A stretch of DNA of 40,111 nucleotides, taken from assembly GCA_902784865.1 (NCBI GenBank), contig CACZWL010000006.1:1-40111 (forward strand), in the 5' to 3' direction. Under the pieces are notes generated by a model. It saw only the letters and a program-made list of their open reading frames with translations. It searched no databases and was not told the origin of the DNA. The DNA is from an uncultured Bacteroidota bacterium. GTDB taxonomy: Bacteria; Bacteroidota; Bacteroidia; Bacteroidales; P3. The position numbers and the translations under genes are program-made. Of this stretch, positions 1 to 40,111 are shown one piece after another (position 1 is the first letter of the stretch; each line of letters starts with the position of its first letter).

Positions 1-63
1 AAACTGAAACTAAAAATGAGTCCGGTACAATACCGAACTCATTTCTGCAGACAAATTAACTGA
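1..63 (+). CDS. IS3-family transposase OrfB, C-terminal end only
   Basis: Frame 1 is open from the window edge and encodes KLKLKMSPVQYRTHF-CRQIN before a TGA at 61-63. The pattern K-L-K-x-M-S-P-V-Q-Y-R-T is the usual C-terminus of IS3-family OrfB DDE transposases. Only 20 residues are visible, so catalytic residues lie outside the window. The stop is 12 bp before the terminal inverted repeat, which fits this family. Confidence 0.7.
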   Translation, partial: KLKLKMSPVQYRTHFCRQIN

Positions 64-99
64 TTTTATTAATCCGTCCAACTTTTTGGGGTCACTTCA
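1..99 (+). mobile_element. Right end of an IS3-family insertion sequence (truncated by window edge)
   Basis: Positions 76-99 read GTCCAACTTTTTGGGGTCACTTCA, whose reverse complement begins TGAAGTGACCCC; this is the kind of terminal inverted repeat carried by IS3-family (IS150-like) elements. The end of a transposase reading frame lies just inside it, as expected for an IS3 right end. The left part of the element is outside the window, so integrity and target duplication cannot be judged. The outer boundary at 99 is inferred from the TGA-type terminus. Confidence 0.75.
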
Positions 100-146
100 G
101 AACCAGTACGGCTTTGCTCCCCTCTTTTTATAGTGATTCTGGCATT

Positions 147-190
147 GGCACAAAGAGCCCTCCAAGAAGGCACAAAGAGCTCACCAAGAA
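147..190. repeat. Two tandem copies of a 22-bp unit
   Basis: GGCACAAAGAGC followed by a variable dinucleotide region and CCAAGAA is repeated twice without a gap (147-168 and 169-190, two mismatches). It lies between the IS end and the carbonic-anhydrase-like gene. The rest of 100-245 holds no gene that I can support. Confidence 0.7.
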
Positions 191-245
191 TGCAACAATA
201 CGGATATGCGGAGAAAAAAGTTTATTCGCCGCAGGACTTACACAA

Positions 246-752
246 TTACAGCGCTTTCATGTATTCTTTGGCATACTCTACATAATGGGCTGCATTGTCC
301 GTCTGGCCGGGGCGCGTGGGCTTGATGTAGCGGGCTGGCACACCGCCCCATATCTCGTGCGGAGGAATCTTGGTGCCCTGCAGCACCAAGGCGCCGGCGG
401 CCACGATGGCGCCCTCCCCCACCTCGCAGTCGTCGAGCAGCGTGGCACCCATGCCTATGAGGGCGCCGTCGCGTATGGTGCAGGCATGCACGGTGACGTT
501 GTGGCCTATGGTGACGTCGCTGCCGATATGCGTGGGACCTGTCTCATGCGTCACATGTATGCAGGAGCCGTCCTGCACATTGGTGCGGTCGCCGATGGTG
601 ATGGGTGCCACGTCGCCGCGCACCACGGCGTTGAACCACACCGAGCACTCGTCGCCCAGCGTCACGTCGCCCACCAGCGTGGCGTTCTCGCTGAAGTAGC
701 AGTCGCGCCCCCACCGTGGCGAACGCCCTTTGTATGATTTGATTAGTGCCAT
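246..752 (-). CDS. Gamma-carbonic-anhydrase-like hexapeptide-repeat protein (YrdA family)
   Basis: A 168-residue left-handed beta-helix protein. Hexapeptide-type repeats run from about residue 20 to 125 (VGDVTLGDE, AVVRGDVAPITIGD, THIGSDVTIGHN, GALIGMGATLLDDCEVGEGAIV). The metal-binding histidines of the gamma-CA family are present: His69 in HVTHE, and His84 and His89 in IGHNVTVH. A longer reading from a TTG at 788 would start upstream of the promoter -7 box, so I chose the ATG at 750-752. Proteins of this family bind a divalent metal as trimers, but many lack measurable carbonic anhydrase activity, so the enzymatic role is uncertain. It is probably cytoplasmic and monocistronic; its own promoter lies between it and glyA. 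Confidence 0.85.
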   Translation of the reverse strand: MALIKSYKGRSPRWGRDCYFSENATLVGDVTLGDECSVWFNAVVRGDVAPITIGDRTNVQDGSCIHVTHETGPTHIGSDVTIGHNVTVHACTIRDGALIGMGATLLDDCEVGEGAIVAAGALVLQGTKIPPHEIWGGVPARYIKPTRPGQTDNAAHYVEYAKEYMKAL

Positions 753-773
753 AATTCCATAATTGATATCCTC

Positions 774-783
774 TGCAAAGATA
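774..783 (-). promoter_or_regulatory. Promoter -7 box of the gamma-CA-like gene
   Basis: On the minus strand this reads TATCTTTGCA, a full match to the Bacteroidota -7 element TAnnTTTG. It lies 21 bp upstream of the ATG at 752, leaving a leader of about 15 nt, and it rules out the upstream TTG start. Confidence 0.75.
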
Positions 784-847
784 CACAAAATACACCGCCC
801 GAAGAAAAAAAACTATGCAGAATGGTATCATAGCCATTCTCCCCCCC

Positions 848-886
848 AAAAAAACAAACCGCCGGGGGCGTGTGTCCCCGACGGTT
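848..886 (-). terminator. Intrinsic terminator of glyA
   Basis: On the minus strand an AACCG(T/C)CGGGG-type stem (857-886) with a 7-nt loop is followed by a T-rich tract (TTTGTTTTTTT). It sits 26 bp after the glyA stop codon. Confidence 0.8.
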
Positions 887-911
887 GTGTGTATCTGTGT
901 CTACTGCGATA

Positions 912-2192
912 CTACCAGGCGAAGAGCGGACGGTTCTGCATCATCTCGTTGGCCTGGCCGGCGATCTTGGCGCGGACAGCCTCGTCGGTCGGGGCGCAGA
1001 GCACTTGGTCGATCATGTCGACGATGACGGGCATGTCGGCTTCCTTCAGGCCACGGGTGGTGATGGCGGGCGTACCGACGCGCAGACCGCTGGTCTTGAA
1101 GGCGCTGCGGCTGTCGAAGGGCACCATGTTCTTGTTGATGGTGATGTCGGCGGCCACGAGGGCGTTCTCGGCTTCCTTACCGGTGAGCTCGGGGAATTTG
1201 GGACGCAGGTCGATGAGCATCAGGTGGTTGTCGGTGCCACCGCTGATGACCTTGTAGCCCTTGTTCATGAAGGCCTCGGACATGACCTTGGCGTTCTTCA
1301 TCACCTGCTGGATGTACTGGTCGTAGCTGTCGGTCAGGGCCTCGCCGAAAGCGACGGCCTTGGCGGCGATGACGTGCTCCAGGGGGCCGCCCTGGGTGCC
1401 GGGGAAGACGGCGCTGTCGAGCAGGGCGCTCATCTTCTTCACCTCGCCCTTCGGGGTGGTCTTGCCCCAGGGGTTGTCGAAGTCCTCACCCATCAGGATC
1501 ATGCCGCCGCGAGGTCCGCGGAGGGTCTTGTGGGTGGTGGTGGTGACGATGTGGCAATACTTCACGGCGTTGTTCAGGTAGCCCTTGGCGATGAGGCCGG
1601 AGGGGTGGCTGATGTCGCCCATGAGGATGGCGCCGATCTTGTCGGCGATCTCGCGCATGCGAGCCCAGTCCCAGTCACGGCTGTAGGCGCTGCCGCCGCC
1701 GATGATGAGTTTCGGACGGTGCTCGAGGGCCTTCTTCTCCATGTCGTCGTAGTCGACGATGCCGGTCTCTTCCTTCACCTGATAGCCAACCACCTTGTAG
1801 TTGATGCCGCTGAAGTTGACGGGGCTGCCGTGCGAGAGGTGACCGCCGTGGTTGAGGTCCATGCCCATGAAGGTGTCGCCGCTGTTGAGGCAGGCCAGGA
1901 ACACAGCCATGTTGGCCTGTGCGCCGCTGTGGGGCTGCACGTTGGCCCAGCAGGCGCCGTAGAGCTTCTTGGCGCGCTCGATGGCGATGGTCTCGCTCTG
2001 GTCGACCACCTGGCAGCCGCCGTAGTAGCGCTTGCCGGGATAGCCTTCGGCATATTTGTTGGTCATCACGCTGCCCATGGCTTCCATCACCTGGTCGCTG
2101 ACGAAGTTCTCGGAGGCAATCAATTCGATGCCCTTGGTCTGACGCTCACGCTCTTTCCGGATGAGGTCGAAAATCTCGTTATCTCTTTGCAT
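912..2192 (-). CDS. glyA: Serine hydroxymethyltransferase
   Basis: A 426-residue PLP enzyme that interconverts serine plus tetrahydrofolate with glycine plus 5,10-methylene-tetrahydrofolate; it is the main cytoplasmic source of one-carbon units. Family signatures are clear: IELIASENF near residue 23, [15 protein letters not shown] (45-59), and the PLP-lysine motif [15 protein letters not shown] (216-230) with Lys222 as Schiff-base lysine. Length is normal for the family. The ATG at 2190-2192 gives the canonical N-terminus. It has its own -7 box upstream and an intrinsic terminator downstream, so it is probably transcribed alone. folC, another folate gene, lies elsewhere in the window. Confidence 0.97.
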
Positions 2193-2231
2193 TTCTGTAT
2201 GTTATTTAATTATTTTTAAACAATAATATTT

Positions 2232-2241
2232 TGCAAATATA
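2232..2241 (-). promoter_or_regulatory. Promoter -7 box of glyA
   Basis: Reads TATATTTGCA on the minus strand, matching TAnnTTTG. It lies 40 bp upstream of the glyA ATG in a short AT-rich divergent region. No convincing -33 TTTG is seen at the expected distance. Confidence 0.65.
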
Positions 2242-2264
2242 CACACTTTTTTTGAATTTTAACT

Positions 2265-2294
2265 TTTGATTGAATATTTTTGAGTAATTTTGCA
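2265..2294 (+). promoter_or_regulatory. Promoter of the 2301 outer-membrane protein gene
   Basis: TTTG at 2265-2268, a 16-bp spacer, then TAATTTTGCA at 2285-2294. The last base of the -7 box is only 6 bp before the ATG at 2301, so the transcript should start at or almost at the start codon. Confidence 0.65.
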
Positions 2295-2300
2295 TCCGCA

Positions 2301-3539
2301 ATGAAGAAATCCACACTACTTACCACCCTGCTTATCATGCTGCCACTGAGTGCGATAGGCCAATACACACGAATCAACAGCGCCCAGTCGCGCAATGCCC
2401 TTTACTTCAACGTCGACCGCCTATGGAGTTACAACCTCTACGAGAAGTCGCGCTGGGGCCTCGGGCTGCGCTACGACATCAACTTCGACCCGCAGAGCAG
2501 CCTGAAGACGCTCTCGCTCGACGGCTATGTCGGCTACGGCTATGCCGACCAGCGCGTCAAATGGGGCCTGCAGGCCGACCTCTTGGGGAGCCACAAACGC
2601 AAGCCCCACGCCTACCTCGGCTTCTTCCACGACCTGACGCAGGATGCCTCGCGCGACCTTGACGGCTACGACCTCACCAGCTTCACCTCCTCCTACGCTT
2701 TCATGATCCGCCGCTTCAGCGAGACCGACCGCCTCTATGCCGGCGCTGGATTCTCGCCCAACGGCAAGCTCACCCTGGGCGCCGAGGTGCGCCTCGCGCG
2801 CGAACGCCGCCTCTTCGACCAGTACTCGCTCTACTACCCTGCCGATGCCGACGAGCGCGCACTCTTTCCCCTGCACCGCTACCTCGAGGGGCGTTTCACG
2901 GCCAGCCACACCAACGGCTTGTCCGCCGAGCTCCTCGTCGGCACTGCCGATGCCGACATCTTCGGCGTGCATGCCGACTACCCGCTCTACGCTCGGTTGC
3001 TCGGACAGTACCGCCACACGTTCAAGGTCGCCAAGCTGTTCTCTCTCAAGACCTTCGCGCAAGCCGGCGTCACTTCGGCTGACCTGCCCTACAGCCGCCA
3101 CTTCGACATCGGCGGTATCTGGAGCAGCCCCCTGGCCCTCGAGCGCGCCCTCTCTGTGGCCATGCCCAACGAGTTCACTGCCAACGCCTTCGCCCTTGCC
3201 ACCCTGAAGTTCGGCTTCAGCGAACCGCTTTTCAAGTTCTACCTCAACGCCATCTCGATAGGCATGGCGCCGCGCCCCTTCGTGATGGTCGGCGGCGAGT
3301 GGGGACAGCTGTGGGAGCAGGACGACGAGGGACTCCGCTGGCACGACGAGATCGAGGTGATGGCCCCTTCGCGCGGCATCGCCGAGGTGGGCGCCGGCAT
3401 CGACGGCCTGATCCGCTGGGGCGCTGTCGATTGGGGCTTCGCCGTGGCCTACCGCCTGACGCCCTCCACGGCACCCTACGCCTTCGCCGAAAAGAGCGAC
3501 AACCTGTCGTTCCTCATCACCGCCTACTTAAGGCAATAG
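2301..3539 (+). CDS. Putative outer-membrane beta-barrel protein, function unknown
   Basis: A 412-residue protein with a signal peptide (MKKSTLLTTLLIMLPLSAIG, cleavage probably before QYTRIN). The mature part has alternating hydrophobic and polar strands rich in Tyr, Phe and Gly (YVGYGYADQRVKWGLQADLLG, LSFLITAYLRQ), as in outer-membrane barrels. I do not recognise a named family with confidence; the region ERALSVAMPNEFTANAFA faintly recalls the C-terminal barrel of DUF5686/Omp85-like proteins. The ATG at 2301 was chosen over an in-frame TTG at 2280 because the promoter overlaps the TTG start. The mRNA is probably leaderless or nearly so. The next gene, 84 bp downstream, also encodes an exported protein. 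Confidence 0.6.
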   Translation: MKKSTLLTTLLIMLPLSAIGQYTRINSAQSRNALYFNVDRLWSYNLYEKSRWGLGLRYDINFDPQSSLKTLSLDGYVGYGYADQRVKWGLQADLLGSHKRKPHAYLGFFHDLTQDASRDLDGYDLTSFTSSYAFMIRRFSETDRLYAGAGFSPNGKLTLGAEVRLARERRLFDQYSLYYPADADERALFPLHRYLEGRFTASHTNGLSAELLVGTADADIFGVHADYPLYARLLGQYRHTFKVAKLFSLKTFAQAGVTSADLPYSRHFDIGGIWSSPLALERALSVAMPNEFTANAFALATLKFGFSEPLFKFYLNAISIGMAPRPFVMVGGEWGQLWEQDDEGLRWHDEIEVMAPSRGIAEVGAGIDGLIRWGAVDWGFAVAYRLTPSTAPYAFAEKSDNLSFLITAYLRQ

Positions 3540-3623
3540 TGACTTCCAACTTTTTCTTCGCCCCCTGTGCAATAAATGACGCCCCGGCGCGTTTCCTTAT
3601 ATTATTTAATGTGTATACCGACT

Positions 3624-5054
3624 ATGAGACGACTCTATATACTGCTGATTTTCCTAGTGCTGGCGGGCGTTGCTGGCGCGCAGCAATATGATATCACGTT
3701 CCGGCTGGAAGGTGCGACCGACTCCGTGATGTACATCGCACGCCATTTCCGCGACGAGCTACAATCCCTCGACAGCACGCGGCGCGCAGCCGACGGCTCG
3801 TACCGCTTCCGCGGCAAGCGGCAGTGGCAGCGCGGCATCTATGCCCTTGTCGGCCAGGACCGCACCAAGGCCATTAGCGACTTTACCATCGACGGCAGCC
3901 AGCGCTTCAGCATCACGGCCGACGCCAAGCTGACGCCCTCGACGGTCAAGGTCGTCGGCAGCCCGGCCAACACACGCATGTTCGACTATATGGCAACCCT
4001 CGCCGACGCGCGCCAACAGATTGACGATATCCGCCGCCGCAAACAGGACCCCGCCACACGCGCACAAGCCGAGGCCGACGAGAAAAGCCTCTTCAGCCGC
4101 ATGGACGCCTACGACCGTCAGGCCCGCGACCCCAAGAACGCCACCATCTTCACCAGCCTCATCTCTATCTTCGACGAGCCCGAGGTGCCCGACACCATTG
4201 CCGACCGCGCACGCTACTTCCGCCACCACTACTGGGACCGCTTCTTCGCTCGTAGCGCCGAGCCCACACTGGCTGCCATCGACGGCGAGACACTGCGCCA
4301 CTCGCCCAACCTCTTCAACAAGGTGAACCAGTTCTTCTTCGGCCTGCTCTACCATGCCAGCCCCGATACCATCTGCATGGAAATCGACTACCTGGCAGAC
4401 CGCTTCGACGACGACACGGCGATGCTGCGCTACGTGTTCGACTTCATCGAGCCGCGCTATTTCCGCTCGACGCGCAACATCGGGTGGGATGCCGTCTGGT
4501 GCCACCTCGCCTCCGAGTATTACCTCAAGGGCCGCTGCCCTTGGGCCAGCGAGGCCACGCTGCACAACATACGCTACAACTACAACCGCTTGCGCCAGAG
4601 CCTCATCGGCGCCCACGGGCAGGAGCTGTGGATGGCCGACACCAACCAGAGCACCAACCCCAAGGACTGGATCAGCAGCCACCGCTTCCCCAACAAGTAC
4701 GTCATCCTCTGGTTCTGGGATCCTGACTGCCACCACTGCCAGGAACAGAGCGCCGAGCTGAAGGTGCTCTACGACTCGCTCCTCACCGCACCCTACCGCC
4801 CCTTCGAGGTCTATGCCGTGGGCTACGAGGCCGACGTCGAGAAGTGGAAACGCTACGTCCGCGAGCACGACTTCCGCTGGGTCAACGTCGGCGGTACCAA
4901 TGTCAACATCGACTATCAGGAGGCCTACAACGTGCATGGGGCTCCGACGATGATCATCCTCGACGAGAAGCGCGACATCATCATGAACAAGACCATCCCC
5001 GTGAAATACCTCATGCAATTCCTCGCCGACCACGAGAAAAACGCTAAACACTAA
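3624..5054 (+). CDS. Exported thioredoxin-fold protein with a CHHC redox motif
   Basis: A 476-residue protein with a signal peptide (MRRLYILLIFLVLAGVAGA-QQ). The N-terminal 100 residues resemble the DUF4369-type beta domain of Bacteroidota thioredoxin-like proteins (YDITFRLEGATDSVMYIARHF). A helical middle region follows, and the C-terminal third is a thioredoxin fold: YVILWFWDPDCHHCQEQSAEL with Cys369 and Cys372, then the cis-proline segment GAPTMIIL. This suggests thiol-disulfide chemistry in the periplasm, TlpA/ResA-like; the substrate is unknown. Upstream ATGs at 3576 and 3609 would put extra residues before the signal peptide, so 3624 was chosen. The mutL GTG start lies 15 bp after the stop. 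Compare the paralogue-like gene at 16958-18421, where the motif is degraded. Confidence 0.8.
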   Translation: MRRLYILLIFLVLAGVAGAQQYDITFRLEGATDSVMYIARHFRDELQSLDSTRRAADGSYRFRGKRQWQRGIYALVGQDRTKAISDFTIDGSQRFSITADAKLTPSTVKVVGSPANTRMFDYMATLADARQQIDDIRRRKQDPATRAQAEADEKSLFSRMDAYDRQARDPKNATIFTSLISIFDEPEVPDTIADRARYFRHHYWDRFFARSAEPTLAAIDGETLRHSPNLFNKVNQFFFGLLYHASPDTICMEIDYLADRFDDDTAMLRYVFDFIEPRYFRSTRNIGWDAVWCHLASEYYLKGRCPWASEATLHNIRYNYNRLRQSLIGAHGQELWMADTNQSTNPKDWISSHRFPNKYVILWFWDPDCHHCQEQSAELKVLYDSLLTAPYRPFEVYAVGYEADVEKWKRYVREHDFRWVNVGGTNVNIDYQEAYNVHGAPTMIILDEKRDIIMNKTIPVKYLMQFLADHEKNAKH

Positions 5055-5069
5055 ACACCGAAACCAACC

Positions 5070-6866
5070 GTGGACATTATCAACATACTGCCCGACAGCG
5101 TGGCCAACCAGATAGCGGCCGGCGAGGTGGTGGACCGCCCCGCCAGCGCCGTCAAGGAGCTGCTGGAGAACGCCATGGATGCCGGCGCCACGCAGATCGA
5201 CCTCGTCCTCAAGGACGCGGGGCGCACGCTCATCCAGGTGGTCGACAACGGCTGCGGCATGAGCGACGGCGACGCACGCCTATGCTTCGAGCGCCACGCC
5301 ACGAGCAAGATACACCAGGCCGACGACCTCTTCGCCATACGCACCATGGGCTTCCGCGGCGAGGCCCTGGCCTCCATCGCCGCCATCGCTCAGGTGGAGC
5401 TCCGCTCGCGCCTGCACGACAGCGAACTAGGCACCGCGGTCGTCGTCGAAGGCTCGCGCATCGTCAGTCAGCAGCCTGCCGCCTGCCCACCCGGCACCTC
5501 GATGGCCGTGAAGAACCTCTTCTACAACGTGCCCGCACGCCGCAACTTCCTCAAGAAAGACAGCGTCGAACTCTCACACATCGAGGAGGTCTTCCGCCGC
5601 ATCACCCTCATCCACCACGACCTCGGCTTCTCGCTCACCCACAACGGGCGCCTCACCTACGACCTCAAGGCAGGCTCGATGCTCCAGCGCATCTGCCAGC
5701 TCTTTGCCGACAGCTACAAGGAACGCCTCTTCTCCGTCGAGGAGAGCACCGACATACTGCGCATCAAAGGCTTCGTCGGCAAACCCGAATACGCCCGCAA
5801 GTCACGCGGTGAACAGTACCTCTTCGTCAACGGCCGCTACATCAAGCACCCCGCCCTGTCCACGGCCATCGAGCGCGCCTACGACGGCATGCTGCCCGAC
5901 CGCGCCGTGCCATCCTACTTCGTCAGCCTGCAGGTCGACCCTTCGCGCATCGACATCAACATACACCCCAACAAGACCGAGGTGCGCTTCGTCGACGAAC
6001 ACGCCCTCTTCGCCATCCTGCGCTCCGCCGTCAAGAAAGCCCTCGGCCAGTTCACCATCGGCGCCGAACTCAGCTTCGACACCCCGCCGGAGTTCAACAT
6101 CGGCCCCGCCCCCAAAGGCTACATACCACAGGAACCCAAGATAAGCTACGACCCCTCCTACAACCCCTTCCGCGCCACCCCGGCACAGACCAAGCTGGAC
6201 CTCCGTGGGGCAAGCGGCTCGGAGGGCCCAAGCAGCTCGGGCAGCACAAAGCGGCTGTTCGATGCCGACACCGACACCCCCGACACACTGGACACCCTGC
6301 CACCCGTGGAGACCAAGGCGCAGTGCCTGCAGCTGCAAGGGCGCTACATCGTCACCGGCCTCGCCTCCGGCCTCGCCGTCATCGACCAGCACCGCGCCCA
6401 CGAACGCATACTCTTCGACCGCCTCAACACCTCCGCCGACCTGCGCCCTTCGGCATCGCAGACACTACTCTTCCCTGTCAACTGCCAGTTCTCGCCGGCC
6501 GACGCCGACCTCTTCGCCGAGCTGACGCCCGACCTGCGCAACTACGGCTTCGCCATCGAACCCCTCGGACAGTGCACCTTCGTGGTCTCCGCCACCCCTG
6601 CCGACTTCAAGGAGGGCGAACTCCAGACCTGCTTCGACCAGATGATTGCCGACTACAAAGGCGCCACCATGCAGCGCTTCAACAACCGCTCGCAGAGCCT
6701 CTGCGCCTCGCTGGCACGGCAGATGGCCGTCAAGCCCGGACAGCCCCTCTCGCAAGAAGAGATGCAGCAGCTCGTCGCCGACCTCTTCGCCTGCCCCATG
6801 GCCGAAACCTCGCCCAGCGGCAAACGCATCATCACCATCGTCAAACCCGAAGAAATACTCAGATAA
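5070..6866 (+). CDS. mutL: DNA mismatch repair protein MutL
   Basis: A 598-residue GHKL ATPase that links MutS mismatch recognition to strand excision. N-terminal motifs are intact: IAAGEVVDRPASAVKELLEN with catalytic Glu30 and Asn34, DNGCGM (59-64), and GFRGEAL (94-100). A low-complexity Pro/Ser linker spans about 360-412. The C-terminal dimerisation domain carries DQHRAHER at 439-446, a variant of the endonuclease motif DQHA(x)2E(x)4E in which Ala is Arg and the last acidic residue is Asp, followed by CPMAETSPSGKRI near the end. Whether this copy nicks DNA is therefore open. Translation starts at GTG (5070), the only codon giving the canonical N-terminus. The stop abuts the rhomboid ATG directly. 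Confidence 0.95.
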   Translation: MDIINILPDSVANQIAAGEVVDRPASAVKELLENAMDAGATQIDLVLKDAGRTLIQVVDNGCGMSDGDARLCFERHATSKIHQADDLFAIRTMGFRGEALASIAAIAQVELRSRLHDSELGTAVVVEGSRIVSQQPAACPPGTSMAVKNLFYNVPARRNFLKKDSVELSHIEEVFRRITLIHHDLGFSLTHNGRLTYDLKAGSMLQRICQLFADSYKERLFSVEESTDILRIKGFVGKPEYARKSRGEQYLFVNGRYIKHPALSTAIERAYDGMLPDRAVPSYFVSLQVDPSRIDINIHPNKTEVRFVDEHALFAILRSAVKKALGQFTIGAELSFDTPPEFNIGPAPKGYIPQEPKISYDPSYNPFRATPAQTKLDLRGASGSEGPSSSGSTKRLFDADTDTPDTLDTLPPVETKAQCLQLQGRYIVTGLASGLAVIDQHRAHERILFDRLNTSADLRPSASQTLLFPVNCQFSPADADLFAELTPDLRNYGFAIEPLGQCTFVVSATPADFKEGELQTCFDQMIADYKGATMQRFNNRSQSLCASLARQMAVKPGQPLSQEEMQQLVADLFACPMAETSPSGKRIITIVKPEEILR

Positions 6867-7490
6867 ATGTACCAACCACAAGGATTCCGCCTCTTGCCCA
6901 CCGCAGTCAAGCACCTCCTCATCGTCAACGTGCTCTGCTACCTGGCCTACTACGTCTGCGCCTCGCAGCGCATCATCAACCTCAACGCCCTCCTCGGCCT
7001 CTGGACGCCCGCCACCGGCTACTTCCGTCCTTGGCAGCTCTTCACCTATATGTTCATGCACGGCAACCTCACGCACCTCTTCTTCAACATGTTCGCACTC
7101 TGGATGTTCGGCAACACCATGGAGAACATCTGGGGCACCAAACGCTTCCTCGTCTACTACCTGGCCTGCGGCCTCGGCGCCGGCCTCCTCACCCTCCTCA
7201 TCCCCGGCGCGGCACTCACCGTCGGCGCCTCCGCGGCCGTCTACGGCCTCCTCCTGGCCTTCGGCTTGACCTTCCCCAACGACTACATCTACCTCTACTT
7301 CCTCGTACCCATCAAAGCCAAATGGTTCGTCATCGGCTACGCCGTCATCGAACTCTTCGAAGGCTTCTTCATCAACGACGGCATCGCCCACTTCGCCCAC
7401 CTCGGCGGCATGCTCGTCGGCCTGCTCCTCATCCTCTGGTGGCGCCGCAACCCCTTCGGCCGCAACCCCTTCAACCACTTCCGCAACTAA
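6867..7490 (+). CDS. Rhomboid-family intramembrane serine protease
   Basis: A 207-residue multi-pass inner-membrane protein. Hallmarks: the HGNLTHLFFNM segment with His65, His70 and Asn74; the nucleophile motif GASAAVYG with Ser122; and the catalytic His178 in HFAHLGGM. The fourth residue of the usual GxSG is Ala here (G-A-S-A), a modest variation next to the nucleophile. About six membrane helices can be seen. The family cleaves transmembrane substrates within the bilayer; the substrate is unknown. Its ATG follows the mutL TAA with no gap, indicating co-transcription and probably translational coupling. Confidence 0.9.
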   Translation: MYQPQGFRLLPTAVKHLLIVNVLCYLAYYVCASQRIINLNALLGLWTPATGYFRPWQLFTYMFMHGNLTHLFFNMFALWMFGNTMENIWGTKRFLVYYLACGLGAGLLTLLIPGAALTVGASAAVYGLLLAFGLTFPNDYIYLYFLVPIKAKWFVIGYAVIELFEGFFINDGIAHFAHLGGMLVGLLLILWWRRNPFGRNPFNHFRN

Positions 7491-7499
7491 ATGAAGCAT

Positions 7500-7527
7500 G
7501 GAGAGAGGTGAGAGGAGAGAAGAGAGC
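7500..7527. repeat. Heptamer array, 4 units (GGAGAGA / GGTGAGA)
   Basis: Four consecutive 7-bp units of the form GG(A/T)GAGA begin 10 bp after the rhomboid stop codon. The related unit AGGTGAG recurs upstream of folC at 12028-12055. Confidence 0.75.
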
Positions 7528-7531
7528 GGCC

Positions 7532-7596
7532 AATTCGAGTAATTCGCTGTAAATCTGGCCTGCGCAAGCAATTCGCATAATTCGTACAATTCGCCG
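7532..7596. repeat. Nonamer array AATTCGnnn, blocks of 2 and 3 units
   Basis: AATTCG occurs at 7532, 7541, 7570, 7579 and 7588. Spacing is exactly 9 bp within each block; a 20-bp unrelated stretch separates the two blocks. Confidence 0.8.
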
Positions 7597-7686
7597 TTAA
7601 GAGAAGGCGCGGTCTACGTCTCGGAGAGACGCTACAACGCCTCATCTTTAGCACCTCTCCGAGACGCGGGCGCGCCTTCTCCTAAC
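7596..7686. other. Large imperfect palindrome (two-segment stem-loop)
   Basis: The outer arms GTTAAGAGAAGGCGCG (7596-7611) and 7671-7686 pair at 15 of 16 positions. The inner arms CGTCTCGGAGAG (7617-7628) and CTCTCCGAGACG (7655-7666) pair perfectly. Short unpaired segments separate them, and the loop is 26 nt. It has no T-tract, so it is not an ordinary terminator. It lies between the rhomboid gene and the valS promoter, in a gene-free stretch otherwise filled by the two arrays before it. Confidence 0.8.
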
Positions 7687-7761
7687 GCCTCTTTCCCATC
7701 TGTCCTGCAAGCGTTTAGCGTGGGGGAGCAACTTTTTTTCTGATGTTTCGGAAAAAGTGTG

Positions 7762-7771
7762 TATCTTTGCA
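7762..7771 (+). promoter_or_regulatory. Promoter -7 box of valS
   Basis: TATCTTTGCA, preceded by GGAAAAAGTGTG. The same GGAAAAAGT context precedes the CDF-transporter -7 box near 33020. The leader to the ATG at 7797 is about 20 nt. Confidence 0.75.
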
Positions 7772-7796
7772 CCTTTAATTATTATTGTTTTCAACA

Positions 7797-10505
7797 ATGG
7801 AAATCGCTTCAAAATACGACCCTCGCGCCATCGAGGAGAAATGGTACCAGTTCTGGATCGACAAAAAACTCTTCCATTCGGAGCCCGACAACCGGGTGCC
7901 CTACACGGTGGTCATCCCGCCGCCCAACGTCACCGGTGTGCTCCACATGGGCCACATGCTGAACAACACCATCCAGGATGTCCTCGTCCGTCGCGCCCGC
8001 ATGCAGGGCAAGAACGCCTGCTGGGTGCCGGGCACCGACCACGCCTCCATCGCCACCGAGGCCAAGGTGGTGAAGATGCTGGCCGAGCAGGGCATCGACA
8101 AGCGCTCCCTCTCGCGCGACGAGTTCATGAAGCACGCCTGGCAGTGGAAAGAGGAACATGGCGGCATCATCCTGAAGCAGCTGCGCCGACTGGGCGCCTC
8201 GTGCGACTGGGACCGCACCGCCTTCACCATGGACGACGTGCGCTACGAAAGCGTCATACGCGTCTTCGTGGACCTCTACAACAAGGGTCTCATCTACCGC
8301 GGTGTGCGCATGGTGAACTGGGACCCCCAGGCCCTCACCGCCGTCAGCGACGAGGAGGTCATCTACAAGGAAAGCCACGGCAAACTGTTCTACCTGCGCT
8401 ATTACATTGAAGGCGAGGACCGTTACATCGTGGTGGCCACCACGCGCCCCGAGACCATCATGGGCGACACCGCCGTGTGCGTCCACCCCGAGGACGAGCG
8501 CTACCAGTGGCTTCGCGGCAAGAAAATCGTCGTCCCCGGCGTGGGTCGCGCTGTGCCCGTCATCATGGACGAATACGTCGACCGCGAGTTCGGCACCGGC
8601 GCCCTGAAGATTACCCCCGCCCACGACATCAACGACTACAACCTCGGCATGAAATACGGCCTCGAGTCGATAGATATTTTCAACGACAACGGCACGCTGA
8701 ACGACCACGGCGGCAAGTATGCCGGCATGGACCGCTTCGCCTGCCGCAAGCAGATCGTCAAGGACCTCGAGGCCGCCGGCCTCATCGAGAAGATCGAGGA
8801 CTACACCAACAAGGTGGGCCGCTCGGAGCGCACCGACGCGGTCATAGAGCCCAAGCTCTCGGCCCAGTGGTTCCTCAAGATGGAGGGCATCGCCAAGCGC
8901 GCCCTCGAGGTGGTGGAGGACGACACCGTGCGCTTCCACCCCGCCAAGTTCAAGAACACCTACCGCCACTGGCTGGAGAACATCAAGGACTGGTGCATCA
9001 GCCGCCAGCTGTGGTGGGGCCAGCGCATACCGGCCTGGTATTTCGAGCAGAATGGCAAGGTGGAGACCATCGTGGCCCTCGACGAGGAGGCAGCCCGCAA
9101 GGTGGCCGCCGAGAAGTATGGCTACACCGGCGCCCTGCGCCAGGACGAGGACGTGCTGGACACCTGGTTCAGCTCATGGCTCTGGCCCATCTCGCTCTTC
9201 GACGGCATACGCAACCCCGGCAACCCTGAAATCAACTACTACTACCCCACCTCCGACCTCATCACCGGCCCCGACATCATCTTCTTCTGGGTGGCCCGCA
9301 TGATCATGGCCGGCGAGGAATACATGCACGACGTGCCTTTCCGCAACGTCTACTTCACCGGCATCGTGCGCGACAAACTGGGCCGCAAGATGAGCAAATC
9401 GCTCGGCAACAGCCCCGACCCCATCGAGCTCATCGACCGCTACGGCGCCGACGGCGTCCGCATGGGCATGCTCCTCACCGCCCCGGCGGGCAACGACCTG
9501 CCCTTCGACGAGGCCATCTGCGAGCAGGGCCGCAATTTCTCCAACAAGTTGTGGAACGCCCTGCGCCTGGTCAGCGGCTGGCAGATCGCCGGGGAATCCG
9601 GAAATCCAGGAGAGTCAGGAAATTCCACAACCAACGCCACCGCCGTCCAGTGGATGGAGCAGCGCATGGCCCAGGTGCTGGAAGAAATTGAGAAAGACTT
9701 CGACCAGTACCGCCTCAGCGAGGCCCTCATGGCCGCCTACAAGCTGGCGTGGGACGACTTCTGCTCGTGGTACCTCGAGATGGTCAAGCCCGCCTTCGGA
9801 CAGCCCATCGACCGCGAGACCTACGACGCCACCATCTCCATCTTCAGCCGCCTGATGCTCATCCTGCATCCCTTCATGCCATTCGTCACCGAAGAAATCT
9901 GGCACCAATTGGAAATTGAAAAATTAAAATTGAAAATTGAAAGCAAGAGCGACACCGTTAACCCTGAACAAATTTCATTTTTCAATTCTCAATTTTCAAT
10001 TATGAACCAGCACATGCCCACCAGCGTCTACTACGACCAGCGGCTGCTCGACGAGTTCGACACCGCCCGCGAGGTCATCGCCGGCGTACGCAACCTGCGC
10101 AACACCCGCGGCCTCTCGCCCAAGGAGATGCTGGACGTCAGCTACATAGCCAAAGACGACCGCTTCCGCGTGGGCCGCTTCGAGGGCATCATCCGCAAGC
10201 TCGGCAACATCGGCAAGATAGCGCCCGTCAGCGAAGCACCCGCAGGCGCCCTGCAGTTCATGGTCGGCACCGCCGAGTGCTACGTGCCCATGAGCCAGAA
10301 CGTCAACAAAGAAGAAGAACTCAAGAAGCTGCAGGAAGACCTCAAATACTACGAAGGGTTCCTCCGCAGCGTGATGGGCAAGCTCTCCAACGAGAAATTC
10401 GTCAGCGGCGCCCCCGCCGCCGTGGTGGAGAAAGAGCGCAACAAGCAGCGCGACGCCGAGAGCAAGATAGCCGCCCTCAAAGCCCAAATCGAAGCCCTCG
10501 GCTAA
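7797..10505 (+). CDS. valS: Valyl-tRNA synthetase
   Basis: A 902-residue class I aminoacyl-tRNA synthetase that charges tRNA-Val. The signature motifs are [13 protein letters not shown] (HMGH at 50-53) and KMSKS (531-535), and the C-terminal coiled coil ([29 protein letters not shown]) is typical of ValRS. The ATG at 7797 was chosen over a TTG at 7785. Two stretches look like insertions relative to the family: residues 599-610 ([12 protein letters not shown], written by four 9-bp repeats) and about 704-736, between EIWHQL and the conserved HMPTSVYYD-type continuation. The second is written by opposing heptamer arrays. Both lie in the anticodon-binding half, outside catalytic motifs. Confidence 0.97.
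9591..9626 (+). repeat. In-frame nonamer array in valS, 4 units
   Basis: Four 9-bp units of the form GG(G/A)(G/A)A(A/G)TCn, for example GGAGAGTCA and GGAAATTCC, exactly in codon phase, so each unit adds one tripeptide ([12 protein letters not shown]). The same GGAGA(G/A)TCA and GGAAATTCC units recur in frdA at 29950-29976. Confidence 0.85.
9908..10000 (+). repeat. Opposed heptamer arrays in valS (ATTGAAA x5, TTTCAAT x4)
   Basis: Five 7-bp units close to ATTGAAA (9908-9942) are followed after 30 bp by four units close to TTTCAAT (9973-10000), the reverse complement. The two arrays could pair as a long AT-rich hairpin in the mRNA. They encode the probable insertion at residues 704-736. The same heptamer appears in nqrB (22742-22769) and at the gltX 3' end (39564-39591). 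Confidence 0.85.
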
Positions 10506-10534
10506 CGGCCCACCCCCCTGCCACCAACCCCAAT

Positions 10535-10570
10535 CCCCGACAGCCATGCCGCTGCCGGGGATTTTCTTTT
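10535..10570 (+). terminator. Intrinsic terminator of valS
   Basis: CCCCGACAG (10535-10543) pairs with CTGCCGGGG (10552-10560) with one mismatch, followed by ATTTTCTTTT. It lies 30 bp after the valS stop. Confidence 0.75.
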
Positions 10571-10612
10571 CCCCTCCGCCGCCCCCCTCCCCACCCCATC
10601 AGCAGCCCAATA

Positions 10613-10690
10613 CCTGCCATACACCTACCAAGTAAAAACCTAAGCAAAACCTATAGCATACTATACACTGATAATCAACCAATTAAAAAC
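10613..10690 (+). repeat. Dispersed ~75-bp element, copy 1
   Basis: Contains CTACCAAGTAAAAACCT, GCAAAACCTATA, ACACTGATAATCAACC in fixed order and spacing. Near-identical copies are at 28463-28540 (plus) and 32690-32768 (minus), and a diverged copy at 19357-19431 (plus). It is AT-rich and lies between the convergent valS and folC genes. Confidence 0.85.
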
Positions 10691-10715
10691 GGCCTTTTTC
10701 AGGCCGTTTTCGGGT
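10686..10715. terminator. Bidirectional terminator between valS and folC
   Basis: AAAACGGCCT (10686-10695) and AGGCCGTTTT (10701-10710) form a perfect 10-bp stem with a 5-nt loop. T-runs follow on both strands. The element lies between two convergent genes and begins within the last bases of the dispersed element. Confidence 0.75.
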
Positions 10716-10766
10716 TTTTGCGCAAAAAAATCACAGCTTTTTCAGTCGGACGTTAGCGACTGATTG

Positions 10767-12023
10767 TCAGGAGAGTGCGTCGGCAATGAGGAAAATCGAG
10801 CCGGTGACCAGCACCAGGTCGTCGGGTGCCGCCGTGCGGCGTGCCTCGGCGATGGCCTCCTTCACGTTGGCGAAGGCCTCGCCCCCGATGCCCAGCTCGC
10901 GGGCAGCCCCCTGCAGTTCGCCGACGGGCAGGCCGCGGGGCACACTGGGTTGCGAGAAACGCCAGTCGAAGGGCTTTCCTAATTGGGCAAATTCGGCATG
11001 CAGATGCTGCAGTATCTTGCGGTAGTCCTTGTCGTTGACGCAGCCGTAGACGACGTGCAGGCACCCGTAGTCCATACGTTCGAGGGCATGCATCATGGCG
11101 TCGATGCCGTCGTAGTTGTGGGCCGTCTCGCAGATGGTCAGCGGCTGCTCGCCTATCTTCTCCCAGCGGCCCCGCAGGTGGGTGTTGGTCACCACACGGG
11201 CTAGCCCTCTTTCGAGAGCCGAATTCCGAATTCTGAATTCTGGATAGTTGCCGAGCACCTCCACCGCCTCGAGTACCGTGGCCAGGTTCTTCCGCTGGTA
11301 ATCGCCGGTGAGTTCGGTGGTGTAGTCCTCGATATTGTCCACACGGAAGTGCTTGTCGGCGAAGGTGATGGGCGCATGACGCTCGGCGGCTACGCGCTCG
11401 AACACGGGCGCGGTCTCGGCCTGCGTCTCCCCTATCACCACCGGCACCCCCTCCTTGATGATGCCGGCCTTCTCGCCTGCGATGGTCTCCAGCGTGTGGC
11501 CGAGGAACTGGGTGTGGTCAAGCCCGATGTTGGTGATGACGGAGAGCAGGGGGGTGATGACGTTGGTGCTGTCCAGGCGCCCGCCCATGCCGACCTCGAC
11601 GACGGCGATGTCGACCTTCTCCTTTGCAAAATAGTCGAAAGCCATACCGACAGTCATCTCGAAGAAAGAGAGGCTGAGGTCCGCAAAAAGCTGACGGTTA
11701 TCCTCCACAAAAACAATCACAGCCTGATGCGGAATCATCTCGCCGTTGATGCGTATGCGCTCGCGGAAGTCGACGAGGTGCGGCGAGGTGTAGAGGCCCA
11801 CCCGATAGCCGGCTTCCTGCAGGATGGAGGCCAGGAAGTGGCTGACGGAGCCTTTGCCGTTGGTGCCGGCCACATGGATGCTCTTGAACTTGCGCTCGGG
11901 GTTGCCGAGGGCGTCCATCATGTCGATGGTCGGCTGTATGTCGGCCTTATAGGCAGCAGCGCCGATGCGGTGATACATCGGCAGCTGCGCATACATGAAG
12001 TCTAGTGTCTCTTGGTAGGTCAT
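10767..12023 (-). CDS. folC: Bifunctional folylpolyglutamate synthase / dihydrofolate synthase
   Basis: A 418-residue Mur-ligase-family enzyme that adds glutamate to dihydropteroate and to tetrahydrofolate, in the cytoplasm. It has the ATP-binding loop VAGTNGKGSVSHFL (GTNGKGS at 53-59), the folate/metal segments LYTSPHLVDFRERIRING and VEVGMGGRLDSTNVI, the NIGLDHTQFLGHTLETIAGEKAGIIK motif, and AHNYDG in the C-terminal domain. Length matches FolC. The sequence NYPEFRIRNSALE is written by a heptamer array (11221-11248). It is the last gene of a probable minus-strand operon; the upstream barrel gene ends 61 bp before its ATG, and most of that gap is another heptamer array. Confidence 0.93.
   Translation of the reverse strand: MTYQETLDFMYAQLPMYHRIGAAAYKADIQPTIDMMDALGNPERKFKSIHVAGTNGKGSVSHFLASILQEAGYRVGLYTSPHLVDFRERIRINGEMIPHQAVIVFVEDNRQLFADLSLSFFEMTVGMAFDYFAKEKVDIAVVEVGMGGRLDSTNVITPLLSVITNIGLDHTQFLGHTLETIAGEKAGIIKEGVPVVIGETQAETAPVFERVAAERHAPITFADKHFRVDNIEDYTTELTGDYQRKNLATVLEAVEVLGNYPEFRIRNSALERGLARVVTNTHLRGRWEKIGEQPLTICETAHNYDGIDAMMHALERMDYGCLHVVYGCVNDKDYRKILQHLHAEFAQLGKPFDWRFSQPSVPRGLPVGELQGAARELGIGGEAFANVKEAIAEARRTAAPDDLVLVTGSIFLIADALS
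11221..11248. repeat. Heptamer array GAATTCY inside folC
   Basis: GAATTCC, GAATTCT, GAATTCT and a degenerate GGATAGT follow one another with a 7-bp period. The unit core GAATTC is palindromic. The array encodes part of a loop after LGNYPEF in FolC. Confidence 0.7.
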
Positions 12024-12027
12024 GTCA

Positions 12028-12055
12028 AGGTGAGAGGTGAAAGGTGAGAGGAGGG
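12028..12055. repeat. Heptamer array AGGTGAG upstream of folC, 4 units
   Basis: AGGTGAG, AGGTGAA, AGGTGAG and AGGAGGG, 7-bp period, starting 5 bp upstream of the folC ATG. On the mRNA-sense minus strand the units read CTCACCT or TTCACCT. Similar TTTCACC and ATTCACC units occur at 19305-19318. Confidence 0.8.
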
Positions 12056-12084
12056 ACTTGGCATCCCCCCTTTCAATTGTCTAT

Positions 12085-13818
12085 TCAATTCAGCGTATAG
12101 GTCAGCCCAATCATGAACAGGCCCTTCTGCGAGGGGTAGTTGGCCCAGTAGTAGTAGCGCTGGAAAGCCAGGTTGTCAAGGGTGAGGAAGAAGCTCAGCG
12201 CCTTGTTGTGGCGGTACTCCACCTCGGCGTTGATGCCGTAGCGCATGGGCAGCTCCTCGCCGTCGCCCTCCATCTTGCCCAGCAGGCGTCCTTCGAGGTG
12301 GAAGAGCCACTTGTTGTTGTAGTTGACGTCGGCCGAGAGGAGCGCGTCCCACTTGGGTCGGTAGGGCATCACCTCGTCGACTGTCGACACGCTGCCGTAC
12401 TTATAGTAATGGCCTCCGGCGCGGAGGGTAAGCATCTCGTCGTTGACAAAGGCGAGGTCGGCACCCAGCGTGAAGCGGTTGTCGTCCACATAGTAGGGGA
12501 TATAGACGTTGCGGAGCTGGTAGTTGGCATCCTGCCTGAAGGTGAGGTCGTCGCGCATCCACGAGAAGCAGGCTTCGGCGTTGGCTTCCAGCTTCTTGCT
12601 GAGGCTCCAGCGCAGGTGGCCGCTGAGGTCGTAGTGGCGTGTGGTGCGCTGCTCTGCATTGGGAGAAATATAGGGGTTGACCAGGCGCAGGCCGTTCCAG
12701 TCGTTGGCGTCGATGCCGCCGGTGAAGCCCATGCTCACGGCCACGGCCTCTTTCATCAGCTTCTTGCTGACCACCACGTCGGGGAAGAAGCGGAACGTCG
12801 TGGACTGTCCTTCGGTGAAGGCGTCCCACGCCAGCACCATACCCGTGTGGAACTGCAGGCCGTTGAAGATAAAGTCGACATAGGGATTGAACTTCAACAG
12901 GTTGCGCCAACCGCGCAGGGTATCGGTGATGGGCGTCGGCAGGTAGCCCAGAGGCATCTCGCCCTCGGGGCGGAAGCGGTGGGTATAGCCGTCCCACTCG
13001 GCGCGCAGGTAGGCCACACCCATATAGTCGCGCATCAGGCCGAAGCCATAGCGGATATCGCCGCTGAGGCTGAGCTTGAACTCATTCTGGTGCCACGAGG
13101 CCCAGAGGTCGCTCAGGTGCAGGTTGGCGGCATAGCCCAGTTTGTTGACGTCGAGCTGCATGTTGCGCACGCCGAAGTTCCACGCAATGACGTTGTACTT
13201 GGCGCGGTAGTCGCTGCGGCTGATGTCGTCGCGGTCGAGCCCCATGACGTCGGACAGGGTGTTGTCGGTGAAGCCGTAGTAGAGGTTGTGGTCGTGCTCG
13301 TAGCTCAGGTCGCTGAGCAGCTGCAGCTTCTCTTTGACGATGTATTTGCCGAAGAGGGTGATGGCGGTCTGGCCGTAGTGGTTCTTGCCGTAGCTGGTGA
13401 TGCCGCCCCACGACGAGCGGTGGTTGAACTGCACGCCGTAGGTCTTCTCCCTGTCGCGCGTCGACGCCCAGTAGAGGTCGGCCAGCGGGCTCCAGTAGGT
13501 GCCCACGCCCAGACGCAGGTAGTTGTTGTAGAGCCTGGTGGCGGGTTCGCCGATGATGCGTGCGGCCTTGATGCGCGCCGGCTCGTAGAGGGCTTTGAGG
13601 CGCGTAGGCGGCATGATGTTGTAGCGGAACGTGTGCGACATGGGGGTGATCGAGTCGGTGATGCGGGCGGGGAAGTTGAGCTTCTCGGCCTGCTCGATGA
13701 CGGGTCGGTACGAACCCTTCACCAGCACACTCTCGTTGTGGGTGCCCTCCTGCTGGGCTTGTATGGCGGGAGCCACGAGGGCTGCCAGCACGGCGGCATA
13801 TATCTTTCTTGTCTTCAT
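12085..13818 (-). CDS. Outer-membrane beta-barrel protein (TonB-receptor-like barrel without a recognisable plug)
   Basis: A 577-residue exported protein: signal peptide MKTRKIYAAVLAALVAPAIQA, then a short N-terminal segment with VLVKGSYRPVIEQAEKLNFPA, then repeated amphipathic strands rich in Tyr, Trp and Asp to the end (GLFMIGLTYTLN). Strand-turn pairs such as YGVQFNHRSSWGGI and LTLRAGGHYYKYG are typical of the large barrels of TonB-dependent receptors, but no TonB box or plug motif is seen and the protein is short for that family. I chose the ATG at 13818 because it starts the signal peptide directly; another ATG is two codons upstream. It lies 30 bp after the TPR gene, suggesting that the two products work together at the envelope. 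Confidence 0.65.
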   Translation of the reverse strand: MKTRKIYAAVLAALVAPAIQAQQEGTHNESVLVKGSYRPVIEQAEKLNFPARITDSITPMSHTFRYNIMPPTRLKALYEPARIKAARIIGEPATRLYNNYLRLGVGTYWSPLADLYWASTRDREKTYGVQFNHRSSWGGITSYGKNHYGQTAITLFGKYIVKEKLQLLSDLSYEHDHNLYYGFTDNTLSDVMGLDRDDISRSDYRAKYNVIAWNFGVRNMQLDVNKLGYAANLHLSDLWASWHQNEFKLSLSGDIRYGFGLMRDYMGVAYLRAEWDGYTHRFRPEGEMPLGYLPTPITDTLRGWRNLLKFNPYVDFIFNGLQFHTGMVLAWDAFTEGQSTTFRFFPDVVVSKKLMKEAVAVSMGFTGGIDANDWNGLRLVNPYISPNAEQRTTRHYDLSGHLRWSLSKKLEANAEACFSWMRDDLTFRQDANYQLRNVYIPYYVDDNRFTLGADLAFVNDEMLTLRAGGHYYKYGSVSTVDEVMPYRPKWDALLSADVNYNNKWLFHLEGRLLGKMEGDGEELPMRYGINAEVEYRHNKALSFFLTLDNLAFQRYYYWANYPSQKGLFMIGLTYTLN

Positions 13819-13848
13819 AAACATGCTGATATATCGTTGTTAGTTCTC

Positions 13849-16800
13849 TCAGATCTCGATGGTTATCTCTTCGGACTCGACGGGGGCCTTGGGCTGCTCG
13901 GCAGCCACAATGGCGTCGTACTTACTGCGTGCCACCGCCACCAGCTCCGCGCCGTCGTAGTTCTCTATGATGCTCTGCAGCGTCTGCTTGGCCTGCAGGT
14001 TGTTGCCGCGGGCGTAGTAGATGTCGGCCCAGAGGATGAAGCTGTAGGCCAGCCAGTAGTCGCTCGAGGCGTCGGAGACAATCTTCTCGATGACCTTCTC
14101 GGCCTGGTCGTACTGCTGTTGCAGCATCAGTATCTCGGCCTGTCGGCAGCGTGCCTCGCCGTTGTATTCGCCATTGGTCGAGCGCGTCAGGTGGCCGTAG
14201 AGGGCATAGGCGGTGTCGCGCAGCTGGTTGTCGAAGCTGCTGCGAGCCATAGCCAGGTAGGCCTCCTCTTTCAGTTCGGGTGTGGCCTTGCTTTCGGCCA
14301 GCAGGCGGTGGCCCGACTCCATGACGGCGGCGTGGCTACGCAGGGCCGCGGCGCAGCGCAGGCTGCCCAACTCGCCCTGCAGCAGGCTGTTGTCGCTCTC
14401 CGCCTCGCGGGCCAGACGCTCGTAGAGGGCCGAGGCCTTGCGGTAGTCGCCGAGGCTGTAGGCTATGTTGGCTCCGTTGTAGAGCGACCGCTCTGAGTAC
14501 TGGTTCTTCTGCGCCTCGGCGACGGCCTCGTAGTGCGGCAGGGCCTGGGCGTTGCGTCCTTGGCGGAAGTAGCTGTCGGCCAGCAGGTAGTGCGCCTTGA
14601 CGGCGAAGAGGCCGTTGGGGAAGCGCGAGAGGTAGCCCTCGAGGCCGGCGGCGGCGTTCTCGTAGTCGCCCTCCTGATAGCGTCCTTCGACGGCCAGGAA
14701 GGTCGTCGAGTCCTGCTCCACCTCCGAGATGGTCACCTTGGTGGTGCGCTTCACATAGTTGAAGTATTCGTCGACGCGGTTCTGCGCTATGTAGATGTTC
14801 TTCACCGTGGAGAGGGCGTCGCGCGCCTCGTCGGTGCCGGGGTAGTCGGTGAGCAGGCGGTCGAAGGTGTTGAGGGCCTGCTGGTCGCGCTCGGTGTTGT
14901 AGTAGATGAGGCCTTGGTTCAGGAGGGCCGTTTTCACATAGACGCTCTTGGGGTACTGCTTGATGAAGTTGCCGTAGTAGGTCATGGCCATCTCGTTGTT
15001 GTCGCACATCATGTAGGTGTTGGCTATCTCGAGCATGGCTTTCGACTTGAGGGGCGAGTTGTCGAATTTCTCGAAGATGTAGTTCAGGTAGGTCAGTTTC
15101 TCGCTGTTCTTGCCTTGGGCGCCATAGGCCAGGGCTTTCTGGTAGGTGGCGTAGTCGGCATCCTTGCCGTTGGCGGCGATGACTTTGTCGTACAACGTTA
15201 TCGACTCGCCGAAGCGGCTCTGCACGTACATGCAGTCGCCCAGGCGGTTCCACACGTCGTTGCGCATAGCCACGGCTTTCTGCCCCTTGGCGTTGGCTAG
15301 GCGGCCAGAGAGGTCGCTGAAGGTCTCCTGCGCCTCGTCGTAGCGTTTCTTGCGCATCAGCAGGTAGCCGTAGGTGTAGCGTGCGTCGTTGGCGTAGGGC
15401 GATGTCTTGCTGTAGGACGAGAGCAGCAGGCGGTTGAGGTTCTTCTCGGCCTGCGTCAGGTCGCCCTCGCGGTAGCGCGCCTCGCCCAGCAGGTAGTAGG
15501 CGTCGGCCGTGATGCGCGGCACGGCGTTGATTTGCGCCGCCTTGGCATACAGGGCCTCGCCCTCGTCGCGTTTGCCGCTGTTGCAGAGCTCGATGCCGTG
15601 GTTGAGCACCGCGCGCTGGTAGGCCTGCTCGAGGGTGCTGTTGCGCTCGGGGATCTGCTCCAGCATGCGGATGGCCTCTTTGTAGTTGTTGGTGTTGCAA
15701 TAGAGCTCGGTGAGTATCTCCTGCACCTCGGTCTTGTGCTTGGTACGGGGGTACTGCTTGAGGTAGTTCTCGAACGATTTGATGCTCTCGCCGTAGGCGT
15801 TCTGGTTCAGTTCGCAGCTGAGCTTGGCGTAGTTGAAGAGGGCGTCTTCCTTGATGCCGGCGGAGTAGTTCATCTTAGAGGCCTGGAGGAACATGCTGCG
15901 GGCCTCTTTCTTGCGGTCCTGGCGCATGTAGCAGTCGCCCAGCAGGTAGAGCGAGTGCTGCGCCACGCTGTCGTTGCAGGTGGTCTTGGCTTTCAGGTAT
16001 TCGGCGGCCTCGTTGTACTGGCCGAGCATGTAGTGGCTGTAGCCGATTTGGTAGTTGTTGTCCTGCGGCGAGCAGTCCTCGGTCTGCTGGCGCTTGGCGG
16101 CTTCGTCGACCGCACGGTACTGCTGCAGCGCCTCGGCATACTGTCCGCGGTTGAAGTGTATCTCGCCCACCATCTGGCGCACCTCGTTCTTGCGGAAGGC
16201 GTCCTTGTCGCTCAGCAGGCGCGGCGCCAGCTCGAGCAGTTCGTCTTCCTTGCCCAGGTAGTAGTAGATGCGCGCGATGTACGACGGCGCTATGTTGGCA
16301 AACTTGTGGTCCTGTTCCAGCTCCTTGAAGTTCTTCAGCGCCAGGTCGTACTGCCCGTTCATGTACTGTATGTGGGCGTAGTAGTAGAGGCTCGACGAGG
16401 CGTATTTCGACTTGCCGCCCACCTGCTGGGCGAAGCAGTCGGAGGCCTTTTGCAGGTTGCCTTTCTGGAAGTGGCAGTAGCCTGTCTTGAAGTTGTACTC
16501 GCTCCGGTGGTTGTACTCCACCTCTTTGGCGTCGACCAGGCGGTACCAGCCCAGGGCCTTGTCGTACTCGGCGCGGGCGTAGTAGAAGTTGCCCAGGTAG
16601 AAGCGCGCCATGTTGCAGCGCGAGCTCTGCGGGTAGAGGCGCAGGAACTCTTCGAGGCGGAACGAGGCGTCGTCGTTGTCGAGCTTCTCCGAGCAGACGC
16701 CGGCATAGTAGCAGGCGTCGGCCGTCGACAGGTCGGCGCGCGTCCCTGCGCCCTGCGCTATCTGGTCGTAGATTTGCTGCGCCGCGGCATATTTCTGCTT

Positions 16801-16920
16801 CTGGTACAGGTCGGTAGCGCGGCGGTAGAGGTCGTCGCGCCGCTCGTCGGCAGTAGCCTTCTGCGCCGTGGCACCGAGGGCCATGCTCAACAATATCAGT
16901 GCAATTGCAGTTTTTTTCAT
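13849..16920 (-). CDS. Large periplasmic tetratricopeptide-repeat protein
   Basis: A 1023-residue protein with signal peptide MKKTAIALILLSMALGATAQ followed almost entirely by TPR helices. Clear units include YQKQKYAAAQQIYDQIAQ, ARFYLGNFYYARAEYDKALGWY, LYYYAHIQYMNGQYDLALKNFKEL, YSHYMLGQYNEAAEYL and AHYLLADSYFRQGRNAQALPHYEAV. TPR solenoids are protein-interaction scaffolds, with no catalytic residues expected. In Bacteroidota such long exported TPR proteins often neighbour outer-membrane barrels. Here the next gene, 30 bp away, is a barrel, and the preceding gene (37 bp) is a thioredoxin-like envelope protein. The exact role is unknown. Confidence 0.85.
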   Translation of the reverse strand: MKKTAIALILLSMALGATAQKATADERRDDLYRRATDLYQKQKYAAAQQIYDQIAQGAGTRADLSTADACYYAGVCSEKLDNDDASFRLEEFLRLYPQSSRCNMARFYLGNFYYARAEYDKALGWYRLVDAKEVEYNHRSEYNFKTGYCHFQKGNLQKASDCFAQQVGGKSKYASSSLYYYAHIQYMNGQYDLALKNFKELEQDHKFANIAPSYIARIYYYLGKEDELLELAPRLLSDKDAFRKNEVRQMVGEIHFNRGQYAEALQQYRAVDEAAKRQQTEDCSPQDNNYQIGYSHYMLGQYNEAAEYLKAKTTCNDSVAQHSLYLLGDCYMRQDRKKEARSMFLQASKMNYSAGIKEDALFNYAKLSCELNQNAYGESIKSFENYLKQYPRTKHKTEVQEILTELYCNTNNYKEAIRMLEQIPERNSTLEQAYQRAVLNHGIELCNSGKRDEGEALYAKAAQINAVPRITADAYYLLGEARYREGDLTQAEKNLNRLLLSSYSKTSPYANDARYTYGYLLMRKKRYDEAQETFSDLSGRLANAKGQKAVAMRNDVWNRLGDCMYVQSRFGESITLYDKVIAANGKDADYATYQKALAYGAQGKNSEKLTYLNYIFEKFDNSPLKSKAMLEIANTYMMCDNNEMAMTYYGNFIKQYPKSVYVKTALLNQGLIYYNTERDQQALNTFDRLLTDYPGTDEARDALSTVKNIYIAQNRVDEYFNYVKRTTKVTISEVEQDSTTFLAVEGRYQEGDYENAAAGLEGYLSRFPNGLFAVKAHYLLADSYFRQGRNAQALPHYEAVAEAQKNQYSERSLYNGANIAYSLGDYRKASALYERLAREAESDNSLLQGELGSLRCAAALRSHAAVMESGHRLLAESKATPELKEEAYLAMARSSFDNQLRDTAYALYGHLTRSTNGEYNGEARCRQAEILMLQQQYDQAEKVIEKIVSDASSDYWLAYSFILWADIYYARGNNLQAKQTLQSIIENYDGAELVAVARSKYDAIVAAEQPKAPVESEEITIEI

Positions 16921-16957
16921 ATCCTTTTTTCAGTTCGTCTTTCTTAATTCGTTGTTC

Positions 16958-18421
16958 TTACTTCCCGAAGTAGGGCTTGCCGAAGTCTTTCATCTCGGCA
17001 GGTTTCTCCCAGGGGCCGCGCAGCAGGAGGCCGCTGCCGGGCGAGGGCGTGTAGTCGTAGGCCGGCACCCCTTCGGGTGTGAGCAGCACAAAGGTGGGAT
17101 AGCTCACCACGCCGTAGCGTTCCAGCAGGTCGTAGCGCCCGTCGAAGTGCAGCCACGTCCAGTTGTAGCGGCTGCCTTTGCGGCTGTTTTTCAGCAGGTG
17201 GTACATCTTCTGGAACTCGCGGTCGCACACCACGCTGACAAACACCACGTCGCTGCTGCGCGAATACACCGTGTCGCGGAAGTGCGCCATCGTCTCTATC
17301 TCGCGCAGGCAGTTGGGGTCGCCCACACGTACAAAGCTGAGGTACACCCACTTGCCTTTGAAGCTGTCGAGGCTCTCCTGCCGGTGCTCCACGTCGGGCA
17401 GCACCACCGGCGGCAGGGTCCCGCCGCCTTCGGCGGAGGTGAACTCCTGGCCCAGGTTGGCGGCCAGCGTGCGGTGCTCGGCGAATTTCGTCGCCTCGCC
17501 AAGCCGTGCCACCATGCGCACCACGCCATAGCGGTCGTAGGCGGGGTCGTAGAAGGCTTCCTTAAGTGCCTGCAGGGCAGCCAGTTCGCGCACCTGCTCG
17601 TTGCGCAGCAGCGGGTCGAGGCCCAACGAGTCGAGCATCGTAGGCAGGTCGCCCACGCGCACCCACTCCACCAGGCGCCATTGCGGCACGCGCTTGGTGC
17701 CTTTCGACACCGAGTGCTCGTACAGCGCCAGGAAGAGGCGCATGTACTCCTCGTCGTGGTAGCGTATGGGCATATCCTCGATATACTTCTTTATCAACGT
17801 CTTGCGTGCCGTCATGCCCATTGCCAGACGCATCTCGGCCAGGCGGTATTCCTTGTATCGGCCCAGGAAGCTGTCGGTGGTGTCGCCACGGCGGGCGCCG
17901 ACGGCGGCTTCGAGGGTGTCGAGGCAGTGGCGGCTGGGGCGGAAGCGGCGGTCGAGCTGCTGGCGGTGGCTGCTGACGAAGCTGTCCACGGCATCCTCGA
18001 ACGCCTTGATTCCCAGGTTCAACTCCTCGGCCGGCAGGTTCAGGAACTCCAGCGGCAGCGCCACGGGGTCGAGGAAGATGTTCTGCTTCTCGTCGATATC
18101 CCAGTCGAATTCAGGCAGATAGACTTCGTACGTGCGGCCGGGTTCGATGTAGAACGACTGGCTGTAGCGCTCGACCTGCACTATCACCAGGCGGGGGTAG
18201 TTGACGTAGCAGGCCAGGGCGAAAGCACCGTCGGCGGCCACACGGGCGCTGTCGAGCAGCACCTCGCGGCTGGTCAGCACATCGGTGTAGCAGCGTAGCT
18301 CGACGCGTTTGCCGGCGCCGTTCTCCATGGTGCCGCGGATGGTCACATTGGTCTGCGCGACAACGCCTATCGACATCAGTATCAGCAGGCTAAGCGTCAG
18401 TATATGTTTTATCCTTGTCAT
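16958..18421 (-). CDS. Exported thioredoxin-like protein with a degraded redox motif (DPNC)
   Basis: A 487-residue protein: signal peptide MTRIKHILTLSLLILMSIGVVA, an N-terminal DUF4369-like beta domain (TNVTIRGTMENGAGKRVELRCYTD), a helical middle part, and a C-terminal thioredoxin fold (WVYLSFVRVGDPNCLREIETM, then VVSYPTFVLLTPEG with the cis-proline). At the active site the first cysteine of CxxC is Asp368 and only Cys371 remains, so a disulfide cannot form there. The protein may act as a structural or binding module instead. It is spaced 37 bp from the TPR gene and 41 bp from the DUF6266 gene on the same strand. Overall domain plan resembles the protein at 3624-5054, which keeps CHHC. Confidence 0.75.
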   Translation of the reverse strand: MTRIKHILTLSLLILMSIGVVAQTNVTIRGTMENGAGKRVELRCYTDVLTSREVLLDSARVAADGAFALACYVNYPRLVIVQVERYSQSFYIEPGRTYEVYLPEFDWDIDEKQNIFLDPVALPLEFLNLPAEELNLGIKAFEDAVDSFVSSHRQQLDRRFRPSRHCLDTLEAAVGARRGDTTDSFLGRYKEYRLAEMRLAMGMTARKTLIKKYIEDMPIRYHDEEYMRLFLALYEHSVSKGTKRVPQWRLVEWVRVGDLPTMLDSLGLDPLLRNEQVRELAALQALKEAFYDPAYDRYGVVRMVARLGEATKFAEHRTLAANLGQEFTSAEGGGTLPPVVLPDVEHRQESLDSFKGKWVYLSFVRVGDPNCLREIETMAHFRDTVYSRSSDVVFVSVVCDREFQKMYHLLKNSRKGSRYNWTWLHFDGRYDLLERYGVVSYPTFVLLTPEGVPAYDYTPSPGSGLLLRGPWEKPAEMKDFGKPYFGK

Positions 18422-18462
18422 AAAAACATTATCTTTAACGTAACATATATATAATTATTGTA

Positions 18463-19221
18463 TCATCCGTCGAAAAAAGATTGCCGCAAGTCCGTGGGGT
18501 ATGCCGCCGACGCTGCCGTGGCGGATGCCGTGCCGATGAGGCCGCCGCCTGCGGCGGCGGCCTCATCAACCTCCGCTACACACTCTGTATCAATACCTTC
18601 CGACTCTATATACTCCGACTGCGAGCAGCGCCCGTCGCGCCCCACCGTGAAGCCGTAGAGGTGCAGCGCCTCGCCTACCCACTCGTCGGGCACGACAAAC
18701 GACACCTCGCCTACCGCGCGCTCCACCTGCCCGGCCACGATGCAGCGGCGCAACGCCGGCGCATAGGCCACCACCTGCACGCGGTCGGACAGGCGCGCCC
18801 GTTGGGCGCTCATATTCAGCTCGTAACGCACGCTGACACGCGTGCCTTCCACCTGCGCCCTGCCGAAACGCACGCCCGGATGGTTGCCCGTGGCAAGCGC
18901 CAAGCGCCTGTAGTCCACCGCCATACCGCCGTCCACGGGCGTATAGCAATCCTTGTTGAGGCGCAGGAAGCAGTTGCCCTCCGTCAGCCCCTCGCGGTCG
19001 CCCATCTCCTTCAGGCCCAGGCGTATAGCGTGTTTCAGCTCCGACGCCGCCAGTATCATGGCCTTGAAACGGCTGCGCTGCGCCAGCTGGGCCTCTGATT
19101 TCCTGTCGTTTATGTGCGGCCTGTAGGCCCGCACGAACCACGCGCCGCCACGGCAGTAGCCCACCACCGTGCCCACGCGGCCGCTGAAGCCGCCCAAAAT
19201 TCCTTGTCCTATCTTTGCCAT
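18463..19221 (-). CDS. DUF6266 family protein
   Basis: A 252-residue protein whose N-terminus MAKIGQGILGGFSGRVGTVVGYCRGGAWFVRAYRP matches the conserved start of the DUF6266 family as I remember it from Bacteroidota. Function is unknown. There is no signal peptide or membrane segment. The last 35 residues are low complexity (EAAAAGGGLIGTASATAASAA) and their DNA contains a perfect 15-bp hairpin at 18535-18567. The gene is first in the minus-strand cluster that continues into the thioredoxin-like, TPR, barrel and folC genes; no TAnnTTTG box was found upstream on its own strand. Confidence 0.7.
   Translation of the reverse strand: MAKIGQGILGGFSGRVGTVVGYCRGGAWFVRAYRPHINDRKSEAQLAQRSRFKAMILAASELKHAIRLGLKEMGDREGLTEGNCFLRLNKDCYTPVDGGMAVDYRRLALATGNHPGVRFGRAQVEGTRVSVRYELNMSAQRARLSDRVQVVAYAPALRRCIVAGQVERAVGEVSFVVPDEWVGEALHLYGFTVGRDGRCSQSEYIESEGIDTECVAEVDEAAAAGGGLIGTASATAASAAYPTDLRQSFFDG
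18535..18567. other. Perfect 15-bp inverted repeat with 3-nt loop inside the DUF6266 gene
   Basis: GATGAGGCCGCCGCC (18535-18549) and GGCGGCGGCCTCATC (18553-18567) are exact reverse complements separated by TGC. There is no following T-run on either strand, so it is not a standard terminator. It encodes the Asp-Glu-Ala-rich/Gly-rich junction of the C-terminal tail. Confidence 0.85.
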
Positions 19222-19229
19222 AGCATCTT

Positions 19230-19303
19230 GATTTTCGATTTCTGAGTTCTAATCTTTCATTTCTTTTTTCAACGGCGAATCACTCTAATTACCCGAATCA
19301 ACC
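19230..19303. repeat. Heptamer array followed by a nonamer array upstream of the DUF6266 gene
   Basis: At 19230-19264 five degenerate 7-bp units follow GATTTTC, GATTTCT, GAGTTCT. At 19277-19303 three 9-bp units follow GAATCACTC, TAATTACCC. Both lie in the 460-bp divergent region before aspA. The units are more degenerate than elsewhere. Confidence 0.55.
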
Positions 19304-19356
19304 CTTTCACCATTCACCTTAGTAACGCCGGTTTCTGTATAATATTGTATCCAGAC

Positions 19357-19431
19357 ACCAAAAAAGTAAAAACCTAGGCAAAACCTATAACCAACAGCAC
19401 ACTGACTATCAGCCAGTTGCACAGCTGTAAA
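19357..19431 (+). repeat. Dispersed ~75-bp element, copy 4 (most diverged)
   Basis: Contains AGTAAAAACCTAGGCAAAAC followed by CTATAACC, CACACTGACTATCAGCC and GTTGCA in the same order and spacing as the other copies. It lies in the divergent region between the DUF6266 gene and aspA. Confidence 0.8.
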
Positions 19432-19513
19432 TTTTTCAAAAAAAACTGTTTTCCGCCCTTCGGAAGGCCTTCGGAGCGCCTCTGCCGTGCGAAATTTTTT
19501 TTTTGCCAAAAAC

Positions 19514-19540
19514 CGCACTGTAAACCAGCATGTTATAAAA
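19514..19540 (+). repeat. Possible half copy of the dispersed element
   Basis: CGCACTGTAAACCAGCATGT resembles only the right half of the element (CACACTGTAAATCAGCCTAT in copy 3). The rest of 19432-19576 is AT-rich and holds no gene I can support. Confidence 0.45.
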
Positions 19541-19576
19541 AAGTTTGAAATTTTCGATAAAAAAAGTACAAAAATT

Positions 19577-19609
19577 TTTGCCAGTATTATTTTTTATCGT
19601 ATTTTTGCC
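19577..19609 (+). promoter_or_regulatory. Promoter of the aspA-nqr operon
   Basis: TTTG at 19577-19580, a 19-bp spacer, then TATTTTTGCC at 19600-19609: a full match to the Bacteroidota promoter consensus. The leader to the aspA ATG is about 67 nt and A-rich. Confidence 0.8.
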
Positions 19610-19681
19610 TCGTCTTCGGACAACGGTAAAAAATGAATAAAATACTAAAAATCAACGTTTAAAACAAAAACACATAGCCTT

Positions 19682-21094
19682 ATGAGCAACAATAAATTCC
19701 GCACCGAGAGCGACCTTCTCGGTTCCAAAGAAGTTCCTGCCGACGCCCTCTATGGCGTCCAGACCACCCGAGCCATCGAGAACTTTCATATCAGCGGCCA
19801 CCTGCTGAGTTCCTACCCCAACTTTATTAAAGGCCTCGCCATCACCAAGAAGGCCGCCGCCATGGCCAACGTCGAGGTCGGCATGATCACCCCGCAGCAG
19901 GGCGAAGCCATCGTGTGGGCTTGCGACCAGCTCATCGCCGGCAAGCACCACGAGGAGTTCCCCATCGACATGATCCAGGGCGGTGCCGGCACCTCGACCA
20001 ACATGGCCGCCAACGAGGTCATCGCCAACCTTGCCCTCGAGCACATGGGCTACCAGCGCAGCCAGTATGAGTACTGCTCGCCCAACGACGTGGTCAACGC
20101 CAGCCAGAGCACCAACGACGCCTACCCCTGCGCCATCCACATGGCCCTCTGCCTCGAGCACCTCGAGTTCATGCCCCGCCTTGAGAAGATGATCGAGGCC
20201 CTCGACCGCAAGAGCCAGGAGTTCGCCCACGTCGTCAAGATGGGCCGCACCCAGCTGCAGGACGCCGTCCCCATGACCCTCGGCCAGACCTTCGGCGGCT
20301 TCGCCGACGCCCTCCGCGGCGAGCTCAAGAACCTCCGCTCCTCGGCCGACGAGTTCCTCATCGTCAACATGGGCGCCACCGCCATCGGCACCGGCATCTG
20401 CTCCAAGCCCGGCTACAGCGAGGCCTGCATCAAGGCCCTCCGCAAAGTCACCGGTTGGGACATCCAGCTGGCCGACAACCTCATCGAGGCAACCTCCGCC
20501 ACCACCTGCATGATACAGTACAGCAACGCCATGAAGCGCCTTGCCATCAAGATCAACAAGATGTGCAACGACCTGCGTCTGCTCTCCTCCGGCCCCCGCT
20601 GCGGCCTCAACGAGATCAACCTCCCCGAGCGCCAGCCCGGCTCCTCCATCATGCCCGGCAAGGTCAACCCCGTCATCCCCGAGGTTATGAACCAGGTCTG
20701 CTACAAAGTCATCGGCAACGACGTCTGCATCACCTTCGCCTCCGACAACGGCCAGCTCGAGCTCAACGTCATGGAGCCCGTCATCGCATACACCCTCTTC
20801 GAGAGCATCCACCTCCTGGAGAATGGCCTCGACACCCTCCGCACCCTCTGCATCGACGGCATCACCGCCAACGAAGACCGCTGCCGCCAGATGGTCGAGC
20901 ACTCCATCGGTATCGTCACCATGCTCAACCCCATCATCGGCTACAAGCAGAGCACCAAGATCGCCAAGGAGGCCTCCGAAAGCGGCCGCGGCGTCTACGA
21001 GCTCGTCCTCGAACACGGCCTGCTCACCAAAGAACAGCTCGACGAGATCCTCAAGCCCGAAAACATGCTCCAACCTGTCGAACTCAAGATATGA
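19682..21094 (+). CDS. aspA: Aspartate ammonia-lyase (aspartase)
   Basis: A 470-residue enzyme of the aspartase/fumarase superfamily, converting L-aspartate to fumarate and ammonia. The superfamily signature GSSIMPGKVNP is at 320-330. Aspartase rather than fumarase is indicated by KMGRTQLQDAVPMTLGQ (186-202), NMGATAIGTGI, ICNDLRLLSSGPR-type MCNDLRLLSSGPRCGLNEINLPE (294-316) and QLELNVMEPVIAYTLFES, all close to E. coli AspA. It has a strong own promoter. Its TGA overlaps the nqrA ATG (ATGA), so it is the first gene of the nqr operon. The fumarate it makes is the substrate of the reductase encoded at 28665-32483. Confidence 0.93.
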   Translation: MSNNKFRTESDLLGSKEVPADALYGVQTTRAIENFHISGHLLSSYPNFIKGLAITKKAAAMANVEVGMITPQQGEAIVWACDQLIAGKHHEEFPIDMIQGGAGTSTNMAANEVIANLALEHMGYQRSQYEYCSPNDVVNASQSTNDAYPCAIHMALCLEHLEFMPRLEKMIEALDRKSQEFAHVVKMGRTQLQDAVPMTLGQTFGGFADALRGELKNLRSSADEFLIVNMGATAIGTGICSKPGYSEACIKALRKVTGWDIQLADNLIEATSATTCMIQYSNAMKRLAIKINKMCNDLRLLSSGPRCGLNEINLPERQPGSSIMPGKVNPVIPEVMNQVCYKVIGNDVCITFASDNGQLELNVMEPVIAYTLFESIHLLENGLDTLRTLCIDGITANEDRCRQMVEHSIGIVTMLNPIIGYKQSTKIAKEASESGRGVYELVLEHGLLTKEQLDEILKPENMLQPVELKI

Positions 21095-22488
21095 GCCATA
21101 GTATAAAGATTAAAAAAGGACTAGACATTCCGCTCGGTGGCGACGCCGAGCGGATAGTCGTTGATATGCGTGGCATCGAACGCTACGCCGTAAAGCCGCC
21201 CGACGTCGTCGGTTTCACCCCCCGACTCCTCGTGTCCGAAGGCGACACCGTAAGCGCCGGACAGCCCCTCGTGGCCGACAAGCGCGACCCGCGCCTCACC
21301 CTCCCCGCCCCCGTCAGCGGCACCGTGGCCGCCATCGTCCGCGGCGACAAGCGCCGCCTCATGGAAGTGGTAATCAACTCCGAAGCCTCCATAGCTTCCG
21401 GAAATACCGGAAACTCCGTACTATCCCCCGAATCTCCCTGTTGGTGGATGCTCCGCGAGCGCCCCTTCGGCACCATCGCCAACCCCAACCACACGCCCAA
21501 GGGCATCTTCGTCTCCATGCTCGACACCAACCCCCTGGCGCCTGACATGGACTTCGCCCTCCGCGGCCGCGAGCAGGAGTTCGAGGCAGGCCTGCAGGCC
21601 CTCGCCGCTCTGGCACCCCTGCACCTCGCCATGCCCCGCGGGTCGAAACACCACTTCCACGCGCCCAACCTCACGGTACACACCGTCGAAGGACCCCACC
21701 CCGCCGGCAATGTCGGCACACAGATTGCCGCCATCAGCCCCATCAACAAGGGCGAATGCGTCTGGACCGTCGGCGCACAGGACGTGGCCAACATCGGCCG
21801 CTGGACCCTCACCGGGCAATACCGCCCCGAGCGCGTCATCACCGTCGCCGGTCCCGCCGCCAAGGCACCCAAATACTACCGCCTCACCGTCGGCGCCTGC
21901 CTGCAGCACATCACCGACGCCCAACTGATGAACCCTGGTTATCCTAGTATATCTAGTTCAACTAGTACAACTAGCCTTACTAGTTCAACTAGAATCATCA
22001 GCGGCTCTCCCCTCAGCGGCACCACCGTCGCCCCCGACGGATTCCTCGGCATGTACGACCACCAGGTCACACTCCTCACCGAAGGCGACCAGTACGAATT
22101 CATGGGATGGCTCATGCCCGGCATCTCCAAGTTCAGCTTCAGCAAGACCTTCGCCAGCGGTATCCTCAACCCCTTCATGAAGATGCTGCCCCTCGACTTC
22201 CTCGGGCTGCCCAAGCCCACCTACAAATTCAACACCAACCTCCACGGCTCCGTCCGTCCCTTCCTCTTCTCCGGCCAGTTCGAGCAGGTATTCCCCTTCG
22301 ACATCTACCCGCAGCAACTCATCAAAGCCTGCATCATAGGCGACATCGAACTCCAGGAACAACTCGGCATCTACGAGGTGGAACCCGAAGACTTCGCCCT
22401 CTGTGAATACATCGACCCCTCGAAGACCGAGATACAGACCATCATCCGCGAGGCCCTCGAGGTCCTCAGAAAGGAGGCTACAGCATGA
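21091..22488 (+). CDS. nqrA: Na+-translocating NADH:quinone reductase subunit A
   Basis: A 465-residue peripheral subunit of Na+-NQR, starting MSHSIKIKKGLDIPLGG, the family N-terminus. VKPPDVVGFTPRLLVSEGDTVSAGQPL, APVSGTVAAIVRGDKR, TVEGPHPAGNVGTQIAAISPINKGECVW and GFLGMYDHQVTLLTEGDQYEFMGW are conserved NqrA blocks. The reading frame is open far upstream, but the ATG at 21091, overlapping the aspA stop, is the only sensible start. Two in-frame nonamer arrays interrupt it: at 21391-21426 (near SGNTGNS) and at 21943-21996, which writes an 18-residue Ser/Thr tract at 285-302, a probable insertion between LMNPGYP and IISGSPL. Confidence 0.95.
   Translation: MSHSIKIKKGLDIPLGGDAERIVVDMRGIERYAVKPPDVVGFTPRLLVSEGDTVSAGQPLVADKRDPRLTLPAPVSGTVAAIVRGDKRRLMEVVINSEASIASGNTGNSVLSPESPCWWMLRERPFGTIANPNHTPKGIFVSMLDTNPLAPDMDFALRGREQEFEAGLQALAALAPLHLAMPRGSKHHFHAPNLTVHTVEGPHPAGNVGTQIAAISPINKGECVWTVGAQDVANIGRWTLTGQYRPERVITVAGPAAKAPKYYRLTVGACLQHITDAQLMNPGYPSISSSTSTTSLTSSTRIISGSPLSGTTVAPDGFLGMYDHQVTLLTEGDQYEFMGWLMPGISKFSFSKTFASGILNPFMKMLPLDFLGLPKPTYKFNTNLHGSVRPFLFSGQFEQVFPFDIYPQQLIKACIIGDIELQEQLGIYEVEPEDFALCEYIDPSKTEIQTIIREALEVLRKEATA
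21391..21426 (+). repeat. In-frame nonamer array in nqrA, 4 units
   Basis: Four 9-bp units in codon phase, each ending in CC: GGAAATACC and GGAAACTCC are the central two. They encode IAS-GNT-GNS-VLS. The unit is related to those in valS and frdA. Confidence 0.7.
21943..21996 (+). repeat. In-frame nonamer array nCTAGTnnA in nqrA, 6 units
   Basis: Six 9-bp units, each with CTAG at the same place, such as TCTAGTTCA and ACTAGTACA, in codon phase. They encode six x-S-x or T-S-x tripeptides (residues 285-302). Six CTAG tetramers in 54 bp is remarkable, because CTAG is usually scarce in bacterial genomes. Confidence 0.9.
22468..22477 (+). promoter_or_regulatory. Strong Shine-Dalgarno of nqrB
   Basis: AGAAAGGAGG, 7 nt before the nqrB ATG. 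Strong Shine-Dalgarno sequences are uncommon in Bacteroidota; near-identical ones precede nqrC (23652-23661) and nqrD (24262-24271). Confidence 0.75.
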
Positions 22489-23675
22489 TGAACACGAAAT
22501 GGCTCGAACAATGGTTCGAGAAGATAGAACCCAAAGGCAAGCTCTCGTGGCTCGGCAGCACCTACGAAGCCTTCCACACCTTCGCCTTCACCCCCAAGAC
22601 CGTCACCCGCACCGGCTCGCACATACGCGACGCCGTCGACATGAAGCGCAGCATCATCATGGTCATCATCGCCCTGGTGCCCGCACTGCTCTTCGGAATG
22701 TGGAACATCGGCAACCAGACCTATAACGCCGACCCCGCCAATTTCAATTTTCAATTTTCAGTTTTCAGCTGCTTCTGGTTCGGCTTCCTGCGCATGCTGC
22801 CCATGATAGCCGTCAGCTACATCGTGGGCTTGGCCATCGAGTTCGCCTTCGCGCAGTACCGCCACCACGAGGTCAACGAAGGCTTCCTCGCCACCGGCCT
22901 GCTTATACCCATGATAGTGCCCGTCACCACCCCGCTGTGGCAGCTGGCGCTGGCCGTGGCATTCGCCGTCATCATCGGCAAGGAAGTCTTCGGCGGTAGC
23001 GGCATGAACTTCCTCAACCCCGCCCTCGTGGCGCGCGCCTTCCTCTTCTTCGCCTACCCGACGCACATGAGCGGAGACAAGGTGTGGATTGCCAACGACC
23101 TGTGGGGCAGCGACGCCATCGCGGGCGCCACCCCGATGGGCGAGCTGGCCGCCGGCATGCATCCCTCGGCTTCGGCCCTCGACATGCTCATCGGCACCAT
23201 CCCCGGTTCCACCTGCGAGACCTCCGTCATCGCCATCGCCCTCGGCGCCCTGCTGCTGCTCTTCACGGGCATCGCCTCCTGGCGCATCATGCTCAGCGTC
23301 TTCCTCGGCGGCGGCCTCATGGGTCTGCTCTTCAACGCCATCGGCGGCAGCGCCTACCTCGACCTGCCCTTCTACTACCACTTCCTCATGGGCGGCTTCG
23401 CCTTCGGCGCCGTCTTCATGGCCACCGACCCCGTCACCGCCGCACAGACCAACTGCGGCAAATGGATCTACGGACTCCTCATCGGCGCCTTCGCCGTGCT
23501 GCTGCGCGTCTGCAACCCCGCCTACCCCGAGGGCATGATGCTCAGCATCCTCTTCATGAACTGCATGGCTCCGCTCATAGACCATTGTGTGGTAGCCAGA
23601 AATATCAAATCTAGACAATCTAGATTATCTAGAATATCTAGCGATTCCAGCAGAAAGGAGGCTCACAATGGCTAA
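22485..23675 (+). CDS. nqrB: Na+-translocating NADH:quinone reductase subunit B
   Basis: A 396-residue membrane subunit with about ten helices that carries covalent FMN and riboflavin and takes part in Na+ and quinone handling. The FMN-attachment motif is DAIAGATPMG with Thr216 (usual form SGAT). Other NqrB blocks: FTPKTVTRTGSHIRDAVDMKR, GKEVFGGSGMNFLNPALVARAFLFFAYP, MATDPVTAAQT and MLSILFMNCMAPLIDH. The ATG overlaps the nqrA TGA. Two arrays affect it: heptamers at 22742-22769 encode FNFQFSVFS in the loop after the first helix, and nonamers at 23607-23651 extend the C-terminus with Arg/Ser tripeptides. Confidence 0.95.
   Translation: MMNTKWLEQWFEKIEPKGKLSWLGSTYEAFHTFAFTPKTVTRTGSHIRDAVDMKRSIIMVIIALVPALLFGMWNIGNQTYNADPANFNFQFSVFSCFWFGFLRMLPMIAVSYIVGLAIEFAFAQYRHHEVNEGFLATGLLIPMIVPVTTPLWQLALAVAFAVIIGKEVFGGSGMNFLNPALVARAFLFFAYPTHMSGDKVWIANDLWGSDAIAGATPMGELAAGMHPSASALDMLIGTIPGSTCETSVIAIALGALLLLFTGIASWRIMLSVFLGGGLMGLLFNAIGGSAYLDLPFYYHFLMGGFAFGAVFMATDPVTAAQTNCGKWIYGLLIGAFAVLLRVCNPAYPEGMMLSILFMNCMAPLIDHCVVARNIKSRQSRLSRISSDSSRKEAHNG
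22742..22769 (+). repeat. Heptamer array TTTCAAT in nqrB, 4 units
   Basis: TTTCAAT, TTTCAAT, TTTCAGT, TTTCAGC with a 7-bp period. Same unit as the right arm in valS (9973-10000) and the reverse complement of the gltX units. Confidence 0.8.
23607..23651 (+). repeat. In-frame nonamer array nnATCTAGA at the nqrB 3' end, 5 units
   Basis: Units such as CAATCTAGA and TTATCTAGA in codon phase, encoding KSR, QSR, LSR, ISS, DSS. The palindrome TCTAGA recurs. The array ends just before the nqrC Shine-Dalgarno. Confidence 0.88.
23652..23661 (+). promoter_or_regulatory. Strong Shine-Dalgarno of nqrC
   Basis: AGAAAGGAGG, 6 nt before the nqrC ATG; identical to the one before nqrB. Confidence 0.75.
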
Positions 23676-24282
23676 AAAGAATTTCTCCAACAGCTACATC
23701 TTCATCTACTCCGCCGTGCTCGTCGTCGTGGCCGCCCTCATCCTCACCGTGGTGGCCGTCAGCCTCAAGCCCGCGCAGGAAAAGAACCAGCGCGCCGAGA
23801 GCAAGCAGATGATACTGAAGACCATCGGCGTCGACGCCACCCGCGACAACGCCGACCAGCTCTACGCACAGCACATCACCGAAGCCGACGGCTACTACAC
23901 CTTCGCCGACGGCATCATCATCCCCCTGCGTGGCACCGGCCTTTGGGGCCCCATCTGGGGATACCTGGCCTTGGACAATAGCAGCACCGTCGTCGGCGCA
24001 GTCTTCGACCACAAAGGCGAGACCCCCGGCCTCGGCGGCGAAATATCGTCCGACAAGTTCGCCCAGCGCTTCATCGGCAAGAAGATGGACACCCAAGCCA
24101 TCTACCTGAAAAAGAACGCCGACAAGGGCAACCCCTACGAGGTTGACGCCATCAGCGGCGGCACCATGACCAGCAACGGCGTCACCGCCATGTTGGAAAA
24201 AGCCTACAACGACTATCAAAATCTGAATACTCAGAATACTCCGAGTACTCCGATTAATCAGAGAGAGGAGGACGAACAATGA
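23668..24282 (+). CDS. nqrC: Na+-translocating NADH:quinone reductase subunit C
   Basis: A 204-residue subunit with one N-terminal membrane anchor (YIFIYSAVLVVVAALILTVV, residues 10-29) and a periplasmic domain that carries covalent FMN. The attachment motif is DAISGGTMTSNGV with Thr166 as the phosphoester site. Also conserved are PLRGTGLWGPIWGYLAL and VFDHKGETPGLGGEI. The ATG overlaps the nqrB end by 8 bp behind a strong Shine-Dalgarno. The last 20 residues (LNTQNTPSTPIN then REEDEQ) are written largely by a nonamer array and look like an added tail. Confidence 0.95.
   Translation: MAKKNFSNSYIFIYSAVLVVVAALILTVVAVSLKPAQEKNQRAESKQMILKTIGVDATRDNADQLYAQHITEADGYYTFADGIIIPLRGTGLWGPIWGYLALDNSSTVVGAVFDHKGETPGLGGEISSDKFAQRFIGKKMDTQAIYLKKNADKGNPYEVDAISGGTMTSNGVTAMLEKAYNDYQNLNTQNTPSTPINQREEDEQ
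24223..24258 (+). repeat. In-frame nonamer array CnGAnTACT at the nqrC 3' end, 4 units
   Basis: Units CTGAATACT, CAGAATACT and two variants, in codon phase, encoding LNT, QNT, PST, PIN. Followed directly by the nqrD Shine-Dalgarno. Confidence 0.85.
24262..24271 (+). promoter_or_regulatory. Strong Shine-Dalgarno of nqrD
   Basis: AGAGAGGAGG, 7 nt before the nqrD ATG. Confidence 0.7.
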
Positions 24283-24896
24283 AAAACACCGACCTTATCA
24301 AACTCCCGTTCAGCAAGAACAACCCCATCCTGGTGCAGGTGCTGGGCGTCTGCTCCTGCCTGGCAGTGACGGCCCAGCTCAAGCCCGCCGTCGTCATGGC
24401 CATATCGGTCACCGTCGTGGTGGTGCTGGCCAACCTCATCATCTCGCTACTGAGAAACACCATCCCGCCGCGCATCCGCATCATCGTGCAGCTCGTCGTC
24501 GTCTCCACCCTCGTGGTGCTCGTCGACCAGGTGCTGAAAGCCTTCATGTACGACGTCAGCAAGCAACTCTCCGTCTTCGTGGGCCTCATCATCACCAACT
24601 GCATCGTCATGGGCCGCCTCGAGGCCTTCGCCATGGTGCAGAAACCCTGGCCCTCGCTCCTCGACGGCATCGGCAACGGATTGGGCTACAGCGTCATCCT
24701 TATCGCCCTCGGCTTCGTCCGCGAGCTCTTCGGCAGCGGCACCCTCTGGGGCTACCCCGTGGTGGAGAAGCTCGGCCTCTACGAGATGGGCTACGAGAAC
24801 AACGGCCTGATGATCATGCCCCCCATGGCGCTGATACTCACCGGCCTCATCATCTGGTGGCACCGCTCACGAAACAAAGATTTGGTTGAACAATAA
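24279..24896 (+). CDS. nqrD: Na+-translocating NADH:quinone reductase subunit D
   Basis: A 205-residue integral membrane protein with about six helices, homologous to NqrE and to RnfE. Conserved blocks are NPILVQVLGVCSCLAVTAQLKPA, FVGLIITNCIVMGRLEAFAM and GLGYSVILIALGFVRELFGSGTLWG. The CLAVT and NCIVMGR segments hold the cysteines that in the NqrD/E pair coordinate an intramembrane iron centre. The ATG overlaps the nqrC TGA (ATGA). The 48 bp after its stop consist almost wholly of a nonamer array. Confidence 0.95.
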   Translation: MKNTDLIKLPFSKNNPILVQVLGVCSCLAVTAQLKPAVVMAISVTVVVVLANLIISLLRNTIPPRIRIIVQLVVVSTLVVLVDQVLKAFMYDVSKQLSVFVGLIITNCIVMGRLEAFAMVQKPWPSLLDGIGNGLGYSVILIALGFVRELFGSGTLWGYPVVEKLGLYEMGYENNGLMIMPPMALILTGLIIWWHRSRNKDLVEQ

Positions 24897-24897
24897 A

Positions 24898-24942
24898 CCT
24901 ATAAGACCTATAAGCCTTATAAGTCCTATAAGACCTACAGAA
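24898..24942 (+). repeat. Nonamer array CCTATAAGn filling the nqrD-nqrE gap, 5 units
   Basis: Units such as CCTATAAGA and CTTATAAGT with an exact 9-bp period, starting one base after the nqrD stop and ending 2 bp before the nqrE ATG. Core TATA/TTATAA is palindromic. Confidence 0.9.
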
Positions 24943-24944
24943 CA

Positions 24945-25559
24945 ATGGAATATGTAAATATCTTCATCAAGTCGATATTTGTCGACAATATGATCTTCGC
25001 CTTCTTCCTCGGCATGTGTTCCTACCTGGCCGTGTCGAAGACAGTGAAGACCTCGGCAGGCCTTGGCATCGCGGTCACTTTTGTGCTGATCATCACCGTG
25101 CCCATCAACTACCTGCTCAACAAATTCTTCCTCGCCGACGGTGCGCTGGCGTGGATTTCGCCCTCGCTGGCCGATGTGGACCTCAGCTTCTTGAGCCTCA
25201 TCATGTTCATCGCCGTCATCGCCGCCATCGTGCAGATGGTGGAGATGATTGTGGAGAAGTTCAGCCCCGCGCTCTACAACTCGCTGGGCATCTTCCTCCC
25301 CCTCATCGCGGTGAACTGCGCCGTCATGTCGGGCTCGCTCTTCATGCAGGAGCGTGGCTACCAGAACATCGGCGAGGCCACCGTCTTTGCCCTCGGCAGC
25401 GGCATCGGCTGGTTCCTGGCCATCGTGGCCATCGCCGCCATCCGCGAGAAGCTGCGCTACGGCCACATTCCCCCCGCCCTGCGCGGCGTGGGCATCACCT
25501 TCATCATCACCGGCCTCATGGGCCTGGCATTCATGTCCTTCATGGGCTTCAAACTCTAA
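24945..25559 (+). CDS. nqrE: Na+-translocating NADH:quinone reductase subunit E
   Basis: A 204-residue integral membrane protein paired with NqrD (RnfA homologue). Typical blocks: [26 protein letters not shown] near the start, [32 protein letters not shown], and [21 protein letters not shown]. The CSYLAVS and NCAVMG-type segments supply the partner cysteines of the NqrD/E iron site. No Shine-Dalgarno is seen; the region upstream is the CCTATAAG array. nqrF starts 10 bp after its stop. Confidence 0.95.
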
Positions 25560-25569
25560 ACCACAAGAC

Positions 25570-26859
25570 ATGTCAACAACACTTATCACAGCCATTATCA
25601 TCATCCTGGTCGTCATCCTGCTCTTGGTGGCGGCACTGCTGGTGCTGCGCGCCAAGCTCATACCCCAGGGCAACGTCCAGATTACGGTCAACGACGACAA
25701 GCACTTCGACGTGCCCACCGGCGGCACCCTTATCTCCACCCTCGGCGAGGCGGGCATCCACCTCCCCTCGGCCTGCGGCGGCAAAGGCTCGTGCGGCCAG
25801 TGCAAATGCCGCGTCGTCCGGGGCGGCGGCGAGATACTTCCCACCGAGAAAGGCTTCTTCAGCCGCAAGCAGCAGCAGGAAGGCTGGCGCCTCGGCTGCC
25901 AGGTCAAGGTCAAGGAAGACCTCGGCCTCCGCCTCCCCGAGAGCATCCTCAGCATCAAGGAATACGAGTGCACCGTGGTCAGCAACAGCAACGTGGCCAC
26001 CTTCATCAAGGAGTTCAAGGTGCAGCTGCCCAAGGGCGAGCACATGGACTTCGTGCCCGGCAGCTACGCCCAGATCAAGATTCCTGCGTTCAAAATCAAC
26101 TACTCCGACTTCGACCGCTCGCTCATCGGCGACGAGTACCTGCCCGCCTGGGAGAAGAACAAGATGTTCGACCTGCAGTGCGTGAACACCGAACCCACCG
26201 TCCGCGCCTACTCCATGGCCAACTACCCCGCCGAGGGCGACGTCTTCATGCTCACCGTCCGCATCGCCACCCCGCCCTTCAACGCCGACCGCACAGGCTT
26301 CCTGCCCGTCAACCCGGGCATCGCCTCGAGCTACATCTTCTCGCTCAAGCCCGGCGACAAAGTCATCATGAGCGGCCCCTACGGCGAGTTTAGCGTCCGC
26401 GGCACCGAGGACGGCACCTGGCGCGACGACCCGCAGGGCAACGAGATGATATGGGTAGGCGGCGGCGCCGGCATGGCCCCACTCCGCGCACAGATCATGC
26501 ACCTCACCCGCACCCTCAAGTGCCACAACCGCCCCATGCACTACTTCTACGGCGCACGCGCGCTCAACGAGGTGTTCTACCTGCAGGACTTCCACCAGCT
26601 GGAGCGCGACCACCCCAATTTCCACTTCCACCTGGCCCTCGACCGCCCCGACCCCGCTGCCGACGCCGCCGGCGTGAAGTACACCGCGGGCTTCGTCCAC
26701 AACGTCATGTACGAAACCTACCTCAAGAATCACCCCGCGCCCGAAGACATCGAGTACTACATGTGCGGCCCCGGCCCCATGAGCAAGGCCGTCGTCGGCA
26801 TGCTCGACAGCCTCGGCGTGCAGCCCGAAAGCATCGCCTTCGACGACTTCGGCGGCTGA
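25570..26859 (+). CDS. nqrF: Na+-translocating NADH:quinone reductase subunit F
   Basis: A 429-residue subunit that oxidises NADH. It has an N-terminal membrane helix (5-27), a 2Fe-2S ferredoxin domain with Cys69, Cys75, Cys78 and Cys110, an FAD-binding motif RAYSMANYP (212-220) with GPYGEF (269-274), and an NADH domain with GGGAGMAP (297-304) and CGPGPM (399-404), ending in FDDFGG. The open frame extends upstream through nqrE, but ATG 25570 gives the family start. It is the last gene of the aspA-nqr operon; an intrinsic terminator follows at 26886. Confidence 0.96.
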   Translation: MSTTLITAIIIILVVILLLVAALLVLRAKLIPQGNVQITVNDDKHFDVPTGGTLISTLGEAGIHLPSACGGKGSCGQCKCRVVRGGGEILPTEKGFFSRKQQQEGWRLGCQVKVKEDLGLRLPESILSIKEYECTVVSNSNVATFIKEFKVQLPKGEHMDFVPGSYAQIKIPAFKINYSDFDRSLIGDEYLPAWEKNKMFDLQCVNTEPTVRAYSMANYPAEGDVFMLTVRIATPPFNADRTGFLPVNPGIASSYIFSLKPGDKVIMSGPYGEFSVRGTEDGTWRDDPQGNEMIWVGGGAGMAPLRAQIMHLTRTLKCHNRPMHYFYGARALNEVFYLQDFHQLERDHPNFHFHLALDRPDPAADAAGVKYTAGFVHNVMYETYLKNHPAPEDIEYYMCGPGPMSKAVVGMLDSLGVQPESIAFDDFGG

Positions 26860-26885
26860 CGCCAACGCCAACAACGACCAGCATC

Positions 26886-26915
26886 GGGAAGCGCAACACG
26901 CGCTTCCTTTTTTTT
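26886..26915 (+). terminator. Intrinsic terminator of the aspA-nqr operon
   Basis: GGAAGCGC (26887-26894) and GCGCTTCC (26900-26907) form an 8-bp stem with a 5-nt loop, followed by at least eight Ts. Confidence 0.9.
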
Positions 26916-26922
26916 ACTTTTT

Positions 26923-26955
26923 TTTGCCGGTTACGAAAAAGTTCGTATCTTTGCA
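26923..26955 (+). promoter_or_regulatory. Promoter of the 27276 lipoprotein leader transcript
   Basis: TTTG at 26923-26926, a 19-bp spacer, and TATCTTTGCA at 26946-26955, a full consensus match. It lies directly after the nqr terminator. The expected start site is about 315 nt upstream of the lipoprotein gene. Confidence 0.8.
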
Positions 26956-27275
26956 CTCGCAAAACCGACAGTACGGTTTGCCGAGAAAGTTGCATTTTTC
27001 GCCTTATTCCGATTCGTGAAACTAGACACTTCGCAAAAGAAAGTACGGAATAGAGGAAAGATGATATGCTCCTTTGGATTGTAACAAAACATTACAATAT
27101 CCTTGTGGGGCGACTCATTGAACCTTTATTTTGCTTTCAGGGAGTCTAGCCCTCACGAAAAAATAGGGTCTCAAATGGATGGCTCCACTTTCTTCGTTGT
27201 ATGTTGATTGACAAGCCCGCAGAGCCGGCAGGCTGACCTAACAGTTGCGCACGACACGTACCAGTGGCACCCCTT
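26956..27275 (+). other. Long, probably structured 5' leader or independent small RNA; no gene seen
   Basis: No credible ORF occupies this 320-nt stretch. It begins with an imperfect 12-bp hairpin (26956-26985, CTCGCAAAACCG against CGGTTTGCCGAG). TATTCCG near 27005 can pair with CGGAATA near 27046. TTGTAA and TTACAA flank CAAAACA near 27080-27100, enclosed by GGAT and ATCC. The strong promoter upstream and the absence of a terminator suggest a leader of the lipoprotein mRNA. I recognise no known riboswitch. Confidence 0.45.
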
Positions 27276-28343
27276 ATGACCAAAACACACAAACTCCTCA
27301 CCCTGGCACTCTCCGCCACCCTCGCCTTCGCCGCCTGCGGCAAGGACGACGAGACTACCACCCCCACCACACCCACCGACGGGGAAAAACGGATAGAGTG
27401 GAGGGAAACCTATCGCTATGTGCACGATTCCAGCGAAGAGTACACCCAAGGGCGCTTTTCCCGTATCAAATGCACCTGGGAGGGCGACAAACTCAAGCGG
27501 TATGAAGCATTTGACGACGACAACAGCAGCCGGGGATACTGTGAAATATCCTACGAGAACGGCTTAGCAAAAGAGTTACGCATGTACGAAGAGAATGGCG
27601 AAATAAGACGTACCGCCACCTTCTTCTACACTGGCGACAAAGTAACGCGCGTCCGCACCACGTCCTATGATGATGAAGGAACCTGGGAGGGGGAATATAC
27701 ATACGAATACAACTCCGCCGGCGAGGTTGTCAAAGTAAACCGCCCGTCAGGCTCCACCATCACTTATACCTGGGAGAACGGCAACATTGTCGAAGCGCGC
27801 TTTTCCAGCGGAGGAATGGAAACCTATACCTACGACAACAAGGTAAACCCCGACCAGGCTTTGAGCGTCATTGCTTATGTGGAACCCGCTGCTCAAGGTT
27901 TTTCCCGGAACAACATCGTAAGCAGCACTTATACTGAAGAGGGCTACGAAGACCGAGATGACTACACCTACACCTACAACGGAGACTACCCCACCTCGCA
28001 AAAACACAGTTATTCTAGCAGTTATTCTAGCAGTTACAGCGAATCCTACTCCGCCACATTCTTCCGCTACACCGACGGCAGCGGCATGGCAGCCCCAGAG
28101 ATGTTCCGCATAAAAATCGAGGACGGATACGACTATAATAGCAGACCCTACTACGTAATCGGTGGCGGCACCTATGCCAAAGGCGACAAGGTCGTCATCC
28201 GCACAGATTCTAAATACTACCACAACCACAACGACACCTTCTACACCTTCTCCCGCTGGGACGACGGCAACACCGACAATCCCCGCACCTTCACCGCCAC
28301 CGCCGACGTCACCCTCCGACCCATCTACACAGCCGCCGAGTAA
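27276..28343 (+). CDS. Lipoprotein with YD-like repeats and a C-terminal InlB-type repeat
   Basis: A 355-residue lipoprotein: MTKTHKLLTLALSATLAFAAC, with Cys21 as the lipidated residue, followed by acidic GKDDE as often seen in surface-exposed Bacteroidota lipoproteins. The middle has short repeats of the type YENGLAKELRMYEENGE, TYEYNSAGEVVKV and YTWENGNIVEARF, resembling YD/RHS-like strands. A Tyr/Ser tract (SYSS repeated, 245-256) follows. The C-terminus FYTFSRWDDGNTDNPRTFTATADVTLRPIY matches the Listeria-Bacteroides (InlB B-type) repeat. The ATG at 27276 was preferred over a GTG at 27264 because it starts the signal sequence. The function is unknown; a surface or adhesive role is only an inference. 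Confidence 0.7.
   Translation: MTKTHKLLTLALSATLAFAACGKDDETTTPTTPTDGEKRIEWRETYRYVHDSSEEYTQGRFSRIKCTWEGDKLKRYEAFDDDNSSRGYCEISYENGLAKELRMYEENGEIRRTATFFYTGDKVTRVRTTSYDDEGTWEGEYTYEYNSAGEVVKVNRPSGSTITYTWENGNIVEARFSSGGMETYTYDNKVNPDQALSVIAYVEPAAQGFSRNNIVSSTYTEEGYEDRDDYTYTYNGDYPTSQKHSYSSSYSSSYSESYSATFFRYTDGSGMAAPEMFRIKIEDGYDYNSRPYYVIGGGTYAKGDKVVIRTDSKYYHNHNDTFYTFSRWDDGNTDNPRTFTATADVTLRPIYTAAE
28008..28040 (+). repeat. 12-bp in-frame repeat in the lipoprotein gene
   Basis: AGTTATTCTAGC occurs twice in tandem (28008-28019, 28020-28031) with a degenerate third unit, encoding SYSS repeats. The period differs from the 7-9-bp arrays. Confidence 0.7.
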
Positions 28344-28373
28344 CAAAAGCCGCCCCGACGGCTACCGCCACCC

Positions 28374-28407
28374 AGGCCCGCGACACTGTCGCGGGCCTTT
28401 CTTTTTT
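28374..28407 (+). terminator. Intrinsic terminator of the lipoprotein gene
   Basis: AGGCCCGCGAC and GTCGCGGGCCT form a perfect 11-bp stem with a 3-nt loop, followed by TTCTTTTTT. Confidence 0.92.
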
Positions 28408-28462
28408 CACCCCCAAAACATCCTTGACAATGCTCCGACATCACCCCGATACCGCTCCGGCT

Positions 28463-28540
28463 CCTGCCATAGACCTACCAAGTAAAAACCTGAGCAAAAC
28501 CTATAACCTACTATACACTGAAAATCAGCCTATTGCAAAC
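28463..28540 (+). repeat. Dispersed ~75-bp element, copy 2
   Basis: Near-identical to copies 1 and 3: CTACCAAGTAAAAACCT, GCAAAACCTATAACC, ACACTGAAAATCAGCC, TATTGCAAAC. It lies between the convergent lipoprotein gene and frdB. Confidence 0.88.
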
Positions 28541-28600
28541 CTGCGATTTGGGCCAGATTTTGGCTTTTTTTTCATTTTTTGAAGCGGCAAGAGGGGGTGC

Positions 28601-28639
28601 AAAAAAGCGCCGGTCACCCGAGGGTCGGGTGGCCGGCGC
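28601..28639 (-). terminator. Intrinsic terminator of the frd operon
   Basis: Arms 28607-28619 and 28627-28639 pair at 12 of 13 positions around a 7-nt loop; on the minus strand six Ts follow. It lies 25 bp after the frdB stop. Confidence 0.88.
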
Positions 28640-28664
28640 AAGGTGTCCGCAGCCGGGGCCGCGG

Positions 28665-29423
28665 CTAGTTGTTACGGTCACGACCGAACAACTGACCGAG
28701 CCACTGGCGGTTCAGCCGCGCGATGTTCTGGCGCTTGATCTGCTTGGGGCACTCGGCCTCGCAGGCGTAGGTGTTGGTGCACGAGCCGAAGCCAAGTTCG
28801 TCCATCTTGCAGACCATCTTGTAGACGCGGTCCTGCGCCTCCGGCTTGCCTTGGGGCAGGAGGGCCAGGTGGCTCACCTTGGCGCCGACGAAGAGCATGG
28901 CGCTGGCGTTCTTGCAGGCGGCCACGCAGGCACCGCAGCCGATGCAGGCGGCGGCATCCATGGCCTGGTCGGCCTTGTGCTTGGGGACGAGGATATTGTT
29001 GGCGTCGGGCACGCCGCCGGTGGTGGCGCTGATATAGCCGCCGGCCTGGATAATCTTGTCGAAGGCGGTGCGGTCCACCACCAGGTCACGGATGATTGGG
29101 AAGGCCTTGGCGCGCCAGGGCTCGATCCATATCTCGTCGCCGTCGTGGAAGTGGCGCATGTGGAGCTGGCAGGTGGTGATGCCGTCGTCGTTGCCGTGGG
29201 GACGGCCGTTGATGTAGAGGCCGCACATGCCGCAGATGCCCTCGCGGCAGTCGTTGTCGAAGCACACCGGGTGCGCTATCTTGTCGCCCACCAGCTTCTC
29301 GTTCAGCTGGTCGAGCATCTCAAGGAACGAGCACTCGTCCGAGATGTTGTCTATCTCGTAGGTCTCGAATTTGCCTTTGGCGCGGGCGTTCTCCTGGCGC
29401 CAGATATGTAATGTAAACTTCAT
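28665..29423 (-). CDS. frdB: Fumarate reductase / succinate dehydrogenase iron-sulfur subunit
   Basis: A 252-residue electron-transfer subunit. 2Fe-2S ligands are Cys59, Cys64, Cys67 (CREGICGMC) and Cys85. The C-terminal ferredoxin domain has [11 protein letters not shown] (Cys160, 163, 166, 170) and Cys215, Cys221, Cys225 ([11 protein letters not shown]), supplying the 4Fe-4S and 3Fe-4S centres. It passes electrons from the FrdC quinol site to FrdA on the cytoplasmic side. It is the last gene of frdCAB. The 91-bp gap to frdA is filled by two opposed octamer arrays. Confidence 0.95.
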
Positions 29424-29431
29424 CTCTTTAA

Positions 29432-29514
29432 TGTGTTATCGTGTTATTGCGTTAGTGTGTTAGTGTTTGTCGCGTCAGCTACTCACGCATTTACACATTA
29501 ACGCGTTCACACCA
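29432..29514. repeat. Two opposed octamer arrays between frdA and frdB
   Basis: 29432-29463: four 8-bp units of the form (T/C)G(T/C)GTTA(T/G). 29483-29514: four units such as TTACACAT and TAACGCGT. The second array is roughly the reverse complement of the first, so the frdA-frdB intercistronic RNA can fold on itself. Confidence 0.8.
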
Positions 29515-31494
29515 TTATTTATAGTTTCGTTTCACAATCTGTATGTGCTCGTAGTTGAGCTCCTCTTTGTGCATCACTTCGGGGCGGTCGTGGCCTTGGT
29601 ACTCCCAAGCGGCAACGAACATGAAGCGCTCGTCGTCGCGCTGGGTCTCGCCGTCCTCGGTCTGGTGCTCGATGCGGAAGTGGCCGCCGCAGCTCTCTTC
29701 GCGCTGCGTGGCGTCGGCCACGATGAGGCGTGCCAGCTCGAAGTAATCCTCCAGGCGGTAGGCCTTCTCCAGCTCGGGGTTCATCTCGGCGGCGCGGCCG
29801 GGGATGAAGACGTGCTGGTAGAAGTCGGCCTCGAGTTCCTCGATTTTCTGCTTGGCGGTGGCCAGGCTCTCCTTCGAGCGGGCCATGCCGCAGTACTCCC
29901 ACATCACGCGGCCCAAGGCCTTGTGGTAGTGGTCGACCGTGTGATGCTCGGAATTTCCTGATTCTCCGGTCTTTCCAGCGATAGCCATGAGGCCGTCGAG
30001 GCGGGCGCGGACGTTCTGCTCGGCCTCGTCGAACTCGGGGCCTTCGGCCTTGATCTTGCCCACGTATATCTGGTCGGCCAGATAGTTTTGAAGGGTGTAG
30101 GGCAGCACGAAGTATCCGTCGGCCAAGCCCTGCATGAGGGCGCTGGCGCCGAGGCGGTTGGCACCGTGGTCGCTGAAATTGGCCTCGCCGGCGGCGAAGA
30201 GGCCGGGCACCGTGGTCTGCAGCTCGTAGTCCACCCAGAGGCCACCCATCGTGTAGTGGATGGCGGGGTAGATCATCATCGGCACCTGGTAGGGATCCTG
30301 ATCGGTGATTTTCTGGTACATCTGGAAGAGGTTGCCATACTTCTGCTCCACCACATCGCGACCGAGGCGGCGGATGGCGTCGGCAAAGTCAAGGTAGACG
30401 GCCAGGCCTGTAGAGCCCACGCCGAAGCCTGCGTCGCAGCGCTCTTTGGCGGCGCGGCTGGCCACGTCGCGAGGCACAAGGTTGCCGAAGGCGGGGTAGC
30501 GGCGCTCGAGGTAGTAGTCGCGGTCTTCCTCGGCGATGTCGAGAGGGCCTTTCTCGCCGCGGCGTATGGCCTCGGAGTCCTCTTTCTTCTTGGGCACCCA
30601 GATGCGGCCGTCGTTGCGGAGGCTCTCGCTCATGAGGGTGAGCTTCGACTGGTAGTCGCCGTGGACGGGGATGCAGGTGGGGTGTATCTGCACGTAGCAG
30701 GGGTTGGCGAAGGCGGCGCCGCGGCGATGGCATACCCAGGCGGCGGAGCCGTTGCTGTTCATGGCGTTGGTGGAGAGGTAGTAGATGTTGCCGTAGCCGC
30801 CGGTGCAGAGGACGACGGCGTGGGCGGCATAGCGCTCCAGCTCGCCTGTGACGAGGTTGCGGGCGATGATGCCGCGTGCGCGGGGCTTGCCGTCTTTGTC
30901 GGGGACAACGACGAGGTCCATCATCTCATGGCGTTCGTGCAGGACGACGGTGCCGCGTGCTATCTCGCGGCTCAAGGCGCCGTAGGCACCGAGGAGCAGC
31001 TGCTGGCCGGTCTGGCCGCGGGCGTAGAAGGTGCGGCTGACCTGTGCGCCGCCGAAGGAGCGGTTGTCGAGCAGGCCGCTGTAGTCGCGTGCGAAGGGCA
31101 CACCCTGTGCCACGCACTGGTCTATGATGTCGCCGCTGACCTCGGCCAGGCGGTAGACGTTGGCTTCGCGGGCGCGGTAGTCGCCACCCTTGATGGTATC
31201 TTTGAAGAGGCGCTCCACGCTGTCGCCGTCGTTCTGATAGTTCTTGGCGGCGTTGATGCCGCCCTGGGCGGCGATGGAGTGGGCGCGACGGGGCGAGTCG
31301 CTGATGCAGAAGATGTCGACATGGAAGCCCAGGGCGCCGAGCGAGGCGGCGGCCGAAGCGCCGGCCAGGCCGGTGCCGACGACGATGATGTCGAGCTTGC
31401 GCTTGTTGGCGGGGTTGACCAGCTTCTGGCTGGCCTTGTAGTTGGTCCACTTCTGGCTGAGCGGGCCTTCGGGTATCTTGGAATCGAGATTCAT
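29515..31494 (-). CDS. frdA: Fumarate reductase / succinate dehydrogenase flavoprotein subunit
   Basis: A 659-residue catalytic subunit that reduces fumarate to succinate (or the reverse). The dinucleotide fold [12 protein letters not shown] is at 38-49, and [17 protein letters not shown] (67-83) contains His72, the expected covalent FAD site. [16 protein letters not shown] and [17 protein letters not shown] are further family blocks; length fits the ~650-residue Bacteroidota/epsilon-type FrdA. Residues 507-515 (GKT-GES-GNS) are encoded by three in-frame 9-bp repeats within a helical-domain loop. Its ATG is directly preceded by an octamer array that forms nearly the whole frdC-frdA gap. Direction in vivo is inferred as fumarate reduction from the aspA-nqr neighbours. 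Confidence 0.96.
29950..29976 (-). repeat. In-frame nonamer array in frdA, 3 units
   Basis: On the coding strand: GGAAAGACC, GGAGAATCA, then GGAAATTCC, in codon phase, encoding GKT, GES, GNS. The last two units match those in valS almost exactly. Confidence 0.82.
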
Positions 31495-31526
31495 TGCGTT
31501 AATGCGTTAATGTGTTAATGCGTAAG
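31495..31526. repeat. Octamer array TGCGTTAA between frdC and frdA, 4 units
   Basis: TGCGTTAA twice, then TGTGTTAA and TGCGTAAG, exact 8-bp period, directly abutting the frdA ATG. The same octamer family fills the frdA-frdB gap. Confidence 0.88.
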
Positions 31527-31529
31527 TAT

Positions 31530-32483
31530 TTACAGGCCGAGGTAGACGAGTATCGGCACAATGGCGAAGCCGAGGACTATGACGGCGGTGTAGATTTTGC
31601 CGAGGACCTCGATGGCGCAGTTATACTTGTAGTTGTTCAGGCCGAGGGTCTGGAAGACCGAGGGGAAGGCATGCGTGAGGTGCATGAAGAGGACCACGAA
31701 GGCGGCGAGGTAGAGCAGCACCATGATGCCGTTGTGGAAAAACTCGCGGCTCATGTAGTAGAAGTCGGGCTCGACACCGCAGTCGGGTACGGTCTTCTTG
31801 AGCATGTTGCGCTGGTCGTAGTCGATGTGGCGCACCCACTTGCGGTCGGCGCTGAGGTTCTCCGGGCGGAGCAATTCGGCCACGGGCAGGGCGTCGCGGA
31901 GGCTCTGTATGTTGGCCTGCATCTCCTGCTGCTGCTCGGGGGTCATCTGCGAGGCGTACATGGACACCTGCGCCTCGAGCTCGGCCACCCAGTCGGCCGG
32001 CGTCATCTGCTGTTGCATGGCATACTGCTGCACGGTCATGACCTCTTCGGTCTGAAGCTTCTCGACCTCGACCATGTACTCGCCCTTCACCCAGCCTATC
32101 TTGACGAAGTAGAACTGGCAGAAATGCATCACCAGGAAAGCGAAGATCAAGGCGCCCGTCAAGGCCATGAGCTTGGAGTTGGCGTGGGTCTTCGAGCGCT
32201 GGCGCTGGTGGTAGCGCGTGGGGCGCGCCAGGCGGTTGGTCAGCGCCAGCCAGATCGTCAGCACTATGTGCAGCACGACGACGCCGAGGAGGACGACTTC
32301 GAATATCTTCACCACCCAGTTGGTGCCCATGAAATGGCAAAAGGCGGAGTACCACGCGCCGTCGTCGTGGCGCAGGATGAAGAGGTTGGCTGTCATGTGG
32401 AACAGCAGGAAGAGGAGCAGGAACGCACCCACAAGGGCTACAAGCACCTTCTTCGTGATGGAGTGGATTTGGGGTAATTGCAT
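31530..32483 (-). CDS. frdC: Fumarate reductase cytochrome b subunit with an enlarged central loop
   Basis: A 317-residue membrane anchor. Five hydrophobic segments are visible (about 12-36, 58-82, 106-128, 251-272, 293-316). His29, His72, His120 and His268 lie in or near helices and are candidates for heme b ligands. Between helices 3 and 4 there is a soluble stretch of about 115 residues (134-248), rich in Gln, Met and Glu (VEKLQTEEVMTVQQYAMQQQ, MTPEQQQEMQANIQSL), which makes the protein clearly longer than the roughly 230 residues I recall for Bacteroides FrdC. It is first in the frdCAB operon; a good promoter lies 44 bp upstream. It could also operate as succinate dehydrogenase subunit C. 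Confidence 0.9.
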   Translation of the reverse strand: MQLPQIHSITKKVLVALVGAFLLLFLLFHMTANLFILRHDDGAWYSAFCHFMGTNWVVKIFEVVLLGVVVLHIVLTIWLALTNRLARPTRYHQRQRSKTHANSKLMALTGALIFAFLVMHFCQFYFVKIGWVKGEYMVEVEKLQTEEVMTVQQYAMQQQMTPADWVAELEAQVSMYASQMTPEQQQEMQANIQSLRDALPVAELLRPENLSADRKWVRHIDYDQRNMLKKTVPDCGVEPDFYYMSREFFHNGIMVLLYLAAFVVLFMHLTHAFPSVFQTLGLNNYKYNCAIEVLGKIYTAVIVLGFAIVPILVYLGL

Positions 32484-32526
32484 ATATTTTAATGTTATAC
32501 GATACTATTTACACTTGAGTCGAGGG

Positions 32527-32559
32527 TGCAAAGATACGAAATAAAAACAACATGGCAAG
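32527..32559 (-). promoter_or_regulatory. Promoter of the frdCAB operon
   Basis: On the minus strand: CTTG (32556-32559), a 19-bp spacer, TATCTTTGCA (32527-32536). The leader is about 38 nt. Confidence 0.75.
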
Positions 32560-32592
32560 CGTTTCCGTTGCATTTTTATCGGAAAATCCGTA

Positions 32593-32622
32593 ACACTAAT
32601 GATAACCAGCATGTTGCACACA
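32593..32622 (+). repeat. Possible half copy of the dispersed element
   Basis: ACACTAATGATAACCAGC then ATGTTGCACA resembles the right half of the element (ACACTGAAAATCAGCC then TATTGCAAAC). It faces the opposite way to copy 3, about 70 bp away. Confidence 0.4.
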
Positions 32623-32689
32623 CCCTAAACCAAGCGCACAAAAACGCGAGATTTTCCGTCCGAAAACCGAAAAAAGGGTCAAAATCACA

Positions 32690-32768
32690 AGTTTGCAATA
32701 GGCTGATTTACAGTGTGTAGCAAGTTATAGGTTTTGCTTAGGTTTTTACTTGGTAGGTCTATGGTAGG
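32690..32768 (-). repeat. Dispersed ~75-bp element, copy 3
   Basis: On the minus strand it carries CATAGACCTACCAAGTAAAA, CCTAAGCAAAACCTATAAC, ACACTGTAAATCAGCC and TATTGCAAAC, near-identical to copy 2. It sits in the divergent region between frdC and the CDF gene. The following stretch 32769-32982 holds no gene I can support. Confidence 0.88.
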
Positions 32769-32982
32769 AGCAGGCCTGGCGACGGGGGTGCGGCGAGGCG
32801 GTAGCGGAGCGCCGGCGGGTCGAATTATCTTTGTCATTGCTTCCGCGCGCATCGCTTCAGGGCATTTGATTTCAGTTAGCGACAGATGTGTGCATGCAGA
32901 CATGCTGGAAAACACCCGAATATTGAACACACAGTATCAGCACCTTACGAATAACTTTCACTTGATATGCACTAAAATACAC

Positions 32983-32998
32983 TCACCATCAATGGTGA
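32983..32998. promoter_or_regulatory. Candidate operator: 7-bp inverted repeat upstream of the CDF promoter
   Basis: TCACCAT-CA-ATGGTGA is a perfect inverted repeat 24 bp upstream of the CDF -7 box, where a regulator could control the promoter. Assignment to a metal-responsive factor is inference from the downstream gene. Confidence 0.4.
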
Positions 32999-33022
32999 CA
33001 CTCCCATGTCGGAAAAAGTTCG

Positions 33023-33032
33023 TACTTTTGCA
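33023..33032 (+). promoter_or_regulatory. Promoter -7 box of the CDF transporter gene
   Basis: TACTTTTGCA (TAnnTTTG), preceded by GGAAAAAGTTCG as at the valS promoter. The leader to the ATG is about 15-20 nt. Confidence 0.7.
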
Positions 33033-33053
33033 AACTGAAAAACGACAACAATT

Positions 33054-34016
33054 ATGGCACACGAACATCACCATCATCACGGCCATGAACACGGCCACGA
33101 ACATGAACACGAACACCACGGGCTGCACCTGCACCACCATCACGCGCACGCGATAGACAATCTGTCTACAATATATATAGTGGCGGTGGCGCTGAACCTG
33201 GCCTTCGTCATCGTCGAGGCGGTGGCGGGCTTTGTGGGCAACTCGCTGGGCCTGCTCTCCGACGCGGGGCACAACCTGAGCGACGTCTTCTCGCTCATCC
33301 TGGCAATGATAGCCCTGAAACTGGCGTCGAGCCACGCCACCAAGCGCTTCACCTACGGCCGCCGCAAGGCCTCCGTCCTCATCTCGCTGCTCAACGCCAT
33401 CATCCTGCTGGTCGCCGTGGGCGCCATCATGGTGGAGAGCATACAGAAGTTCTTCAACCCCAGCGAGGTAAACGGCAACCTTATCATCTGGACCGCCGCG
33501 GTGGGCATCGTCATCAACGGCCTCACGGCCTGGGCCCTCAGCCGCCAGCAGCAGCACGACATCAACACCCGCGGCGCATTCCTCCACATGCTGGCCGACA
33601 CGCTGGTCTCTGTCGGCGTCGTCGTATCGGGTATCGTCATCAAGTACACCGGCTGGACTGTGGTCGACCCCATCATCGGCCTGGCGATTGCGGTGGTGAT
33701 ACTCGTCAGCACATGGGAGCTGCTAAGCGAAAGCCTGCGCATGAGCACCGACGCCGTGCCCGAGGGCTTCGACGTGGACGACATCACGAAACAGATTGAA
33801 AGCCAGGAGGGTGTGCTGGGCGTGCATCACGTGCACATCTGGCCCATCTCGACCACCGAGACGGCGCTGACATGCCACATAGTGATAGCCGAACCCTCAC
33901 GGCTTGAGGAGGTTACCGACCGGGTGAAGCACCTCCTGGAAAGCCTCGGCATCGGCCACAGCACGCTGGAACTGGAGACCGAGGGCAGCCACTGCCACGA
34001 TCACGACTGTTGCTGA
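33054..34016 (+). CDS. Cation diffusion facilitator family transporter (zinc-type, CzcD/ZitB-like)
   Basis: A 320-residue inner-membrane exporter that expels Zn2+ or similar ions in exchange for protons. The N-terminal 33 residues are dominated by histidine (HEHHHHHGHEHGHEHEHEHH), a probable cytoplasmic metal-binding segment. The intramembrane site is formed by SDAGHNLSD (Asp70, His73, Asp77) and HMLAD (His178, Asp182), the pattern of zinc-type CDFs. Six membrane helices are followed by a cytoplasmic domain (GVHHVHIWPIS) and a metal-binding tail HCHDHDCC. It has its own promoter and a candidate operator. The 3' end overlaps the convergent tcdA by 16 bp. Confidence 0.92.
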   Translation: MAHEHHHHHGHEHGHEHEHEHHGLHLHHHHAHAIDNLSTIYIVAVALNLAFVIVEAVAGFVGNSLGLLSDAGHNLSDVFSLILAMIALKLASSHATKRFTYGRRKASVLISLLNAIILLVAVGAIMVESIQKFFNPSEVNGNLIIWTAAVGIVINGLTAWALSRQQQHDINTRGAFLHMLADTLVSVGVVVSGIVIKYTGWTVVDPIIGLAIAVVILVSTWELLSESLRMSTDAVPEGFDVDDITKQIESQEGVLGVHHVHIWPISTTETALTCHIVIAEPSRLEEVTDRVKHLLESLGIGHSTLELETEGSHCHDHDCC

Positions 34017-34708
34017 CAGACGTCGCGCACGACGAGCGAGGCCAACGTGAGGCCGAAGGTGGCCGTGACAGGCATCAGGGTGCCCTTGGGCTGCGACTGC
34101 TCGCAGCGCTCGGGGCTCCACACACAGAGGAACTTACGCTCCGGGAAACGCCGCTCCTTGCGCATGCGCTTGCGCAGCGTGGCGGCCAAGGGGCAGCCGT
34201 CGACCTTCCAGAACTCGCTGACGCGCACCTGCAGGGGGTCCAGCTTGCGGGCGGCACCCATGGAGGAGAGGAGAGTTGGTAGTGGAGAGCGGGTAGTGCA
34301 CCGCAGGATGAGGTCGAGCTTATCCTTGAGGCTATCGATGGCATCTATCACGTAATCATACTCTTGCAGGGCGAAACTATCGGCCGACTCGGGGGTGTAG
34401 CGCTCCTGGCGCGCCACGATGTCGGCCGCGGGGTTGATGGCCAGCAGGCGGTCGCGCATGACCGCCACCTTGGGCTGCCCGACGGTGGTGGCCAGGGCCG
34501 GGGCCTGGCGGTTGATGTTGGTAGGGTCGACGCAGTCGCTGTCCACCAGTGTGAGGTGCCCTACCCCACTGCGTATCAGCGCTTCGGCACACCAGGAGCC
34601 GACGCCGCCGACGCCGAAGAGGACGACCCGCGCCGCGGCGAGCCGCCGGAGGGCCTCGGGACCGAGGAGGAGCTCGGTGCGGGCAAAGAGGGAGTTTCCG
34701 TAGTCCAT
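34001..34708 (-). CDS. tcdA: tRNA threonylcarbamoyladenosine dehydratase (ThiF/E1-like)
   Basis: A 235-residue cytoplasmic ATP-dependent enzyme that cyclises the t6A base at tRNA position 37 to ct6A. Evidence: nucleotide loop VVLFGVGGVGSWCAEALIRSG (GVGGVG at 32-37), VDSDCVDPTNINRQ, the DAIDSLKDKLDLI block, SSMGAARKLDP, and the C-terminal PVTATFGLTLASLVV. The segment CTTRSPLPTLLSSMG is encoded by a heptamer array (34262-34296) and looks about two residues longer than in typical TcdA. It converges on the CDF gene with overlapping ends. No clear TAnnTTTG box was found upstream. Other ThiF-like activities (MoeB, ThiF) are less likely, because the order of motifs and the lack of a zinc CxxC tail fit TcdA. 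Confidence 0.85.
   Translation of the reverse strand: MDYGNSLFARTELLLGPEALRRLAAARVVLFGVGGVGSWCAEALIRSGVGHLTLVDSDCVDPTNINRQAPALATTVGQPKVAVMRDRLLAINPAADIVARQERYTPESADSFALQEYDYVIDAIDSLKDKLDLILRCTTRSPLPTLLSSMGAARKLDPLQVRVSEFWKVDGCPLAATLRKRMRKERRFPERKFLCVWSPERCEQSQPKGTLMPVTATFGLTLASLVVRDVCQQQS
34262..34296. repeat. Heptamer array inside tcdA (alternating GGAGAG / GGTAG units)
   Basis: 7-bp units AGGAGAG, TTGGTAG, TGGAGAG, CGGGTAG alternate, preceded by GGAGGAG; period 7 or 14 bp. Encodes RSPLPTLLSS on the minus strand. Confidence 0.6.
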
Positions 34709-34833
34709 CGGGTATACTGCTTTCAGTTACAATGTGATAACGCGCAAAAAGAGTCTTTATTGTGCGGCGGTGTTTTTTTTTGAAAAGATGGGGCGCTTTT
34801 TTTATTTATCGCGCTACATTTAAGAATATTTTG

Positions 34834-34843
34834 TATATTTGCA
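34834..34843 (+). promoter_or_regulatory. Promoter -7 box of the DPP IV operon
   Basis: TATATTTGCA in an AT-rich stretch, 32 bp upstream of the ATG at 34876. No clear -33 TTTG is seen. Confidence 0.7.
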
Positions 34844-34875
34844 TTTTTGATACAATATAAAAAGGACTACAAAAA

Positions 34876-37239
34876 ATGAAGAAACTACTTGTGTTTATGA
34901 CACTTGCACTCACGATGGGCATCGGTGCGACCAGTGCCCAAAAGCAGAATATCACGCTTGAGGACATCTGGACGAAGCGCACTTTCAGCCCTCGGGGCAT
35001 CGGCGGCATACGGTCGATGGCCGACGGCGAGCACTACCTGAGCATGACGCGCATCGGCATCACGAAATACAAATACGCCACGGGCGAGAAGGTAGAGGAC
35101 ATCTGCCTCTTCGGCGGCCCCGACATGCAGAAAAAAGTCAAGCCGCTGCCCCCGATGGAGAGCTATGCCATGAGCCAGGACGAGCAGCGGATTCTGCTCA
35201 GCGCGGGCTTCGAACCCCTCTACCGCCACAGCGGCGTAAGCGACTACTACCTCTACGACGTCAAGGAGAAGAGTTTCATCAAGATAAGCGGCAAGGGCAA
35301 ACAGCGCCTCACCACCCTGAGCCCCGACGGCACGAAGGTGGCCTTTGTGCGCGACAACAACCTGTATTGGATGGACTTAGCCAACCTGGAGGAGCACCAG
35401 ATCACCACCGACGGCCGCCTGAACGAGGTGATCAACGGCACCACCGACTGGGTCTACGAGGAGGAGTTCGCCATCACGCAGGGCTTCCAGTGGAGTCCCG
35501 ACTCGAAGAAGATAGCCTACCTGCGCTTCGACGAGAGCAAGGTGAAGGAATACAACATGCAGATGTGGGGTGAAGGCGACCTGAAAGGAGCCAACGTGCC
35601 CTCGGCACGCCTCTATCCCGAGGACTACCGCTACAAATACCCCAAGGCCGGCGAGGACAACAGCAAGGTTAGCCTGCACGTCTACAACATCGAGAACAAA
35701 AACAGGTACACCCCCGTGCTCGACGGGCGCAGCACCACGGTGGCCGACGGTAAGTCGAAGTGGGAGTATATACCACGCTTCCAGTGGACCAACACCCCCG
35801 ACGTACTGGCAGTGATGGTCATGAATCGCCTGCAGAACACCTTGGAGATACTGGCCGTCAACACCAGCAACGACGGCATCAACGACAAGGGCATCGCCAA
35901 GCTCTATGAGGAACAGGACAATGCATACATCGAGGTGCCCGACACCTGGCAGTTCATCACCGTGGGAAAAGGCAAGAAGGCTCAGCAGCAGATGCTTATC
36001 ACCAGCGAGCGCGACGGCTACCGCCACATCTACCTCTACGGCATGGACGGCAAGTTGGTCAAGCAGGTAACCTCCGGAGAGTGGGAGGTCTGCGCCATAG
36101 AGGGCGTGGACGTGAAAAACAACCGCCTCTACTACACCAGCCGCGAGCACGGCGCTATCAACAAGAGCCTCTTTGTCATAGGCTTCGACGGCAAAAAGAA
36201 GAAATGCCTGAATTATAGCCAAGCGAATATAATCAGCATATACCCCAACTTCATCGGCACCGATTACTCCTTCACTAAAGACTTTAACGCCCCCACAAGC
36301 GGCGGCACCTATAACGCCACCTTCAGCGATGGCTGCAAATACTACATCTGTACCTACAGCAACGCCAACATGGCACCGGCTTACACGCTGCATGACGCCA
36401 ATGGCAAACTGATCAAGGTGCTGCAGGACAACGCTGACCTGCAAAAGAAGATGTCCGACCACGGCACCAGCCACAAGCAGTTCGGCACCTTCACCACCTC
36501 AACCGGCACCGAGCTGAACTACTACACCATCAAGCCTGCCGACTTCAACGCCAACAAGCGCTACCCCGTGCTTATCTACGTCTACGGCGGTCCCGGCAAC
36601 CAGCAGGTCACGAACAACTACGGCTACGGTGACTACTACTGGTATCACATGCTGGCGGAGCAGGGCTACGTGGTCTTCTGCTTCGACGGACGCGGCACCG
36701 GTGGCCGCGGAGCGCAGTTCAAAAAGCAGACCTACCGCGACCTGGGCCGCATGGAATGCGAGGACGCCATCGAGGCCGCCCGCTGGCTGGGCCAGCAGAG
36801 CTGGGTCGACAAAGACCGCATCGGCATCTGGGGCTGGAGCTTCGGCGGCTACCTCTCCACCCTCTCGCTCCTCAAGGGCAACGACGTCTTCAAGGCCGCC
36901 ATCGCCGTGGCTCCGGTGATGAACTGGCGCTACTACGACAACATCTACACCGAGCGCTTCCTCGCCCTGCCCAAGGACAACGCCAAGGGCTACGACGACA
37001 ACTCGCCGCTCAACTTCGCCGACCAGCTGAAGGGCAACTACCTCCTCATCCACGGCACCGGCGACGACAACGTCCACTTCCAGAACACAGCCGAAATGGT
37101 CGACAAACTGCAGCAGGCCGGCAAGCACTTTGAATTCATGATCTACCCCAACAAGAACCACTCCATCTACGACGCCACGGGCAACACACGCCTGAACCTC
37201 TACCAGACGATGACCGACTTTATCAAGAGAAAATTATAA
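34876..37239 (+). CDS. Dipeptidyl peptidase IV (S9B family)
   Basis: A 787-residue exported serine peptidase that removes X-Pro or X-Ala dipeptides from peptide N-termini, in the periplasm or at the cell surface; useful for growth on peptides. Signal peptide MKKLLVFMTLALTMGIGATSA. The beta-propeller domain carries DWVYEEEF (191-198), the double-Glu motif that binds the substrate amino group. The C-terminal hydrolase domain has GWSFGGY with Ser655, HGTGDDNVHF with Asp730, and KNHSIY with His762. Length fits the family. The PorT-like gene begins 6 bp after its stop and gltX follows, so the cluster is probably one operon. Confidence 0.95.
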   Translation: MKKLLVFMTLALTMGIGATSAQKQNITLEDIWTKRTFSPRGIGGIRSMADGEHYLSMTRIGITKYKYATGEKVEDICLFGGPDMQKKVKPLPPMESYAMSQDEQRILLSAGFEPLYRHSGVSDYYLYDVKEKSFIKISGKGKQRLTTLSPDGTKVAFVRDNNLYWMDLANLEEHQITTDGRLNEVINGTTDWVYEEEFAITQGFQWSPDSKKIAYLRFDESKVKEYNMQMWGEGDLKGANVPSARLYPEDYRYKYPKAGEDNSKVSLHVYNIENKNRYTPVLDGRSTTVADGKSKWEYIPRFQWTNTPDVLAVMVMNRLQNTLEILAVNTSNDGINDKGIAKLYEEQDNAYIEVPDTWQFITVGKGKKAQQQMLITSERDGYRHIYLYGMDGKLVKQVTSGEWEVCAIEGVDVKNNRLYYTSREHGAINKSLFVIGFDGKKKKCLNYSQANIISIYPNFIGTDYSFTKDFNAPTSGGTYNATFSDGCKYYICTYSNANMAPAYTLHDANGKLIKVLQDNADLQKKMSDHGTSHKQFGTFTTSTGTELNYYTIKPADFNANKRYPVLIYVYGGPGNQQVTNNYGYGDYYWYHMLAEQGYVVFCFDGRGTGGRGAQFKKQTYRDLGRMECEDAIEAARWLGQQSWVDKDRIGIWGWSFGGYLSTLSLLKGNDVFKAAIAVAPVMNWRYYDNIYTERFLALPKDNAKGYDDNSPLNFADQLKGNYLLIHGTGDDNVHFQNTAEMVDKLQQAGKHFEFMIYPNKNHSIYDATGNTRLNLYQTMTDFIKRKL

Positions 37240-37245
37240 AACATT

Positions 37246-38004
37246 ATGAAGAAGATAGTAATACTGGGTTTAATGGGCCTGATGTGGCTGACAGGCAGCC
37301 GCGTGCAGGCGCAGTCGTTCACCTACGGCGTGCGGGCCGGACTGGGCCTTGCCACCATGAAAGACGACCTCAGCACCAAGTCGCCCCTGCTGGGAGTGAA
37401 CGTGGGCGGCTATGTGAGCTACCACTTCACCGAGACCGAGAGCATGCTGGCCGAGCTGTTCTACCTGCAAACGGGACTGAACCTGACGCGCCGTGGCTGC
37501 GACTACCGCAACGTGTTCGAGAAATCGACCGACCTGAGCATCCAGACGGGCTACTACCACGCCTGGTACCTTCAGCTGCCGCTGCTGGTGGGCTTCCGCT
37601 ACGAACTGCCCGTGCGCCAGGCCGGCCATGTGCTGGGCGTCTTTGCTGGCCCCGCCGTGAGCTACGGCCTCTTCGGCTCCTACGGCGAGCGCATGGTTCA
37701 CCCAGGCTCGCCCGACCGCAATACGAACTACGACATAGCCATCGACGGCACGAAAGCCGACCAGCGCGTCTTCAACCACCTGAACCGCTTCGACCTCAGC
37801 GCCATCGTCGGCATCTCGTACGAACGAGAAAAATTCACCTTCTCGTTCCATATCGACTACGGCTTCCTGGCCACATCGGAGAGCGACGACATACTGCGCA
37901 TCATCGAAGGCAGCGCCGAAGGCAACCCAGTGTTCGCACAAATACCCAACGGCCACAACACAGCCTACATGTTCTCGGTAGCCTACCAACTGGGAAAATT
38001 CTGA
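37246..38004 (+). CDS. PorT-family outer-membrane beta-barrel protein
   Basis: A 252-residue exported protein with signal peptide MKKIVILGLMGLMWLTGSRVQA. The mature part begins SFTYGVRAGLGLATMKDD and shows about eight amphipathic strands, including NVGGYVSYHFTETESMLAELFYLQTGLNL, YLQLPLLVGFRYEL and VLGVFAGPAVSYGLFG, ending FSVAYQLGKF with a terminal Phe as in outer-membrane barrels. This is the pattern of Bacteroidota PorT/OMP_b-brl_2 proteins. PorT proper acts in type IX secretion, but most paralogues have no assigned function, so no symbol is given. It is sandwiched between DPP IV (6 bp) and gltX (27 bp). Confidence 0.75.
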   Translation: MKKIVILGLMGLMWLTGSRVQAQSFTYGVRAGLGLATMKDDLSTKSPLLGVNVGGYVSYHFTETESMLAELFYLQTGLNLTRRGCDYRNVFEKSTDLSIQTGYYHAWYLQLPLLVGFRYELPVRQAGHVLGVFAGPAVSYGLFGSYGERMVHPGSPDRNTNYDIAIDGTKADQRVFNHLNRFDLSAIVGISYEREKFTFSFHIDYGFLATSESDDILRIIEGSAEGNPVFAQIPNGHNTAYMFSVAYQLGKF

Positions 38005-38031
38005 TTTAGACAAGAGACAACACGACAAGCA

Positions 38032-39582
38032 ATGAACGTAAGAGTAAGATTCGCCCCCTCGCCCACGGGGCCGCTACACATCGGCGGCGTGCGCACCGCC
38101 CTCTACAACTACCTCTTCGCGCGCCAGAACGGCGGCAAGATGATACTGCGCATCGAGGACACCGACCAGACACGCTTCGTGCCCGGTGCAGAACAATACA
38201 TCATCGAGGCCCTCGACTGGCTGGGCATAGAGTTTGACGAAGGCGTGCATATCGGCGGTCCCTACGGCCCCTACCGCCAGAGCGACCGCAAGCCCATGTA
38301 CCGCCAGTATGCCGACCAGCTGATACGCGACGGCTGGGCCTACTACGCCTTCGACCGCCCCGAAGCCCTCGACGCCAAACGCAAAGAGTACGAAGCGCAG
38401 AAGAAAACCTTCCAGTACGACTGCACTACCCGCGGCAGCATGGAGAACAGCATCAGCCTCGGCATGGAAGAGGCGCAGCGCCGCATAGACGCCGGCGTGC
38501 CCTATGTGGTGCGTTTCATGTTCCCCGACAATATAGACATAACGGTGCACGACCTGATACGCGGCGACGTGACGATGAACAGCCGCCTGCTCGACGACAA
38601 AGTGCTATTCAAGTCCGACGGCATGCCCACCTACCACCTCGCCAACATCGTGGACGACCACACCATGGAGATCACCCACGTCATACGCGGCGAAGAGTGG
38701 CTGCCGTCAGCCCCGCTGCACGTGATGCTCTACAAAGCCTTCGGATGGCAAGCGCCCATGTTCGCCCACCTGCCCCTGCTGCTCAAACCCGAAGGCAACG
38801 GCAAACTCAGCAAACGCGACGGCGACCGCCTCGGCTTCCCCGTCTTCCCCCTCGAATGGCACGACCCCAAAAGCGGCGAAGTCAGCAGCGGCTACCGCGA
38901 GCAGGGCTACCTTCCGCAGGCCGTGGTCAACATGCTGGCCCTGCTGGGATGGAACCCGGGTAAACGGGAAGGCGACAACGGAGCCAACCCCGTTTTCCAG
39001 GAACTGATGACCATGGACGAACTCATCAAGCTCTTCGACATCAGCCACATCAGCAAGAACGGAGCCAAATTCAACCTGGACAAAGCCAAATGGTTCCAGC
39101 ACGAATACTTCCAGCAGCTGAGCGACGACACCGTGGCCGACATGCTGGACAAACAAGTGAAAGCCCGCGGCATCGAGGCACCCCGCGAATACGTGGCCAA
39201 AGTCGCCTCCATGATGAAAGAACGCATCACCTTCCCCAGCGAACTGTGGGACACCTGCTGCTACTTCTTCCAGGCACCCACCGAATACAACGAAAAAGAC
39301 GTAGCCAAACGCTGGCAGCCCGGCATGGAAAACCACATGGCCAAAGTCATCGAAATACTGCAGACCGTACCCTTCGAGCACGACGCCATCCACCAAGCCC
39401 TGCTCGAAGACTACATCAAAGCCAACCAGCTCAACACCGGCGCCATCATGAACTCCCTCCGCCTCGCCGTCGTCGGACGCACCGTCGGCCCCGACATGAT
39501 CACCCTCGTCCTCACCCTCGGCAAAAAAGAAACCATCAGCCGCGTACAGCGCGCCATCGAAAAATTGAAAACCGAAAATTGA
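38032..39582 (+). CDS. gltX: Glutamyl-tRNA synthetase
   Basis: A 516-residue class I aminoacyl-tRNA synthetase that charges tRNA-Glu. Start [30 protein letters not shown] contains the HIGH-type motif HIGG (16-19); KLSKR is at 258-262. The anticodon-binding alpha-helical domain extends to the end. Length is at the upper side of the family, as usual for Bacteroidota. The final residues IEKLKTEN and the stop codon are embedded in an ATTGAAA heptamer array. The OmpH-like gene starts 15 bp after the stop. Whether it is discriminating or non-discriminating cannot be told from the window. Confidence 0.96.
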
Positions 39583-39591
39583 AAATAGAAA
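39564..39591 (+). repeat. Heptamer array ATTGAAA across the gltX stop codon, 4 units
   Basis: ATTGAAA, ACCGAAA, ATTGAAA, ATAGAAA with a 7-bp period; the gltX TGA lies within the third unit. Same unit as the left arm in valS. Confidence 0.85.
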
Positions 39592-39597
39592 ATCATC

Positions 39598-40111
39598 ATG
39601 AAAAACAAGACAAACAAAATCCTGACTGTCTGCGCCGCCACCCTCGCCCTCGCCGCCTGCACCGGCACCCCCGCCACCAAAGAAAACCCCAACGCCACCG
39701 CACCCGTCGTCGCCGAAGGAGGCCTCAAAATCGCCTATGTCGACACCGACACCCTCCTGGCGCACTACGAATACGCCAAAGAACTCGAAGCCGAACTCAA
39801 AGCCTACCGCGACCAGCAGGAAGCCAACGGCCGCCAGCAAGTCGAAAAATTCCAGCGCGACTACCAAGACTACCTCAAAAACGGCTCCACCCTCACCCTC
39901 AGCCAGCAACAGGCCAAAGAAGCCGAACTCAAACAACGCGCCGAACGCATGGCCACCCTCGAGCAAGAACTACTGGCCAAAGTCGCCGAACGACAAATCA
40001 CGGAAAACACCAAACTCCTCAACGCCATCTTCGCCTTCGTCCGCGAATACAACCAGCAGAACCAGCAGTTCGACATCATCCTCCGCAAAACCTTCGAGAA
40101 CACACCCGTCC
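39598..40111 (+). CDS. OmpH/Skp-like lipoprotein (truncated by window end)
   Basis: The first 171 residues are visible. MKNKTNKILTVCAATLALAAC is a lipoprotein signal with Cys21 lipidated. After a short Pro/Ala linker, GLKIAYVDTDTLLAHYEYAKELEAELKAY is the typical start of the OmpH/Skp chaperone fold, followed by a long charged coiled coil (QQAKEAELKQRAERMATLEQELLAKVAERQ) and then NQQFDIILRKTFEN. Skp-like proteins hold unfolded outer-membrane proteins in the periplasm; a lipid anchor is a variation common in Bacteroidota. The start was set at the ATG 15 bp after gltX, which gives the lipobox. The frame is open at the window edge. Confidence 0.85.
   Translation, partial: MKNKTNKILTVCAATLALAACTGTPATKENPNATAPVVAEGGLKIAYVDTDTLLAHYEYAKELEAELKAYRDQQEANGRQQVEKFQRDYQDYLKNGSTLTLSQQQAKEAELKQRAERMATLEQELLAKVAERQITENTKLLNAIFAFVREYNQQNQQFDIILRKTFENTPV

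Follow-up and report, generated by a model that had tools for sequence, protein, structure and literature searches.

Short tandem arrays of 7-, 8- and 9-bp words, shared within genomes and placed in common slots, in an uncultured Bacteroidales bacterium and its relatives

This study analyzed short tandem arrays in a 40,111-nucleotide stretch of DNA from an uncultured Bacteroidota bacterium (hereafter, the window), in further sequence of the same genome, and in related genomes. The results revealed an excess of these arrays, slots that are shared between species, different words in one register at the same slot, sharing of words within a genome, and a fixed polarity of inverted pairs. We give about even chances to the explanation that these are dispersed micro-arrays that were started by slippage or insertion and were then copied between arrays by gene-conversion-like template switching.

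The excess over chance was evident in the window, where five, one, and four segments reached at least 17 of 20 matches at lags of 7, 8, and 9 bp, respectively, and where first-order Markov shuffles (50 each) yielded none. Strict arrays at these lags numbered 37, 4, and 13 in a 440-kb portion of that genome, compared with shuffle means (n = 5) of 0.0, 0.2, and 0.0, and the control lags 5, 10, 13, and 17 yielded 0, 2, 0, and 0 arrays. The arrays were thus commoner than in shuffled sequence on both scales, and the original inference survives this test, which had been named with it. Lag 12 (8 arrays) and lag 21 (10 arrays) were also represented in the 440 kb, so part of the lag-9 signal is likely to be coding periodicity. 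The genome of the window comprises 2.4 Mb, and its closest named relatives are rumen Bacteroidales assemblies. Peaks at lags 7, 8, and 9 were common to near relatives and nearly absent from 13 distant loci and from stretches of other families, a figure that stands for 15 genomes because two of the stretches had been picked near known heptamer matches and one (L161) consisted entirely of N.

A relaxed scan of the window returned 27 rows (9, 2, and 16 at lags 7, 8, and 9; none at lags 10 and 13). Sixteen of these rows had a GC content below 0.6; the others were GC-rich, mostly in-gene lag-9 rows, and look like ordinary coding periodicity. The arrays originally put at more than twenty loci are real, but that number was too high and lies nearer 16 rows. 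Called genes contained 27 of 50 lag-7 arrays and 15 of 17 lag-9 arrays, several of the latter being ordinary coding, and the uniform class of lags 7, 8, and 9 that had been assumed is accordingly not supported. An in-gene array was present in 34 of the 345 called genes of the sample, some of which are ordinary coding. Array sites comprised gaps and variable parts of NqrA, NqrB, ValRS, FolC, HydF, and MurD, the last with four. Lag-11 arrays are also real and were treated as a separate class: 27 of 28 lay outside genes, their words differed from the lag-7, -8, and -9 words, their inverted pairs were mostly C-first (7 vs 2), and their gene orientation, where examined, followed no clear pattern.

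The mean GC content was 0.32 for lag-7, 0.34 for lag-8, and 0.49 for lag-9 arrays, compared with 0.58 for the sample; the expectation of AT-rich arrays in a GC-rich genome was thus borne out for lags 7 and 8 and less so for lag 9. Palindromic cores had been proposed as a general feature, but distinct words showed no enrichment in palindromic 6-bp cores (lag 7, 6 of 54 vs 4.1 expected; lag 8, 0 of 15; lag 9, 11 of 41 vs 7.2 expected). A raw count of 38 of 98 vs 14.6 had been inflated by repeated orthologous loci, and we rejected that enrichment.

Table 1. Arrays in the window, with positions counted from its first nucleotide.
Feature	Position	Strand	Location
Lag-7 array GGAGAGAGGTGAGAGGAGAGAAGAGAGC, AGGTGAG	7500..7527		Intergenic, upstream of valS
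Lag-9 array CAATTCGCA/TAATTCGTA	7569..7594		Intergenic
Four degenerate 9-mers, GGGGAATCC GGAAATCCA GGAGAGTCA GGAAATTCC	9591..9626	+	valS; under scan thresholds
AATTGAA / TTTCAAT arrays, inverted pair	9907..10001	+	valS, in frame, within Anticodon_1 match
GAATTCT/GAATTCC lag-7 array	11217..11246	-	folC
AGGTGAG lag-7 array	12027..12053		Gap adjoining folC
Lag-9 array CTAGNNNNN, CTAG words	21944..21992	+	nqrA, residues around YPSISSSTSTTSLTSSTR
TTTCAAT lag-7 array	22737..22771	+	nqrB
Lag-9 array TCTAGANNN, CTAG word	23607..23643	+	Near nqrB C-terminus
Lag-9 array GAATACTCA / GAGTACTCC	24220..24262	+	Near nqrC C-terminus
Lag-9 array ATAAGACCT	24893..24937	+	nqrD stop into nqrD-nqrE gap
Hairpin-like element, 8-mer arms TTAATGTG.. 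/ ..CACATTAACGC around GTCGCGTCAGC	29428..29517
Lag-8 array TGCGTTAA	31491..31525		5' end of flavoprotein subunit gene
AATTGAA-type lag-7/14 array	39561..39593	+	Spans gltX stop codon

Most of the recurring unit families that had been described for the window were recovered at their positions (Table 1): AATTGAA/TTTCAAT in valS, in nqrB, and at the end of gltX; CTAG words in nqrA and nqrB; the TGCGTTAA-type unit in both frd gaps; and AGGTGAG at two sites, with a two-unit trace near 19305. The 9-mer family GGAGAGTCA/GGAAATTCC held in valS, whereas frdA carried only a weak three-unit run at 29950 (GGAATTTCC TGATTCTCC GGTCTTTCC). When compared with the solved NqrA chain 8a1u_A, the nqrA array is an insertion. 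At the nqrD-nqrE site, one relative (L086) carried the same word, and other relatives had other words or an overlap. The hairpin-like element lies between the genes for the iron-sulfur and flavoprotein subunits of fumarate reductase/succinate dehydrogenase; its DNA fold z was -2.15, and that of the inverted pair in valS was -2.35. A phage match was sought at 29380-29540 and none was found, and an Rfam search of the window returned 0 matches at the gathering score.

We compared words between arrays at least 400 bp apart in the genome of the window, counting as a match a difference of at most one mismatch; this comparison and the distinct-word and same- versus different-genome tests left out lag-9 words containing at least six G+C. 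At lag 7, 137 of 703 array pairs matched (letter-shuffled mean 24.1, max 46), as did 6 of 21 at lag 8 (mean 0.6, max 3) and 10 of 55 at lag 9 (mean 0.3, max 3). Across genomes, with orthologous loci included, the shared fractions were 0.168, 0.266, and 0.059, compared with about 0.037, 0.014, and 0.002. Unit sharing is real and independent of orthology. Words also agreed more within than between genomes at lags 7 and 9, in line with the copying or common generator originally proposed: with at most one mismatch, 183 of 911 same-genome pairs matched vs 1086 of 9820 different-genome pairs at lag 7, and 16 of 100 vs 116 of 2601 at lag 9, figures that were reached by 3 and 1 of 500 permutations, respectively, which ignore phylogeny and therefore give P values that are too small. 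No such effect was observed at lag 8 (12 of 40 vs 283 of 1235; 120 of 500 permutations) or at lag 9 with exact matching (4 of 100 vs 55 of 2601; 82 of 500).

Individual words differed strongly in frequency between genomes. With overlapping matches counted, TTTCCAC was matched 158 times in G071 and twice in G000; the reversed control TTTCACC, itself a word, had 13 and 1 matches in these genomes, and 50 in G002 and 136 in G051. The sister species G075 and G076, with nqr loci 92% identical, carried 21 vs 2 lag-7 arrays in 120 kb of each, and G076 had instead three arrays of the TTAAGGTCT word.

The same protein site in different species carried different but related words in the same register. 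A 24-nt TGADWHWL-type stretch occupied the nqrB site (22737..22771) in 23 of the 37 rows compared; the array words at this site were TTTCAAT in the window, L034, and L035, TTTCCAC-type in L046 and L047, and an inverted 8-mer pair in L040. The nqrA site had CTAG-type 9-mers or the 7-mers CACTNNN, in which NNN depended on the species. Conserved protein residues, raised at the outset as a possible explanation of such sequences in relatives, thus do not account for them, since orthologous protein sites differ in word.

For murD, we compared all 30 loci obtained from 53 genomes with a match, and the four slots had 9, 8, 12, and 13 array alleles. Those of the first three slots were nearly constant in length (48 nt in 9 of 9, 48 nt in 7 of 8, and 45 nt in 11 of 12), and those of the fourth measured 48, 42, and 39 nt in 8, 4, and 1 cases. 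In three near relatives per slot, the non-array alleles were shorter, at 42 nt for slot 1 and 36 nt for slot 3, unlike the array alleles of 48 and 45 nt there, and equal-length replacement of native sequence was seen at some slots only. A periodic-difference test is partly circular, since any pair of period-7 arrays will necessarily show differences at that period, and the register conclusion therefore rests on rank tests. In these, the register common to different murD words had a mean rank of 0.095 (random, 0.5) and was strictly best in 36 of 56 pairs; with hand-picked alleles at five slots, it was best or next to best in 43 of 46. Words agreed across the murD slots of one genome (P 0.004, or 0.0002 with hand-picked words, phylogeny being ignored in both). 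The murD words of G002 were TTTCACC, CTCCACT, CATTCAT, and TCAACAC, its commonest counted word being TTTCAAT (152), and those of G051 were TTTCAAT-, ACCCACT-, and TTTCCAC-type despite its 136 TTTCACC matches; these two genomes fit a picture of word dominance in part.

Among 21 neighbouring lag-7 pairs, 15 were inverted, 1 was direct, 1 was ambiguous, and 4 were unrelated, and the G-richer arm came first in 14 of the 15 inverted pairs. The combination ATTGAAAATTGA-N12..42-TCAATTTTCAAT matched 81 times in the forward direction, over 29 of 120 genomes and with some of the matches overlapping within a single element, whereas the opposite polarity was found in 0 of 120. The tip motif GCTG[ACT]CGC or GGCTACGC, picked after examples had been seen, occurred in 11 sense and 6 antisense of 130 tests on the inner side of lag-7 arrays and in 1 sense and 2 antisense of 130 on the outer side, with a control of about 1% per test, and the same tip was found with different words. 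An 86-bp hairpin at L047:11069 was cleanly missing from L053, and in-frame palindromic inserts comprised the inverted pair in valS and inserts in nqrA or nqrB of L031, L040, and L097.

The polarity, the tip motif, and the hairpin missing from L053, together with five lag-7 arrays within each 3.3-kb locus at both Y1-transposase loci examined in G002, would suit a mobile hairpin of the REP, RPE, or MITE kind, whose arms are tandem repeats and whose tip is GC-rich, that inserts whole, genes included, and leaves solo arrays as one-arm remnants. We consider such an element possible although rather unlikely. The register, and at several slots the length, is kept between species despite different words, which is not what insertion gives; no ends and no tip were shared by every inverted pair; and GCTGACGCG alone was not enriched over its permutations (29; permuted mean 16.6, max 55). 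Lag-7 arrays were present at only 4 of the 30 Y1 loci scanned, the two of G002 included, none immediately at the Y1 gene, and some word-carrying genomes are without Y1, such as G008 (95% complete, 19 matches of the word); G000 had one of its two Y1 genes among the scanned loci, without arrays. A Y1 transposase is a conceivable though unsupported driver. Other palindromes were observed near Y1 genes, the gene having been misread in minus-strand loci. A reverse transcriptase was rejected, as an RVT_1 match was present in 9 of 25 genomes and absent from G000, G001, and G002.

Replication slippage that arises separately at each of many sites, under a strong bias toward certain motifs and with selection for peptides that can be tolerated, is already disfavoured, and we regard it as improbable. 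Copy-number differences of the expected kind exist, as in the TCCGGA units that differ between L047 and L053 (L047:9718, TCCGGANNA units) and in an 8-mer array of L062 that spans about 200 bp. However, within-genome word sharing exceeded the letter-shuffled mean roughly 6- to 30-fold, and genome-specific words, a register common to species, and one-way polarity of inverted pairs are also unfavourable to it. The sharing of units at unlinked loci, which had been advanced against simple independent slippage, thus lies far above chance, and together with register and polarity it argues against slippage alone. If mutation depended on context or a motif were selected against (as in restriction avoidance), all units could be altered together without copying, but varied positions and letters would then be expected, whereas the arrays are internally uniform with the new word, and this explanation is very improbable. 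An artefact of assembly, binning, or coding periodicity is the least credible of all: the named records are uncultured or metagenome-assembled and several lag-9 rows are conserved coding (TGGCCATCG in nqrE), with lag 12 represented too, but lags 7 and 8 are not multiples of the codon length, in-gene arrays leave the reading frames open, and assemblies from different studies agree.

In the copying model, which we prefer, the unit of the system would be a 7-, 8-, or 9-bp word repeated a few times, solo or as the two inverted arms of a hairpin, occupying permissive slots that lie either between genes or in protein ends and variable regions. An array would probably first arrive at a slot by slippage or insertion. 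Short-patch, gene-conversion-like template switching on either strand may later copy a word into or over other arrays of the same genome, keeping the register and often the length, so that each species would drift toward its own favoured words. We assume no benefit; the arrays may be a mutational by-product that is tolerated where the protein allows. Some differences, as between L047 and L053, instead amount to simple insertion or a change in copy number. We caught no donor-recipient event; among the pairs examined for arrays, the closest shows 94.7% identity in BLAST blocks, and we therefore infer the direction of copying. Short-patch illegitimate recombination serves as a model, and a literature search on it in that role found nothing. 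A stronger form, a genome-wide molecular drive in a bacterial genus in which putative dedicated machinery copies a 7-9 bp vocabulary among hundreds of micro-arrays on both strands, so that a spreading word rewrites many proteins such as MurD and ValRS at once, is somewhat unlikely.

The original statement that no such system has been described was too strong, as heptamer repeats in Bacteroidetes (PMC4679880), in-gene palindromic repeats (PMC3733652), and coding tandem repeats with fast turnover (PMC9879509) have been published. TAACTGA repeats of Beggiatoaceae, Cyanobacteria, and Bacteroidetes are, like the present arrays, direct 7-bp repeats found genome-wide, some within ORFs, and some Bacteroidetes intergenic regions carry other heptamers too; as described there, however, they consist of one word, mostly intergenic near start codons (PMC4679880), whereas here many words, a location within genes for 27 of 50 lag-7 arrays, inverted arms, and species-dependent site words were observed. 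GTAG/CGTC REPs, the CGTC type being reported in Bacteroidetes, and Rickettsia RPEs share small palindromic repeats, inverted pairs, and in-gene copies with the present elements, but REPs are described as stem-loops of 20-40 bp with a tagged foot (PMC3733652), whereas the arms here are variable tandem words with some recurrent tips and many arrays are unpaired. The tip GCTGNCGC can contain GACG/CGTC, and neither a constant foot nor a CCA tail was seen by eye. Judged by description, the in-frame palindromic inserts would qualify as those of a Rickettsia-type in-gene palindromic element. Borg tandem repeats also turn over fast in genes and gaps, but they are reported to be virtually all unique per genome with ORF units divisible by three (PMC9879509); here words are shared and 7- and 8-bp units occur in ORFs, so the arrays are not of the Borg type. 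The G-rich heptamers of Xanthomonas and Nostoc are likewise abundant genome-wide 7-bp repeats but are reported as over-represented in non-coding DNA, quadruplex-forming, and of one consensus type (PMC4692102). Coding palindromes of nematomorph mitochondria are also inverted repeats in working genes but are perfect, reach 284 bp, and have arms that encode conserved residues, and tandem words are not mentioned in the abstract (PMC6649704). For prokaryote satellites, one report judges it rare that non-coding ones spread through genomes (PMC6749651).

Simple sequence repeats of contingency loci have near-perfect units, copy-number variation, and phase switching. The units here are degenerate and few, three murD slots are nearly constant in array length, and some copy-number change was observed. 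Eukaryotic satellites and ribosomal genes are well known to evolve in concert. In the present bacterial genome, patches of 20-50 bases at dispersed positions, some of them inside core proteins, appear to undergo the same process. If confirmed, this would let proteins change in a coordinated way from a source other than point mutation, and it would provide a natural system for measuring short-patch template switching.

The original prediction held that the window, bases 1-40111 of contig 6, carries a family of tandem arrays of short words, with periods (lags) of 7, 8 and 9 bp, and comparison with shuffled sequence showed that they exceed chance. Strict windows, defined by at least 17 of 20 matches at a given lag, numbered 5, 1 and 4 in the window at lags 7, 8 and 9, respectively, whereas 50 shuffles yielded none. 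A 440-kb sample of the same genome (2,404,232 bases in 43 contigs) contained 37, 4 and 13 arrays versus shuffled means of 0.0, 0.2 and 0.0; lags 11 and 12 gave 18 and 8, the multiples 14, 18 and 21 gave 23, 12 and 10, and lags 5, 10, 13 and 17 gave 0, 2, 0 and 0. Lag 9 is the weakest case, since the shuffles did not preserve codons, only local dinucleotides, and neither 7 nor 8 is a multiple of codon length. The word AATTGAAAATTGAAA occurred exactly 63 times in the genome (reversed control, 0) and 0 to 152 times in 24 same-genus genomes; its count was 0 in 16 other-family genomes save for counts of 1, 6 and 1 (reversed controls, 0 to 5).

Most of the nearest named records are assemblies from the rumen and the guts of other herbivores, filed as Bacteroidales or Bacteroidetes, and Candidatus Colimorpha is the name of one more distant relative. 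At lags 7, 8 and 9, the 36 near loci (516 kb) held 55, 16 and 42 arrays, many of the lag-9 rows deriving from one conserved nqrE coding stretch; there were 45, 17 and 12 in 31 mid-distance loci (465 kb); 0, 1 and 1 in 13 far loci (173 kb); and 1, 1 and 2 in 255 kb sampled across 15 other families, a sixteenth being all N.

Genes in the 440-kb sample were called with a purpose-written codon-score script, and 34 of 345 carried an array, low-complexity coding rows being retained in this and the position counts. Within genes, at gene edges and between genes lay 27, 8 and 15 lag-7 arrays, 2, 1 and 4 lag-8 arrays, and 15, 1 and 1 lag-9 arrays. Searches of ten array-bearing proteins against Pfam and ten against NCBIfam (seven common to both) identified MurD (four arrays), a TonB receptor (three), MtaB and ValRS (two apiece), and HydF, a GH3 enzyme, peptidase S49, a sodium symporter, FolC and others (one each); a MurL-like protein with three arrays scored under the model's cut-off, and three proteins had no family match. 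Arrays of HydF, GH3 and MtaB lay between Pfam domains; those of ValRS and the TonB receptor fell within one, as did two of the four MurD places. The names valS, folC, nqrA, gltX and succinate dehydrogenase/fumarate reductase come from searches; nqrB to nqrF follow the original prediction and gene order.

Units were also predicted to be shared by unlinked loci, and they were: among arrays at least 400 bp apart in this genome, 137 of 703 lag-7 pairs matched with at most one mismatch (shuffled mean 24.1, maximum 46), as did 6 of 21 at lag 8 (0.6, 3) and 10 of 55 at lag 9 (0.3, 3). In permutations that ignored kinship, sharing was greater within than between genomes at lag 7 (183/911 versus 1086/9820 pairs; reached by 3 of 500), lag 9 (16/100 versus 116/2601; 1 of 500, or 82 of 500 at exact match) and lag 11 (65/420 versus 44/4236; 0 of 500), but not at lag 8 (120 of 500); without genome G000, lags 7 and 9 retained the effect (2 and 18 of 500). 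Words at different murD slots were closer within genomes (distance 1.94 versus 2.26 permuted, P 0.004). TTTCCAC occurred 158 times in G071, where all three murD array alleles are of this type, 48 times in G024, and 2 and 1 times in G000 and G002. Its reversed control, TTTCACC, is itself a word of the set (50 in G002, 136 in G051), and these two genomes agree only in part with genome-specific word dominance. The sister species G075 and G076, 92% identical at nqr loci, carried 21 versus 2 lag-7 arrays and 2 versus 9 lag-9 rows (120 kb each), with one lag-7 and one lag-8 array identical in both; about four of the nine G076 rows were word-like, three of them TTAAGGTCT-type, and the rest resembled coding repeats. 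One GAGCCGTTTCATGAAACGGCTC-type palindrome in G076 stands at the place of an AATTGAA array in G075.

Different words occupied the same slot. The nqrB site held a 24-nt TGADWHWL-type stretch in 23 of 37 rows, (TTTCAAT)n in the window, L034 and L035, TTTCCAC-type units in L046 and L047, a palindrome in L036 and L045, and an inverted 8-mer pair in L040. The nqrA site carried CTAG-type 9-mers or CACTNNN 7-mers by species, NNN being species-dependent. Unrelated inserts occupied the nqrE-nqrF gap, which ranged from 11 bp to >200 bp. An independent replicate of this pattern came from murD: lag-7 alleles (best window at least 11 of 14) filled its four slots in 9, 8, 12 and 13 of 30 relatives, all among the 15 nearest genomes. 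Array alleles measured 48 nt in 9/9 and 7/8 at slots 1 and 2, 45 nt in 11/12 at slot 3, and 48, 42 and 39 nt in 8, 4 and 1 at slot 4; the slot-2 allele of L209 was in opposite orientation. Non-array alleles varied in length, so that only slot 2, and slot 3 in part, clearly show native sequence overwritten at equal length. Different murD words shared a register (mean rank 0.095, random 0.5; 36 of 56 pairs strictly best). In L203, a GGGATGCC-ACT-GGCATCCC palindrome breaks the slot-4 TTTCCAC array. Parts of the array phenomenon are already in print; a literature search covering few subscription papers did not find these features combined inside core proteins: a common vocabulary, word change that keeps register, and dominance of particular words in particular genomes.

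Of 21 pairs of neighbouring lag-7 arrays, 15 consisted of inverted copies. The AATTGAA..TTTCAATT pattern had 81 forward matches, some overlapping within one element, in 29 of 120 genomes, all of which lacked the opposite polarity. When 130 lag-7 arrays were tested for a GC-rich tip (GCTGNCGC or GGCTACGC), a motif chosen after examples had been viewed, it lay on the inner side 11 times in sense and 6 times in antisense, against 1 and 2 on the outer side (control about 1% per test); it reappeared alongside different words. Single-stranded DNA folding of eight stretches gave z of -1.32 to -8.68, and an 86-bp hairpin in L047 was cleanly missing from L053. The 11-bp arrays, nearly all intergenic, are often arranged as closely spaced inverted arms, and their words are specific to the genome (in G000, ACCTACCAGAT and GAACAGACGAA).

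Coordinates of arrays, palindromes and hairpins within individual loci
Locus	Position	Feature	Remark
L111-L130		11-bp tandem arrays	
L054	4830-4907	11-bp tandem array	
L056	139-221	11-bp tandem array	
L131	1921-1995	GAGCCGTTTCATGAAACGGCTC palindrome, paired	9-mer array here in G076
L131	2655-2735	GAGCCGTTTCATGAAACGGCTC palindrome, paired	
L035	6936-7005	CCCCTCTCC..GGAGAGGGG palindrome	two of these palindromes inside nqrA, at site of word arrays in other species
L102	6948-7015	CCCCTCTCC..GGAGAGGGG palindrome	
L119		CCCCTCTCC..GGAGAGGGG palindrome	
L125		CCCCTCTCC..GGAGAGGGG palindrome	
L062	12342-12548	8-mer array, GGAGATAA type	fills nqrE-nqrF gap; unusually long, ~200 bp
L178	329-1028	five lag-7 arrays	G002; ~0.5-1.6 kb from Y1 gene
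L193	3102-3332	five lag-7 arrays	G002; ~0.5-1.6 kb from Y1 gene
L178	1297-1401	~105 bp hairpin	one side of Y1 gene; CTGGGGTTACTGA near start
L178	2158-2263	similar ~105 bp hairpin	other side of Y1 gene; CTGGGGTTACTGA near start

Arrays would originate by slippage and insertion, and words would then be copied between arrays on either strand. Such copying, to which we give an even chance of being the source, accounts for the word sharing and common register; by itself it does not account for the one-way polarity. A mobile hairpin inserting as a unit would explain that polarity and the clean insertions but not the in-place word change, and we consider it rather unlikely. Slippage alone does not give words common to separate loci, as the original prediction argued, nor does it give in-register word changes or one-way polarity. 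Some array-rich genomes lack genes for reverse transcriptase (RVT_1) or Y1 transposase, so no enzyme is indicated; lag-7 arrays lay near both Y1 loci seen in G002, and the L178 gene with its two hairpins is perhaps a separate mobile element. Copying between arrays and the mobile hairpin may operate jointly.
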